From Limonium bicolor (lineage: Eukaryota; Streptophyta; Magnoliopsida; Caryophyllales; Plumbaginaceae), in NCBI GenBank assembly GCA_023374045.1, contig CM041783.1, positions 92,787,298 through 92,851,297 of the forward strand: 64,000 nucleotides of DNA, read 5' to 3'. Below, piece after piece: positions 1-64,000 of the stretch (position 1 is its first letter; the number at the start of each line of letters is the position of its first letter). A program made the translations under genes and the position numbers. The notes under the pieces are model-generated. The model made no database searches. It saw nothing but the letters and a program-made list of their open reading frames with translations, and was not told the DNA's origin.

Positions 1-194
1 CGGTTAGTTTTCCTCTAGTTTATGTTTTATTGTTTATCTCACAAAATTATTGGTTTAACATGAGGAAAACCAAGCCGGGAGTGAAGTAGACAAAGAGACG
101 AACGCGTAGACGCAAACGGCTCAGAAAACGGAGTCCAAACGAAGAATCTAGAGCCGGTCAAAGTTCGAAGGAAATAGGCCACGGTCAAGGTTGC

Positions 195-412
195 AACCGC
201 CCCATAACTAGCGGTCCTCCTCACATGCAACCGCCAGGCGGACAACACAGGCTACCGCCTCTTAACAGGCGGACAACACAGAGGCTACCGCCTCTTAACA
301 GGCGGACAACACACAGGCTACCGCCTGGCGGACGTTGAAGGAGGTTACCGCCTCTTAATGGGCGGTCTTGGTGGCGGACGTGAGAGTAGCAACCGCCACT
401 TATTGGGCGGTA
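195..412 (+). repeat. Hairpin array of ACCGCC...GGCGGT units in the U3 of element A
   Basis: Six or more short inverted repeats in a row, each with an arm reading ACCGCC or close to it, a loop of 0 to about 11 bases such as TCTTAACA, and an arm reading GGCGGAC or GGCGGTC. Units differ in loop but keep the arms. The block is CpG-rich in an AT-rich LTR and lies about 200 bp upstream of the TATA box, so it is probably in U3 and not in the transcript start of the 5' LTR. Confidence 0.85.
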
Positions 413-614
413 CCAACAGGCGAACACCAACAGGACCGTGACTAATTATCAGTCGCGACTATCTTCTTCGCGCCGTCGTCGTCTGCAACTCGCCCGACTC
501 GCCCGCAACTTATCCATCTACTCCGCACGCGTATTTAGTCTGTCCCCTGCGCAATCAATGAAGCAATCAATGCTCTTCTTCATCTGCAATCAAATTCGTA
601 CGGATCCAAACCTC

Positions 615-622
615 TATATAAA
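615..622 (+). promoter_or_regulatory. TATA box of element A 5' LTR
   Basis: TATATAAA in the context CTCTATATAAACCC, downstream of the hairpin array and identical in the 3' LTR at 6665-6672. This is the likely pol II promoter that starts the R region. Confidence 0.7.
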
Positions 623-1500
623 CCCAGCACCATAACTGCATAAAACACACCACGCACGACGGGAGTCTGAAGAATATTTTCACCACACTCATCCATTCGC
701 TTTCACTTATATTCCTCCCGTATCACCACAACAGTCCACACTCACGCAGTAACTAAAGAAATAGAAGAGCAGCAGTGAGAGCGAGAGCAGACCAGTTCCT
801 CCTCTGAAATAATGTCAAAATCTGTCTGTGCTACCTTCATATCTACGGTTATGTCTGAGTAAATTTCTTTTGTATCCTAGGATGGGGGTTTGATTTCTAA
901 TATTACGTAAATTAATATTTATCACCTGTTTCTCTCATTTAACTTGTTTTAATTCCTTTCAACTAATATTCCTAAATGTTTTGCGCGACAAACAACTACA
1001 TTTATTTGGTAACTATCAACATATGATTTTGAGATAGTCTAGGTACCACAAAGGAATTAATCTTGATATTTACACTCCGGACTGAGCAGGAAAATATTAA
1101 GGCTTTTTATTAAGAGTTCGTAACTGACAATTATTAACTCTAATAGGCAATAAATAATTGAAACAAGGTTATAAATATGTTTAAGTAATTTAGGAAATTC
1201 CCCCGCTATCCTACGATACATTTTTCCATCCACATCACTTAATTCACATTTTTACTGTTTTTATTATTTCTGTATTAATCCAACAACAAATCAAGCTTGC
1301 CTCCGGCTAAACCCCTTTTTACAGTTTTTAAGTAACTACCAAGACTAGGGTAATTGAACAATCTCCCTGTGGATACGACACTTGTTATACTAACTACGAC
1401 CGGGATTTGTTTGCAGCCCGACGTTTATAATTTGAGTTTTAATTTCTTTTCTTTTAATTTTACACCAGTTTTAACCACTCAGAAATAACAGTCTGCAAAT

Positions 1501-1518
1501 TGGCGCCGTTGCCGGGGA
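1501..1518 (+). other. Primer binding site (tRNA-Asp type) of element A
   Basis: TGGCGCCGTTGCCGGGGA begins three bases after the LTR terminal CA. It is complementary to the acceptor end of plant tRNA-Asp, the primer known for Athila elements. The same site, reversed, is found in element B. Confidence 0.9.
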
Positions 1519-2016
1519 GATTGATTCCATCAATTTCCCTAGTTTCCGGTAGTTCACCTGTTTTATTATAATAATCTGTCAATATTATCTTGTTAATAAT
1601 CTAACATTGGACATCGGACTAATAATCTGACTTGGACATTGGACTTCTGACCTGACTTGGACATTTGACTTCGGACTTTGGACATCTAACTCCTAACATC
1701 TTAATATTATTGTCATTTCGTTCCATTGTCATTTCGTTCCATTGTCATTTCTTTCCATTGTCCCTAACTACTAACTTAAAATTTCCTGTCATTTCTTTCC
1801 ATTGTCCTTAACATTTAATTTCCATTGTCCTTAACATTTCTTTCCATTGTCATTTCAATTTTCTGTCATTTCTTTCCATTGTCTCTAACTACTAACTTAT
1901 AATTTCCAGTACACTAACTCCTAACGTTTATCAGCCTAACCAATATTTCTGCCTTTCTTATTTTATTTACTAACTAATTTTGCAGCTTCTGACAAACCAC
2001 AAGTTATCTTCTGTGC
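1519..2016 (+). other. Leader of element A with short pyrimidine-rich repeats
   Basis: Untranslated leader between primer site and gag. It contains irregular tandem copies of TGGACATTGGACTTC-like units (about 1605-1690) and of CATTTCNTTCCATTGTC-like units (about 1715-1880). No coding potential is seen. The repeats could be part of a packaging region, but that is inference. Confidence 0.6.
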
Positions 2017-3225
2017 ATGCCAAACACTCGAACCCGAGGCTCTCCACCTATCAGTCCGAGCCCCGAACCCGAGCGTACTTTATTACAAGCACAAAGAAAC
2101 CTGAGAAATCAAGCCATGGCCAATAACAAAGTTATAAATGAAATAGACCATGCAAATCAACCAGAACACCGTGCCCTATCTGATTATCACCAACCGAACA
2201 CCGAAGGAAGAGCATCAGCCATAGTTCTCCCCGAACTAACACCAGAAGAAGCCGGACGATGGGTTTTCAAAACTCACTACATCACCGCCGTCCAGGATCT
2301 AGGCAAGTTTAGTGGAGCGAACCCAGATGAAGCCCCAAATCATCTGAGTCTCTTCCTAGACTTCTGCAATTCCTTTGGCCAAACCGGCAATGTCAAAGAA
2401 AGAATCCGTCTACAACTATTTCCTCACTCATTATCGGATTCAGCAAACCGGTGGTACCGAAGCCTTCCCTCCCGATCAATCACCACATGGCTGCAAATGG
2501 CCCAAAAATTCCTTGCCAAATACTACCCAACCAGTAGAACGAGGCAATTGATCGGTGAAATCAACACTTTCTGTCAGGAGCCGGGAGAAACATTATACGA
2601 CGCATGGGATAGATTCAAAGATATGCTAATGAAGTGTTCCCACCATGGTCTTGACGATCAATCCCTCTGCCTGTCATTCTTCAACGGTCTGGATGATGGG
2701 AACCGACTACTCGTCAATTCCTCTGCAGGAGGAAGTTTCATGATGAAATCTCCTAAAGAAGGAATGGACCTTCTCGAAACCATGACGAGCAATACAAGAC
2801 AGTGGACGCGATCCAAGGGAAGAGCGCCACGAGCAGCAGGCCTACTCCATGTTGAGCCTACAGATCATTTATCAGCTCAGATCTCGTCCCTTGCAAAGAT
2901 GGTGGAAAAGCTAACGACATCACAGAACGAAATCGTAAAAACAATAGCTTCTCCACCTACAAGTTCACCACCAGTTCCACCCACAGAAGGATGTGTCATA
3001 TGCGCCGGTCCTCATGAAACTCATCAGTGTGAAGGCAAAGGCCAGTACGAGGAAGTACAATTCATAGGAAACCGCCCCGGTAATTCCTACAACAATAACA
3101 TCAACAACAACTATCCATGGAGAAATCACCCGAATTTCTCATGGAAAAATAATGATCAAAACCAAGGAGGGCAGAACAACAATTCCAACACCTATCAGGG
3201 GAAACAGACCCCAACCAAACTCTAA
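2017..3225 (+). CDS. gag: Gag polyprotein (Retrotrans_gag), element A
   Basis: A 402-residue reading frame starting at the first good ATG after the leader. Residues about 90-240 match the Retrotrans_gag capsid region: FSGANP, a W-R-S-L-P stretch and the LYDAWDRFKDML segment common to Athila Gag. A short CCHC zinc knuckle of CX2CX3HX4C type uses C326, C329, H333 and C338. The C-terminal part is Asn-rich (WRNHPNFSW block). Gag would form the particle and bind the RNA. The frame ends at 3225 because of a frameshift between about 3205 and 3225; the homologous protein continues in the next frame. The N-terminal two thirds is intact. Confidence 0.88.
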   Translation: MPNTRTRGSPPISPSPEPERTLLQAQRNLRNQAMANNKVINEIDHANQPEHRALSDYHQPNTEGRASAIVLPELTPEEAGRWVFKTHYITAVQDLGKFSGANPDEAPNHLSLFLDFCNSFGQTGNVKERIRLQLFPHSLSDSANRWYRSLPSRSITTWLQMAQKFLAKYYPTSRTRQLIGEINTFCQEPGETLYDAWDRFKDMLMKCSHHGLDDQSLCLSFFNGLDDGNRLLVNSSAGGSFMMKSPKEGMDLLETMTSNTRQWTRSKGRAPRAAGLLHVEPTDHLSAQISSLAKMVEKLTTSQNEIVKTIASPPTSSPPVPPTEGCVICAGPHETHQCEGKGQYEEVQFIGNRPGNSYNNNINNNYPWRNHPNFSWKNNDQNQGGQNNNSNTYQGKQTPTKL

Positions 3226-4123
3226 TATGGGTTATAGAGCACAAGGTCCCCCTCCAGGTTTTCAACTACAACAACAACCATCTTCATCCTCTGTTGATCC
3301 AAACGCAGAACTCAAAGAGATGATGAAGGGTTTCATGTCCATAACTCAGAACCAGCTTTCTGCACAAGAAGCCTTCAACCAGAAAATCGAAGGTAAATTC
3401 AATCAACATGCAGAACATCTTGCTCGAAGACCGCCAGGGGCTCTCCCCAGCCAAAATGAACCAAATCCAAGAGAGCAAGCCAAGTGCATCTATGTGAAGG
3501 AGCGCGATGAAGAAAAGACGGAGGTGGCTAAAACAGTTACGATTCCAGAACTACACCCTTCCCTCCAAGAGTGGGTTGTAGCAATCGAAACTTCCAAAAG
3601 GAATGTAGCTGAACTTGAAAGCACCGCCAAAGTCTATAATAATCGTATTCAATCTGAGAATACCTACCTTGAGCACTTGGTAGCTGGTTATGGAAATGAG
3701 AAGCTCGAATTTGAAGAAGAAGGAGAAGAGGTTAAGGCGATAACCTTGAGAAGCGGTAAGAAAACCGACGAGATTCACATCCCGCAACGATCAGAAGAAT
3801 CCAAAGAGGATAGTGAAGAAAAAGCTGAGTCCCCAGCAGAAAAGACATCTCCCAGCGTCCTCACTATTCCACCAGCTTCAGAACCTTCTTCACAAGAACC
3901 GCCTATACCATTTCCTCACCGACTCCAGAAGCAGAAGTTGGATAATGAATATGGTAAGTTTCTGGCGATGCTGAAGCAACTAAACGTCAACATACAGTTT
4001 GTAGACCTCATTGCCAAAATGCCAAACTACGCCAAATTCCTCAAACACCTCATATCCAACAAAACTAAATTGGCCGAAGTCGGTACGGTACCTCTCAATG
4101 TAGCTTGCTCAGCCATTTTGTAA
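3152..4123 (+). pseudogene. Gag C-terminal / gag-protease linker of element A, frame-shifted
   Basis: This frame (+1 relative to the upstream gag) carries the rest of the Gag-Pro polyprotein. It begins to look genuine near 3222, with a PPPGF block, a Gln/Ser-rich linker and a predicted coiled region, then the ITLRSGK motif typical of Athila at about 3740-3760 and an acidic KEDSEEKAESP-type segment. It ends in TAA at 4121-4123, and the homologous protein continues in the same frame past that stop, so a single nonsense change is likely. The part before about 3205 overlaps gag and is not real coding in this frame. Confidence 0.75.
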
Positions 4124-4759
4124 CAACCACTACCTTCCAAATGCAATGATCCAGGCAGCTTCACTATTCCAGTCACAATTGGTAGCACCTCATTTCCATA
4201 CTCCTTATGCGATCTGGGTGCCTCCATTAATTTGATGCCCCTCTCCACTTTCAAAAAGTTGGGAATTGGAGAGATGAAAAAGACTAAGATGACCCTGCAA
4301 CTGGCAGATGGTTCGGTAACATACCCAAGCGGAGTGGTGGAGGATGTTATCATTAAAGTGGAGCACTTATACTTCCCATGCGATTTTGTCATTCTAGACA
4401 TCGAAGAGAACTCCACTACACCTCTCATCCTTGGACGACCATTCCTTGCCACAGCCGATGTGCATATTTGGGTAGCCCAGGGGAAGATCACCCTTCAAGC
4501 TTACAACGAAAAGCTGGAGTTTGCATCCGGAAGATCTCCAGATAGCAAATCCAAAGATCTCAAGTTCGTAAGGGATACTCAATCACCATCATCCCCACTT
4601 CTGTTTATCACCCTTCCAGACGGCATGTCTATTACAGAGATACCACCACCAATCCCGGACGAAGAGCGGGATAAGAAAAGAAAACATGCATCCAGGTGGA
4701 CTCTCAAAAATACCATCGAGACATGCTTTGGATCTACACCTCATAACCACCCCCCATGA
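4124..4759 (+). pseudogene. Aspartic protease-like region (retropepsin), element A
   Basis: In the same frame as the segment before the TAA at 4121-4123. It contains the Athila-type active site DLGASINLM (D codon at 4211), then a flap-like stretch, FVILDIEE and the LILGRPFLATA block that closes the retropepsin fold. The first ATG in the open frame is at 4232, inside the motif, so there is no independent start; the protease could be made only if the upstream stop were absent or read through. It ends in TGA at 4757-4759 and no reverse transcriptase follows, unlike full Athila elements. Confidence 0.8.
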
Positions 4760-5971
4760 TCGATCTAACGACAAAGCGTCTAGCCAAAGACGTTAAAGAA
4801 GGGCAGCTTTCCGGGAGGCAACCCGGACGAACTTATCTTTTATATGCTTTTATGCTGTTTTTAATTTTCAGGTTCCCTTTAATTTTATTTTTGCTAACTT
4901 TTAACCTCGTTTATAGTATGGTTGCTTCTAGTGTCTTATGCAGGTGCAATTTCATGTCTACACCGCAACCAAGCTACGCTACTTGAGGCTGAAGCTCAAG
5001 TGTGGGGGAAGTTCAATACACGCTAGCAAAAATAATCTCAGGGGAGTACCAGTTTCTTTAATTATGTTTTTATTTAAAATAAATATGCAGAGGAGAGTCT
5101 ATGTGCTTAAATTAATATTCGTGAGCTTCGTGTTCTCTCTACTTTATCTACTTACCGAAAAGGCCTTCTAAAGCCTTCCCTTGTTTTTTCTGATGAACAA
5201 TGAGGACGTTGTTCAATTTAAGTGTGGGGGAGTGTGCCCTTTTCGGTGACATTTTATGCTAAAATGCTTAATCTCTCTGCTTATCTTGCGTTTGTTCAAA
5301 TTCAATATCGCAGACCCTTTTTATGTGGGTTGTTCTCTTTAGGAATAAATATTGTTATGAATTGTGGGATAAATGGTATAAATGGTACAAAATTTTAAAA
5401 TTTTGATTACTTTTGAGGAGCATTTTTATGCGGTGTGACCAAATGATCTGAAATGGTTGGATTTTTATTACTCAGGGGTTCTTTTTGTCTTCTTTCTTAG
5501 GGATTGCTAAGGGGTGCTTCTCTGTCAAAAAGGAAAAAATAAAATAAATAAGGGACTTGTGAGACACCATTGGTAACCAACAAGAGAGTTGAGTGTTCAA
5601 TACAAAGGCTTGAGCCTACATATTATCTTCTCATCTCTTATGCAAAAGTGAAAACAAATGCATAAATCTATTTTTCCTTTTGTTTTCTCCTCAATGCCCA
5701 TTCTTGAGAGAAGTTGGCCATGGTAAAAGTTCTCAAAGTCACCTTAAATCAAGAAGCATTGAAGTACTCCGGATCATACCCCGAAACTCTAATTTTTATT
5801 TGCCCTGAGTACACCTATGCCACCAGTAGGTGATGGATCACACTCCTCTAAAAAGTTTAAGATCATGTACTATTGACTTCTTTATCCTACCCTTCATAAT
5901 AGTATTTGTTAATATTGAGCATTCCCTACTTGCTTGGGTACATGGTTTTGCTTGAGGACAAGCAAAAAGAT
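4760..5971 (+). other. Non-coding 3' spacer of element A with extra polypurine-like tracts
   Basis: About 1.2 kb with no convincing coding sequence. It starts with a GGGAGGCAACCCGG block, which in Athila follows the end of pol, so the RT-integrase part seems cleanly missing. AAGTGTGGGGG occurs at 4998-5008 and 5220-5230, matching the true polypurine tract at 5972-5982. Confidence 0.7.
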
Positions 5972-5984
5972 AAGTGTGGGGGTG
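5972..5984 (+). other. Polypurine tract of element A
   Basis: AAGTGTGGGGGTG directly before the TGATAAGTG start of the 3' LTR. This is the expected plus-strand priming site. Confidence 0.8.
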
Positions 5985-6255
5985 TGATAAGTGTCCAAAT
6001 GAGCATGTTATTTAGGTGTATTTCATGTATATATTAGCACTTTTCTTGCTCATTTCTCCACTTCGGTTAGTTTTCCTCTAGTTTATGTTTTATTGTTTAT
6101 CTCACAAAATTATTGGTTTAACATGAGGAAAACCAAGCCGGGAGTGAATTAGACAAAAGACGAACAGTAGACGCAAACGGCTCAGAAAACGGAGTCCAAA
6201 CGAAGAATCTAGAGCCGGTCAAAGTTCGAAGGAAATAGGCCACGGTCAAGGTTGC

Positions 6256-6486
6256 AACCGCCCCATAACTAGCGGTCTCCTCACATGCAACCGCCAGGCG
6301 GACAACACACAGGCTACCGCCTCTTAACAGGCGGACAACACAGAGGCTACCGCCTCTAACAGGCGGACAACACACAGGCTACCGCCTGGCGGACGTTGAA
6401 GGAGGTTACCGCCTCTTAATGGGCGGTCTTGGTGGCAGACGTGAGAGTAGCAACCGCCACTTATTGGGCGGTACCAACAGGCGGAC
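6256..6486 (+). repeat. Hairpin array (ACCGCC/GGCGGT) in 3' LTR of element A
   Basis: Second copy of the array seen at 195-412, with the same unit order and small differences in loops. Confidence 0.85.
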
Positions 6487-6664
6487 ACCAACAGGACCGT
6501 GACTAATTATCAGTCGCGACTATCTTCTTCGCGCCGTCGTCGTCTGCAACTCGCCCGCAACTTATCCATTTACTCGCAGCGTATTCAGTCTGTCCCCTGC
6601 GCAATCAATGAAGCAATCAATGCTCTTCTTCATCTGCAATCAAATTCGTACGGATCCAAACCTC

Positions 6665-6672
6665 TATATAAA
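6665..6672 (+). promoter_or_regulatory. TATA box of element A 3' LTR
   Basis: TATATAAA, same context as 615-622. Confidence 0.65.
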
Positions 6673-7525
6673 CCCAGCACCATAACTGCATAAAAACACC
6701 ACGCACGACGGGAGTCTGAAGAATATTTTCACCAACTCATCCATTCGCTTCACTTATATTCCTCCCGTATCACACAACAGTCCACACTCTCGCAGTAACT
6801 AAAGAATAGAAGAGCAGCAGTGAGAGTGAGACAGACTAGTTCCTCCTCTGAAATAATTCAAAATCTGTCTGTGCTACCTTCATATCTACGGTTATGTCTG
6901 AGTAAATTTCTTTTGTATCCTAGGATGGGGTTTGATTTCTAATATTACGTAAATAAATTTATCACCTGTTCTCATTTAACTTGTTTTAATTTTCAACTAA
7001 TATTGCTAAATGTTTTGCGCGACAAACGACTACATTTATTTGGTAACTATCACATATGATTTTGAGATAGTCTAGGTACCACAAAGGAATTAATCTTGAT
7101 ATTTACACTCCGGACTGAGCAGGAAAATATTAAGGCTTTTTATTAAGAGTTCGTAACTGACAATTATAACTCTAATAGGCAATAAATAATTGAAACAAGG
7201 TTATAAATATGTTTAAGTAATTTAGGAAATTCCCCGCTATCCTAGGATACATTTTTCCATCCACATCACTTAATTCACATTTTTACTGTTTTTATTTTTT
7301 TGTATTAATCCAACAACAAATCAAGCTTGCCTCCGGAAACCCCTTTTTACAGTTTTTAAGTAACTACCAAGACTAGGGTAATTGAACAATCTCCCTGTGG
7401 ATACGACACTTGTTATACTAACCGACCGGGATTTGTTTGCAGCCCGACGTTTATAATTTGAGTTTTAATTTCTTTTCTTTTAATTTTACACACCAGTTTT
7501 AACCACTCAGAAATAACAGTCTGCA

Positions 7526-7530
7526 GGTTG
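7526..7530. repeat. Right target-site duplication of element A (GGTTG, predicted)
   Basis: The five bases after the 3' LTR, lying in B coding sequence. The left copy would be about 84 bp left of the window, so the duplication cannot be confirmed here. Confidence 0.5.
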
Positions 7531-7734
7531 TAACTTAGATCATGGGGAACCAACCTAGAGGCAAGATAGTTAGCCAAGTCAGCGTTCCATGGCTCCTTGA
7601 CTTTCCCAATTACAAAGACCGTTTCGTCGGGAAAGAACTCATTTATGGGGACCCCGTCATCTGGAGTCTCAAGCCTCGATAAATGTCTGCCCATTCTGCT
7701 TCCCTTGCTTATCAACCACTTCCAAGTCGAACTC
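7526..7734 (-). pseudogene. Post-RNase H connection region of element B, cut by element A
   Basis: On the minus strand, after a CAA-to-TAA type stop just beyond the RNase H frame, the residues EFDLEVVDK and then, in another frame, HLSRLETPDDG and INEFFPDE are typical of the stretch between RNase H and integrase. The open frame runs on leftward into the antisense of the A LTR, which is accidental. Coding sequence of B stops at 7526. Confidence 0.7.
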
Positions 7735-8151
7735 TTAGAGAAGCAGGATCCATCTCAATAGTCTGGGCTTGGAATCATTCTTTTGGAACAAGTACTTCAA
7801 GGCGGAGTGGTCGGTGTGAGCAATTACCTTACTCCCCAGCAAATAAGGTCTGAACTTGTCAAGAGCGAACACCACAGCAAGTAGCTCCTTCTCAGTGGTG
7901 GTGTAGTTCTTTTGAGGCTCCGTCAGAGTCTTACTCGCATATGTGATGACCCTCAAAATCTTATCCTTCCTTTGACAGAGTGCAGCACCAACAGCGAAGT
8001 CACTAGCATCAGTCATTACCTCAAAAGGAAGGGTCCAGTCAGGGGGAACCACAATGGGGGCAGAGATGAGTTTATTCTTGATGGTTTGAAAAGCCTTCAA
8101 GCATTCTTCTGAAAAATGAAACTTTACATCTTTCTGCAGGAGATCAGACAA
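7735..8151 (-). pseudogene. RNase H domain of element B
   Basis: A 138-residue frame with the RNase HI type region of Ty3/Gypsy: [16 protein letters not shown] with the first catalytic Asp, then [21 protein letters not shown] with the catalytic Glu, and [10 protein letters not shown] with a further Asp. The frame is joined to RT by a frameshift near 8124-8151 and ends in a stop just after RLLRWILLL, where related proteins continue. Confidence 0.85.
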
Positions 8152-8897
8152 GGGCTTCGCAATTTTGAAAAGTCCTGGATGAACCTTCGATAGAACCCCG
8201 CGTGACCCAGAAAAGATCTAACTCCTCTGACTGAAGTGGGAGGAGGTAACCCCTCAATGACTTCCACTTTTGCCTTGTCCACCTGAATGCCATCTTTGGA
8301 GACCCTGTGCCCAAGCACTATACCCTCATGTACCATAAAATGGCACTTCTCCCAATTTAAAACCAGGTGGGTCTCCTCACATCTGCTTAGTATCTGATCC
8401 AGCTGATCCAGACACACATCAAAGTTCTGGCCATACACCGAGAAGTCGTCCATGAAGACTTCTATACTCTTCTCAATAAATTCGTTGAAAATGGCCATCA
8501 TGCACCGCTGGAAGGTGGCTGGTGCGTTGCAGAGACCAAATGGCATCCTCCTATAGGCAAACGTGCCATAAGGGCAGGTGAAGGTGGTCTTCTCCTGATC
8601 CTCTGGCGCGATGGGAATCTGGAAGTAACCGCTGTATCCATCAAGGAAACAGTAGTACTCCTGCCCAGCCAGTCGCTCCAACATCTGATCGATGAACGGC
8701 AGCGGGAAATGGTCCTTTCTTGTGGCCTCGTTCAAACGTCTGTAGTCTATGCACATCCTCCAGCCAGTGGTCTGTCTTTGAGGCACCAGCTCTCCCTTAT
8801 CATTGGGCACCGCCACAATTCCTCCTTTCTTGGGAACGACTTGCACAGGAGAAACCCAGCGGCTGTCAGAGATGGGGTAGATGATGCCCGCATCCAA
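8124..8897 (-). pseudogene. pol: Reverse transcriptase of element B
   Basis: A 257-residue frame with the Athila-type RT: GIIYPISDSRWVSPVQ, CIDYRRLN, the FPLPFIDQML and LDGYSGYFQI blocks, RMPFGLCNAPATFQ, and the catalytic motif as FMDDF (about 8442-8456), in place of YxDD, as is common in this lineage. It converts the RNA genome to DNA in the particle. The N-terminal part continues upstream at 8903-9154 after a one-base shift, and the C terminus breaks before the connection to RNase H. Confidence 0.92.
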
Positions 8898-8902
8898 GAG
8901 CT

Positions 8903-9154
8903 TTAAACCTCAGCTTTCACTACTTCCTTCAGGTTGGGGTTCAATCTCCTTTGGGGTTGCCTCACTGGTTTGATACTATCTTCCATGTAGATTCGGTGAG
9001 TGCAGAACCCTGGACTGATCCCTTTAATATCTGCCACTGACCACCCCAATGCTCCCTTGTGCTTCTTAAACCTCCAGAAGTCTGCTTTCCTGCGAAACAG
9101 ACAAAGAAGAAGAAATAATAACTGGCAGGGCGCCACCCTCTGCCAAGAAAGCAT
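8903..9154 (-). pseudogene. N-terminal part of RT / protease-RT linker of element B
   Basis: Residues HKGALGWSVADIKGISP, FCTHRIYMED and RRLNPNLKEVVKAEV match the conserved segment just upstream of the Athila RT palm. The frame stops at the boundary to 8897 because of a likely one-base loss in an A/T run. The first part of this frame (MLSWQRV...) is of doubtful reality. Confidence 0.75.
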
Positions 9155-9334
9155 TTATTTAAGATTTGAAGGAGAGTTTTTAATTCAAGAGTGGGGGGCT
9201 TCTCTACTGAAGGAATGAGCCTCTGAGTAGGCCTGTCCAGTGGCTCCACAGGAGGAGCATGAGGGCGAAAATAGGTTCGTCCCTGGTTAAGCTGCTGGAC
9301 AACAGTAGCTACCTCAGTGCTCTCCTTGTCATCC
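9155..9334 (-). pseudogene. Protease-RT spacer of element B
   Basis: Short stretch between the protease and RT frames. An Athila-like PTLELK-type sequence is readable in a minus-strand frame at about 9170-9200, so this is decayed polyprotein and not a separate gene. Confidence 0.5.
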
Positions 9335-9994
9335 TCAATCGTGGCATAACACCTGTTCTAACAGATCAGAATTCTCAAACAGGAAGGAAGAGTCATCAGT
9401 ACTTTCAGCGACAAATGCATCATAATCATCAGTATAGTCGACATCAATAGAAAGTACAGCATGAGAAGAAGCATTTGTTCTCATCATCTTGGTGATATCA
9501 AAACTAAGCTCCTCATTATTAAATTTCAGGGTGATTTTTCCTTTGTCAACATCAATGACAGTTTTAGCAGTTCGCAGGAATGGTCTACCCAAAATTAATG
9601 GCACTTCAACATCCTCATCCATATCAAGAATAACAAAATCAGCAGGGAAGAAGAAGTTACCAACACCTACCACAACGTTCTCAACCATACCACGAGGTTT
9701 GATTGAGGAACGATCACAATTGATTAAAGTTGATTGGGACAAGCTCACCAGCATGAAGCTTCTAAACATGAGTACGGCATTAAATTGATGCTTGCTCCAA
9801 GGTCGCAGAGTCCGTACCCACAGTCCATGTCTCCTATGGTGCAAGGGATGATGGGCTGCCCTGGATCTCCACACTTTGGAGGGAGCTTCTGCTGGATGGC
9901 TGCAGAGCACGTCTCTGTCAGCTGAACAATCTCCTTTTCTTGAACCTTCGCTTGTTAGAAATAAATCCTTCACAAAGCGAGCATAGTTAGGCAT
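9335..9994 (-). pseudogene. Aspartic protease region of element B
   Basis: The 219-residue frame starts with MPNYARFVKDL and ends after the acidic tail. The middle is out of frame: the active-site motif CDLGASINLM is read in a different minus-strand frame at about 9785-9815, so there are two compensating shifts. The later part FVILDMDED and LILGRPFLRTA, with KITLKFNNEELSF, is the C-terminal half of the retropepsin. Confidence 0.8.
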
Positions 9995-10393
9995 TGCTTG
10001 ATAGCATCAATCAAGGGAATATTAATGTAAGCTTCGAAAATACACTAAAAATTTCCCAAATTGATCATCAAGTTCTTTTCTTTTAATCTATTAGGGAAAG
10101 GAAGTTCCTTCGGAACCACCTTACCCTTGGAGTTTTTAGCAGTCAAAAATGAGAAGGGGAAGAAATAGGAGCCTGGGTCTCCTCAACAACTACCTCAGGA
10201 GGGGCTGGGGGCCCTGACGGTGCACCAGTGCTAGAAGAAGGGCGACCGGTCTCCTCGTCAGCTTGGTCCTCAGCCACTTGATTTCTATTTTAATTGCTTC
10301 CCACTTCTTAAGGTAACTGCTGCCACCTCTTCAGAATCTGAGCAGTCCTCAACTACCACGGTTTCTGAGACCGTCACTGCCTTCAACTGAGCT
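9995..10393 (-). pseudogene. Gag-protease linker of element B, decayed
   Basis: No long frame. Fragments read on the minus strand, rich in Glu, Pro, Ala and Thr, suggest the variable linker between gag and protease. Adjacent frames in B show where it belongs. Confidence 0.45.
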
Positions 10394-10705
10394 TTAGGAT
10401 TGGGGTCTGTTTGGGAAGGCAGTGAGCCAGACGGTCTCTTGTAGGAGGAACTGAGTCAACTGACTCATAGTTCCTTGCATCTCCACCATAGCGTTCTCAA
10501 GCTTTTGCTGGCCAGCTGCCAGATTCTGATTTATCACTGTTTGTTGCTCTTGAGAGGCCATCAGTTTATCCATCATCTCCTTTAAATTAGCATTATTCGA
10601 GCTCAGTGATGATGGCTGAGCTGGAGACTGCTGTGGCCTAAACTGATTGTATGGGGGCCTAACAAAACCGGGTGGTGCTCCCTGACTTGCCCTCTGAGGC
10701 TGCAT
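10394..10705 (-). pseudogene. Gag C-terminal segment of element B
   Basis: A 103-residue frame with APPGFVRPPYNQF, then Ser/Asn-rich NANLKEMMDKLMASQEQQ and a coiled, Gln-rich tail. It is colinear with the PPPGF and LKEMMKGFM segment of element A, which supports the assignment. Confidence 0.75.
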
Positions 10706-10792
10706 GCTGTGAGTTGAGGGCGTTATTTGGATTACCGTACCTCAGGTTTGGATGCTGGTTCTGCATCCAAGGCTGCCTGTTGTACTGACCAA

Positions 10793-11332
10793 TTACATTT
10801 GCTCCTCAGTCTGCCTCATCTCAGCAACCATCGGGCAGTCTTCGTAATCATGGCTGTCTCCACACTGAGAACAGCATACCTCATTTGGACCAGTAGACAC
10901 CTTCTTGACGGCTTGCACAGATGTCTGTCCCATAGTGAGCCGCTCGAGCATCTTCGCCATATTGCCCACTGTGGTACTTAAATGGGCCTGCTCAGCAGCA
11001 ATCTGCTCCATCATAGGATCTGGAGTCCGAGAGGAGGTCTGCCCAACTGTGAAGACCCTTCCACCACTGTTGCTCCACTGGCGGAGCTCCTCGCAGTAGG
11101 ACTCCATGGCTGACATAAATTCCTCTCCGCTTTTAGCCAGCAGGTTTCCACCCAGTGCGGCTCTGACCTCGGCTCTGTGCTCATCTCTCAGCCCTTGGAA
11201 GAACCCCTGGGCCAAGGATGTCATGTTCTGACCGTGATGCGGGCACTGGCGGAGCAGCTCCTTGAATCTATCCCAAGCTTCACAGATTGTCTCACCGCCG
11301 GACTGTCTGAAAGCGGTCAGGTCAGCGATCAT
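10793..11332 (-). pseudogene. gag: Gag capsid C-terminal part and zinc knuckle of element B
   Basis: A 179-residue frame starting at MIADLTAFRQ. It has ETICEAWDRFKELLRQCPHHG, matching the LYDAWDRFKDMLMKC block of element A, the GLRDEHR segment, and near the C end a CCHC knuckle, CSQCGDSHDYEDC (CX2CX3HX4C). It is separated from the upstream capsid part by a frameshift between 11332 and 11363. Confidence 0.85.
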
Positions 11333-11362
11333 CTGTCTGGTCCGGGAGATGGGATATACTTC

Positions 11363-11760
11363 TCAAAACCTCTCCGTCAACAGCTCCCAGGTAGTGATGA
11401 TACCTGGTGGTAGACGGTGGAACCACTTCGAGGCTTCCCCTGATAGACTGTGCTGAAATAAGCACAGCCGAGCATACTCCTCAAGCCCCTGAGACATCCC
11501 CAACGAATCCAGATGGACTAAGAACCGATGGACATGGTCGAGTGCATCAGCCGGGTCTGCGCCTGAGAAGGTCCCTGCTGGATGATTCCTGACAGCGTTT
11601 GTTTGATGGCTTGGTTTCAACTTTTGCCATTCTGCTGTTAATTCAGCTGTGAGGTTCGGTAGAGTCACAGGTCCTCTTCTAGGAGCAGCTGGCGGCCGAT
11701 TATTATCTTCCCAAAGTGGCCTGCTCAGCATTGGCATTGGCTGGTCCGTTAGCAGCCATG
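11363..11760 (-). pseudogene. gag: Gag N-terminal part of element B
   Basis: The open frame runs 11737-11363 with FSGADPADALDHVHRFLVHLD, LCLFQHSLSGEASKWFHRLP and TTWELLTERF, the Retrotrans_gag core. A more plausible start codon is the ATG at 11760-11758, in another frame, followed within about 60 bases by a stop, so another small shift probably separates the start from the core. It lies 184 bp from the primer site, a normal leader length. Confidence 0.8.
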
Positions 11761-11943
11761 GCGAAGGTGAGTGCTCTTCTCGCTCTTCGAGCTGTACGGT
11801 TGATCTCTAGGTCTAAGTTGAATCTTGGTGGACCTCGAGATCGAGTACCGTGCATTCACCAAACACCTGCACAGTTACACAAAACAAATCAAATAATAAA
11901 AAAAACAATTGACAACCAAGGCAAAGGACTTGACAAAGTCAAG

Positions 11944-11961
11944 TCCCCGGCAACGGCGCCA
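11944..11961 (-). other. Primer binding site (tRNA-Asp type) of element B
   Basis: On the minus strand it reads TGGCGCCGTTGCCGGGGA, three bases downstream of the LTR end at 11965. Identical to the site of element A. Confidence 0.9.
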
Positions 11962-13005
11962 TTTTGCAAACAGGAAATTGATCTACTAAAACTAAACAAA
12001 TTAATCTAGAAAATAATAAATCAATAAGTCTGTCGGGTTGCAAAAATCCCGGTCACTATAGTATAGAAAGTTAAGCAACCAAGTATCGAACCGTGGGACT
12101 TGAATAAATAAGCCTAAGTCCTATCCTAAATCCTAAGAAAACTGGAAATTCAGGGGGGTTGTGAATTTTTTTGAAACTGAATCGAATAAATGCAAATCAG
12201 ATTGAATGAATAAGCAATCGGTAAAAATGAATGATGAGTTTGATAATATGAGTGGAACTCCGGGTTCGGGTTGTTCTTTTCTGGTTGAATCTAGTAACTC
12301 CTACAATTTAATTATGAGAAACGGAAAGGCCAATTCTTTCTATCTCTTCAATGCTAAATCCTAGTTCATTGAAGAGCTCACCTATCAGAACGTGTCAACT
12401 CTAATCTAGCAGTTGGCAAAACACATATAGGTGGAATAAGCACAAAGAATTGTTAGCGTTTGTAGGAAAGATTATCTATCCGACTAATCCTTCCCCAAAT
12501 TCCCAGGTTAATTCGAACTCCCTATTAATCACCTTGTCTGATCTTAATAGGTTTCGCAACAACTCTATAACTCGCGAAATTAATAGAGAAGAAATTGATA
12601 ATCATTAACCTGAAACAATCCATTACACCTCATAATCAAATTGCAGAATCTTTAACTACATTGAATCCATCTTGAACAAACCCTACCCCAGAGTTAAATC
12701 CCTACTAGCCAGACATTGCAAAGAAACAGATAAATACAATCAACATAGAAATCATCTAAAGGAAGAAAAACCCTTCTGTTGAACGACTATCCAGATCGAT
12801 GATGCAGGTGTAAGGTTGAAGATGATGGCTCACTCCCTTCTGACGATGCTCCTCCAGAACGATGGTGATAAGCTTGATGAATGTGAATGAAGGTGAACTG
12901 ATGCAATTGGTGTGGATGAATGGAGAGAACCTCGTTTATCAGCGTGAGAGTGTGTGTTGTAATGATCGATGATGAATGAATGCCTTTCTCCTCTGATTAG
13001 GTCAG

Positions 13006-13013
13006 TTAAATAG
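13006..13013 (-). promoter_or_regulatory. Weak TATA-like box of element B LTR
   Basis: CTATTTAA on the minus strand, about 50 bp downstream of the hairpin array in element sense. Position fits a U3/R boundary, but the match is imperfect. Confidence 0.4.
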
Positions 13014-13065
13014 ACTTTTCCTCTCTCTTTTCCCTTCAAAACGCCGAGTTTATGCTGAATTTTTC

Positions 13066-13354
13066 GTCCGTCCGAACATTGGTCCGACTTCAATGTTCGG
13101 ACACAGTGTTCTGAGCGCTTCAAGTCAGAAAGTTTCGACTTGTGTCCGAACTTGGATGTTCGGACACAAGTTCGGACATGCTCCGTACATCAGACCTCCG
13201 GCTTTTCTTAACCATGTCCGAACTTCGATGTTCGGACCAAAGTTCGGACATTCCATTAGGCGCAGCATACAAACTCTCGACTTGCGTCCGAACTTGGAAG
13301 TTCGGACACAAGCTCGGACATTCCTTCAAAATCCTCTAAATTCACCGTTCGGAC
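13066..13354 (-). repeat. GTCCGAAC/GTTCGGAC hairpin array in the LTR of element B
   Basis: About five units in which GTCCGAAC and GTTCGGAC arms face each other over 5-10 base loops, joined by spacers containing CTTGTG, CGACTTG and similar. The unit at 13275-13319 is almost identical to units in the LTRs of element E. Confidence 0.85.
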
Positions 13355-13567
13355 TCTGATTCGACCCCCGTTTGTTGCATCATCTCCCTTGTGAGTTAAT
13401 CTACTGTTTCCTTGGCTTTTCTCTGCATTTAATCATAGAAAAAGGTATCAAGCCTTACCAAACAACAAACCAAAGGAAAACGGAAGATAAGTGTGGAATA
13501 TTATCGATGTACGTATAAAAATTAGGCATTAAAGATCCCTAAAACCATTCATAATTCACACTCATCA

Positions 13568-13572
13568 GTCGC
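13568..13572. repeat. Target-site duplication right of element B (GTCGC, predicted)
   Basis: Five bases immediately after the B LTR; the matching copy would be left of the window. Confidence 0.4.
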
Positions 13573-16384
13573 TCAGTGGATTGTCCAAAACGCTCACTTG
13601 AAATTCTAAAAAAAATACTGCTCTTTGCACACTACTCACTTGGTTTGTGGTGCTGATTTTGACTGGACCCTTGTGTTCATTGATGGGTCGAGAGTTTAGT
13701 GGTTCACGCACTTCATTCAATCATTCTCTCATGATTTTCTCGAAGATGTCATTTCGATACGGGAGTATGCAAATGTGATTATCTACCATGCGATCTATTG
13801 TGGTAGTATGGAATTACTATGTATATGATGCATGAAATGCTGAAAATGATGAATGCCGATGGTTGGCTTTGGATTTTGACTGAATGTTGTTTTTTTTTTG
13901 CATGCGATGCATGAGTGGTAAGGCTACACCTAGTCTCGCTTGAATCGGATTCAGCTCATGATTCATGAAGCTCATCTCATTACTGTTGGCCTTGAAGGTG
14001 GTCTAACTGTTGGGGTCGCTGTCAGGGTAATGATTCTCAAGTGAGGTTGGGCTGGTGATTGGCTCCTGGATTTTTGAATTTTTAGGGAGTGACAACTCCC
14101 GCGTGGTGGCCCAACGATATGACGGAGATTTCATTTTGGGGATTTTTGGATGTATGATTTTTTTTGGATTTTGGGGAGTGACAACTCCCGCATAGTAGCC
14201 CCACGATATGATACTCTTTGAGATTGGGAAAGGTTTGAGCTCGGTTTTCTTTTCTATCCCTCTGAGATCGGGCTTTGGCGGTCGAGATATTGGGATGAAA
14301 GATGGTGTGTGGTGTGGTGACAATGATTCGCATGATTATGCACTTTTTACGAGGTCGACAGGCCTTGTGTATGTTTGACGAATTTGAACTGACTAAGAAT
14401 GCATAGACTCTTTGTAATGAATGCAATGCATGCGGTTTATTTTGTGCTCGATTGTGTTTGTTAATGTTGTTATTCAGGGGACGCCTTTTGTAGAGACCCT
14501 GAATGTTCACCCCATAAAGCAAAGCTGATGAACGACATATAACTGTGAGGGGTCGCTCCTTATTCGTTCTTTTCTTTATACGCGCATGCCAAAAGAAACC
14601 AAGTTTTTGGAAAAATAGTTCTGAAAACGCATGCTTTCAAAGTGGTGGATTTTCTCAATATAAATTTTGACGCTCAGTCATTCACAAATAGAATAGAAAG
14701 CGGGGAACCCTATACACATTAATCTAAATAAATTTAAAGGGAATGTATAAACCTATACATGCAATCTACTCAGAAATGGATAAGAGAGGAAAGAAACATA
14801 GGGGAAAGCCTATACATCATCAATCCTAAAAAGTCATTAAAAGGGGGAATTTTGAGTTGAACTTCTTCTGAACTTTTGTTGGTCCGTCTTCAGGCTTCTG
14901 ACTGACTGCACACGCTCGGATTCCTGGTTGGCTGCTCACTCATCTCCGGGCTCCTGGTTGGTAGCTCGCTCGTCTTCAGGCTCTTGACCGGCTGCTTGCT
15001 CACTTTTTGGTCTTGACCGACTGCTCGTCTTTCAGGCTCTTGCAGCGAAGCAGTGCTGTGATCAAACAAAACGGGTCTGGTGTTCCTCTGATTTTCAACA
15101 GTTTGAACTCGGACTGGTACAACTCTGATTTATGCTCAAATTGGGTTGTCGATCTTCATGCGCTCCACTTGCTCCGATGAAGGGAAATGAGGGGTATTTT
15201 TGTGAAAGGAAAGTGAATGATCGAGCGCAAAATATTATGTGAAAATCCACCACTTTTGTGAAAGCACGAAATGATTATTACACTCCATAGTAATGACTAC
15301 TGCTCTTGAAGGTGGGTTGAACTTCAAAAATAGTGGGTCACAACATGGGGACTAAATCATTTATTTTGAAATACGTTTGTGAAAACTCAACTTTGAAAAC
15401 TGTTTTCGAAAACTATTTTGAAATAATGTTGGTGAAGGATGTTGTTTGAAATTCGTTTGTAGAAAGTAGGTTTTTTGAAATCTATTTTTTGAAAATTGTT
15501 TTGGAAATCACATTTTTGTGAAATGAAGTTTTTTTTTAAGATGAAGTGACAGGTTTTAAAACCCCAAATGTTTTTGAGTAAAATATAAGTGGGATTCTAG
15601 ATTAAATGAGCTCGTAAAAACTGCTTTAAGGGATATGCAGAAAAGAATTTCGAATGTTTTAAAATAGATTGGTTTAGAAAAGTGGTTTGCACACATATAC
15701 AGCATAAAGTAAATCGTGGTTGTGTTTGATGTGGAGCTGTAAGCGTTAATGTTGGGATAATCACTTTCCAGGTCAATTATAATTCCGTCTCACCGGGGGA
15801 ACCATCGTTCCTTCACTGTCATCTCTCGGGGTTTTTCTCTGATATGCCCCTTGTAGGACACGTTATAAAGAAGGCCCCTCATCGAGTGAGTAAGTTCGAA
15901 AGGTTAAGATACCCGAAGTGATAAGGAAACATACGCCACGTCCAGTGATGATCCGACAACACCCCACTTTTCGGGAAACTCGGGGAAGTACTGCATGGGA
16001 ACGGGTCTCTCGTCATCTGCACGGTCAGGTGTGTCTAAAGTCCAAATTCTTCACTGACTACGTTGTGCCATGTATGGGTATCCGGTAAATACGAGATCCT
16101 CTATGGACGTGTAGCGTGACATTGGGCTTTAAAGACACCCGTGGTGTAGAGGAACAATGGAAACTGAGCCCATGCAATCTTCAAGGTAAGGCAAAGAGGT
16201 GGTCAGACAGGCGGCATACAAGGGGGTGACTACCCATAAAACCCGACCTAGACACCGGACCAGGCAGCTGGACACTGAAGGCTCATGGTTCACTATATGC
16301 TGGCTTTGACTCGGATATGGAGGATAATTTTGGATCATGAGTCTTCAGAGCGTAGGTCAGTGACCGTCTCGCCTCGCGGGCTTA
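13573..16384 (-). other. Non-coding internal region of element G, left part
   Basis: No protein domain is recognised in any frame. A paired AGTGACAACTCCCGC motif occurs twice at about 14087-14102 and 14175-14191, each followed by a similar ACGATATGA-containing stretch. A degenerate repeat of about 30 bp (CTCTTGACCGGCTGCTCGCT-like) lies at about 14890-15050, and GAAAACTGTTTT-like A/T-rich repeats at about 15360-15560. Confidence 0.55.
14875..15055. repeat. Degenerate ~30-bp tandem repeat in element G interior
   Basis: Four to six diverged units around the words GGCTCTTGACCGGCTGCT and CTCGTCTTCAGGCTC. They look like the tandem repeats often found in untranslated regions of Tat-lineage elements. 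Confidence 0.6.
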
Positions 16385-16389
16385 ACCAC
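16385..16389. repeat. Left target-site duplication of solo LTR H (ACCAC)
   Basis: ACCAC directly before TGATAAGTG; the same five bases follow the LTR at 17986-17990. Confidence 0.85.
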
Positions 16390-16615
16390 TGATAAGTGAA
16401 AAACATATAGACTTATTAGGGTTTAATCACCTTATAATTTGTAGCATTATTAGTAATGTTTTTCACTTATCTAGGGTTTTTCCTATAATTATGTTGTTAT
16501 ATTAACTGATGTATTACATGTGTTAAAATGTAGGAAAAATGCCAAATAAACAGATATATTAAAAGGGATTACACGAGCTCACGCGAGAAGCATGCTTTTG
16601 GGCGTGTCTGTCTCT

Positions 16616-16815
16616 GCGACCGCCTGACTATAGGCGGACGAGGTATAGAGGCGACCGCCTGACTATAGGCGGACGAGGTATAGAGGCGACCGCCTGACTT
16701 TAGGCGGACAAGGTAGAGGGCAACCGCCCCATTTTAGGCGGACGAGACAGAGAGGAAACCGCCCCATATTGGGCGGTTGAGATACAGAGGAGACCGCCCA
16801 AGGAACCGCCCTTAA
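16616..16815 (+). repeat. Hairpin array (ACCGCC...GGCGGAC) in solo LTR H
   Basis: At least five units of the form GACCGCCTGACTATAGGCGGA and variants with ATTTT or ATATTG loops. Spacers read CGAGGTATAGAGG and similar. The array lies upstream of the TATA box. Confidence 0.85.
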
Positions 16816-17036
16816 ATGTGTGGACAAACATGCGGACATGTGTAAATTACAGATCTGGAAATTAACGCAATGGGTTATCTTCTTCGCCGACTCTCTGCAA
16901 GATGCCTCCGCCATATCCATTAGCAGACGGCGCCTACCTGAAATCACTCACGCGTTTGTTCCTGTCCCCTGCAATCAATGAGCTGCAATCAACGAGCTCA
17001 ATCAATAAGCTGCAACTCTGCCTCTTCTTCTTCCTC

Positions 17037-17044
17037 TATAAATA
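17037..17044 (+). promoter_or_regulatory. TATA box of solo LTR H
   Basis: TATAAATA in the context CTCTATAAATACCACG, about 220 bp downstream of the hairpin array, matching the layout in element A. Confidence 0.65.
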
Positions 17045-17985
17045 CCACGCTCAATTCACCTTCTCCAGTGTCCTTCCAGAGGTTCCTTCTGTGGTTCCTC
17101 CTGGAGTTCCAATTCACACCATCAATCCATCTTCGTACCACTACACTTTCACTCACTCGTTCATTTCACTTCTAACCTTCTGCTTCTTCATTTGTTTTCT
17201 TTACATCTCGTTATTCTCACCTCTAGTCTCACGTATTTAAATAGAAGATCAAACTATTTAATATGTTAGGCTAGTTTACGTATGCTCTGGGAATAATTAT
17301 TATGTATCTGTATTAATTATGCAATATGTTTTACTGGTTTTAATTTTAATGAAGTTTGTTACGCTTAAAGGTTTTCTCGCTTCTTTTTAATAAATGTCAT
17401 GAGTTTATTAAATTGCTTTACTAAGTCTATTTTGATTAGACCAGGTGATATATAGATACGTTAATTAAGCCGTAAATCTGGAGAAAGCTTATTAGGATTT
17501 AATAAGTTAGTATTTTCAGATGCAAGAATAAAATCCTCATACTCCTCTACCGTCCACCAGTGGGTGCTTGAGTTTTCATCGGACCTTGCACAACTGGAAC
17601 GAGTTCTTATGAGGCTATGATTTAGTCCTTAAGAATAAAAACAGGATCTTGCCAAACAATTATAATTAAACCAGTAGACCTAGCATGAAAGAGCAGATAT
17701 TATATTAACGTGAACCAGAGTCCCGTTTAGTTTATCTGTTAATTTAGTTTATTTAATCTTTCCTTTTTATTTATAAAAACAAGTCAATTAATCCCCCATT
17801 TTTGTGACACGCTTAGGTACTATAATATGTACATTAGTCCCATGGTTCGATATCCGGTCGCTTACATTTTACTATACTACCACGACCGGGATTTTGTTTG
17901 CAGCCCGACGTTTATTTTGAGTTTTAATTTCTTTTCTTTTATGTTAATTTACACCAGTTTAACCACTCATTTTACAACGTCTGCA

Positions 17986-17990
17986 ACCAC
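17986..17990. repeat. Right target-site duplication of solo LTR H (ACCAC)
   Basis: Matches 16385-16389 exactly. Confidence 0.85.
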
Positions 17991-18528
17991 TCAATGAGTG
18001 ACCCGACTCATCGGAAATCAATCGTGGACCGATTGGGATGCCGTGACTCGTGGAAATAGGGGTGACACAGAGGAATGCATGTCCTAAGCTACCCATGCAC
18101 TCACAACTTGTAAATGTAAAAGCGGTAATGGTGTAGGTCAATGACCGTCTCACCCCGCAACAAGCAACAATAATATGAATGTGGAAAATAAAACAGAGAA
18201 GAACAAGCAACCCTATTTACTAACTGTTTTGTCTTGAAGGCGGTAATACCAATTGGTTGTTTATTAACCTAAAGGGAAGTTAGCTTCATTCAATCCTAAG
18301 TGTCTCTTTCTAATCGAGAGCTAATTATTAACCCAATTGTTGTAATGTTTGTTGAGGATCTAACAAATCCTATCTGTCCTCATCAGATACACACTCTAAG
18401 TGTGGAGTAGAATAATTCTAAAGGCTTTGAAAAGAATCTCACAAAGGTTTTGAAAGAAGTGGGGAAAGCCCGACAATTTTGAATGGAGTTCAGTCTTCCT
18501 TGAGTTTGAGAAAAACTTACTCAAGTTT
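17991..18528 (-). other. Non-coding leader side of element G interior
   Basis: Sequence between solo LTR H and the primer site of G. No coding potential is recognised. It holds the word TCAATGACCGTCTCACC (18140-18156), which closely resembles TCAGTGACCGTCTCGCC just left of H, so it may be a local repeat of G. Confidence 0.5.
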
Positions 18529-18546
18529 TCCCCAGCAGAGTCGCCA
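18529..18546 (-). other. Primer binding site (tRNA-Arg type) of element G
   Basis: Minus strand TGGCGACTCTGCTGGGGA, three bases from the LTR end at 18550. This is the primer site described for Ogre and other Tat-lineage elements, and the same site occurs in element D. Confidence 0.85.
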
Positions 18547-18648
18547 TTCTGTGGAGGGTGATTTTTTCGGTATGAGGGGGGTCTATCTAAATATGATCTG
18601 GCTGAGAAGTCTAGATCATAAAATAATGCCATTCTGTGGAGGGTGAAA
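18543..18648 (-). repeat. Duplicated LTR-primer-site junction of element G
   Basis: The word GCCATTCTGTGGAGGGTGA occurs at 18543-18561 (true junction) and again at 18630-18648, giving an 87-bp offset. The second copy has the LTR terminus, the three-base spacer and the first four bases of the primer site but not the rest. Confidence 0.75.
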
Positions 18649-19594
18649 ACCCATTATTCTTGGCATCCCTCTAATACCTACTTTATCGTCCGTCTTTCCC
18701 AGAAAGCATAAAGGGGAGTGCAAGTGTGCACTACACCCGCTCTCAATGGGCTCCACACGGACTTATGCCCTAAGGGCGGAAATTGACTAGAGTCGCCACC
18801 TAGTTTGACCTATGATAATTAGGAAGGAAGATCGGGCTCTAAGAACCGTTAATTGACTCTGGATTATTGCCTATGGATGGGGCTTATCCGGTTGTCTGCA
18901 GAGATTCTGTGGGTTCACTGGGTTACACCCCTTAGAAGTGACAACGACCACGACTTCGGATTGGTGCCCGAGGAAACCTCGGTCTCCAATTGTCGGGATT
19001 GCCTTCTTTCAAAACCTTGTTAGAGAGATTCATTTTAAAAGCTATAAGGATAGGGTAGAAAGAGAGTGGAGTGTGGAGAGTTGATAAGGCGAGCTTTTCT
19101 GCCAAGCTAGCGCCAAGAAGAGGAATTAATGAATTCGGATGAGTATGAAAGAATAGGAGTATTTTGAGAGTATGAAGAAGTCAAGGGTTATGGGAGTCAA
19201 AGGGGATTTAAACATTTGGCGGACATGAATATCGTCTTAGAGTTGGGAAAAGGGGTTTTTTTTAGATTGGAATGGGGTCGCACCCTAGATGGGCTGCCTA
19301 CGTACTCAACTCCCTATTGAGATCAGACCTTACGTAGTTCACGGTTTTGGGATTTGGATTTTGGGAGGATTTTGACAATTTGGGTCTTTGAAGGGTCAAA
19401 AAAGTATTGTGGTCATTTTGTGGGGGTTTGATGGATGGTCGGGTTTGTCTTGGAGTTTTGAGGGGCAAAAAGTCTGTGAGGCGCTCGGGTCTGTAGGATG
19501 ATCAAGGCTTGAAAGGGTTACAAGTTTTGAAGGTGTTCGGGTGTGAAAAGCTGAGGGTTCTTGAGGTTTTTGAGTTGGCTGAGTCTATGGAGAT

Positions 19595-19835
19595 ATTCGA
19601 GTTCGTTGAGCTGCTGAGACAGTCGAGTCTGTTGAGCTGCTGAGACGGTTGAGTCTGTTGAGCTGCTGAGACGGTCGAGTCTATTAAGTTGTTGAGACGT
19701 TCGAGTCTACTAAGCTGTTGAGACGTTCGAGTCTGTTGAGCTGCTGAGACATTCGAATCTGTTGAGCTGCTGAGACGTTCGAGTCGGTTGAGCTATTAAG
19801 ACGTTCGAGTCTGTTGAGACGTTTAGAGATTCGAG
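19595..19835. repeat. ~26-bp tandem repeat (GTTGAGCTGCTGAGAC units) in G LTR
   Basis: About eight or nine diverged units of GAGACGKTCGAGTCTGTTGAGCTGCT lie head to tail. No coding role. Confidence 0.8.
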
Positions 19836-20059
19836 ATGCTTGAGTTCTAAGGAGTTTGGAGTTTCAAGGAGTTTGAGATTTATGATGTTTGGAATTATTT
19901 GGGATTGAAATGAAGTTGAATTGAATTGGGAATGAAAAGAATTTTGAATTGAATTGGATTGAAATTGAGATTGAATCTAATTGAATTGAATTGAATTAGG
20001 CTTGAACTGAAATGAATCGGGTTTGGAATTGAATTTGGTTTGAGTCGAATTTGGTTGGG

Positions 20060-20545
20060 GTTGGAAAACAAGGCGGGTCAAAGTTAGACCAAGTCAAAAT
20101 GGGATTGAGTGACAGTTAGGTCAAGGTTAACTTGGGCTGGTCAAAGTTCGGATTGGTCAAAGTTTGGGTCTTGGTCAAATCTTAGGTCATGGTCAAAGTT
20201 TAGTCAAAGGTCACAGTTCAAGTCAAGGTTTGGTCAAAGGGCAACATTCGGGTCAAGGTTTGGTCAAAGGTCAACATTCGGGTCAAGGTTTGGTCAAAGT
20301 TTGGGTCTTGGTCAAAGCTTTAGTCATGGTCAAAGTTTAGTCAAAGGTCAAGGTTTGGTCAAAGCTCAACATTCGGGTCAAGGTTTGGTCAAAGGTCAAC
20401 ATTCGAGTCAAGGTTTGGTCAAAGTTTGACATTTGGGTCAAGGTTTGATTCTCGTGGACTTGCTTGGTTTGTGGACTTTAGTCAAAGTTAAAGGTTCGGT
20501 CAACTCGAGTTGGGTCAAAGGTTCGGGTCAAGGTCAAATCGGTTT
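20060..20545. repeat. Dense W-box-like (RGTCAA / TTGACY) tandem array in G LTR
   Basis: I count about 30 RGTCAA hexamers on the plus strand in under 500 bp, within units such as GGTTTGGTCAAAGGTCAAC. Read in the sense of element G (minus strand) they are TTGAC[CT], the core bound by WRKY transcription factors. A 106-codon open frame here is a by-product of the repeat. Confidence 0.8.
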
Positions 20546-20554
20546 GACTTTTGT

Positions 20555-20800
20555 GGGCTTGGGCTGGTCTGGGCTTAATGGGCCGAATTGGATTTGGACC
20601 TGGAATGGGTTTGGGTCAAACTGGGCTTGAATCGGGCTTGATGGGCCAATTGTGTTTTGAAATGGGCTTTGATTTTATTTAGGGTTGGGCCACACATGGA
20701 TTGGGCCCGATGGGCTTATTGGGCTGAATGGGTCAAACTAGAAGTGGGTCAGGCAAGAAGTGGGCTACATTGAGTGATTTGGGCCTGATTTGTTATTTGG
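20555..20800. repeat. TGGGCY-rich block in G LTR
   Basis: More than ten copies of TGGGCT or TGGGCC in about 250 bp, next to the RGTCAA array. TGGGCY is the known site II core for plant TCP factors. The function here is inference. Confidence 0.5.
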
Positions 20801-21887
20801 GCTTGTTCGAGAGAAAATTTGATGGGGAATATTGGTCTATATGCATATATACATATTTTAGGTGTGTGTTTTAGGGTTTAGGGGTGTCACCACCACGAGA
20901 CTGGTCAATGACCTATCAGGCCAGGGGGACCCCTCTATCCTAATGGCTTGGACCTAGGGACATAGTAGCTAAGGCTTATGACATTAATAAGCAACAAGCA
21001 AAGGGCATAAATCACAAAACAACAAAGTAAATATCTCACATAGGGTACAAACATTGGAGAAGCAAAATGAAGTGTAAACATTATGTACAAAAATTTGGTG
21101 ATTGAACACTAGCAAAAATCCTAAAAGATTTCAAATTAATCTCCAAGCTCAAATGAATATGTAAGGGGAAAAATAAACGCTAGAACAACATAATCCAAAA
21201 CTAACTAGAGATAACATGCTAACCTTGTTCACGTGCAAAGAATGAATTACAAAAATGAATAAGTCCTAAGACTACAACCGAAAGTAAGAACAATAAACAA
21301 ATTACAGATTAATACAAACATAGATTATCTTAAATAGAGAACTGCTATGGGGGGTCGCATTGACGCCGCCGCACTTGAGCTGATAGGATCAGCAAGAATT
21401 ACACTAACCGTTACATGTGTTAGAAGCGGAGACCCCGACAGTCCAAGCCACAATCCCGTTGCTTAGTCTTAGAGTAGTTTCCCGTTCCACGAGCATTAGG
21501 TACATGTCAAAGAAACACAACCAAGAGAGGCACGATACATCAGTCAAGAGAACGGAGGGAGGTTGGGATGTGTGCAATGGGATCATACGGCCCCTCTCAA
21601 TGGGAGGAAAGGGGGCAATCTAATCATCTCCCACACCCCAACCGAGAACATAGAAAAGAGTTTCAAGCTGTCAACAAATGTTAAAGATTGTAAGATAAAT
21701 CAAGCATTGGGGTTGCTACTCAAATTAATTCATCATCTTAGATTATGACTCAACCAAAGTGTAGTATCCAAAATAGGGGTTGTGAGTCATGTGGGATCAT
21801 ACCTAGAAGGGTTTATATCATGCCCTTCTAAAATGAATAATTAATAGGGACCATCCAGCCAATGAGTGATTTATTTACAATTTATAG
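20801..21887 (-). other. Non-coding G LTR sequence left of the Copia insertion
   Basis: No domain is recognised. It is AT-rich, with short frames only. Continuous with 28531 onward across the Copia element, as the CATTC duplication shows. Confidence 0.5.
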
Positions 21888-21892
21888 CATTC
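21888..21892. repeat. Left target-site duplication of Copia element C (CATTC)
   Basis: CATTC before the 5' LTR, matched at 28526-28530. Confidence 0.93.
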
Positions 21893-22127
21893 TGTTAGGA
21901 TTATATAATAGTATTTCCTTGTTTCCTCTTTTACCCCTCTTTGCCTTTCAACGGTTATATCCCTTGGGATATATATTGTAATCACTCTCTCTCTCAAATT
22001 AGTAATAATAACAACATCTTCTTTTGCTTAAGCATGTTTACTGTTTGTTCCTCTCTTCACTCTCGACTCAGCTTCTCCTGTCTTCTTCGCATCTGCATCT
22101 CGATCTCATTCTCCCCGTAATCAAACA
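21893..22127 (+). repeat. 5' LTR of Copia element C (235 bp)
   Basis: TGTTAGGATT...AATCAAACA. It differs from the 3' LTR by three transitions. Confidence 0.96.
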
Positions 22128-22140
22128 TGGTATCAGAGCA
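22128..22140 (+). other. Primer binding site (initiator tRNA-Met) of Copia element C
   Basis: TGGTATCAGAGCA directly after the LTR, the standard Copia primer site in plants. Confidence 0.93.
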
Positions 22141-22172
22141 GGCGATCTACGCCTGATTTGTTGCAAATCTAA

Positions 22173-23840
22173 ATGACGACAGATTCAGAGGAGAGCCCGT
22201 CTGAAGGCGAAGGTCTTGAATCTTCGGAAACTGAAGCAGAGAGCGACGAAGAGGAGAAGAGGAGAAAGCGCATAAGCTCCGATCCTCTGGTCGTTTCCAA
22301 TTCGGAAAATCCAGGGATTCAACTTACCTCCGTCAAATTTAATGGAACTGGATTCCAGATCTGGAAGAAGAAAGTCGAGATATGCCTTTTAGCGAAGAAC
22401 AAAATCAAACTCCTCGACGGCACCTTGGGGAGATCTACTGTCGCTAAACATCGACGCGATGTGTGGGATCGATGTGATGGCCTTGTCCGATCTTGGATTC
22501 TCGCCAGTCTGGATTCTTCAATTACGGATAGTGTCGTCTCCAGTGCTACCTCTCACGAGATGTGGAAAAGGCTCACGAAAAGGTACGATCAAGTCGATGG
22601 AACTAGAATGTTCGAATTAATTCGAGACTTGTCTAAAATTGAGCAAGGAAATTCCACTGTTACGGAGTATTTCACAAGATTAACTAGCCTCTGGGATGAT
22701 ATTTCTGGGATGATGAATGTCCCTCCTTGCTGTTGCGGGTATAGTCGTAAGATGACTAAACACACTGAGAACCATAAACTCTTTGCTTTTCTTCCTAGGC
22801 TGCGCGAAGAATTTGTCAACATTAGGGGCAATCTATTGATGAAGAAACCCCTTCCAAGCGTTGACGATGCGTACGCTATTATACTACAAGAAGAGCGACA
22901 AAGATCCACTGGAAGAACTACAAAGGATAGTACAGAAACTTCCTTTGCCAACAATGCAAGTAGAGGGGAACAAAATCTTGGCGACAAACCAAAGATTCGT
23001 CGTGATAAAGACAGTACCGGGAAGAATCGCAAAGAAGTTTGTGGACATTGCGGCAAAACTGGCCATTTGAAGCGCGACTGTTTTGAGCTTCGTGGCTACC
23101 CTGAGTGGTGGAAAGGGCCAAGAGTTACCACCTCTGTCAACAATGCTGAGCAACGATCTACAGGAAGTCCCAATACATCCGGTCTGAATATTGAGAAACT
23201 CAACAGGCTATGCGATTTCTTTGAGAAATCCGGATGCATTCCAGAGAAGATCACCGCAGGTAGCAGCGCTTCTAGTGCTAAAAATTTCTCCAACTTTTCA
23301 GGTACTGTCTATACTCAATCTTTGGCTATTCATCACAAACACTGTAAATCTCGCTGGCTCCTTGATTCTGGTGCCAGCGATCATGTTATTGGTAACGAAA
23401 ATTTGCTGATTAACAAAAGAAAACTTGCTGATAATCATTATGTGACCTTGCCGAATGGGAATAATGAAATGATCAATACTGTTGGTTCTGTGCAGATTAC
23501 TGAAAGTTTTCGATTAGATGATGTTCTTTACGTTCCCAGTTTTAAGCTTGCTTTAATCTCAGTTAGCAAGTTAATATCTCAGATTGGTTGTGCTATTACC
23601 TTTGATGCTAACAGCTGCTTCATGCAGGTCCCTACTTGGACGAATAAAAAGAAGATTGGACACAGAGATGATGGTCTTTACATTTTGGATATTGAATCTT
23701 TAGATGAAAGTTTTGATGTCTGTAATAATGTTTGTGATATTTCTCGTGACAGATTCTCCCATGCCCTCTCTAATATCTTTCTGTTTCTAAACTTTGGTTT
23801 TGGCATAAGAAAATGGGGCATCCCCCCATCAGCAAGATGA
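22173..23840 (+). CDS. gag: Copia Gag and protease, element C
   Basis: A 555-residue frame starting 33 bases after the primer site. An acidic N terminus is followed by the Copia Gag capsid region (about residues 45-260; FNGTGFQIWKKKVEICLL, then TVTEYFTRLTSLWDD), a CCHC knuckle (C290, C293, H298, C303) with the plant Copia signature FELRGYPEWW, and the aspartic protease with LLDSGASDHVIG (catalytic D398). Gag forms the particle and the protease cleaves the polyprotein. The frame is lost between about 23774 and 23800 by a one-base deletion or equivalent, and its last 15-20 residues are not genuine. Confidence 0.93.
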   Translation: MTTDSEESPSEGEGLESSETEAESDEEEKRRKRISSDPLVVSNSENPGIQLTSVKFNGTGFQIWKKKVEICLLAKNKIKLLDGTLGRSTVAKHRRDVWDRCDGLVRSWILASLDSSITDSVVSSATSHEMWKRLTKRYDQVDGTRMFELIRDLSKIEQGNSTVTEYFTRLTSLWDDISGMMNVPPCCCGYSRKMTKHTENHKLFAFLPRLREEFVNIRGNLLMKKPLPSVDDAYAIILQEERQRSTGRTTKDSTETSFANNASRGEQNLGDKPKIRRDKDSTGKNRKEVCGHCGKTGHLKRDCFELRGYPEWWKGPRVTTSVNNAEQRSTGSPNTSGLNIEKLNRLCDFFEKSGCIPEKITAGSSASSAKNFSNFSGTVYTQSLAIHHKHCKSRWLLDSGASDHVIGNENLLINKRKLADNHYVTLPNGNNEMINTVGSVQITESFRLDDVLYVPSFKLALISVSKLISQIGCAITFDANSCFMQVPTWTNKKKIGHRDDGLYILDIESLDESFDVCNNVCDISRDRFSHALSNIFLFLNFGFGIRKWGIPPSAR

Positions 23841-24640
23841 TTCACATGGGTCTTATAAATAAACAAGATGTTCCTGCCAATTTTGTATGCGATGTTTGTT
23901 TTAGGGCCAAAGGGCACCGATTATCCTTTCCTCATTCTAGCAATAAGTCTGAGCATTGCTTTCAGCTCATACACATCGACATTTGGGGTCCTTGTTCTAC
24001 CGCTAATCATGACGGTAGTCGTTTCTTTCTCACCATAGTCGATGACGCTAGTAGGAGTACGTGGGTGATTCTGATGAGACAAAAATCAGAAGCACCACAA
24101 CATATCAGAAACTTCATCCACATGGCAGAATGTCAGTTTAACAAGATTGTGAAAATTGTTCGATCCGACAACGCTTATGAGTTAGGATCATGCAAAACTC
24201 TGCGGGAATTCTTTCATGATAAAGGCATCATTCATCAAACCACGTGTGTCTACACACCGCAACAAAACGGTGTGGTCGAACGGAAACACCGTTATCTTCT
24301 TGAAACAGCCCGGACTCTCTTCTTTCAATCCGGTCTTGAGTCATGTTATTGGGGCGAGAGTGTTTTGATGGCTACATTTCTCATAAACAGATTGCCTTCC
24401 TCAACCTTAAATGGTCTTTCTCCTCATGAATACTTATATGGGCTTCCTCCCAATCTCAACAATATCAAAACTTTTGGTTCCCTCGTCTATCACACTGGGC
24501 CTTCGGTTTCTCAATCCAAGTTTAGTGATCGTGGACACCGTGGAGTTTATTTGGGCCCAGGCCTATGCAAAAAGGGTCACCGGGTTTTGCTCGTTAATGA
24601 AAAACGTTTCATTACAAGTAGAGACTTAACTTTTTTTTAG
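23774..24640 (+). pseudogene. Copia integrase, element C
   Basis: The frame open from 23774 has the GAG-pre-integrase zinc-binding HHCC region (WHKKMGHPP, then CDVCFRAK) and the integrase core with catalytic D56, D119 and E156, counted from the ATG at 23813 (IDIWGP, RSDN, VERKH). The C-terminal part has the LINRLP and GVYLGPG blocks. It would insert the cDNA. It ends at TAG 24638-24640, but the same frame continues as polyprotein, so this is one nonsense codon. There is no independent start; it is part of the gag-pol polyprotein. Confidence 0.92.
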
Positions 24641-25388
24641 CACATTTTTCCTTTGCAAGCCCAACCCACTGAAGACATTCATGACGATTCCGTCCCTTTT
24701 ACGTTTCTGATTTATACAGATGATGACTATGACGATCATCAGCATACCACCCAAAGTCATCACGATCCACGTCATATGGCCCAACAACGTTCTCGAATTA
24801 TCGAAGATGCTGTTACTCAAAGTGACGGTTCTCATCTTGGGCTGGACACCAACTGTCAAGAGATTACAGATGAGGCCCACCCTTCTCGTTCCCCAGATGA
24901 GGCCCACACTACTGGCGAATATTCCATTTCCAGAGATCATGGTCATGTAACCGACAATTCGCCCATCACTGAAAATATCGGTGACATCATGGTGGATGCT
25001 CCTCGCAGATCTACACGTATTCGGAATCCCCCTGCAAAGCTGCACGATTATGAGTGCAATCACATGACTTTTGATCCTTTTACTTGTCTTCTGTCTGCCA
25101 GGATCAATTATAATCATCCGAATCTCATGCCTGATGTTCAAACTTTAACTGATATTATCCCTTCTCGTGTCATATGTTCTCAGGTTTTACGTCGGTGTCC
25201 CCCTGAACCTTCCACTTATCACATTGCTTCTCAATTTCCTGAATGGCGTGATGCCATGGCTACTGAACTCAAAGCTCTTGAAGATAATCAAACTTGGAGC
25301 TTGGTTAAACTTCCCAAAGGAAAGAGATGCATCACATGCCGATGGGTATATCGCGTCAAATACAAAGCTGACGGAAACATTGAACGTT
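24641..25388 (+). pseudogene. Integrase-RT linker and N-terminal RT of Copia element C
   Basis: Continues in the integrase frame after the TAG: a long acidic, His-rich and variable linker, then APRRSTRIRNPPAKLHDYE, and the start of Copia RT (EWRDAMATELKALEDNQTW, KGKRCITCRWVYRVKYKADG). The coding sequence is cut at 25388 by solo LTR I. After the right ACGTT copy the same frame resumes at 26904 in the expected place of RT. Confidence 0.9.
25384..25388. repeat. Left target-site duplication of solo LTR I (ACGTT)
   Basis: Within the RT codons of Copia element C; matched at 26899-26903. Confidence 0.93.
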
Positions 25389-25565
25389 TGATAAGCCGCA
25401 GACTTATCAAATTTTATGCATTAGATTTAGTATTATATTATCTAAATAAGGTTAAATATATGTTATATATGCTTATTATGTGTTAAAATATAATATTTGT
25501 ACAGACTTATGTTTTTATGAGTTTTCTGTGCAAGGAATGATTTTCTAGGCAAAAGATCAGTTGAA

Positions 25566-25857
25566 GCCGGACTCCATGCCGGGTAGTTTCTGCACGGCAT
25601 AAGTACAGATTAGAAAAGAGACCTTGCCGGACATGATGCCGGGTAGATCCCATCCGGCATAAGTGAAGAGTCACCACGGTTGACCAGACGATGGCCGTTA
25701 TTGACCGTTGGAGATTTAGCTTGTGCCGGGTGTGATGCCGGGTATCTCCTACCCGGCATAGGCACTGTTTCGCGTGGAATTGACGGTTTCGACCGTTAAC
25801 AGTCGGGCGCATTTATCACGTGTGCCGGCTATTGGTGATCCGGCACGACGCCCGGCA
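25566..25857 (+). repeat. TGCCGG/CCGGCA hairpin array, first cluster, solo LTR I
   Basis: About four units, each GCCGGA or GCCGGG words followed at short distance by CCGGCA, for example TGCCGGGTAGATCCCATCC then GGCATAAG. The last unit ends about 18 bp before the TATA box. Confidence 0.8.
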
Positions 25858-25874
25858 AGAGACATTTTGATGCC

Positions 25875-25882
25875 TATAAATA
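25875..25882 (+). promoter_or_regulatory. TATA box of solo LTR I
   Basis: TATAAATA in GATGCCTATAAATAGGCC, directly downstream of the first hairpin cluster. Confidence 0.7.
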
Positions 25883-26460
25883 GGCCGAGGAAGGCTACAA
25901 TTTGGCACACTTGAACACCATATTATACTCCATTCACATCTCAGTTTCCGCCCCACTCCATCTGTTGGTGTCCAAGGAACGTCAGCAAATCCATCCATTC
26001 AAGAGAAGAAGAAGACCTTGACGGGTTAAGGCTATTAACATTTCCTTCTCCCCCTTTGTATTCTCTTCTTGTAGTTGTGTGGATGGTGATGCAGAATCCT
26101 TGTTAGGTTTTGGTTAGGGATGAACTTCCTTGTAAAACTCTTATGATCATATATGGAATTTACAAGTTTCTTAACGGAGGTTTCTAGTCTTCATGCAAGT
26201 TGAATGAGTCAGCCACTTATTCTCTTATTTATAAGTCCTATTTAAGGCTTTCAAAGCAAGAGTAGGATAGATTAGGATCTCGGTAATCTTTAATATTGTT
26301 GTTCTGAAAAGTGGATAACAAATGCTAAGGTTTTGGATTAATCTCTAATTTCCCCATTATTCTGGTTGCATTCGCGGCATTGGCTATGCACGATGCAAGT
26401 ATGGGTATTGAGTTCCTTAATGCAGATCTGATTCTGGAAGTGGTATTTACGAAATGAACG

Positions 26461-26551
26461 ATGCCGGATGGAATGCCGGATTGGTTTTGCCCGGCACATT
26501 CAAAGAACTTGACTATGCCGGGTAGAGAAGGTCCGGCATGGCACCCGGCAT
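26461..26551 (+). repeat. TGCCGG/CCGGCA array, second cluster, solo LTR I
   Basis: Three to four further units about 580 bp downstream of the TATA box, so this copy would be transcribed. Confidence 0.75.
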
Positions 26552-26898
26552 ATTCATTTTGCGAGAAACAAATCCTCTTTGAGACTTGCCACCCTTGATC
26601 ATTGGTCATACGAACCTTTTGCATTGATAATCTTCCCAAATCAAAGTTAGTTTATTTATTTATTTATTTAGTTTAGGATCACATTTTCAATTCCCCCCTT
26701 GTTATTATAGAATAGGCTTTTGCCCGGATTCGGACTAATTTTCTATAAGTCCCTTGGGTACGATACTCTCGGTCGTAATATATTTACACTATACTCCGAC
26801 CGGGTTTTATTTTGCTACCCGTAGTAGAGTTGTAGGTTTAGTTATTTACTTTATTCTCTTTATATATAGTTTTATCCCTAAAAAAATCTTGTTAGCAA

Positions 26899-26903
26899 CG
26901 TTA
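26899..26903. repeat. Right target-site duplication of solo LTR I (ACGTT)
   Basis: Matches 25384-25388. Confidence 0.93.
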
Positions 26904-28272
26904 TAAGGCACGTTTGGTAGTTCGTGGTTTTACTCAAAGGGAAGGAGAAGATTTCCACGAGACATTCTCCCCGGTGGTCAAGATGACCACCATTCGTACC
27001 TTGGTTTCCGTTGCCACTAAACGACGATGGAAGATTCACCAACTTGACGTCAACAATGTTTTCATCCACGGTGATCTCCATGAGGAAATATATATGAAAG
27101 TTCCTGACGGACTCACTACTACAACAAATGGCTTGTTTTGCAAATTGCAGAAGTCATTATACGGTCTCAAACAAGCTTCCCGTCAGTGGTATGCCAAGCT
27201 GTCTGTCACCCTCATAAACTTGGGCTTCACTATATCAGACAATGATCATTCGCTTTTCAAATGGAGCTCCGACACATCCATCATTTTTCTTGGTGTTTAC
27301 GTGGATGATATTATTATTTGTGGCAATGACGACGACAAAATCTCCTCCGTCAAAAACACTCTCCATCGTCTATTCAAGATAAAGGACCTTGGTATTCTCA
27401 ATCTCTTTCTCGGTATGGAATTTCATCACACACCCGATGGTGTAGCCGTTACTCAAACCAAATTTGCCACAGATCTTCTTACCGAGTATCATATCAATTC
27501 TGATAATCCCATTGTCAGCCCGCTTTCTCCCGGCACCAAACTGATCTTACATGATGGGCCTCTCCTGTCCGATGCCACTGAGTATAGGCGGCTTATTGGA
27601 AAGCTCAACTACCTTCTCAACACTCGTCCCGATCTCAATTTCAGTGTTCAGCTTCTCAGCCAATTCAACCAACAACCATGTCAGAAGCATTGGGACGCTG
27701 CCATTAGAGTTCTTCAATACATTAAGGGGACCCTTGGATATGGCATTTTCCTTAATAATTCTGATGATTTTTCTCTTCTTGCCTACTGCGATTCTGACTG
27801 GGCTTCGTGTCCTAATTCTCGTAGGTCTGTTAGCGGATACTACATTCTCTTTGGAGGCTCTCCCATTTCTTGGAAGTCCAAGAAGCAAGCTTACGTCTCC
27901 CTCTCTTCCGCCGAGGCTGAGTACCGTGCATTACGTCCCGTCACTACAGAGTTATCATGGCTCTCTCGCCTTCTTCATGAGCTTGGGGTTGACGACATCA
28001 CTCCCATTCCGCTGAAGTGTGATAATCGATCAGCAGTCTTCATTGCTCACAACCCCGTTCTTCATGAACGTACGAAGCACATCGAGATTGATGTACACTA
28101 CGTACGTGACCAGATCAAGGCCGGTCTCATCGACGTCTCACATATTCCCAACACTCATCAAAAGGCTGATATGCTCACCAAGGCCTTACCAGGCAAGGAT
28201 TATCGGAGTCAACTGCATTCCATGGGCATGCTAGATGTTTCTACAAATCTAGGAAAACCTCTCTTTTCCTAG
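26904..28272 (+). pseudogene. pol: Copia RT (C-terminal) and RNase H, element C
   Basis: The frame is open from 26904 to the stop after 28272; the ATG at 26914 is internal. Numbering from that ATG, RT has GFTQREGEDF, the LDVNNVFIHGDL block and YVDD at residues 129-132. RNase H has D293 (YCDSDWA), E334 (SSAEAEY) and D370 (CDNRS), then HIPNTHQKADMLTKALP near the C end. These residues are intact. RT copies the RNA and RNase H degrades it. The domain is separated from its N terminus by solo LTR I. Confidence 0.94.
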
Positions 28273-28276
28273 GTTT

Positions 28277-28290
28277 GAGGGGGGGGGGGG
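28277..28290 (+). other. Polypurine tract of Copia element C
   Basis: GA followed by 12 G directly before the 3' LTR. The long G run is prone to sequencing length error. Confidence 0.85.
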
Positions 28291-28525
28291 TGTTAGGATT
28301 ATATAATAGTATTTCCTTGTTTCCTCTTTTATCCCTCTTTGCCTTTCAACGGTTATATCCCTTGGGATATATATTGTAATCGCTCTCTCTCTCAAATTAG
28401 TAATAATAACAACATCTTCTTTTGCTTAAGCATGTTTACTGTTTATTCCTCTCTTCACTCTCGACTCAGCTTCTCCTGTCTTCTTCGCATCTGCATCTCG
28501 ATCTCATTCTCCCCGTAATCAAACA
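28291..28525 (+). repeat. 3' LTR of Copia element C (235 bp)
   Basis: Same length and ends as the 5' LTR, with three transitions between them. Confidence 0.96.
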
Positions 28526-28530
28526 CATTC
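28526..28530. repeat. Right target-site duplication of Copia element C (CATTC)
   Basis: Matches 21888-21892. Confidence 0.93.
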
Positions 28531-31500
28531 GGGTAACTATCACTCAATTCATGTTCATATCCAAGCGCAAAGGGACAAATACATGCTAGTTTCAAGCAAT
28601 TTCCAAACCCATATCAAAGCGCAGGGGGTAATTAACCATCAAAGGCAATCAAATCATAGTAAGAGGGTGAGGGATTGAATTTCCAAACCCATAGAAGGTA
28701 AGCCCAAAGCGCAAAGGTGTAGCCGATTTGCATGATCCAAAGTCAAGCCGCAAGTCAAGCAGCAAGTTCAGCCAGTACCGCCCAGGTCAAGCAATATGTC
28801 CTTGTCCAACCAATTATATGTATATCTCGACCGACATGAGAAAACCAAAGAATTATGAGTGAGCTAAATTAAACAAGTGACACAACGGGCAAAAAGAAGG
28901 TCGAACCCAATCACACGGTTACCTCAGAAAGCATGAGTGAAATTGGGTCAAAGCCCGAACAATGTACATCGGTCGAGAGGACAAACCAAACATACATCAT
29001 AACGAATAGGTTGGGCTACGAGCCCAATCGGTAACTAATATCAAGACAACCATTGTACTCCATATTAAGACATCCAACCCAGCAACTACATCATCCATTT
29101 TGGTTCAATTCTTACGTGAAAGATCAAAGGCAATCGGGATTCTTATCCTGATATATTCATCAGAAAATCAAAAATATCAGATGTCATAAGATTTAGGCAA
29201 CATAACAAAAGGGATTCACAAGCCGTCGTAGTAGCTTGTCAATACCCGCGCTAATTTCAACAGTACAACTACAACTCAAGCAATCCGAAGGCCAGTAAAG
29301 AAAAAAATCGATTGTAAAGAGATCAGAGAAAATTAATACGCTTCCACAATCTGAAAAGCCATCTAAGGGACTAAGCCAACAAGCTAGCTGATAAAAGAAA
29401 TCAGAACAGCTTTCCTGCAAGAGAACTGAAAATTGCAGAAGATACCCAAGAATCTGCTTCAAGCATAATGACAATCACACATGTTAGTTCGCGGGGATAA
29501 TGAGATTGAAGAAATAAGCAGAATCACAATGTGTAAATACCATTCACGCATATGGTCGTCGGGCTTTCTCTCAACAAAACGATTTGGATTAGTTTTGGAC
29601 CAGGGCAATAGCAAACACCGCAAAAAATCCATTTCCAGAAAACAGCCCATACCAGTAAATCGAACCCCATAAAGCAAAGCATTACTGAATTAAGGACAGG
29701 GAAGCAGACCCATTTCCAGTAACACCAATAGAAAGAAGTCATATACAACATTGACGGAAGAGCAGAAAACGTATTCAGGTGGCGAATGCAATTAATTACA
29801 CATGTGGGGTTTGAGAACCCATCTTCACTCGGCCGCTCAGACCGAGAGCTTTGCGCACCATGAATCAACCAGCAAAACACAGATGATAAACATCCAAATC
29901 CAAAGAACTAATCAAACGAAATCTCAAGTGCTAGACTCAACTTGCTCAGGCAGAGAATGAGAAAACCAACCGGCAATAAAAATGGTCGAAGTTAGTAACC
30001 AACACCGAATGAGAGAACATGAAGAACTCCTGTAAAATTCACAAAAAATAACAAGCAAGTTAGAACATGGAATTTACCGGATAATCAAACAGAATAAATG
30101 AGATAACACATAATAGAAACAGCTCCAGGAGGATATCGATTTTTGATGAAGCCCAAAGAGTGCACGAGCAAAACATAGCGATTGCCACCCAAAGTTAGAG
30201 ATAAAATTCTCATCCAATTCGTACGAAGCAAACCCATATTGGGTTAACCATTGGCGAATGTCTGAGAGAAGACTCTGAATCCACAAGGGACCAAACCAAA
30301 ACAGGATGGTAAAAGAGGAGGCAACAATGTCTGTCTCTTGTCTAAATCGGAAGGTCAATAATGAACAGGCAGAAGCAAATTCATTCCAATGACAGCAAAA
30401 TCAATAGTAAGCAGAACAAGAATAGTTTCTACTTAGAGCATGCACCCAGATTCAGCACAACTCCGAGAACCCGTGGACTCTATCGTGAATAGAATGAAGA
30501 GAAGTAGAGCATGCTCCTCTTTCGCCGTATAAGTCGATGGTGAAGAGAATGATGGGCGGAGCATGTGTGCTCAAGGTTTCGCCAGCCATGTCAAGAGAAT
30601 GATGAAAAGAATGTCGGGAGTAAAGAGAATGGAGAGCGCAAAGCCGAAGCTCCTTTGTTCGCCAGGGGTTGCAAATTTGCCGAAAAATGAAACGGACAGA
30701 GGAGGAGCATGGATGTTCTTGTTCGCCGGTTTGGGGTTGCAGAATTACTGGTGGTGGAGAAGAACCGAGAGCGCAGAGCTAGTATGTCCTCTCTTCACCA
30801 GCTGGGTTTGCAAAATTCACGAGAGTGAAGAGGATCGATAGAAATGCAAAGTTGTATGCATCTTGTTCACGGTTTTTTTGTTTTGGTTTCTTGTATGGTG
30901 CTATTTTTCAATTGAGAATGGGTTTCAGTGAACAAAAATGTGAATGAATCAGAGGTGTAGTGCTTCTGCGGGGAGATGATGGCGATTGTTAGATGGTTTT
31001 ACCAGGAGAAATCATGAACATCAAGAAGAATAGGCCGGCTCATGGTGTTGAGGGCAATGAGAAATGGCCTCCAAATCGGCTAGGGTGTTTACCGATTGAA
31101 GGTGGGAGATCATAGCGAGAGAGAGGAGGTGGGTGATAGTTTTTGCGTTTTCTGGTAGAAGGATCTTCATCGATGAGAGAAGAGTGACGAAAATGTGAGA
31201 GTGAGGGAGGCCATGGTGGCGGCTTGTTTCGTGGGTTGAAGAAGATTGATGGAGCAAAGGAGAGCAAAGAAGAATGTCAGAATAAGCAAGCGGCTCTGTC
31301 TGGTTTTACGTGTTGACCACCCCTTAGGGTTTAGATGGTAGGGTTTGGGTGGGCTTCTTGAGGCCATGGGCTGAAAATGTAGTGGGCTTAAGGAATTGGG
31401 CTAGACCAGACTTCAACCAAGTGTGGATTGAGTTTGTAAGATGAAATTGAGTGTGTATAAATAGAAATGAAAATAAAAAATACTAATGTTAATAGTAGAA

Positions 31501-31812
31501 TAAAATAAAATATAAGGAAAAGCGGAAAGATGAATAAATAAATAATAGAATATAAACAAAAATAATATGGTAAAATAAATGAATAAACAAAGAGGGACGG
31601 TTTTGAAACTGGACTGTCGTTGGAAACTCATTTGTAAAAGCTTGTTTTTTTAAATGCTTAAAAAATTGGTTCGAAAACTGTCTTATAAAATAGTGGCTTC
31701 ATTTTGTCACGCATGTTAGTACGTTTTGAAAAAGAAAGGCGACGACCCCTCTTCATTTCTCATTTCTCATTTCAGAATTTGCTTAATGGGGTGAGAATTT
31801 TTGGTGTCTACA
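28531..31812 (-). other. Non-coding G LTR sequence right of the Copia insertion
   Basis: No gene is recognised. Several short frames (up to about 118 codons) have no known motif and no supporting context. The region ends with the G LTR start TGTAGACACC on the minus strand. Confidence 0.55.
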
Positions 31813-33346
31813 GCCCCCAAGGGTCTCAGCACCTTTGCTGGTATGGTAATCCCGCAGCCCACATGCTACCGGGCCACGCACAACTAATTGTCGTCTTAGC
31901 ATGCGGTTGATTATATTTATATCATGCATGCAACTGTAAACACACAACACACAACATTTCGCCTCAATGGGCTCAATAAACGGATAATACATCCTTATTT
32001 GTTAAGTCACTCATGGTATTCATTATCCCTAGAGTGTTTCTCCTCTAATGGAGCTACTTCCTTAATAGACGACAACTACCCATTAATCGGGTTACCCTTA
32101 AACGCCTCTTATCACAAACTGGGATTCATATCCATGATCCACATACTCCACATTTTACAACATATAACCTGCATCACATAACAAAACATAACAACACTTT
32201 TCACGTTTCGACGTGCACATAATAACATCGCAATAGAAATTGCATTACAACAACATCACATAACATAACGGGAACGGTCCTCTTAGGAACCGACCCAAAC
32301 ATTGTTAATTCACTGGTGAGCCTAGAGAATGATGTCACCCTCATGATAAGCTCGTTATACAACAACAACACTCATTACCGTCCTAATAGTCGGACGAGTA
32401 ACTTAAGTTAAGATGGTTCGGGTTTGGTGGCCTGAACACACCACACAAACACATGTTCCCCCTAAACCGATCATAAGTCAGAATAACTAAGCTTTGGAAT
32501 AAGCTAATGGGAGATCATAACCCGTGAGGGAAACAACCATAACAGAGAGAAGGGTAAGGCTAAGAAGGATACCCACTCCCAAACAACGCGCGACCGGCCA
32601 AACCGGATTCCTCACCACTGTTAGTACATACTTACTTTTAGATATTAGTTAGAACCCCACTATGGAGCCTATCACATAACAACACTTACTGTATTACAAC
32701 TGGGTTAAACATACAAGGGAGATCCCTACATTCACACACACATATCACACATTTATCACACGCATAGCCGTGGTTAGAACGTCCCATGGTACGGGTCGTT
32801 TAATCCGAATACCGAACTCTCATGTGATCCTAGACTCAGTTAACTAAGGTTAACACTTCCGAGGTTAAATGGTATCGGAGTAGAACACGCCACATAAATG
32901 AATTACTGTAAACTCATTACATGTTTTATCTTACAACGTGGCAAACATACAGAAAAACACATTGGCATACAAGCCGGTGTAATCCGGTAGGACACAGGTT
33001 GCAAGAAAACCATACCTGTCACCGGAGTCCACTTTATCGTGTCCACTTATGTTCCTCGAGCAATTCTCGAACAACTGATAACATTACATGCACTTTTATT
33101 AACATCGGGGTAACATGATTGTTTAAAGTCTAATGCTTATAACTTATCCCCGTTAATTTAGTTATATAACTTCCCATTTTAACTTGTTTTACTTTTACAT
33201 TTTAATACAATTTTTCCTCCACTAAATCACCATTATAACTTACTTAACATGTCCTTAACAATCTTATAACATCATTACTTAATAATCACCATTTTTAGAC
33301 AACTTTTCCTAACCTTATACAACATTTTTGGCCCATACAGTGGCCC

Positions 33347-33593
33347 GTCCGAACTGTGTCCGGACTTCCCAAGTTCGGACGCAAGTCGAGACTCAAAACT
33401 GAAAACAGACGCCTGTCCGAACTTGTGTCCGGACTTCGGAAGTTCGGACATGGGTCGAGAAAATTTCAAAGTAGAAGCAGGTATGTCCGAACTTGTGTCC
33501 GGACTTCCCAAGGTCGGACACAAGTCGAGACTCTGAAAATTTTTACGCAACAGGGCCTATCCGAACGTCCATGTCCGGACGGATGTTCGGACA
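33347..33593 (-). repeat. GTCCGAAC/GTTCGGAC hairpin array in 3' LTR of element E
   Basis: Four units joined by GTCGAG-containing spacers. Each has GTCCGAAC, CTTGTGTCCGGACTT, and AGTTCGGAC words that can pair with each other. Same content as 54449-54695 and closely similar to units in element B. Confidence 0.85.
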
Positions 33594-35245
33594 AGGCAAA
33601 ACACTCATTTTCCAAGCCTTTAAACACTTAACCACTTTCCACCAAAATCTCTAACACGTATAGTATTTCCTCCTTAGGTTTCTAAGTGGTGTTTCATGCC
33701 TATTGTAACCATTATACCATAATATTTCTTCTCCATTTGAACATCCACTCTTAAGCATCTTTTCTTACCACTAAATGCCTTATACCATCCTTGTAGTCCT
33801 TTTACAAGTTCATTCCTTCTCGTTGTTTTCCCAAAGTTTGCCTAAGCCCTAGAACAACTCTGAAATAACTTTGGTGTATCCCAAAACACTCATTTGTTTC
33901 CTAGAACTTCCAAGACAATGTCTAAATCCTTGTAGCACTCTAAACACCTTAATACATGCTTTCTTCCCTAGTAAAACATTTAATCATTCTCAACACTTCC
34001 AAACTCACCAAAACTCTTTTTAAACACTTAGAACTTCTTATACATCATCTAAATTTTGCCATAGGTTCTCTTAGCACAATGTCATACCAAAACACATTGT
34101 TTTTCACCATAAAACATTCAAGAACACCTAAAATCCATCAAGAGTATTCTCACACTCAAACACTTAGGTTTTCACCCTTTTACAACCAAAAACACTTAAT
34201 CACTTAATGCACATTCCTTACACATAAACATATTGTTTTTCCTTCATTAATCATCCAAGACACTCATCTTCACAAAGAATGTTCTTTACACACATCTAAA
34301 TTCTCAAACTACACTACATCACAATATAGTGCATAAACTTAAATTGCTTGGCACTTAGGCCCTTAAATAACATGGCTCTTAGGCCCTTAAATTGCATAAA
34401 CCTTAAACACTGAACTTCCACATAATATATTGCCTTTAACCTACAAATACACTCAACATCACACATGCCCCTAAATAGTTTCCTTGAGAGCATTTTACTA
34501 GGTCATTCACCATTGGCTCCTTAGGTATTTTATTAAGCAAATCAAGCTCATTTTTCCTAAGGCATTTAAACTACATTGAGATAGTTTGTTTACCTCTTTT
34601 CCTCTCAAACTTCTTTCTTGTTTCCTTGAACCGAAAATCAGCAAGGAGTTTGATCACTTGTCAACTTTCTAATCAATATACATATAAGGGTAATGAGCTT
34701 AAGAATTCACACTTAAACTCATATACAAACCCTAGTTTAACATAAGTGTTTTAATACACTAAAATGATATTTACCTTTGAATTTGAAAGAGAACTTGAAT
34801 ATGTAACAAGAGAGGACTCTTCCTTGTCCTTTGAAGATTGAAATGGTGCTATGAAAGAACAAGAGAAGACACCATCAAAGGTGATTCTCGGTTACACACA
34901 AAAACAAGAGGGAATGTTGTTTTTCTTTGATTTTCCTAACCTTGAAGCAAAGGAGAATGTCAAGGCATGAAAAGATGAGCTCAAGCTCCAACAATGGTGA
35001 ATCTTCATGGAACCGAAATGGAGTTCTTGAATATTTGAAAAGACAAGATTGTAGAGCTTTACTAAACTAAGAGGATGGTGGTCTTAGTTTTTGATTTGGC
35101 AAAGGGAGCTAGGAGATATAAAGGTTCAAAGCTTGAAGATGGTGTTTGTGCTGTAGCTTCACCGAAGAAGAAGGGAGGAGAAGATTGAAGACCATGTGAA
35201 ATGAGAAGGAAGGAGGGAAATGAGGAGGAAGCTTACTTTTGGAGA

Positions 35246-35253
35246 TATTTATA
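35246..35253 (-). promoter_or_regulatory. TATA box of element E 3' LTR
   Basis: TATAAATA on the minus strand, in the same context at 56347-56354. The hairpin array lies about 1.6 kb downstream, so it would be within the transcript. Confidence 0.6.
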
Positions 35254-36043
35254 CTTAAAGTAAATAGTAACCTTGCTTTATTACTTTTCTTGTTTATTTG
35301 ATTGGTCAAGTGTGGTGAGTCACACATGAAAAACCGGCCCCTTAATGTTTTAGGCCAAGTCATGGTCTTTGTTGACCAATTAACTTACTTATATTGACTT
35401 ATGTCATAAACTAGCATTTTTTTGTTACTATTCACAAAAACAAGGCACATTCTTGTGAAATTTTTGATTTCCCATTGATTTAGACCTCCAAATGTGATAT
35501 TAAGTAGTACACATGTTAATTAAAGAGTAATGATGGACATTTAGCCATTCAAAACTCATTTACAAGACAATTTTTCAGAAACGTGCTTTAAGACTCCTTA
35601 AAGCACTTTTTGTGTTTTAACTTGTTTTCCAGCTTGGTTTTCTTTGGTAATTGATTTAATATGTTCATTAACATATTTATGAGGTATAGGTATGACCATT
35701 AGGTCTTATACAGATTTATCCCAAGCTTAGAGCACATTTTTGCTCTTATTGACTTTATGGTATTTTCTTGTGTTTTGTTTGGTTTAACTGTCTACCAAAG
35801 TTTCCTAAGGACTTAATTAGCCTTATTACATCATAATTGAATATTATTAAGTCTTGGTAGGCTCTTTGGGTCCTAACCAAATTCACTCCAAGCTTAAAGC
35901 ATGTTTTTGCTCAAACTGTATCTTAGTGCTTTATTGCATTTTACTATGGTTTAAATTGTTCACTAATGTTTCTGAGGCACTTTTTAGCCTTTACATACCA
36001 TAGTTTAATATTTAAACCACATATCAAGGTTTGGGGTATTTCA

Positions 36044-36060
36044 ATCTACCCCCTTAAAAG
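36044..36060 (-). other. Polypurine tract of element E
   Basis: Minus strand CTTTTAAGGGGGTAGAT directly before the LTR start; such a tract is common before LTRs of plant chromovirus-type Gypsy elements. Confidence 0.8.
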
Positions 36061-36113
36061 AACTTCGTCCTTGAAGTTTTCACTTCCCACACATCTTGGA
36101 TTAGAATACGGGG
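36061..36113 (-). other. Internal stub of element E next to the polypurine tract
   Basis: Short piece of the E interior between the polypurine tract and solo LTR F. It includes AACTTCAAGGACGAAGTTC on the minus strand, a stretch usual at the end of pol in related elements. It resumes at 47802 on the other side of F. Confidence 0.65.
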
Positions 36114-36118
36114 ATTAC
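36114..36118. repeat. Left target-site duplication of solo LTR F (ATTAC)
   Basis: ATTAC before TGAAATACCCC, matched at 47797-47801. Confidence 0.9.
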
Positions 36119-38358
36119 TGAAATACCCCAAACCTTAATATGTTAATTAACTATGTAATTATAATTTTCTAAGGCTAATTAAGTCCTTAAGATCATTGGT
36201 GAAGAAAAAAAAACCAAAAAGAAAAGAAAATGCGTAAAAGACATAAAACGTGAAAACGCATATTTAATTATTTTAGGAGGCATATAACCTTCACAAGGGT
36301 TATAAATATATTTTTATACCCTAATTACATACTAAGAACATGAGGGAAAAATTCCGGAAGAAAACGGATCCAAATAATGCGATAAAACGCTAACGGAGTA
36401 CTAAAGCGCGTTTTTTTCGAGAAAACCCGAAAACGTGACTTTAAACAGTCAAATGACCCCGTAAAAAATTATAGTTTATCATATAACTATAAATAAACAT
36501 TAATGGGAGTATAATGACCATTAAAATTAAATAAACAAGAAATTCCGGAAAACGGGCCCGGTTAGTAAATAGTGCTAAACCGGGTAAAATGACGAGCATT
36601 TTCTGTAAAAAAACGAAAAACGCTCCAGCTTGTAATAATTAAGTGGGCCGGTTTTTAATTGTGAGACAGCCCTCTCACACACCTAATAAGCTAGAAAAAA
36701 AAGGAAAAGAAAGAAAGAAAAGTAAAAGGAGCCCCCACCCTCTCTCTCCTCTCATTTCTCTCTTTCCTTTTCTCTTTCCTCCCTCTCTTTCTTCCCAGCC
36801 GGCTCCATCTTCTCCCCCAAGCTGTCGATTTCTCTCCTTCCTCTCCAATGGCTACTCCAACTTCAATGCCATGCCCAAGCTTCATACAAGCTCCAATCAC
36901 AAAAATAATTACATATTCTTCATCTCCTCATCGTTCTCTATCAATCTCTCTTTTCAAAATTCAAAAAGGATGAACTTCATCCACATGGGTTTTCCCCATT
37001 TGAAGAGAAATTGACATCAAAAGGAAGCTTGGAGTCTTCTCTTTCAAATAAGGTAAAAAGGTTCCAAGAAAAACTCATTTTCTCCATCTTTCTTTGTTGG
37101 CCGATTTTGCCCAACCTCATACCTTGTTTTTCTTCTTGTTCTTGAGCTCCAAATTGACCCTTCAATGGTGGAGTAGTTTCCCTCTTGATTCAAGGGTGAG
37201 AATCCCTCTTAAAAGCTTCAAAAAGGTAAACCCTAACTTTGTGTTCTAGCCTTTGATTGAATTAAGATATTCCAAGGGTTTAGATAATTAATTGGGTATG
37301 TTTATGTGTTCTTGGATGTTGGGATGGAGTTTGGAAACTCCATACCCTCTTAACCAATTTTGGAGAAGATGAGGAGCAAGAGATGAATTAAGGAGGCTTG
37401 TGAAATTAAGTGGTTCAAGAGTATGACATGAGGAACAAGTGTGAACCGAGGAACGTGAGAACACCGGTAAAGTAATTCCCCACGGTGACAGGTATGGTTT
37501 TCTTGCAACCTGTGTCCTACCGTATTACACCGGCTTGTATGCCAATGTGTTTTTCTGTGTGTTTGCCACCTTGCAAGATAAAGCATGAAATGAGTTTACA
37601 GTAATTCATTATTGTGGCGTAATTAATTCCGATACCGCTTAACCTTAGTTATGTGTTAAATAATAGTTTACCGACTTTAGGTTCACATAAGAGATCGGTA
37701 TTCGGAATAAACGTCCCAACCCATGGGAACGTTCTAACTACGGCTATCCGTGCGTTAGTGTATGTTGTGGTTAAAGTGTGATGTATGTGACTTGTTTAAT
37801 ATGTTGTTGTTGTTGTTGAATACTGTTATCCGTGTTGTCGAAATGGGATATGAATCCCCTTGTGTGTCTAACCGAGTTAGTAACACTATGTGATGTATGT
37901 ATGTGATAAGTTCCATAAGGGAACCCTTAACTAATAAGTATATGTATGTATGGAGAGGAATCCGGTTGTCCCGGTCGCGCGTATTGTTTGGGAGTTAATA
38001 TATATATATATGTGAATTAACTCCCATCCTGTTATGTTAGGGTTGTTTTCCTTCATTGGATTTCGACCTCCCACTAGCTTAGCCAAAGCTTACCTACCCG
38101 ACCTCCACATCGGACTATGAGGGAAATTATGTACAATGTTGGTAGGGTGTTGAAGCCTAAGTTCGCTTCGACTCCCTCTTTGTTATGTTACGGTTGTTCT
38201 TCCTCCTTGAATTACAACCACCCACAAGCTTAACCAAGGCTTACCTACCTCATCACTATTGGAGCTAGGGGGAAATTGTGTATGTTGTGTACGGTCCTAT
38301 ATGAGGCCCCCACTCAAGTAAAGAAAATGTATGTTGTGGTGCTCGGGCTTATATCACC

Positions 38359-38363
38359 CCGGC
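38359..38363. repeat. Left target-site duplication of element D (CCGGC)
   Basis: Five bases before the LTR, matched at 47157-47161 with a 5-base offset from the canonical LTR end. Confidence 0.55.
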
Positions 38364-38793
38364 TGTGAGCCTCGATTTTAAACCCTATCCTATGTGGATT
38401 AAGTTGAATGGGATCTAGTCGGGTTTTAGGTCCACTTATAACCTAAGATTAATAACTATGTCATAAAAACATTAATTATTAAAACCTAAGCTAGCTCACT
38501 GGAACCTATTATGAGTCGCCACCTAATTTTAACCTAGATCAAATTAGGAAAGGAGAGTTCGGGTTCGGGGGCTTGATATTCGACTTATTTAGGGTTCAAT
38601 TACTTTCATTACCCTTCCTAGGTCGTTTTTCCTCTACTTGGTTTATTTACGGCTTATTACGAGTCGTTTTAACCTAAGTGCGCGAGCTTCTGCTTTTTTT
38701 GTGTTTTTTAGCATTTTTTGACAGAAAGTTAAAGTGAACTTAAAAGCTACCTAAACTAGGGTTTCGGAGGCAGAATTAGGTCAAATTTTTATG

Positions 38794-39060
38794 CCGTCCG
38801 TGGCCACGGACCTAATGTCCGAACCCACGGACCCTAGTTAACCTATATGAAAATAAAAGTCGAATTAAACAGAAAACAGAAAGTTGTAAAGTCCGGGGCC
38901 ACGGACAGGACGTCCGTGGGCCCGGACATTATTAGAAAAACCTAAATTTTTAAAATTTAAAAATCTCGCCGCCGTCCGTGGGCGTCCGGGCTTACGGACA
39001 AGGAGTCCGGGACCCCGGACATGACGTCCGTGGGTGCGGACCGCCCTCGGACGGCGGCGT
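38794..39060 (-). repeat. GTCCGTGG/CCACGGAC hairpin array in 3' LTR of element D
   Basis: About six GTCCG words alternate with CGGAC words: CCGTCCGTGGCCACGGAC is a near-perfect palindrome at the left end, then CCACGGACAGGACGTCCGTGG, and others. Loops are short. Located about 0.6-0.8 kb downstream of the TATA box in element sense. Confidence 0.85.
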
Positions 39061-39635
39061 TAAGGCTGTTCCCGAAGGTGTTTTCGACTCAAATTTTATG
39101 GGTGTGTAGCCTGAAAGATGTACAAGACGTTAGTGATTTAAAGTTTTCAATTTGTGTTCGAATTAAGCACGAAACTTAGTAAACAAGTTATTGGACAGAA
39201 GCTTAAACAAATAGCAATACAGAAGCGTACGAAGGTTAGTTTGAGCCCAAAATTTGACAGAGAGCTAATAAGTTCGTGGGAAATTAGAAAAGTTGAGTTG
39301 CAACCTGTTTTACCTTCGAATTCAAGGTGATTCTTCACACCGGGATTCGTCGAGTGCTTCGTTGATGGCAGACCCGAAAGGATTTCGAACCAAGCTTCTG
39401 GTTGTTGGTTTTTCTTGCTGTTCTTCACGTTTTGGTGGTGTTTTTGTGAGGTTTTGATGACTATTGATGCTTTGGGGATTGGAAAACGTGTTTAGATGGT
39501 GATTTCGGGGGATTTTCGGTATGATTTGGGTGGCCGGGTGTTGGAAAACGTGAGAGAGAGTGAGGAGGCTGTGTTTTCTGATTCTCTAGGGTTCTTCAGC
39601 ATATGAGGTCCTTCTTTTATCCAAAAACCTATCCC

Positions 39636-39643
39636 CTTATATA
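39636..39643 (-). promoter_or_regulatory. TATA box of element D 3' LTR
   Basis: TATATAAG on the minus strand, conserved at 46635-46642 in the 5' LTR. Confidence 0.6.
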
Positions 39644-40160
39644 GACTTTCTTAAAGATAAAGAAAATCTAGTAAAAGTAAGATTTTTCGATATTTTAGTT
39701 AAGTGACTTCCCAAAGGAATTTTGCTGTGAAATTTTAACCACGTGTCAAGGATGGATATTATGAATTTTCTGAGGTGGAACCTAATTTTTTTGAATATTG
39801 GAATATTTTTAAATTGAATTTCTCGTCAGATTCAGTCAGAAATTGCTAGAAAATTATTGGAATTTCAAAAAATCAAAATTCCAACGCCATTATGCTTAAA
39901 ATGTCATCCTCTATCATGGGTTAAAATATCAAAGCGTTTCAAGCTGATTTGGGCATCCTTTGGAGGAGAGAGAAAGCTTACAAGAGGTCTTAGGAGCCTT
40001 TAAAGATTACCAAAACGCCCCTGAAAGTGACGAAGTTGCTCCCCATGCCATGGAACGTGCCGATCGGGCCGGGATCCCTCACCGCTTGATTAAAATGCCT
40101 CTCACAACACCAGTACCTCGTAGACCCTAACTAAGGGGTCAAAATTTTGGGTATAACAGA

Positions 40161-40172
40161 TTGCCCCCCGTC
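40161..40172 (-). other. Polypurine tract of element D
   Basis: Minus strand GACGGGGGGCAA directly before the 3' LTR, followed by TC and the LTR start. Confidence 0.7.
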
Positions 40173-40285
40173 AACTAGACTTTGTAATGAAAGTGAGAAG
40201 GCTAGTTGATGCCTGAGTGATACCCCAAAATTTCAAATGTTTCCAAGACCCTGCATGTTATCAGAAAACTGATAAGTTGTGTCGA

Positions 40286-40734
40286 GCTATTCGAAGGCGC
40301 TGACTACCTATAATGAATGAGATGATGTCAAACGATTCTAAGGCGTTGACTACCTATAATGAATGAGATGATGTCAAGCGATTCTAAGGCGTTGACTACC
40401 TATAATGAATGTGATGATGTCAAGCGATTCTAAGGTGTTGACTACCTATAACGAATGTGATGATGTCAAGCGATTCTAAGGCGTTGACTACCTATAATGA
40501 ATGTGATGATGTCAAGCGATTCTAAGGCGTTGACTACCTATAATGAATGTGATGATGTCAAGCGATTCTAAGGCGTTGACTACCTATAATGAATGTGATG
40601 ATGTCAAGCGATTCTAAGGCGTTGACTACCTATAATGAATGTGATGATGTCAAGCGATTCTAAGGCGTTGACTACCTATAATGAATGTGATGATGTCAAG
40701 CGATTCTAAGGCGTTGACTACCTATAATGATGAT
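40286..40734. repeat. 46-bp tandem repeat, about ten copies, in element D
   Basis: Nine full units start at 40321, 40367, 40413 and so on to 40689, each GATGATGTCAAGCGATTCTA then AGGCGTTGACTACCTATAATGAATGT, with a partial unit in front. Units are nearly identical, so the array is young or homogenised. Confidence 0.93.
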
Positions 40735-40769
40735 AGCTAGGCGGCATGCAAATGCAAAAATGCTGGAAT

Positions 40770-40830
40770 GGTAATGATGCTAATGATGCTGATGATGTTG
40801 ATGATGCTGATGATAATGCTGAGATGCTCG
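40770..40830. repeat. GAT/GCT trinucleotide repeat in element D
   Basis: GATGATGCTGATGATGTT-type repeat of about 55 bp. Short frames here are low complexity. Confidence 0.7.
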
Positions 40831-41154
40831 GATGCTTCTGGGGACCGAAACCCGTGCCAATGCTCCTGGCTGGACCCAATGTGGACTTATTGCCATCGCC
40901 CCCCAAGCCGGTGTGCAGGGATAACTCCTGGTAAAAACCTTGGGGACTTATTGCCATCGCCCACCATTCGTTGATCCCGAAAATAAGTTGACATCACAAA
41001 AGAGGATTTATTGCCATCACCTCGCCAACTTTTCTGTCGCCAGGTCTTGTGACGCGCCTGGATGATGCAACTAGGTCTTATGACGAGCCTAAGGGAATGT
41101 GACTAGGTCTTATGACGAGCCTAAAAATGTTTCTTCTACTCGGGTGAGTTCTGC

Positions 41155-41592
41155 TACTCTGGTGAGTTCTTCTACTCTGATGAGAATCTGTATCTCTGAA
41201 GAATCTGTATCTTCGGGGTGAGAATTTGTATCTCTGAAGAATCTGTATCTTCGGGTGAGAATCTGTATCTCTGAAGAATCCGTATCTTCTGGTGAGAATC
41301 TGTATCTCTGAAGAATCTGTATCTTCGGGTGAGAATCTGTATCTCTGAAGAATCTGTATCTTCTGGTGAGAATCTGTATCTCTGAAGAATCTGTATCTTC
41401 TGGTGAGAATCTGTATCTCTGAAGAATCTGTATCCTCGGGTGAGAATCTGTATCTCTGAAGAATCTGTATCCTCGGGTGAGAATCTGTATCTCTGAAGAA
41501 TCTGTATCTTCTGGTGAGAATCTGTATCTCTGAAGAATCTGTATCTTCTGGTGAGAATCTATATCTCTGAAGAATCTGTATCTTCGAGTTAT
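41155..41592. repeat. 37-bp tandem repeat in element D
   Basis: About eleven units of two related half-units: GAATCTGTATCTCTGAA and GAATCTGTATCTTCGGGTGA (or TCTGGTGA). Because 37 is not a multiple of 3, all three minus-strand frames are open in turn, which explains a 201-codon open frame with a periodic product. Confidence 0.92.
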
Positions 41593-41639
41593 GAAATGAT
41601 AATGGTTTCATGTAAAAGATTGTGATGAAAACTGATCGC

Positions 41640-41905
41640 TGGAGTGCCAAACATGGCATTGATGAGGGTTGAAAATCGTCCAATGCAAGGCATTGCTAGA
41701 ATGTGCGCCAAACGTGGCAGTGTTTAAAGAAAACAGTTCAAGACAAGAAATTGCTGACAGAGGTGCCAAACGTGGCAGTGTTTGAAGAAAATTGTTCAAG
41801 ACAAGAAATTGCTGGAAGATGTGCCAAACATGGAAATGATGAGAATTGAAAATTGTTTAAAGCAAGAAATTGTTGGAAAAAGTGCCAAACATGGCAATGC
41901 CTGGG
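41640..41905. repeat. ~60-bp degenerate tandem repeat in element D
   Basis: Four or five units with the words GTGCCAAACATGGCAATG and CAAGACAAGAAATTGCTGG. Each unit has an inner inverted repeat GCCAAACATGGC. Confidence 0.75.
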
Positions 41906-42069
41906 GAAAACCCTACTGAAAAAGGAAAGTGAAAGAATCACTTCCTGACTAAGAATTTCATATCTGCATTTTGTTTCTTAGAAGATGAATATGCCACCGG
42001 TGGAGTGTGTTTTCTTTTTTGTGGTGCTAAAGGCCTTTCAGTTGTGATAGGGCTTATGACGGGCCATAG

Positions 42070-42185
42070 AATTTAATGTGGAGGTGAAGGCTTTATGTGG
42101 GCCTGAAGTGTTTGATGTGGAGGTAGGGGCTTATGTGGGCCTGAGGTGTTTGATGTGGAGGTAAGGGCTTATGTGTGCCTTTGGT
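42070..42185. repeat. ~44-bp direct repeat in element D
   Basis: Three units around GTGGAGGTAGGGGCTTATGT and GGGCCTGAGGTGTTTGAT. Confidence 0.7.
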
Positions 42186-45100
42186 AGGATGGTGGTGCTC
42201 ATGCTTTGGGTTTCAATTGGTGTTGTCATGGCAATTGTTGGAACCAACAATTGCCCCCAGTATTTTTCCTTAGGACAATCTGAGTTAGAGCTCATGGCAA
42301 TTGATCGGAACGATCAATTGCCCCAGTGTTTTCTTTGATTAAACGCGCGAACAAGTCTCATCCTTACAAGGTCGAGGCTTATGCTTTGATGTGGTGCTTC
42401 CTAACCTACACTCGGCGTGTTTGGTGTTTGCACTCGTTTCTCACTTACGGTCACAACTTCTCAACCATTGAATTTGACATTTGTTAGATTTACGTGTTCA
42501 ACGTGTTACTTTCACATGATCAGATACACAACTACTAAGTCGGAAGTCTTTTGGGCTTATAACGTGGCTATGGGGTGTGGTGAATGACAATAGGACAATG
42601 GAGGAATGTTTAGGATATGTGGAGCTATAAGGGTGACCAAAGCTGCAACTTGCACCGTCTCTCGGACTTGTCTTCTTTGCCTTGAAGACGTTTGGCTACT
42701 TCGTGATGACTTCGCTTGTGAGCTTGGAACTTAGGACTTTTGAATTGTTCCTTGCATCTTCTCTCTTTCTTCTGATTTTGGATCACTTCGAGGCTTTCCA
42801 GATTTGCCTTTCTTTGAATCTCTTTTACCTCGGGGTTCTTGTGTTTCCCGATTTTGAACTTTGAGAGCTGTTTTTTATGTGAGCTCATTTGGATCCTGTG
42901 TCACTTCGGGACCATTTGCGGATCGTTTTGTCATGCTGGTAGCAGTTTTGCTTCCTTGGACTTATGAAGTTGCCGTCCAAAAGTCGGGCTCCTTGCTTCC
43001 TTTGGTCACCGGGTCGGTTATCCATCATTGGCTAGCTTGTTTGTGGAGCTTGTAGTGTTGTAAAAGAGGTCATACATGAAAGGCTCAGCGGGGGTGCCTA
43101 GGGTGTAATGTCAGGGTTCACAAGCTTTTTGGCTGTGTGGTGCTGTACCTAGGTGCTTCGTCATCCCTAATAGTTGTGTATCCGTTCATTGTTACTTTTC
43201 AAAGGTCTTAGCGTAAATTTACAAAATATCTCCTTCGGTTGGAGTTATGCCGTTTACCTTACCTTTGAATGTGGTCTCACCGGAGTCGTGTAAAAATGAC
43301 ACGCTCGTTCACTCATGGTTTTCCCGCTCAAGACACTCTCGTGAATTTCACTCAGAGACTAGTTCACACGTTTAAACAAAAGATTCAAAGACAATGATTC
43401 TAAACTCAGATTGCCCCCAGTATTGATTTGGGGTTCGTGACAACAGTTTGATAGATGTGGGCCTTGAACCTCATTGTGGGTTGTTTGGATATTATGTGGT
43501 GAGTTGTGTGGTTTGGTAAGGCATGCTCAAAATTCAGAAACAAAATACAAGTCTTTGTGTTCCATAGTCGGGAAATAATTAATTCATGAACCATTCAAAA
43601 GAAACTTGTGTGAAACAAAACCTTTTTTTGTGTTATCATTTAGACTTGAAAAAGTCATTCATTTGTGAACATGAGGAAGAAGATGATTCAACAAAATCGA
43701 TGCTTCTTATTAGTGGTTTGAAAACGATCATTCTTTGAAAAATATGAGAGGTGCATTTGAAATATGAATGTTATGGCAGGTTATGCAGTAGAATGCATGG
43801 GAACCCTAAAATTTCTGTTGAATCCGAATCCTGCTGAACCATCTGAGGTCGGCATGCTGAAGACTCGAGCTCTTGACCGCCGGGATGTCGCTAAGATGAT
43901 TGTGATCGACTTCTTCTTGGACTCTTAGTAGGCTCCACGAAGTACTTGAACTAGGAATGCCTATGGGCTATGTAGGAGGAACTAGGGCCTGAATCTCTTC
44001 CAAACTGAGAGTGAAGTGCATGGGCTAGAGTGATCCCTAGGTTAGAGCTGATGTGTGGGCCTGAATACCCTTAACGTGGAAGTGGAGCAAACGGGCCGAA
44101 GGAAGCCACATGGATTATGAATGGGCCTCTAGGCCGAGAGAGAAACCTTGAAGCCTAAGATTCGTTTGATGACCCTGTTGGGCCTTGAGGCCAGAAACTA
44201 GAATGAATGGGTTGCACAAACTATCTGGGATTCGAATGTTTTATGTTATGGGCCGAAATACTGGATTGAGAGCAAAGTTCGTGGGCCAAAACTATGAATT
44301 GGTCTGTGGGCCCAGATGAAGTGAGTTATGAATGCGGTACTCTGAATGTTTTCAGAATTTGACACCTGGGCCAGAATGTGTTTGGGCTAGAAATAGGGCG
44401 CATGGGCCGAAATGATTTTTAAACCATGTCCTCGATGTGAATTGGAATTTGGACCGAGTAGTTCTGATTGGGCCTAGAAGATGATACCTATATCTAGGAC
44501 TTTGGGCCAAAGCCCAAGTGGAAAGTCTTCCTGGACTAGAATAAACCTTGAAACGGAAAGGCCTGATGGATTTTCATGAACTGCTTGAGGTGGATTTGTT
44601 TTTCATGGGCCTAGAACTAAATGGATAATTCGAATTGGGCCAGAAGAGATATCACCTAAGTCTAAGCTTTTGGGTTGAAGCCCGAATGACTCACATATTA
44701 AACCAAACAGGACCTCTGGGCGGCAAACAAATAAAGCGGCCAATTCGGGCTGGGCTAGGTTAATGTAGGAGAAGTTCCTATCAATCTGTAGGCTGGGTAA
44801 TGGGCCGATCATACAAGCAAACAAGGCCTACACAAATTCAACATGTCCTCACTAGACGTTTAAATCCAAACGGGTATGGATCGATCCGGAGAGGTGCTTG
44901 GGGCATGGGCCCAGGTCACCTCAAAGGAATAGGGCTTGCACGCTATTCTCTTTGGGCTTCCCCACTTTTTTCACATCACCTGAAGGTGTGCATCTACGGT
45001 CGGGTCTTTGACTGACCAAACAATGGGCTAGGTAAGGACACTGCCAGGAAAACGCTTGGGGCTAAGGCCCAGGTATTAAGGGGATGTGGTTAGACGACAT

Positions 45101-45341
45101 CCTCCTCTTTTCCCCCGCTTATTCACATCACCTAAAAGGTGTGAGTCCCTGACAGGGGACCCTCAAATGGGTCCCGGGATGAAATCGGTTTAGGTAGACC
45201 CTCGCTCTCATATGATGCAAAGGTGCAGAAAATTAAAGTGCGCACAAAAGTAAACAAACAAAGTAATAAAGCCATAAATAAACATTTTTCGAGTTAAGCC
45301 CTCTTTCTTAAAATTAAACAAGTTAATATTAAGAAGTTTAG
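42186..45341 (-). other. Non-coding interior of element D, right part
   Basis: No domain is recognised in either strand. The stretch 43950-45030 holds many TGGGCC/TGGGCT words on the plus strand, as in the G LTR. Open frames are short. Confidence 0.55.
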
Positions 45342-45359
45342 TCCCCAGCAGAGTCGCCA
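45342..45359 (-). other. Primer binding site (tRNA-Arg type) of element D
   Basis: Minus strand TGGCGACTCTGCTGGGGA, three bases from the LTR end at 45363. Confidence 0.9.
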
Positions 45360-45791
45360 GTCTGTGAGCCTCGATTTTAAACCCTATCCTATGTGGATTA
45401 AGTTGATTGGGATCTAGTCGGGTTTTAGGTCCACTTATAACCTAAGATTAATAACTATGTCATAAAAACAATAATTATTAAAACCTAAGCTAGCTCACTG
45501 GAACCTATTATGAGTCGCCACCTAATTTTAACCTAGATCAAATTAGGAAAGGAGAGTTCGGGTTCGGGGGCTTGATATTCGACTTATTTAGGGTTCAATT
45601 ACTTTCATTACCCTTCCTAGGTCGTTTTTCCTCTACTTGGTTTATTTACGGCTTATTACGAGTCGTTTTAACCTAAGTGCGCGAGCTTCTACTTTTTTTG
45701 TGTTTTTTAGCATTTTTTGACAGAAAGTTAAAGTGAACTTAAAAGCTACCTAAACTAGGGTTTCGGAGGCAGAATTAGGTCAAATTTTTAT

Positions 45792-46059
45792 GCCGTCCGT
45801 GGCCACGGACCTAATGTCCGAACCCACGGACCCTAGTTAACCTATATGAAAATAAAAGTCGAATTAAACAGAAAACAGAAAGTTGTAAAGTCCGGGGCCA
45901 CGGACAGGACGTCCGTGGGCCCGGTCATTATTAGAAAAACCTAAATTTTTAAAATTTAAAAATCTCGCCGCCGTCCGTGGGCGTCTGGGCTTACGGACAA
46001 GGAGTCCGGGACCCCGGACATGACGTCCGTGGGTGCGGACCGCCCTCGGACGGCGGCGT
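45792..46059 (-). repeat. GTCCGTGG/CCACGGAC hairpin array in 5' LTR of element D
   Basis: Second copy of the array at 38794-39060, with a few single-base differences. Confidence 0.85.
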
Positions 46060-46634
46060 TAAGGCTGTTCCCGAAGGTGTTTTCGACTCAAATTTTATGG
46101 GTGTGTAGCCTGAAAGATGTACAAGACGTTAGTGATTTAAAGTTTTCAATTTGAGTTCGAATTAAGCACGAAACTTAGTAAACAAGTTATTGGACAGAAG
46201 CTTAAACAAACAGCAATACAGAAGCGTACGAAGGTTAGTTTGAGCCCAAAATTTGACAGAGAGCTAATAAGGTCGTGGGAAATTAGAAAAGTAGAGTTGC
46301 AACCTGTTTTACCTTCGAATTCAAGGTGATTCTTCACACCGGGATTCGTCGAGTGCTTCGTTGATGGCAGACCCGAAAGGATTTCGAACCAAGCTTTTGG
46401 TTGTTGGTTGTTCTTGCTGTTCTTCACGTTTTGGTGGTGTTTTTGTGGGGTTTTGATGACTATTGATGCTTTGGGGATTGGAAAACGTGTTTAGATGGTG
46501 ATTTCGGGGGATTTTCGGTATGATTTGGGTGGCCTGGTGTTGGAAAACGTGAGAGAGAGTGAGGAGGCTGTGTTTTCTGATTCTCTAGGGTTCTTCAGCA
46601 TATGAGGTCCTTCTTTTATCCAAAAACCTATCCC

Positions 46635-46642
46635 CTTATATA
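46635..46642 (-). promoter_or_regulatory. TATA box of element D 5' LTR
   Basis: TATATAAG on the minus strand, as in the 3' LTR. Confidence 0.6.
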
Positions 46643-47796
46643 GACTTTCTTAAAGATAAAGAAAATCTAGTAAAAGTAAGATTTTTCGATATTTTAGTTA
46701 AGTGACTTCCCAAAGGAATTTGCTGTGAAATTTTAACCACGTGTCAAGGATGGATATTATGAATTTTCTGAGGTGGAACCGAATTTTTTTGAATATTGGA
46801 ATATTTTTAAATTGAGTTTCTCGTCAGATTCAGTCAGAAATTGCTAGAAAATTATTGGAATTTCGAAAAATCAAAATTCCAACGCCATTATGCTTAAAAT
46901 GTCATCCTCTATCATGGGTTAAAATATCAAAGCATTTCAAGCTGATTTGGGCATCCTTTGGAGGAGAGAGAAAGCTTACAAGAGGTTAAGCCTTTAATTA
47001 CCAAAACGCCCCTGAAATTGACGAACTGCTCCCCATGAGGCATGGAATGCCCGATCGGCCGGGATCCCTCACCGCTTGATTAAAATGCCTCTCACAACCC
47101 AGTACCTCCTACTTCGTAACCCTAACTAGGGGGTCAAATTTTGGTATAACACCCCACCGGCACTCCCTAAATGAAGTTCATGTACTCTAAGAAGTGTGAA
47201 AATTAAGTTGTGTATGTTATAAAGTAAAGTGTGTTGTTTGTTGATGTGCTAACCTTGTGTATGTATTCTATTAATGTGTTTGCTTACAAGCATGATATGT
47301 GTGTGAGTTTGTGCATGTTTGAAATAAATCAACCGCATGCTAAGACGACAAATAGTTGTGCGTGGCCCGGTAGCATGCGGGCTGCGGGATTACCATACCA
47401 GCAAAGGTGCTGACCCCCTTTGGGGGCTCCCATACTTTCAGGTACAAGGAACTAGAAGCCGTTCGAGAGTAGGACGGGGTAGTTGACTGTACGTGGTAGT
47501 CGTGTAAATTATGTAAGTATTGTAGGTGTAGTAAGACCGAAATTGTATCGGCGTTAGTTGGGGAATACTCGGTACCGTTGTAATGTAAGTGTATAACAAT
47601 TGTTGGATATGGAACGGGAGTATTGTGTAGTTGCTCGGGAGTTTAGTCCATCAGACCGGTATGATGTATGTATGTTAGCCTTGTTAGTCACGTAGGTGGC
47701 TAACGGCGTGTAACACCAAGGAGTTAAGTTATGTTGTGAGTTATGATTTCCGCTGCAAGGGTTGTTAAATGTGTTGTTTGTAGTTGGGGTGTTACA

Positions 47797-47801
47797 ATTA
47801 C
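47797..47801. repeat. Right target-site duplication of solo LTR F (ATTAC)
   Basis: Matches 36114-36118. Confidence 0.9.
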
Positions 47802-50800
47802 TTATAGAAATAAAACTTCTATAATCAAACACACTTTACATCACAACCTCGGACTTAATGGTCCGGGTAACACATTCACATCCATACATAACATAACATA
47901 TTCACTTGATAACCTCGGACTCAATGTTCCGGGTATCTTAACAACATTTACACACACGTAACAACCCTTAGACTCTCTGGTATTGGGTAACATAACAACA
48001 TTTGGACACATAGGTCCCGATAACATAACAGCCTTTAGACACATAGGTCTATGTAACACAACACATTTAGACTCATAGGTCTTGATAGCATACACTTTAG
48101 GAATTAAAAGTCAAAATAACATTTATTACACATACCACACAACATGTCATAGCATGTATAGCAATCAAAATATCTTTTGATATACACTGTGATCCCGCAG
48201 AACCCGTCGCGATGGACACCTTTCGTCCCCGTGCCATTGGGAGATCAAAACAATCACATAAATTTAAATTTCCTTGTGAGGTTAAGTAAGAGACTTTAAT
48301 TATGTAAAGTATCTATCGCGTTTTATAGTACCAATTGAAAATCCTTTTGAAAACACACACAACTCCAAGTCCAACTTATGCTCTTTGCTTCTTTTCTTAG
48401 CGTGGTTATTTGTGACCACTTATAGGGAGCTTCAAGAGTCATCCAACCCTGATGTGATCAGCATCAGTGTTGAACTATCCTTCCACCCAATTTGTGTTCG
48501 GCTTCCCTTGATCGCATGCAAATCAAGTTCCACCTCCCACTTCATTTTCAAGCATCAAATAAATCACTCATTTCCAATTTTCTATCTTTTAATCATTCTA
48601 ATCATGATCATATCATCTCCAAGGGATAGAACTCCGCCTATCAGTTACCTCCATTCACCTTAACCCTGTTGCCTAGGGAGTCTTCTTCTCGCTAGGTTCT
48701 ATGTCAGTTTCATACCCTTTCATGAATCACTATATAGTATATATATACACTACATTTATCAAAATACAACAACAGTTTCACATTATACACTGTCGGGGTT
48801 TGTTTCCCCGGGAGTTTCTCTACTCCCCACACTTGTACTATCACACACAACTGTTAATAAATCAACACACTTATCACAATGGTATTCGCTCCTTTTGTGC
48901 GCAATTACCACAATTAAACCATGAATGAATGCGTATGTTTACGTAACACACGCACCAATCATCAAAACAAATTATTTGTGCTATGCACAACATAAGTCAC
49001 GTACACTTGTACGTTAATACACACTAAGTGGTTTTGCGCTCTACCCCCCTTAAAAGGGATTACGCCCACGTAATCAATCACTTTATCATTGGTTTAAAAC
49101 GTTCTGCCGTCGTGAAGTACTTCAACTTCCACGCGGTCTATTATACAATGGATTCTGATTAGAGGATCTTAACCATATTGGCGGTTTAGTCCCTAAACCA
49201 AGAATTCTCATTGGAGTTTGTTTAAACTCTTAGTTGGTTTTTATTCTGGCATGTTAGGCTTCTAGGCGTTAATAATTAGCCATTCACTCATGTTCACCAT
49301 GTACATTCAACACTTGAATCACTGGCTCACTAGTTTCTATTGTGAAATTCTAATAACTGTAGGGCTCAGTTTGCCCCATTTGTTATTCTACGTTTGGACA
49401 TCCCAATTGTGACCTTCATCTTGGTAAATGGTTCTCAACCGACGCGTGTATCTCTTACCGTTACGAATCGGTGAGTTATAAACTTTCTATCCACTTCCAT
49501 AACAATTTACATGTGTCTACAGCTATGTATTTCACAATGATGACTTGTTCCCTTCCGACTTACTGTCGGTTGAGATGGCTACTACCTAGTGTGTAGTGCT
49601 CTCTCAGACTATTACACTTTGGGGTATATTTCATACCGATATTTGGCAGTTAGTGCTATGTAGTCACTTACTGTGAATCATAGGTATCACATTGGTTTTG
49701 TACAAGTACTCTTTTATTGGTGCGGCCTTGCATTCCTATGCATCGGCCATTATAACATTATTCCTCCACAATTAACATGTTTCCAATTCCTAGCTATCCA
49801 CTCGATCATTACTGCAAGTGCAATACCAAAACACTCAGTCATACAGAGTGCAGAGGAGTAAACTCTTGACAGTAAATCCCTTATGCGATTCGCCATGAAT
49901 TCACACTGAGCTCCTTCACATAGTTACCTACCAACGGCTTATTGCCCAGTCTGTGTTAACTCACTGACCTTGCATCACCACTGAATTTAGTTCATAACTG
50001 CTCTTCTATGCCACATATATTCAACAACACTTATACAACGGTCGCTTACTGCGGACCGTGCTGTTACTCATTGCATAACACTAACTTACATGGTATACTG
50101 TCACATAACTTCCACACATATACTTACATTATTCGTATTATGGTTCGTCATTCATTGGATGACTACCGAATGATCCTTGAGCGTTGCTCATTCGAGTCTC
50201 AAACCGACATTATTTAGCTCGGTGCTTCACTTTATAACACATACTACTAACTAACTGCTCTCAAATAATAATAATATTGTCCATCCTTAACATATTCTGA
50301 GCTTGATTCACATAACTACCTCTCCTGCGGTCTCACACTATCGAGAGGTATCCCCACTCTTAAGCAGTGGTTCGTTACCACTCTATTAACTTATGCAACA
50401 TAAACTTCTACAATCAATCGAATTATATAACATATCTTGCTTATGGCTTATAAGCCTATTTGCCTTGAGCTACGCTCATTGTAGGCTGTCCACACATATT
50501 TCTTGTACAACATTACATGGTTTGGATGTTATATTGAAGCTCCTGACAAGGTCGTTGCATTCAGTCTCTTCATGGTATGCCCCTTAGGATTGTTAGTCTG
50601 TCTCCTGACAACTTATGTGTATACGTGGGTGTTAGTTTCACCTGGTTCAGTCACGTATTTCGTTCAATCGTTGATGTGAGCACCTTCAAGGATTGTCCTG
50701 GGTGTTGACTAAGTTATGCCATTACATCTGGCTCACACTGTGGTACATTAGTTAGCCACGCCGTTTGCGTTCTTAACTGATTATTATCTTCATGAAGATC

Positions 50801-52526
50801 AACATTTCCTGATAGTGTAGGTACTCATTCTGGAGTTTCATCCCGTTCATGCACACTATGTGTCCACATTAGGCATCTGCTTAGCCATGGACAGGCTGGG
50901 GTCACCGGTTCACCTTACATGTTTATCCCTGAGGATCCTTAAGACGTATATGATGTCTTTACATACAGTTAGTGCACTTCGCACCTCCTGACTCTTAAGC
51001 ATTTCGTTTGAAAGGAATTCACTAATTCCTTTAGTCTCGTTAACTTAACTAGGTTCCTTTACTTCAACCATTCATGGTAATCTTAGCTGTTGTGTTGACT
51101 TATACTGCTGACCGTAGAACGGAGTCGACTACTTCCGTGTTCTGGATCTACTCGTATACATATGTGGGGGTACCATGCTGGTTACATTGCTACTTACCCA
51201 AAACTAACCCATAAGTAGATCTGTCAGGCCACAAGCTCCTACGGAGTGCGGTCGTCCCACATTACAGTTGGTACACTCGTAGTGTCCGTCACACGCCTAG
51301 GTGAAGTATTCTGTTGTCAACCCTTATATATGGTCCTGTGACAATATTCATTCTGTGCTTCCCGAACTTAATCGAGGGAAAGTTTATCCACTGTTGTATC
51401 TTTATCAACTGCCCTTGGTTTTACTGGTTTGGTTTAGAAGAAGGTTAGAAATAAATATTGGTTTGGAAGAAAATCTGGTTTTGAAGGAAAAGAGTTTGAA
51501 ATAAATCTGAGTTTGAAAGAAAATTTTCATGGTTTCAAACAACTCTTACCTTAACCAAGTCTAGCTTCTTGACGACTTTGTACTTACAATTACAGAGGTT
51601 AGGCTAACAGGCCCTTCCACTGTTATGACGATCACATTTAACTTTATGGTACTTTACCAAGTACTTTGTAGTGGTATAAATTTCCGAACAGCCCTGTTAT
51701 AGCAGCACTTGCTATAGCAAGTGCGCCATGCTAACTGGCTATCGGTTCAACACATAACGGTTGTGGTATTGTTTTTGCCCGCACTGTCATCAGTGACCTT
51801 GGGCCCTCACTGATCCTACATTCTTGACAATTAACCCTCTGCGTGACTTCTCACTGTATTCACATGATAATTATTAACTGGGGGGTCTCCCATTCTTGGA
51901 GACCCCTTTTTACTTAGTATTGTTCCTCTTCGTAGCCCGTTCCACGCATTTGTCGTGGTCACTCAGACTGTCTCTTGTTTGGGCATACGTTGTAGTTCCC
52001 TTGTCGGTTTGGTATACCGTTGGTGTATCATTTAACAACTGTGGTTCCGTAGACACTGTCTCGGTTTCATTAATCCACTTCTTGCCTGTTGCACGGTCGG
52101 TGCGTTTGCAAGCTGGTTATCCTCGACTGCTCGGCATGTGACCCAGGTTGCCGGAATTCTATTCTTCTATACACTGATTCTTCACTCTTCGCTATGAAAT
52201 GCGGTTAACATTGTTTAGATGGGAACCGTCTCCGGGATTCCCAGTTTTCGGGATCTACCGTATGACAGGTTCTCCGTACCTTTAGAGGTGTTTAATAACA
52301 GCCAGATGGGTATTCCCGAGTAAGAGGACTTCCATCTCTCTGGCGTTCCTTCCCAAGTTATAAAACAGGGGGTGGAGGGCGGGAAGGATATAGTAGGTTT
52401 CAGTACACACTGGTTACTCCTAACTAGCGTATCTCTCACGCTATCACTCAACCCTTAACCCAAAGTACTAAAATCCTAACTCGGTACTTCCTAAGCTCGG
52501 TAATTCAGTCATCAGAGCGATACTTC
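47802..52526 (-). other. Non-coding interior of element E
   Basis: About 4.7 kb without recognisable gag or pol. The left part (47840-48100) has three to five loose ~60-bp repeats around ACTTGATAACCTCGGACTCA and ACACATAGGTCTATGTAAC. A second polypurine-like tract (plus CTACCCCCCTTAAAAGG) lies at 49041-49057. The rest has AT-balanced unique sequence with only short frames. Confidence 0.6.
49041..49057 (-). other. Second polypurine-like tract inside element E
   Basis: Minus strand CCTTTTAAGGGGGGTAG, close to the true tract at 36044-36060 but not followed by an LTR start. In E without nested insertions it would lie about 1.3 kb from the 3' LTR. Confidence 0.55.
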
Positions 52527-52538
52527 GCTCTGATACCA
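52527..52538 (-). other. Primer binding site (initiator tRNA-Met) of element E
   Basis: Minus strand TGGTATCAGAGC, followed by GAAGTATC, five bases from the LTR end. Confidence 0.88.
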
Positions 52539-54448
52539 CTTTTTGTAACACCCCATCCAACAATAAACACATAACAACATTCTGCAGCGGAAAATATACT
52601 ACTTCACATTAATTAACTCGTTGGTGTTACACGCCGTTAACCACCCACGTGGCTAACAAGGCTATTACATAAACATTGTACCGCTCTGATGGACTAGATT
52701 CCCGAGTGACTATACATTATTATCCCTTTCCATTAACAACAAAACATACACCTACCTTCCAACTGTACCGAGTATTTATGAACTGATGCCGATAACAATC
52801 TCGGTCTTACTACACCTACAGTACATATACAATTTAAATGATTACCATGTACAACATCTACCCCGTCCTACTCTCGAACGGCTTCCAGCTCTATGTACCT
52901 GAAATAGGAAAAGAAGGAGAAAGGGTGGCCCCCAAGGGGCTCAGCACCTTTGCTGGTATGGTAATCCGCAGCTCACATGCTACGGGCCACGCACAACTAA
53001 TTGTCGTCTTAGCATGCGGTTGATTATATTTAAATCATGCATGCAACTGTAAACACACAAACACACAACATTTCGCCTCAATGGGCTCAATAAACGGATA
53101 ATAATCCTTATTGTTAAGTCACTCATGGTATTCATTATCCCTAGAGTGTTTCTCCTCTAATGGAGCTACTTCCTTAATAGACGACAACTACCCATTAATC
53201 GGGTTACCCTTAAACGCCTCTTATCACAAACTGGGATTCATATCCATGATCCACATACTCCACATTTTACAACATATAACCTGCATCACATAACAAAACA
53301 TAACAACACTTTCACGTTTCGACGTGCACATAATAACATCGCAATAGAAATTGCATTACAACAACATCACATAACATAACGGGAAAGGTCCTCTTAGGAA
53401 CCGACCCAAACATTGTTAATTCACTGGTGAGCCTAGAGAATGATGTCACCCTCATGATAAGCTCGTTATACAACAACAACACTCATTACCGTCCTAATAG
53501 TCGGACGAGTAACTTAAGTTAAGATGGTTCGGGTTGGTGGCCCGAACACACCACACAACAATGTTCCCCCTAAACCGATTCATAAGTCAGAATAGCTAAG
53601 CTTTGGAATAAGCTAATGGAGATCATAACCGTGAGGGAAACAACCATAATAGAGATAAGAGTAAGGCTAAGAAGGCTACCCACTCCCAAACAACGCGCGA
53701 CCGGCCAAACCAGATCCTACCACTGTTAGTACATACTTACTTTTAGATATTAGTTAGAACCCACTATGGAGCCTATCACATAACAACACATACAGTATTA
53801 CAACTGGGTTAAACATACAAGGGAGATCCCTACATTCACACCACATATCACACATTATCACACGCATAGCCGTGGTTAGAACGTCCCATGGTACGGGTCA
53901 TTTAATCCGAATACCGAACTCTCATGTGATCCTAGACTCAGTTAACTAAGGTTAACACTTCCGAGGTTAAATGGTATCGGAGTAGAACACGCCACATAAA
54001 TGAATTACTGTAAACTCATTACATGTTTTATCTTACAACGTGGCAAACATACAGAAAAACACAGGGCATACAAGCCCGGTGTAATCCGGTAGTGACAGGT
54101 TGCAAGAAAACCATATCTGTCACAGGAGTCCACTTTATCGTGTCCACTTATGTTCCTCGAGCAATTCTCGAACAACTGATAACATTACATGTACTTTTAT
54201 TAACATCGGGGTAACATGATTGTTTAAAGTCTAATGCTTATAACTTATCCCCGTTAATTTAGTTATATAACTTCCCATTTTAACTTGTTTTACTTTTACA
54301 TTTTAATACAATTTTTCCTCCACTAAATCACCGTTGTAACTTACTTAACATGTCCTTAACAATCTTATAACATCATTACTTAATAATCACCATTTTTTAG
54401 ACAACTTTTCCTAACCTTATACAACATTTTTGGCCCATACAGTCGCCC

Positions 54449-54695
54449 GTCCGAACTTGTGTCCGGACTTCCCAAGTTCGGACGCAAGTCGAGACTCAAA
54501 ACTGAAAACAAACACATGTCCGAACTTTTGTCCGGACTTCGGAAGTTTGGACATGGGTCGAGAAAATTTCAAAGTAGAAGCAGGTACGTCCGAACTTGTG
54601 TCCGGACTTCACAAGGTCGGACACAAGTCGAGACTCTGAAAATTTTTACGCAACAGTGCCTGTCCGAACGTCCATGTCCGGACGGATGTTCGGAC
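54449..54695 (-). repeat. GTCCGAAC/GTTCGGAC hairpin array in 5' LTR of element E
   Basis: Four units as in the other LTR. The unit at 54449-54494 is the one nearly identical, in reverse, to 13275-13319 in element B. Confidence 0.88.
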
Positions 54696-56346
54696 AAGAC
54701 AAAACACTCATTTTCCAAGCCTTTAAACACTTAACCACTTTCCACCAAAATCTCTAACACTTATAGTATTTCCTCCTTAGGTTTCTAAGTGGTGTTTCAT
54801 GCCTATTGTAACCATTATACCATAATATTTCTTCTCCATTTGAACATCCACTCTTAAGCATCTTTTCTTACCACTAAATGCCTTATACCATCCTTGTAGT
54901 CCTTTTACAAGTTCATTCCTTCTCGTTGTTTTCCCAAAGTTTGTCTAAGCCCTAGAACAACTCCGAAATAACTTTGGTGTATCCCAAAACACTCATTTGA
55001 TTCCTAGAACTTCCAAGACAATGTCTAAATCCTTGTAGCACTCTAAACACCTTAAACATGCTTTCTTCCCTAGTAAAACATTTAATCATTCTCAACACTT
55101 CCAAACTCACCAAAACTCTTTTTAAACACTTAGAACTTCTTATACATCATCTAAATTTTGCCATAGGTTCTCTTAGCACAATGTCATACCAAACACATTG
55201 TTTTTCACCATAAAACATTCAAGAACACCTAAAATCCATCAAGTGTATTCTCACACTCAAACACTTAGGTTTTCACCCTTTTACAACCAAAAACACTTAA
55301 TCACTTAATGCACATTCCTTACACATAAACATATTGTTTTTCCTTCATTAATCATCCAAGACACTCATCTTCACAAAGAATGTTCTTTACACACATCTAA
55401 ATTCTCAAACTACACTACATCACAATATAGTGCATAAACTTAAATTGCTTGGCACTTAGGCCCTTAAATAACATGGCTCTTAGGCCCTTAAATTGCATAA
55501 ACCTTAAACACAGAATTTCCACATAATATATTGCCTTTGACCTGCAAATACACTCAACATCACATATGCCCCTTAATAGTTTCCTTGAGAGCATTTTACT
55601 AGGTCATTCACCATTGACCCCTTAGCTATTTTATTAAGCAAATCAAGCTCATTTTTCCTAAGGCATTTAAACTACATTGAGATAGTTTGTTTACCTTGTT
55701 TCCTCTCAAACTTCTTTCTTGTTTCCTTGAACCGAAAATCAGCAAGGAGTTTGATCACTTGTCAACTTTCTAATCAATATACATATAAGGGTAATGAGCT
55801 TAAGAATTCACACTTAAACTCATAGACAAACCCTAGTTTAACATAAGTGTTTTAATACACTAAAATGATATTTACCTTTGAATTTGAAAGAGAACTTGAA
55901 TATGTAACAAGAGAGGACTCCTCCTTGTCCCTTGAAGATTGAAATGGTGCTATGAAAGAGCAAGAGAAGACACCACCAAAGGTGATTCTCGGTTACACAC
56001 AAAAACAAGAGGGAATGTTGTTTTTCTTTGATTTTCCTTACCTTGAAGCAAAGGAGAATGACAAGGCATGAAAAGGTGAGCTCAAGCTCCAACAATGGTG
56101 AATCTTCATGGCACCGAAATGGAGTTCTTGAAGATTTGAAAAGACAAGATTGTAGAGCTTGACTAAACTAAGAGGATGGTGGTCTTAGTTTTTTTTTTGG
56201 CAAAGGGAGCTAGGAGATATAAAGGTTCAAAGCTTGAAGATGGTGTTTGTGCTGTAGCTTCACCGAAGAACAAGGGAGGAGAAGATTGAAGACCATGTGA
56301 AATGAGAAGGAAGGAAGGAAATGAGGAGGAAGCTTACTTTTGGAGA

Positions 56347-56354
56347 TATTTATA
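56347..56354 (-). promoter_or_regulatory. TATA box of element E 5' LTR
   Basis: TATAAATA on the minus strand, conserved in the 3' LTR. Confidence 0.6.
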
Positions 56355-57866
56355 CTTAAAGTAAATAGTAACCTTGCTTTATTACTTTTCTTGTTTATTT
56401 GATTGGTCAAGTGTGGTGAGTCACACATGAAAAACCGGCCCCTTAATGTTTTAGGCCAAGTCATGGTCTTTGTTGACCAATTAACTTACTTATATTGACT
56501 TATGTCATAAACTAGCATTTTTTTGTTACTATTCACAAAAATAAGGCACATTCTTGTGAAATTTTTGATTTCCCATTGATTTAGACCTCCAAATGTGATA
56601 CTAAGTAGTACACATGTTAATTAAAGAGTAATGATGGACATTTAGCCATTCAAAACTCATTTACAAGACAATTTTTCAGAAACGTGCTTTAAGACTCCTT
56701 AAAGCACTTTTTGTGTTTTAACTTGTTTTCCAGCTTGGTTTTCTTTGGTAATTGATTTAATATGTTCATTAACATATTTATAAGGTATAGGTATGACCAT
56801 TAGGTCTTATACAGATTTATCCCAAGCTTAGAGCACATTTTTGCTCTTATTGACTTTAAGGTATTTTCTTGTGTTTTGTTTGGTTTAACTGTCTACCAAA
56901 GTTTCCTAAGGACTTAATTAGCCTTATTAAATCATAATTGAATACTATTAAGTCTTGGTAGGCTCTTTGGTACCTAACCAAGTTCACTCCAAGCTTAAAG
57001 CATGTTTTTGCTCAAACTGTATCTTAGTGCTTTATTGCATTTTACAATGGTTTAAATTGTTCACTGATGTTTCTAAGGCACTTTTTAGCCTTTACATACC
57101 ATAGTTTAATATTTAAACCACATATCAAGGTTTGGTGTATTTCAAATTATATAAGGCTAACATGTTGCAATAATGGATTAAGTAAATATTTACATGAATT
57201 AAGGTTTCAATGAACCTCAATTATATTTATAAAATAAATATATAGTCTAAAAAGATTTATCAAACCTAACATGAAATTCTAAATTAAGGGGTTTCCTGAT
57301 GAACTCGACAAATCTGGGCGTCCGACTGTAGTTAGGAGAAACAGACGGTCGAGATTATAACGTAGATGATTAAGTAATATAAATCCCAGAATAAAACTCT
57401 AACTTGTTGGATTTATTTAATACCCTTCCCTAATGTATTTTTACTTGACATTTTAACCATAGATTCCTTATAAACTATAGTGTATTTTCATGTAAATTAA
57501 TATGGGTTTTGATTTTAAACGTAAGTTATAATTTTTGTAAGTTTCAAGTATTATAGAATAATTTAGATAATTTAAAAAGATATTTTTATGAAATAAAATT
57601 TTTATAATATGTCTAAAATATCGTAGTTACTATACAATAAATTTGGGAATTTTTAGACAAGAGTAAATGGGTCTAAAAATTGTGTTTATTAATTTTTCAT
57701 AAGTTATCTTTGTAATATATGGTTTTAAATGTAACCAAAAATTTAAAGTATAGTGGATTAACGAACTTTATAGGTTGGGGAAAATATAATAAGACTAAAA
57801 TAACATTAAATACAGAATTTTAATAAATACTTTTGGCTATAAACTTTTAAGTGAAGTAATTATAAT

Positions 57867-57869
57867 ATA

Positions 57870-57908
<39 letters not shown>

Positions 57909-57909
57909 A
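57867..57909. repeat. (AT)n microsatellite
   Basis: Nearly pure AT dinucleotides with one CA interruption, about 43 bp. Confidence 0.9.
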
Positions 57910-58119
57910 AGGGAATAAATAGTAACTTGGGTTAAATCAAGGGATTGAATTAATCTCCATTTATATTAATATATAATGTGGTAGTTAATATACTTAATTG
58001 AAACTAAGGTAAATACTTTATTTTGTAAACCATATATTGGATGAGGATATGTGTAAAAGTTAATAGGGATAATTAAATACATAAAACTACACAAAGAATG
58101 TCTTGAATAAATCCCAATA

Positions 58120-58146
58120 CACACACACACTATATATATATATAAA
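58120..58146. repeat. CA/TA compound microsatellite
   Basis: Short (AC)n run followed by (TA)n. Confidence 0.8.
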
Positions 58147-58491
58147 TACATTAACAATAAATAAAGAAATGACATACCTTATAGAAAATAGAATAAGAGG
58201 AAAATATTAGAGTAAAATTCATACGTAGCAATTAATATTAAATGTTAATATCAATTAGTCAATTGTAACTTAAGAGTATATTCTCTGACGAGTAATTTAA
58301 ACAAAAAAAATTATTATGTAACATGTAATACCCATCATTACACGAAATATTACCACAAATTTAAATGGGGAAGCTTGAGAGGTTATTTAACAAACTAATT
58401 TAATTGTGAAAATTTAATTCCCTCTAATATTCTTTCATCTCCCCTCACTTATGTAACAAATAAATAAATACATAAATAAATATACTCATCA

Positions 58492-60891
58492 TGAAATACC
58501 CCAAACTAATAAAACATGGATTAAATATCTAATCACATTAATTAAGGCCTAAACATGCCTTAAAAGTCAACTGAGAACAACAGTGGTCAACACAAATCAA
58601 GATGTTGCACCCTTTGACTGTCTAGGGTAAATAAATACCCAAATGAACTTCTTAGGACCTAAAAATTTTTCCTAAGTTTATTAACATAATATTAAACATA
58701 TTATAATTGTTGGACAACACTCCAACACAAAGAACAAGCATTTACATGCTTCAAGGTCAAAAAGGACAAAAATGTGCTCTAAGAATACCTTAAAGTTCTA
58801 ATGACCTCTAAATGATATAAAATTGGATATCATGATCAAATATCATGTAAGGAACACAACAAAACCGTTGTCAAAGAAAACCAAGCTCAGAAACACTTGC
58901 GACACAAAATGTGCACTAAAACTCCTTAAAGCACATTTTTGTGTAATTGCCTTCTAAATTGGTTTTAAATGGGCTAAAAGGTTATAAATACCTTTAAATA
59001 TGATAAAATATCATATTATATCATATTAGGAATTTAATTCCAAGAATTTACAAATTTTTACAAATTTAATATTAAAATATTAATAAAACCCTAAAGTGGG
59101 GCCCGTTTGGGTCAACATTGACTAAGTTGGTCAATGTTGACCATTGACCACGAATTGGACTACATAAAATCGGTGGAATAAGTCTCTTAACAGATCAAGA
59201 GACAAGTCCCATGTGACAATTAAATAAACCTCATTACTTTTACATAAAATAAAGAAAAGGCATACTTTAACATATTAAACTTAAAGTTGTCTACCATTTG
59301 CTTACCCCATGTGAAGAGCCAGCCGATTTTGGAGCCTCTCTTCCTCCTTGTTACACGGTGTTCCAAGCAAGAACAAGACAAGAGTGGTGAGTCACCTATT
59401 CATTAATTGATTAAAGTAACATTAACATTTCATTATTGAATCAAATAAGCACAAATAATTCACCCACCTTTCCTATCATGGCCGGCTGCCTCCTTGCTTT
59501 GTCTCCACCGAATTAATCAACTACAATCAACCTTGATGAGTCATCAAGTCATTAAAATCATAAAAAATGCAAAAAATGACTTTAAGGTCAATTTAGGTCA
59601 TTCTTCCTCATTTGCTCCATTCAGCCGAGTTTACTCCTTGCTTTGAACTCTCTTTGGCTCCTCTCAACCGTAGGTAAGTGTCCAAGCTCCATTGATGAGA
59701 GCTCAAGCTCTAGGTAAGCTCTTAAGGCATAAAAATGCCCATTTTCTTCATCTTTCTTTCCTTTTTTCATTGATCTAGACTCCAACCTTTTTTATACATC
59801 TATTTAGAGTGATTTGGAGGTTAAAGGAAGAATAAATTTCGGCCATAACAAGATCTATGGAGAAAAGTTCAAGTCTTGACCATTTAAGGTAAAAATGTGC
59901 TCCAAGCACATATCTTTTCTTCCTTGTTGATTTCGGTTGTAAACCTTGGTTCCCTAGCCTTATTTTCTTCTCCTTTTCATGTGGATTCAGTTGGTATACC
60001 AAGATCTACAAGGAGTAGCTTGATCCAAGCCAAAAACACCATTTTTGGCATCTTAAACAAGGTAAATCGTAGCCATCTTCCAAGCTAATTACCCACGGTT
60101 TTATACCTTGTTTTTAAGAGTGTTTTGATACTCTTTCTTTACTGGAAAAATAGGGCCGAGACATATCTATAACAAGCTTGAGGATCTAAGGTAAAAATTC
60201 ATGATTTTCATGACTTAAATTACTTCTCATGGTTAGCTCATGTTTGGAGTTTAATCATGTCTTGTTTTCTACATGAAGACAAGTAAATCAAGCTGTGGAG
60301 AATTTCTCCTTAAGGTGGCGAACCAAACAAGGCTCTACCTAAGTTAAATCAAGGTATAACTCACTTAAAACCTTAACTTGATACATTAACACAAGTTTAA
60401 GCTTGTGTATATTAATTGTCGTAAGTGAATGAGTAAAATAATGTCATGTTTGACCTTTAAATGATTAAGGAATGGTTTAATAAATTTTATAACTAATTAA
60501 ACAAGCATAATTGTCAAATTTAAGACATTATGTGGAAGTTTCGTAATTAAATGGAAAATACATGGTGAGGCCGAGATCTATATGTATTTTTGGGACATTT
60601 ATGTGTAATTTATTTTGTGAGCAAATGTTTGTAATAAGGCCATGTACTGTAGGCCATTTTATTTATGCATTTACAAGCTTTTATTTAAGTTTAAGTGGTA
60701 GAAATGCATTACCGAAATGAGTAAGGGGTTAAAGTGTAATTAAATTAAATTTAGGGGCTTTATAAAAATAAGGCCAAAAATTTGAGGTTAAAAGGAGTTA
60801 AATGGTGATTTCTAGAAAGTATGGGTGCGAACCGTAATTATTAGGAATTGATGGTCATGGAAATATTAAGGAGGTCAACCTTGACCATATG
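58492..60891 (+). mobile_element. LTR J, same broad family as F and E, interrupted by LTR K
   Basis: Starts TGAAATACCCCAAACTAATA, sharing the first 15 bases with F and E. It runs without a matching TGTTACA end up to 60891, where LTR K begins. It includes a dense palindromic W-box cluster at 59110-59152 and no hairpin array. It could be a solo LTR or part of a full element continuing outside the window. Confidence 0.6.
59110..59152. repeat. Cluster of five W-box-like words in LTR J
   Basis: GGTCAAC, TTGACTA, GGTCAATG, TTGACC and TTGACC in about 43 bp, on both strands. Confidence 0.65.
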
Positions 60892-63800
60892 TGTAACACC
60901 CCTACTACGCACTTAACACTACTTGAAATCGCAGCGGAATTTAGACAACTAAACAGTAACTAAACGAATGGTGCTACAACGCCGTCAACCACCCACGTGG
61001 TTAACAAGGCTGAATAAATACAAGTGTACCGGTCTGATGATCAGACTCCCGAGCATAGAACTAATAACCATATATATACATTAGCAAAATACCGAGTGTT
61101 TACATACATCCATCACTGTGAAACATCACCGTAAACCATCACTGTAAACCGTTCATAACCAAATACATAACGCCACGGGAGCACAGGCGCATCCCGGGCC
61201 AACATCCAAAAGTAATCAAAAGTAAACCTGCAACCTAGAATCTAAAGCCATTCCGCTTCTTCGATCCTCATCTGCAGTAAAAGAAATATGGAGCCCCCGA
61301 GGGGGTCAGCAACCCTTGGCTGGTATGGTTAACGCGCAGCCCATCGGCTACCGGGATGCGCGCAAACTAATTGTCATGATGACATGGCATTCATTTTAAG
61401 ACACACAGCTTATACATATATAACATAACATGGGTATTGCACACAACATCACACACATCACACAAGAACAATTCCTTTTAGGAAGAGAACCAACACAGTT
61501 AGTCCCCATTGAGAGCCTAGAGAATGTTGCCATGCTCATACTAAGCTCGTTACATAACTCGTTACCGTCTTGTTAGATTGAACGAATAACTTAACACAAG
61601 GTGCCTCGGATATAGTGATCCAAGCCCACCGAAATAACACATAGTATGCCCCTATGGCCCGACGTGAGTCAGTAAAATAGCCTTGGTTAAGCTAAAGGGA
61701 AGGTTGGAAACCAAATTGGAAAACAACCATAACATACAAAGAGAATCAAACCGGTTATGACATCGACTCCCATACTCACACGCGTGGCCGGAACAGACCG
61801 GACTCCTCACTTCCCCCATTAGCACTTGTCAGCAGTTCATTATTGAACACAATACACAAATCACAATAATAGGTCAAGTTTTGTTAGACACACACAAGGG
61901 AAGAGAGAGTCATACTTAACAACATAATAATATTTAACAACTGTAAACTCTTTACATGGTTTAATCTTACAAAGTCATAAACACACAGAAAAACAAGCAA
62001 CACACAAGCCGGTGTAAACCGGTAGGCAACAGACTGCAAGAAAACCATACCTTGGTCCTTGCCTCGATTGATTTCCTCCGTAGGTCACTCCTATACACGA
62101 TTAATAACGTCGGTTATTTATTTATTTAACTCCAACTTATTAAATGTTTAACACGATTGTATGACATGTTTTTAATGTCTAACTTACCCTAGGTTACCTC
62201 ATTTTACCCCTTAAGGTTAACTACATAAGTCACATTCTTTGTTTATTATTTTTTTTATAAGTTTTGGTCTGTCCGACCCACCGTCCGACCCACAACTGGG
62301 TCGGACCCTTCCAGTGGTTTTCGGGTCTGAAGAAAAAACTTACCTTGTCCAACCCATGTCCGACCCACCCTTCTGGGTCGGACCATTCCAGAGAATTTTA
62401 TCGACCTTTGAACATACATGTCCGACCCATGTCCGACTCACTCGACTGGGTCGGACCATTACAAAACTCTTACCGCCTTACAAAACACGCCCGTCCGACC
62501 CACTTCCGACTCACTCGACTGGGTCGGACCATTCCAGAACATTTTCCGTCCTTCAAAACATGACCGTCCGACCCATGTCCGACCCAAGTCCTCTGGGTCG
62601 GACCGTTCCAGAACAATTTCCTGTCGTCTAACAGAGGCTGTCCGACCCAAACTTGGGTCGGACCCCTGGGTCGGACGCCATCTAAACTTGCCCAAACTTT
62701 GTCAAATCTTCACCAAACTTCTCCTAAAGCCTCTTAGTGTTTCCTAACAACATTTGGTACACTTATGTCCACATACAACATCCATGAAACTCATTATCTA
62801 TCACCTTAAACACTTACTCATTTCATACCGAAATTCCTAACACTTATGTTATTTCCTCCTTAGTTTTCCAAGTGATGTTTCATACCTATGATAGCTACTA
62901 TCCCCAAAATGCTTTCTCCTCATTTCAACATCATCTCCCAAGCATCATTTCTTACCATCTAAACCCTAGTTGATGTCTAAGTCCCTTTGTTTACCTAGAA
63001 CACCTTAAGACATTATTTCTCCTCTTGTAAAGTACTTAAGCATTTCCAACATTTCTAGTTCACCAAGCCTTATATAAACACTTAGAACTTCTTGCTTCTC
63101 TACCTAAATTTTGACATGGATTCTCCTAGAACATTACTAAGCCAAAACACATTGTTTTCTCTCCATCAGTACACAAGAACACCTAAATTCACCAAGAACA
63201 CTCTCACACACAAAGTTTCACCAATTTACACTACATCACAATATTGTGCATAATTAAATTGCATGGCACTTAGGCCCTTAAAATGCATGGCTCTTAGGCC
63301 CTTAAAGTGCATAACTCTTAAACACTGAATTTCCATAATATATGCCTTTGACCTGCGAATACATACAGCAAGACATATGTTCTTTTACTAGTCTCCTTGA
63401 GAACATTTCACTAGGTCATTTACCATTTGCTCTTTAGGTAGTTTTAACAAGCATTATAAGCTCATTTCTCCTAAGGCATTAAACTACATTAGGTTAGTAT
63501 TTTTACCTTTTTTCCACATAACTTCTTTCTTGTTTCCTTAGTAAACCGGTAAGGTATTTGATTCCTTGTCAACTACTAAACAATATACAAACATTGAAAT
63601 GAGTATACAAGCTCCAAGCTTAAATCATTGTAAACCCTAGTTTTACATTGTTTCAAAAACATTAATGTAGTTGTTTTACCTTGGTCTTTGAAGAGAGTTT
63701 GAATATCTATGAAGAGAGGACACCACCTAGTCCTTGAAAGGTTGGAATGAAGCTAAAACAAAGCCATATAAAGAGCACCTTCAATGGGTATTTTCGGTCA

Positions 63801-64000
63801 ACAACAAAACATGGAGGAAATGAAGTTTATATTGAGATTCCTTACCTAGAAGCAAAGGAGAGTAATAATATGTAGAAATACAAGCTCAAGCTCCTTCAAT
63901 GGTGGAACTCCATGGCACCGAAATGGTGGTCTTGAAGTTTTGAGAAGATAGGAATGGAGAGCTTGATGAGACTAAGAGAATGGTGGTGTTTGTTTTTGAT
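60892..64000 (-). mobile_element. LTR K, related to the element E LTR, continues beyond the window
   Basis: Minus-strand LTR end TGTTACA at 60892 and homology to the E LTR along its length (for example ACAAGCCGGTGTAA near 62007, TATTTCCTCCTTAG near 62849 and CTTAGGCCCTTAAA near 63268). No primer site adjoins it on the left, so it is a solo LTR or the 3' LTR of an element extending right. ATATG at 60887-60891 is the expected target-site duplication. Confidence 0.8.
62271..62676 (-). repeat. GTCCGACCCA/TGGGTCGGAC hairpin array in LTR K
   Basis: About six units. Each has one or two GTCCGACCCA-type words and, after a loop of up to about 15 bases, TGGGTCGGAC. Spacers of about 45 bp between units are alike (CATTCCAGAACATTTTCC). 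It lies where the E LTR has its GTCCGAAC array. Confidence 0.9.

Follow-up and report, generated by a model that had tools for sequence, protein, structure and literature searches.

LTRs of several unrelated retrotransposon families in the window, the 64-kb stretch of Limonium bicolor DNA that was analysed, carry arrays of short inverted repeats, and the common core of these arrays is CCG/CGG. Judged from the sequence, the arrays would be regulatory binding sites for one or more CCG-reading, multimeric DNA-binding factors, probably host-encoded, a reading that we consider somewhat probable.

The inverted repeats were searched for by a motif-blind scan of the full 64 kb, and the arrays were tested with arms of at least 7 bp against 1000 dinucleotide shuffles. 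Short inverted repeats were present in all 11 stretches named in a preliminary description of this DNA, and 8 of the 11 arrays surpassed all 1000 shuffles, confirming that the arrays are real. The I2 array was equalled in 1/1000 shuffles by pairs and 2/1000 by coverage, and the A5 array in 95/1000 and 33/1000, respectively; A3 was not significant with these arms (equalled in 252/1000 shuffles). With 6-bp arms, applied to A5, A3, H, and I2 only, the first three surpassed all 1000 shuffles, and I2 was equalled by 3/1000 by pairs and 0/1000 by coverage. The peaks of the blind 64-kb scan were A5, B, I1, E5, D5, D3, E3, and K only, with A3, H, and I2 below the peak threshold.

The arrays are not restricted to this locus, a restriction against which the preliminary description had wanted them checked. 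The B and D arrays each had 40 scored genome copies (window copies included), with identities of 95–100% and 97–100%, respectively. Furthermore, the same blind scan of 200 kb, taken as 20 hand-picked stretches elsewhere in the 2.92-Gb genome, detected 13 arrays, compared with 0–1 in shuffles, and the CCG/CGG core was found in 12 of the 13. The words CGGAC or GTCCG, earlier described as a constant of every array, occurred in all 11 window arrays, but neither was found in two of the 13 outside arrays; the I arrays held three occurrences in total, their repeated word being TGCCGG.

Element A (forward strand) carries its arrays at 195–412 in the 5′ LTR (A5; words ACCGCC and GGCGGA(T)), which is cut by the window start, and at 6256–6486 in the 3′ LTR (A3; LTR about 5985–7525). 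The B array (13066–13354, reverse strand) has the word GTCCGAACTT and lies in an LTR at about 11963–13565. H is a solo LTR (16390–17985, forward) with the 5-bp duplication ACCAC, and its array (16616–16815, forward) has the word ACCGCC. I is likewise a solo LTR (approximately 25389–26897, forward), with the 5-bp duplication ACGTT, inserted within the RT of a Copia element. Its I1 array (25566–25857, forward; word TGCCGG) has four units of three half-sites each, and I2 (26461–26551, forward) has two such units, fewer than the four or more previously ascribed to every array. The reverse-strand element E carries E3 (33347–33593, word GTCCGAACTT) in the 3′ LTR at 31813–36044 and E5 (54449–54695) in the 5′ LTR at about 52540–57145. 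Element D, also on the reverse strand, holds a GTCCG/CGGAC ladder of 16 sites in the 3′ LTR (D3, 38794–39060; LTR 38363–40158), with 14 sites in the 5′ LTR (D5, 45792–46059; LTR 45362–47151). The K array (62271–62676, reverse; word GTCCGACCCA) lies in an LTR akin to that of E and cut by the window end.

The preliminary description had attributed one design to three primer lineages, and this held. The primer sites of A (1501–1518, forward) and B (11944–11961, reverse) matched tRNA-Asp at 18/18 positions, that of D (45342–45359, reverse) matched tRNA-Arg at 18/18, and that of E (52525–52538, reverse) matched initiator Met at 13/14. No primer site was seen in the window for H, I, or K. Gypsy-type gag was found in A and B, and B also had RVT_1 and RNase H. 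The Gypsy-type grouping draws on the primer sites, the ends of the LTRs, and a number of domains: domains typed A and B, and primer sites typed A, B, and D. The best protein match of the A gag had 77% identity, and Humulus lupulus proteins had 36–39%. The element enclosing I is Copia, with RVT_2 and Pol_BBD domains and its own LTRs of 235 bp. All arrays are in retrotransposon LTRs as first described, but those of I belong to the separate solo LTR and not to the LTRs of the enclosing element. The I arrays were also considered as CACTA subterminal repeats, which was excluded by the ends, the TATA box, and the duplication of a solo LTR.

The half-sites are arranged at preferred spacings: 12 bp direct, with 13–17 and 28–30 bp inverted, or a 10.5-bp ladder. 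Without the use of family words, 12 bp was the top same-strand CCG..CCG distance both in the window (36 versus 8.6 ± 3.0) and in the outside sample (94 versus 19.8 ± 4.9; in 16 of 20 stretches), and the triple CCG-12-CCG-16-CGG occurred 36 times versus a mean of 1.1 per cell. The D ladder had a period of 10.45 bp, for which 0/5000 random placements were as good in either D5 or D3, and 1/5000 (D5) and 0/5000 (D3) jittered placements. The period of K, 10.50 bp, was equalled by 1/5000 random and 96/5000 jittered placements. A single helical period for all arrays was rejected: among the five tested it held in D5, D3, and K and failed in E5 and B. Similarly, the 11–13-bp excess reached p < 0.06 in 11 of 19 arrays, and a universal 12-bp spacing was rejected, eight arrays being not significant (A, H, D5, L031, L033, L035b, L036, and L038). 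The A and H arrays showed a 33–35-bp period, which is typical of duplication.

The array lies about 177–271 bp inside the LTR in A, H, I, and B, about 1.1 kb in D, and about 2.45 kb in E; the slot is similar across four LTRs. The distance from array to TATA box was 18 bp in I (TATAAAT, 25875–25881, forward, past I1), 53 bp in B in sense (TATTTAA, 13006–13012, reverse), 179–203 bp in A (TATATAA, 615–621, forward, 203 bp past A5), and 222 bp in H (TATAAAT, 17037–17043, forward). In A, H, E, and K the evidence for a TATA box was weak, and in D none was found.

Related LTRs carry different half-site words in one and the same slot, and one Asp-primed and one Met-primed family have an array in common, in opposite orientation. 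The half-site words change in concert, as observed directly in one pair, the collinear arrays of K and L041, between which the T at half-site position 2 has become A in 6 of the 10 sites. One word runs throughout all units of an array, words persist while spacers diverge, and the unit number differs among copies. The LTRs are mosaics whose junctions fall close to the array. Replacement of the array only was rejected for L061–L066, which are mosaic LTRs because the upstream flank differs as well as the array. Descent of B from E unit by unit was also rejected: in eight comparisons, the collinear unit was best in three, tied in two, and not best in three, partly because the end units are cut short. 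The B/E spacer similarity was weak, with an alignment score equalled by 1/300 (E3) and 10/300 (E5) spacer shuffles and an identity equalled by 32/300 and 6/300, respectively. The E and B half-sites together were poor in shared variants (shared to singleton 12:39 versus 85:117 elsewhere, p 0.016), and the depletion was not significant for B alone (p 0.30) or for E or B without CpG columns. The B half-site cores were more variable than the rest when every variable column was counted. Fast-changing regulatory repeats occur in the U3 of one Copia family, Nicotiana Tnt1, which is not known to have a CCG grammar.

An array would act as a cis-regulatory LTR cassette made up of clustered half-sites that have CCG at their core and flanking letters particular to the family, placed upstream of the TATA box in families where the latter is clear. 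A CCG-reading dimer or larger multimer may bind the double-stranded DNA, the preferred spacings may fix the seating of its subunits, and binding may recruit transcription and/or hold silencing off the LTR. The half-site words would diverge in concert, and cassettes would be exchanged between LTRs by recombination. The sequence directly shows the arrays, their spacings, the differences between cassettes, and the concerted change in one pair; protein binding, host origin, and the transcriptional effect are what we infer here. No known DNA-binding factor was matched to the arrays, and a literature search on LOB-domain motifs showed none matching the array words among the entries listed. The words resemble the ERF/DREB (ACCGAC) and ARF (TGTC) cores.

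Among the functions first suggested, factor binding fits best, because the 12-bp and helical spacings, the three half-sites per unit, and the concerted word changes concern the DNA sequence and not pairing. siRNA production keeps a small share of probability because the hairpins form in silico. In that case, transcripts that cross the LTR would form hairpins at the palindromes, and these would give rise to small RNAs silencing the family; the same has been proposed for the LTRs of maize Sireviruses, in which small RNAs are reported to be in excess at palindrome clusters (PMC10760457). The B and D arrays, the only two folded, gave much stronger folds than their shuffled versions (z −7.8 and −7.6; 0/200 as good). 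Moreover, double changes at paired positions were in excess (10 observed versus 2.9 expected), which RNA pairing, or the copying of palindromic units, would produce. However, of the 81 position pairs with changes, 71 have lost their match (71 changes break pairing versus 8 that keep it), the single word kept across units is a uniformity that pairing does not need, and a stem has no use for the three-site units, the helical ladder, or the 12-bp spacing. In I, all six units have three half-sites, a count that is not fully pairable. RNA hairpins are an improbable explanation, if the best of the rivals.

It is unlikely that the elements themselves encode a DNA-binding protein that recognizes the array and works against silencing, in the way that VANC acts for VANDAL transposons. 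The VANC targets are likewise arrays of short non-coding motifs whose units diverge together, bound by sequence-specific readers (PMC5735166), and a concerted word change is also seen here. In contrast, the VANDAL motifs have a single orientation and lie in DNA transposons (PMC5735166), while the present arrays hold motifs in both orientations. One word class also spans the Asp-, Arg-, and Met-primed families and the published Copia elements, without a known common extra gene. Furthermore, Pfam searches of 20 translated window frames gave retrotransposon domains (gag, protease, RT, RNase H, integrase-type, and other polyprotein domains), and most elements were broken or had no intact frame. 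A tandem-repeat frame also gave a single ribosomal S15 match, which fell short of the cut-off. A host protein family is the more likely reader, because three Gypsy-type groups and the published Copia Sireviruses use the same word classes. Functionless, palindrome-prone GC-rich tandem duplication in a fast-evolving, recombining LTR stretch would agree with the mosaic joins, the variable unit number, and the period of A and H, but is also unlikely, slightly more so, given the core in nearly all outside arrays, the preferred spacings, the words kept across diverged spacers, and the similar slot.

The binding-site reading can be compared with known systems. The closest published case is the repeated motif (RM) of the Copia Sireviruses (Bousios et al. 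2010, PMC2829016). The RMs are palindromic, family-specific, and CpG-dense, have a CGG-CCG core, cluster in the LTR 200–400 bp from its start, and precede the TATA box (mean 37 bp); they were reported as Sirevirus-specific and missing from the classic Copia elements compared (PMC2829016). Palindromic repeated words with this core that differ between families, their clustering in the LTR, the CpG density, and the word classes GT-CCG, GA-CCG, TG-CCG, and TA-CCG are common to both. In the RMs, by our own count from Table 3, CGG is followed by CCG at 7–9 bp (PMC2829016), whereas here CCG is followed by CGG at 13–17 or 28–30 bp, with the 12-bp direct repeats or the 10.5-bp ladder, and the LTRs are Gypsy-type with Asp, Arg, or initiator-Met primers. 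In a maize survey of miRNA-like structures, palindromes were found in Copia LTRs, and Ty3 elements generally had no obvious peak; CGGAC/GTCCG occurs in LTR palindromes there as here, and maize Helitrons carry the motif too (PMC10760457). The earlier statement that known Gypsy biology does not explain the arrays therefore needs this context, a closely similar Copia architecture being published. In the einkorn Ty3 elements Quinta and Cereba, the promoter half of the LTR is likewise common and the upstream part wholly different, thought to have been acquired elsewhere; a 162-bp nucleosome-linked motif is described, and CCG palindromes were not seen in the part available (PMC11302176). At the level of titles and abstract openings, in a search mostly outside the subscription literature, no prior report of such arrays in Ty3/Gypsy LTRs was found.

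More tentatively, plant LTR retrotransposons of both superfamilies might share an address code, a CCG core preceded by GT, GA, TG, or TA and followed by a family tail, read by diversified host proteins at fixed helical spacings. The address would be changed by concerted recoding and by cassette swaps between lineages, even inverted, passing activity to another host reader. Retrotransposons fill large plant genomes, and their promoter activation or escape from silencing is understood for few families. If one family of CCG-reading factors serves the Asp-, Arg-, and Met-primed Gypsy groups and the Sireviruses, a general controller could be found by a single biochemical experiment. The density in the hand-picked stretches, about one array per 15 kb (13 in 200 kb), extrapolates to the order of 10^5 arrays in the genome. 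At that number, the arrays could take up large amounts of a DNA-binding protein and would form a reserve of preformed promoters close to genes.

The CCG/CGG palindrome arrays of the window lie in the LTRs of A (195-412, 6256-6486), B (13066-13354), H (16616-16815) and I (25566-25857, 26461-26551; arrays I1 and I2 of one LTR), with those of D, E and K further downstream. The window, from a genome of 2.92 Gb, is dense in nested LTR elements. The array coordinates in the preliminary description proved accurate, and a motif-blind inverted-repeat scan of the 64 kb (arms of at least 7 bp with at least 4 G/C, separation up to 40 bp) gave eight peaks, all of them arrays already listed there, against 0-2 peaks in shuffled windows; a clear signal for A and H required 6-bp arms. 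The GC content of the arrays was 0.49-0.60 and their CpG o/e 0.83-1.42, compared with 0.41 and 0.68 window-wide. The orientation was plus for A, H and I, and minus for B, D, E and K. Furthermore, 13 arrays were found in 20 other 10-kb stretches (200 kb, picked by round coordinates, not at random); shuffling in 500-bp blocks, repeated 20 times, yielded 0-1 per 200 kb. Twelve of the 13 were CCG/CGG-rich, with many and varied words; the sole non-CCG array, L029 4398-4481, had the palindrome AGGATCG / CGATCCT. The B array had at least 40 copies at 95-100% identity (40 scored of 3144 candidates), and the D array at least 40 at 97-100% (40 scored of 1111).

By primer-site patterns, exact tRNA-Asp sites were found in A and B, an exact tRNA-Arg site in D, and an initiator Met site with 1 mismatch in 14 in E. 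A encoded Retrotrans_gag and aspartyl protease domains, and B encoded gag, RVT_1 and RNase H. The arrays of H and I belong to solo LTRs, each with a 5-bp duplication. That of I splits the RT of a Copia element, and no array was seen in the 235-bp LTRs of this element itself. K and E have LTR sequence in common. The primer sites and LTR ends might suggest membership of the lineages called Athila, Tat and Tekay. A second B-type array in the same orientation was located at C8:92781486-92781773, roughly 5.5 kb beyond the left edge of the window. It may be the partner LTR of B, and A may thus have been inserted in B within window 1-13565.

Other repeats were also observed. Tandem GGTCAAAG-type repeats occupy 20138-20447, with TTTGACC on the opposite strand, which we take to be W-box-like; their element carries an exact tRNA-Arg site on the minus strand (18529-18546). 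Possibly they form a different array of candidate factor sites. The W-boxes of the EVADE LTR are bound by WRKY factors, according to PMC12786077. In addition, the interior of D, between its LTRs, has tandem-repeat blocks at 40280-40730 (step of about 46 bp) and 41131-41586 (about 37 bp); the sole match of a frame over the latter was to ribosomal S15, weak and below the cut-off.

The array started some 177-271 bp from the LTR start in A, H, B and I, and was followed by about 1040-1170 bp of LTR (computed; B boundary approximate). LTR-end similarity was common to A, H and B, and I was grouped with them solely through its TGATAAG start and size. The deeper arrays began about 1.1 kb (D) and 2.45 kb (E) into the LTR. 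TATAAAT followed the I1 array by 18 bp, and in two relatives, L039a and L039c, TATAAA followed by 14 and 17 bp. TATTTAA lay 53 bp after the B array, TATATAA 179-203 bp after A, and TATAAAT 222 bp after H. With 0.23 TATAWAW matches expected here on each strand per 230 bp, the boxes of A and H carry little weight by themselves. Those of E and K were weak, and none was found near the D array. We infer that the arrays are situated before the transcription start.

The half-sites, short words with a CCG core, tended to particular spacings when measured between cores. All six I units followed CCG 12 CCG 16 CGG or the mirror image of it; the words were exact in five units, and in the sixth two of them deviated by one letter. 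The spacings were 12 and 17 (three times) and 16 and 12 (once) in B, 11-13 and 17-20 in K, 12 with additional overlapping sites in E, 15 and 19-20 in H, mostly 15 and 18-19 and sometimes 8 and 12-13 in A, and 10 alternating with 11 in D. A helical-type period was obtained for D (10.45 bp) and K (10.50 bp), which the E5 (5' LTR of E) and B arrays did not fit. Without family words, same-strand CCG..CCG at 12 bp was the top spacing in the outside sample and the window alike, some families being common to both. CCG..CGG peaked at 16 and 13 outside and at 13, 28 and 15 in the window. Array by array, an 11-13-bp excess (p < 0.06) was present in 11 of 19 (I1, I2, B, E5, K, L035a, L039a, L039b, L041, L042 and L048) and absent in the remaining eight.

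RNA pairing might instead be the property kept in the arrays. RNA folding was computed for two arrays, B and D, and both folds were very stable (z -7.8 and -7.6), as is expected from a cluster of palindromes. The three sites of the I units, the helical ladder in D and K, and the single word across all units of an array argue against pairing, as do 71 changes breaking pairs versus 8 paired. Double changes (10 versus 2.9 expected) leave room for pairing, or for the copying of palindromic units.

Different cassettes, or whole arrays, occupied one LTR slot. The K and E LTRs matched at 68-83% in pieces flanking the array on both sides, and the array itself was unmatched. L035 and L041 were 71-81% identical to E up to 10-13 bp from the array on both sides, and their array words were GACCG-type despite these flanks. 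In a search with the E downstream flank, 8 of 40 scored matches (4427 candidates) extended no further than base 544 or 570 of the 587. Six of these eight were examined, and all six contained other cassettes beside an E-like downstream flank: GTCCGACCCA in L061-L064 and GACCGACCCA in L065-L066. The best twelve matches included two LTRs from the window itself; 11 of the twelve had the E cassette, and the remaining one, L057, was interrupted after 56 bp. Judged by identity to E (94-96% downstream, 72-74% upstream), the LTRs of L061-L066 are mosaics. In L031, an A-type flank (83%, 136 bp) adjoins a GTCCGG cassette, with a match on that side only. A further word, GGACCGCCCC with GGGGCGGTCC partners, was seen in E-related LTRs (L030 2716-3425; L042 from near 2600-2694 onward), and L042 additionally has a GACCGACCTT array. 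L035 9344-9640 contains long palindromes, AACCGCCGA...TCGGCGGTT, and the surrounding DNA matched no window LTR.

The B array in antisense and the E array in sense gave one collinear alignment (272 columns, 72%; 193 columns, 75% with E5), so that these two families, one Asp-primed and the other Met-primed, appear to have one cassette in common, in opposite orientation. Sense against sense gave short matches only, the rest of the B LTR did not match E, and spacers and single units gave weak or mixed support. Movement of the cassette between lineages is the likelier explanation, ahead of a strong common constraint that mimics descent.

The K and L041 arrays with flank were collinear (87% over 370 aligned bases), and 13 of the 20 half-sites called in K aligned without gaps. 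T changed to A at position 2 in six of the ten half-sites having T, versus seven changes in all at the nine remaining positions (binomial p 0.0009, assuming independence, which duplication within the array may violate). In the best-matching copies of E (11) and B (28), the per-column number of variants present in at least two copies was lower in half-sites than in the rest (p 0.009 and 0.025), and singletons showed no such deficit in either family. The pooled shared:singleton ratio was 12:39 in half-sites versus 85:117 elsewhere (p 0.016; E alone p 0.018, B alone p 0.30), and without CpG columns it was significant in neither family. Counting any variable column, cores were less variable in E (p 0.007 for non-CpG columns, with one row counted twice) and D (p 0.039; three sequences), and more variable in B (p 0.004). 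The pattern modestly suggests constraint on active lineages plus post-insertion decay.

The array architecture closely resembles the Sirevirus repeated motifs of PMC2829016, where GT-CCG and GA-CCG are the commonest two classes among the 12 of 13 published words with CCG. As far as our literature search tells, the novel features are the occurrence of such arrays across several groups of Gypsy type, the spacing grammar of the half-sites, their coordinated recoding, and the differing cassettes in one slot, including an inverted one common to two lineages.
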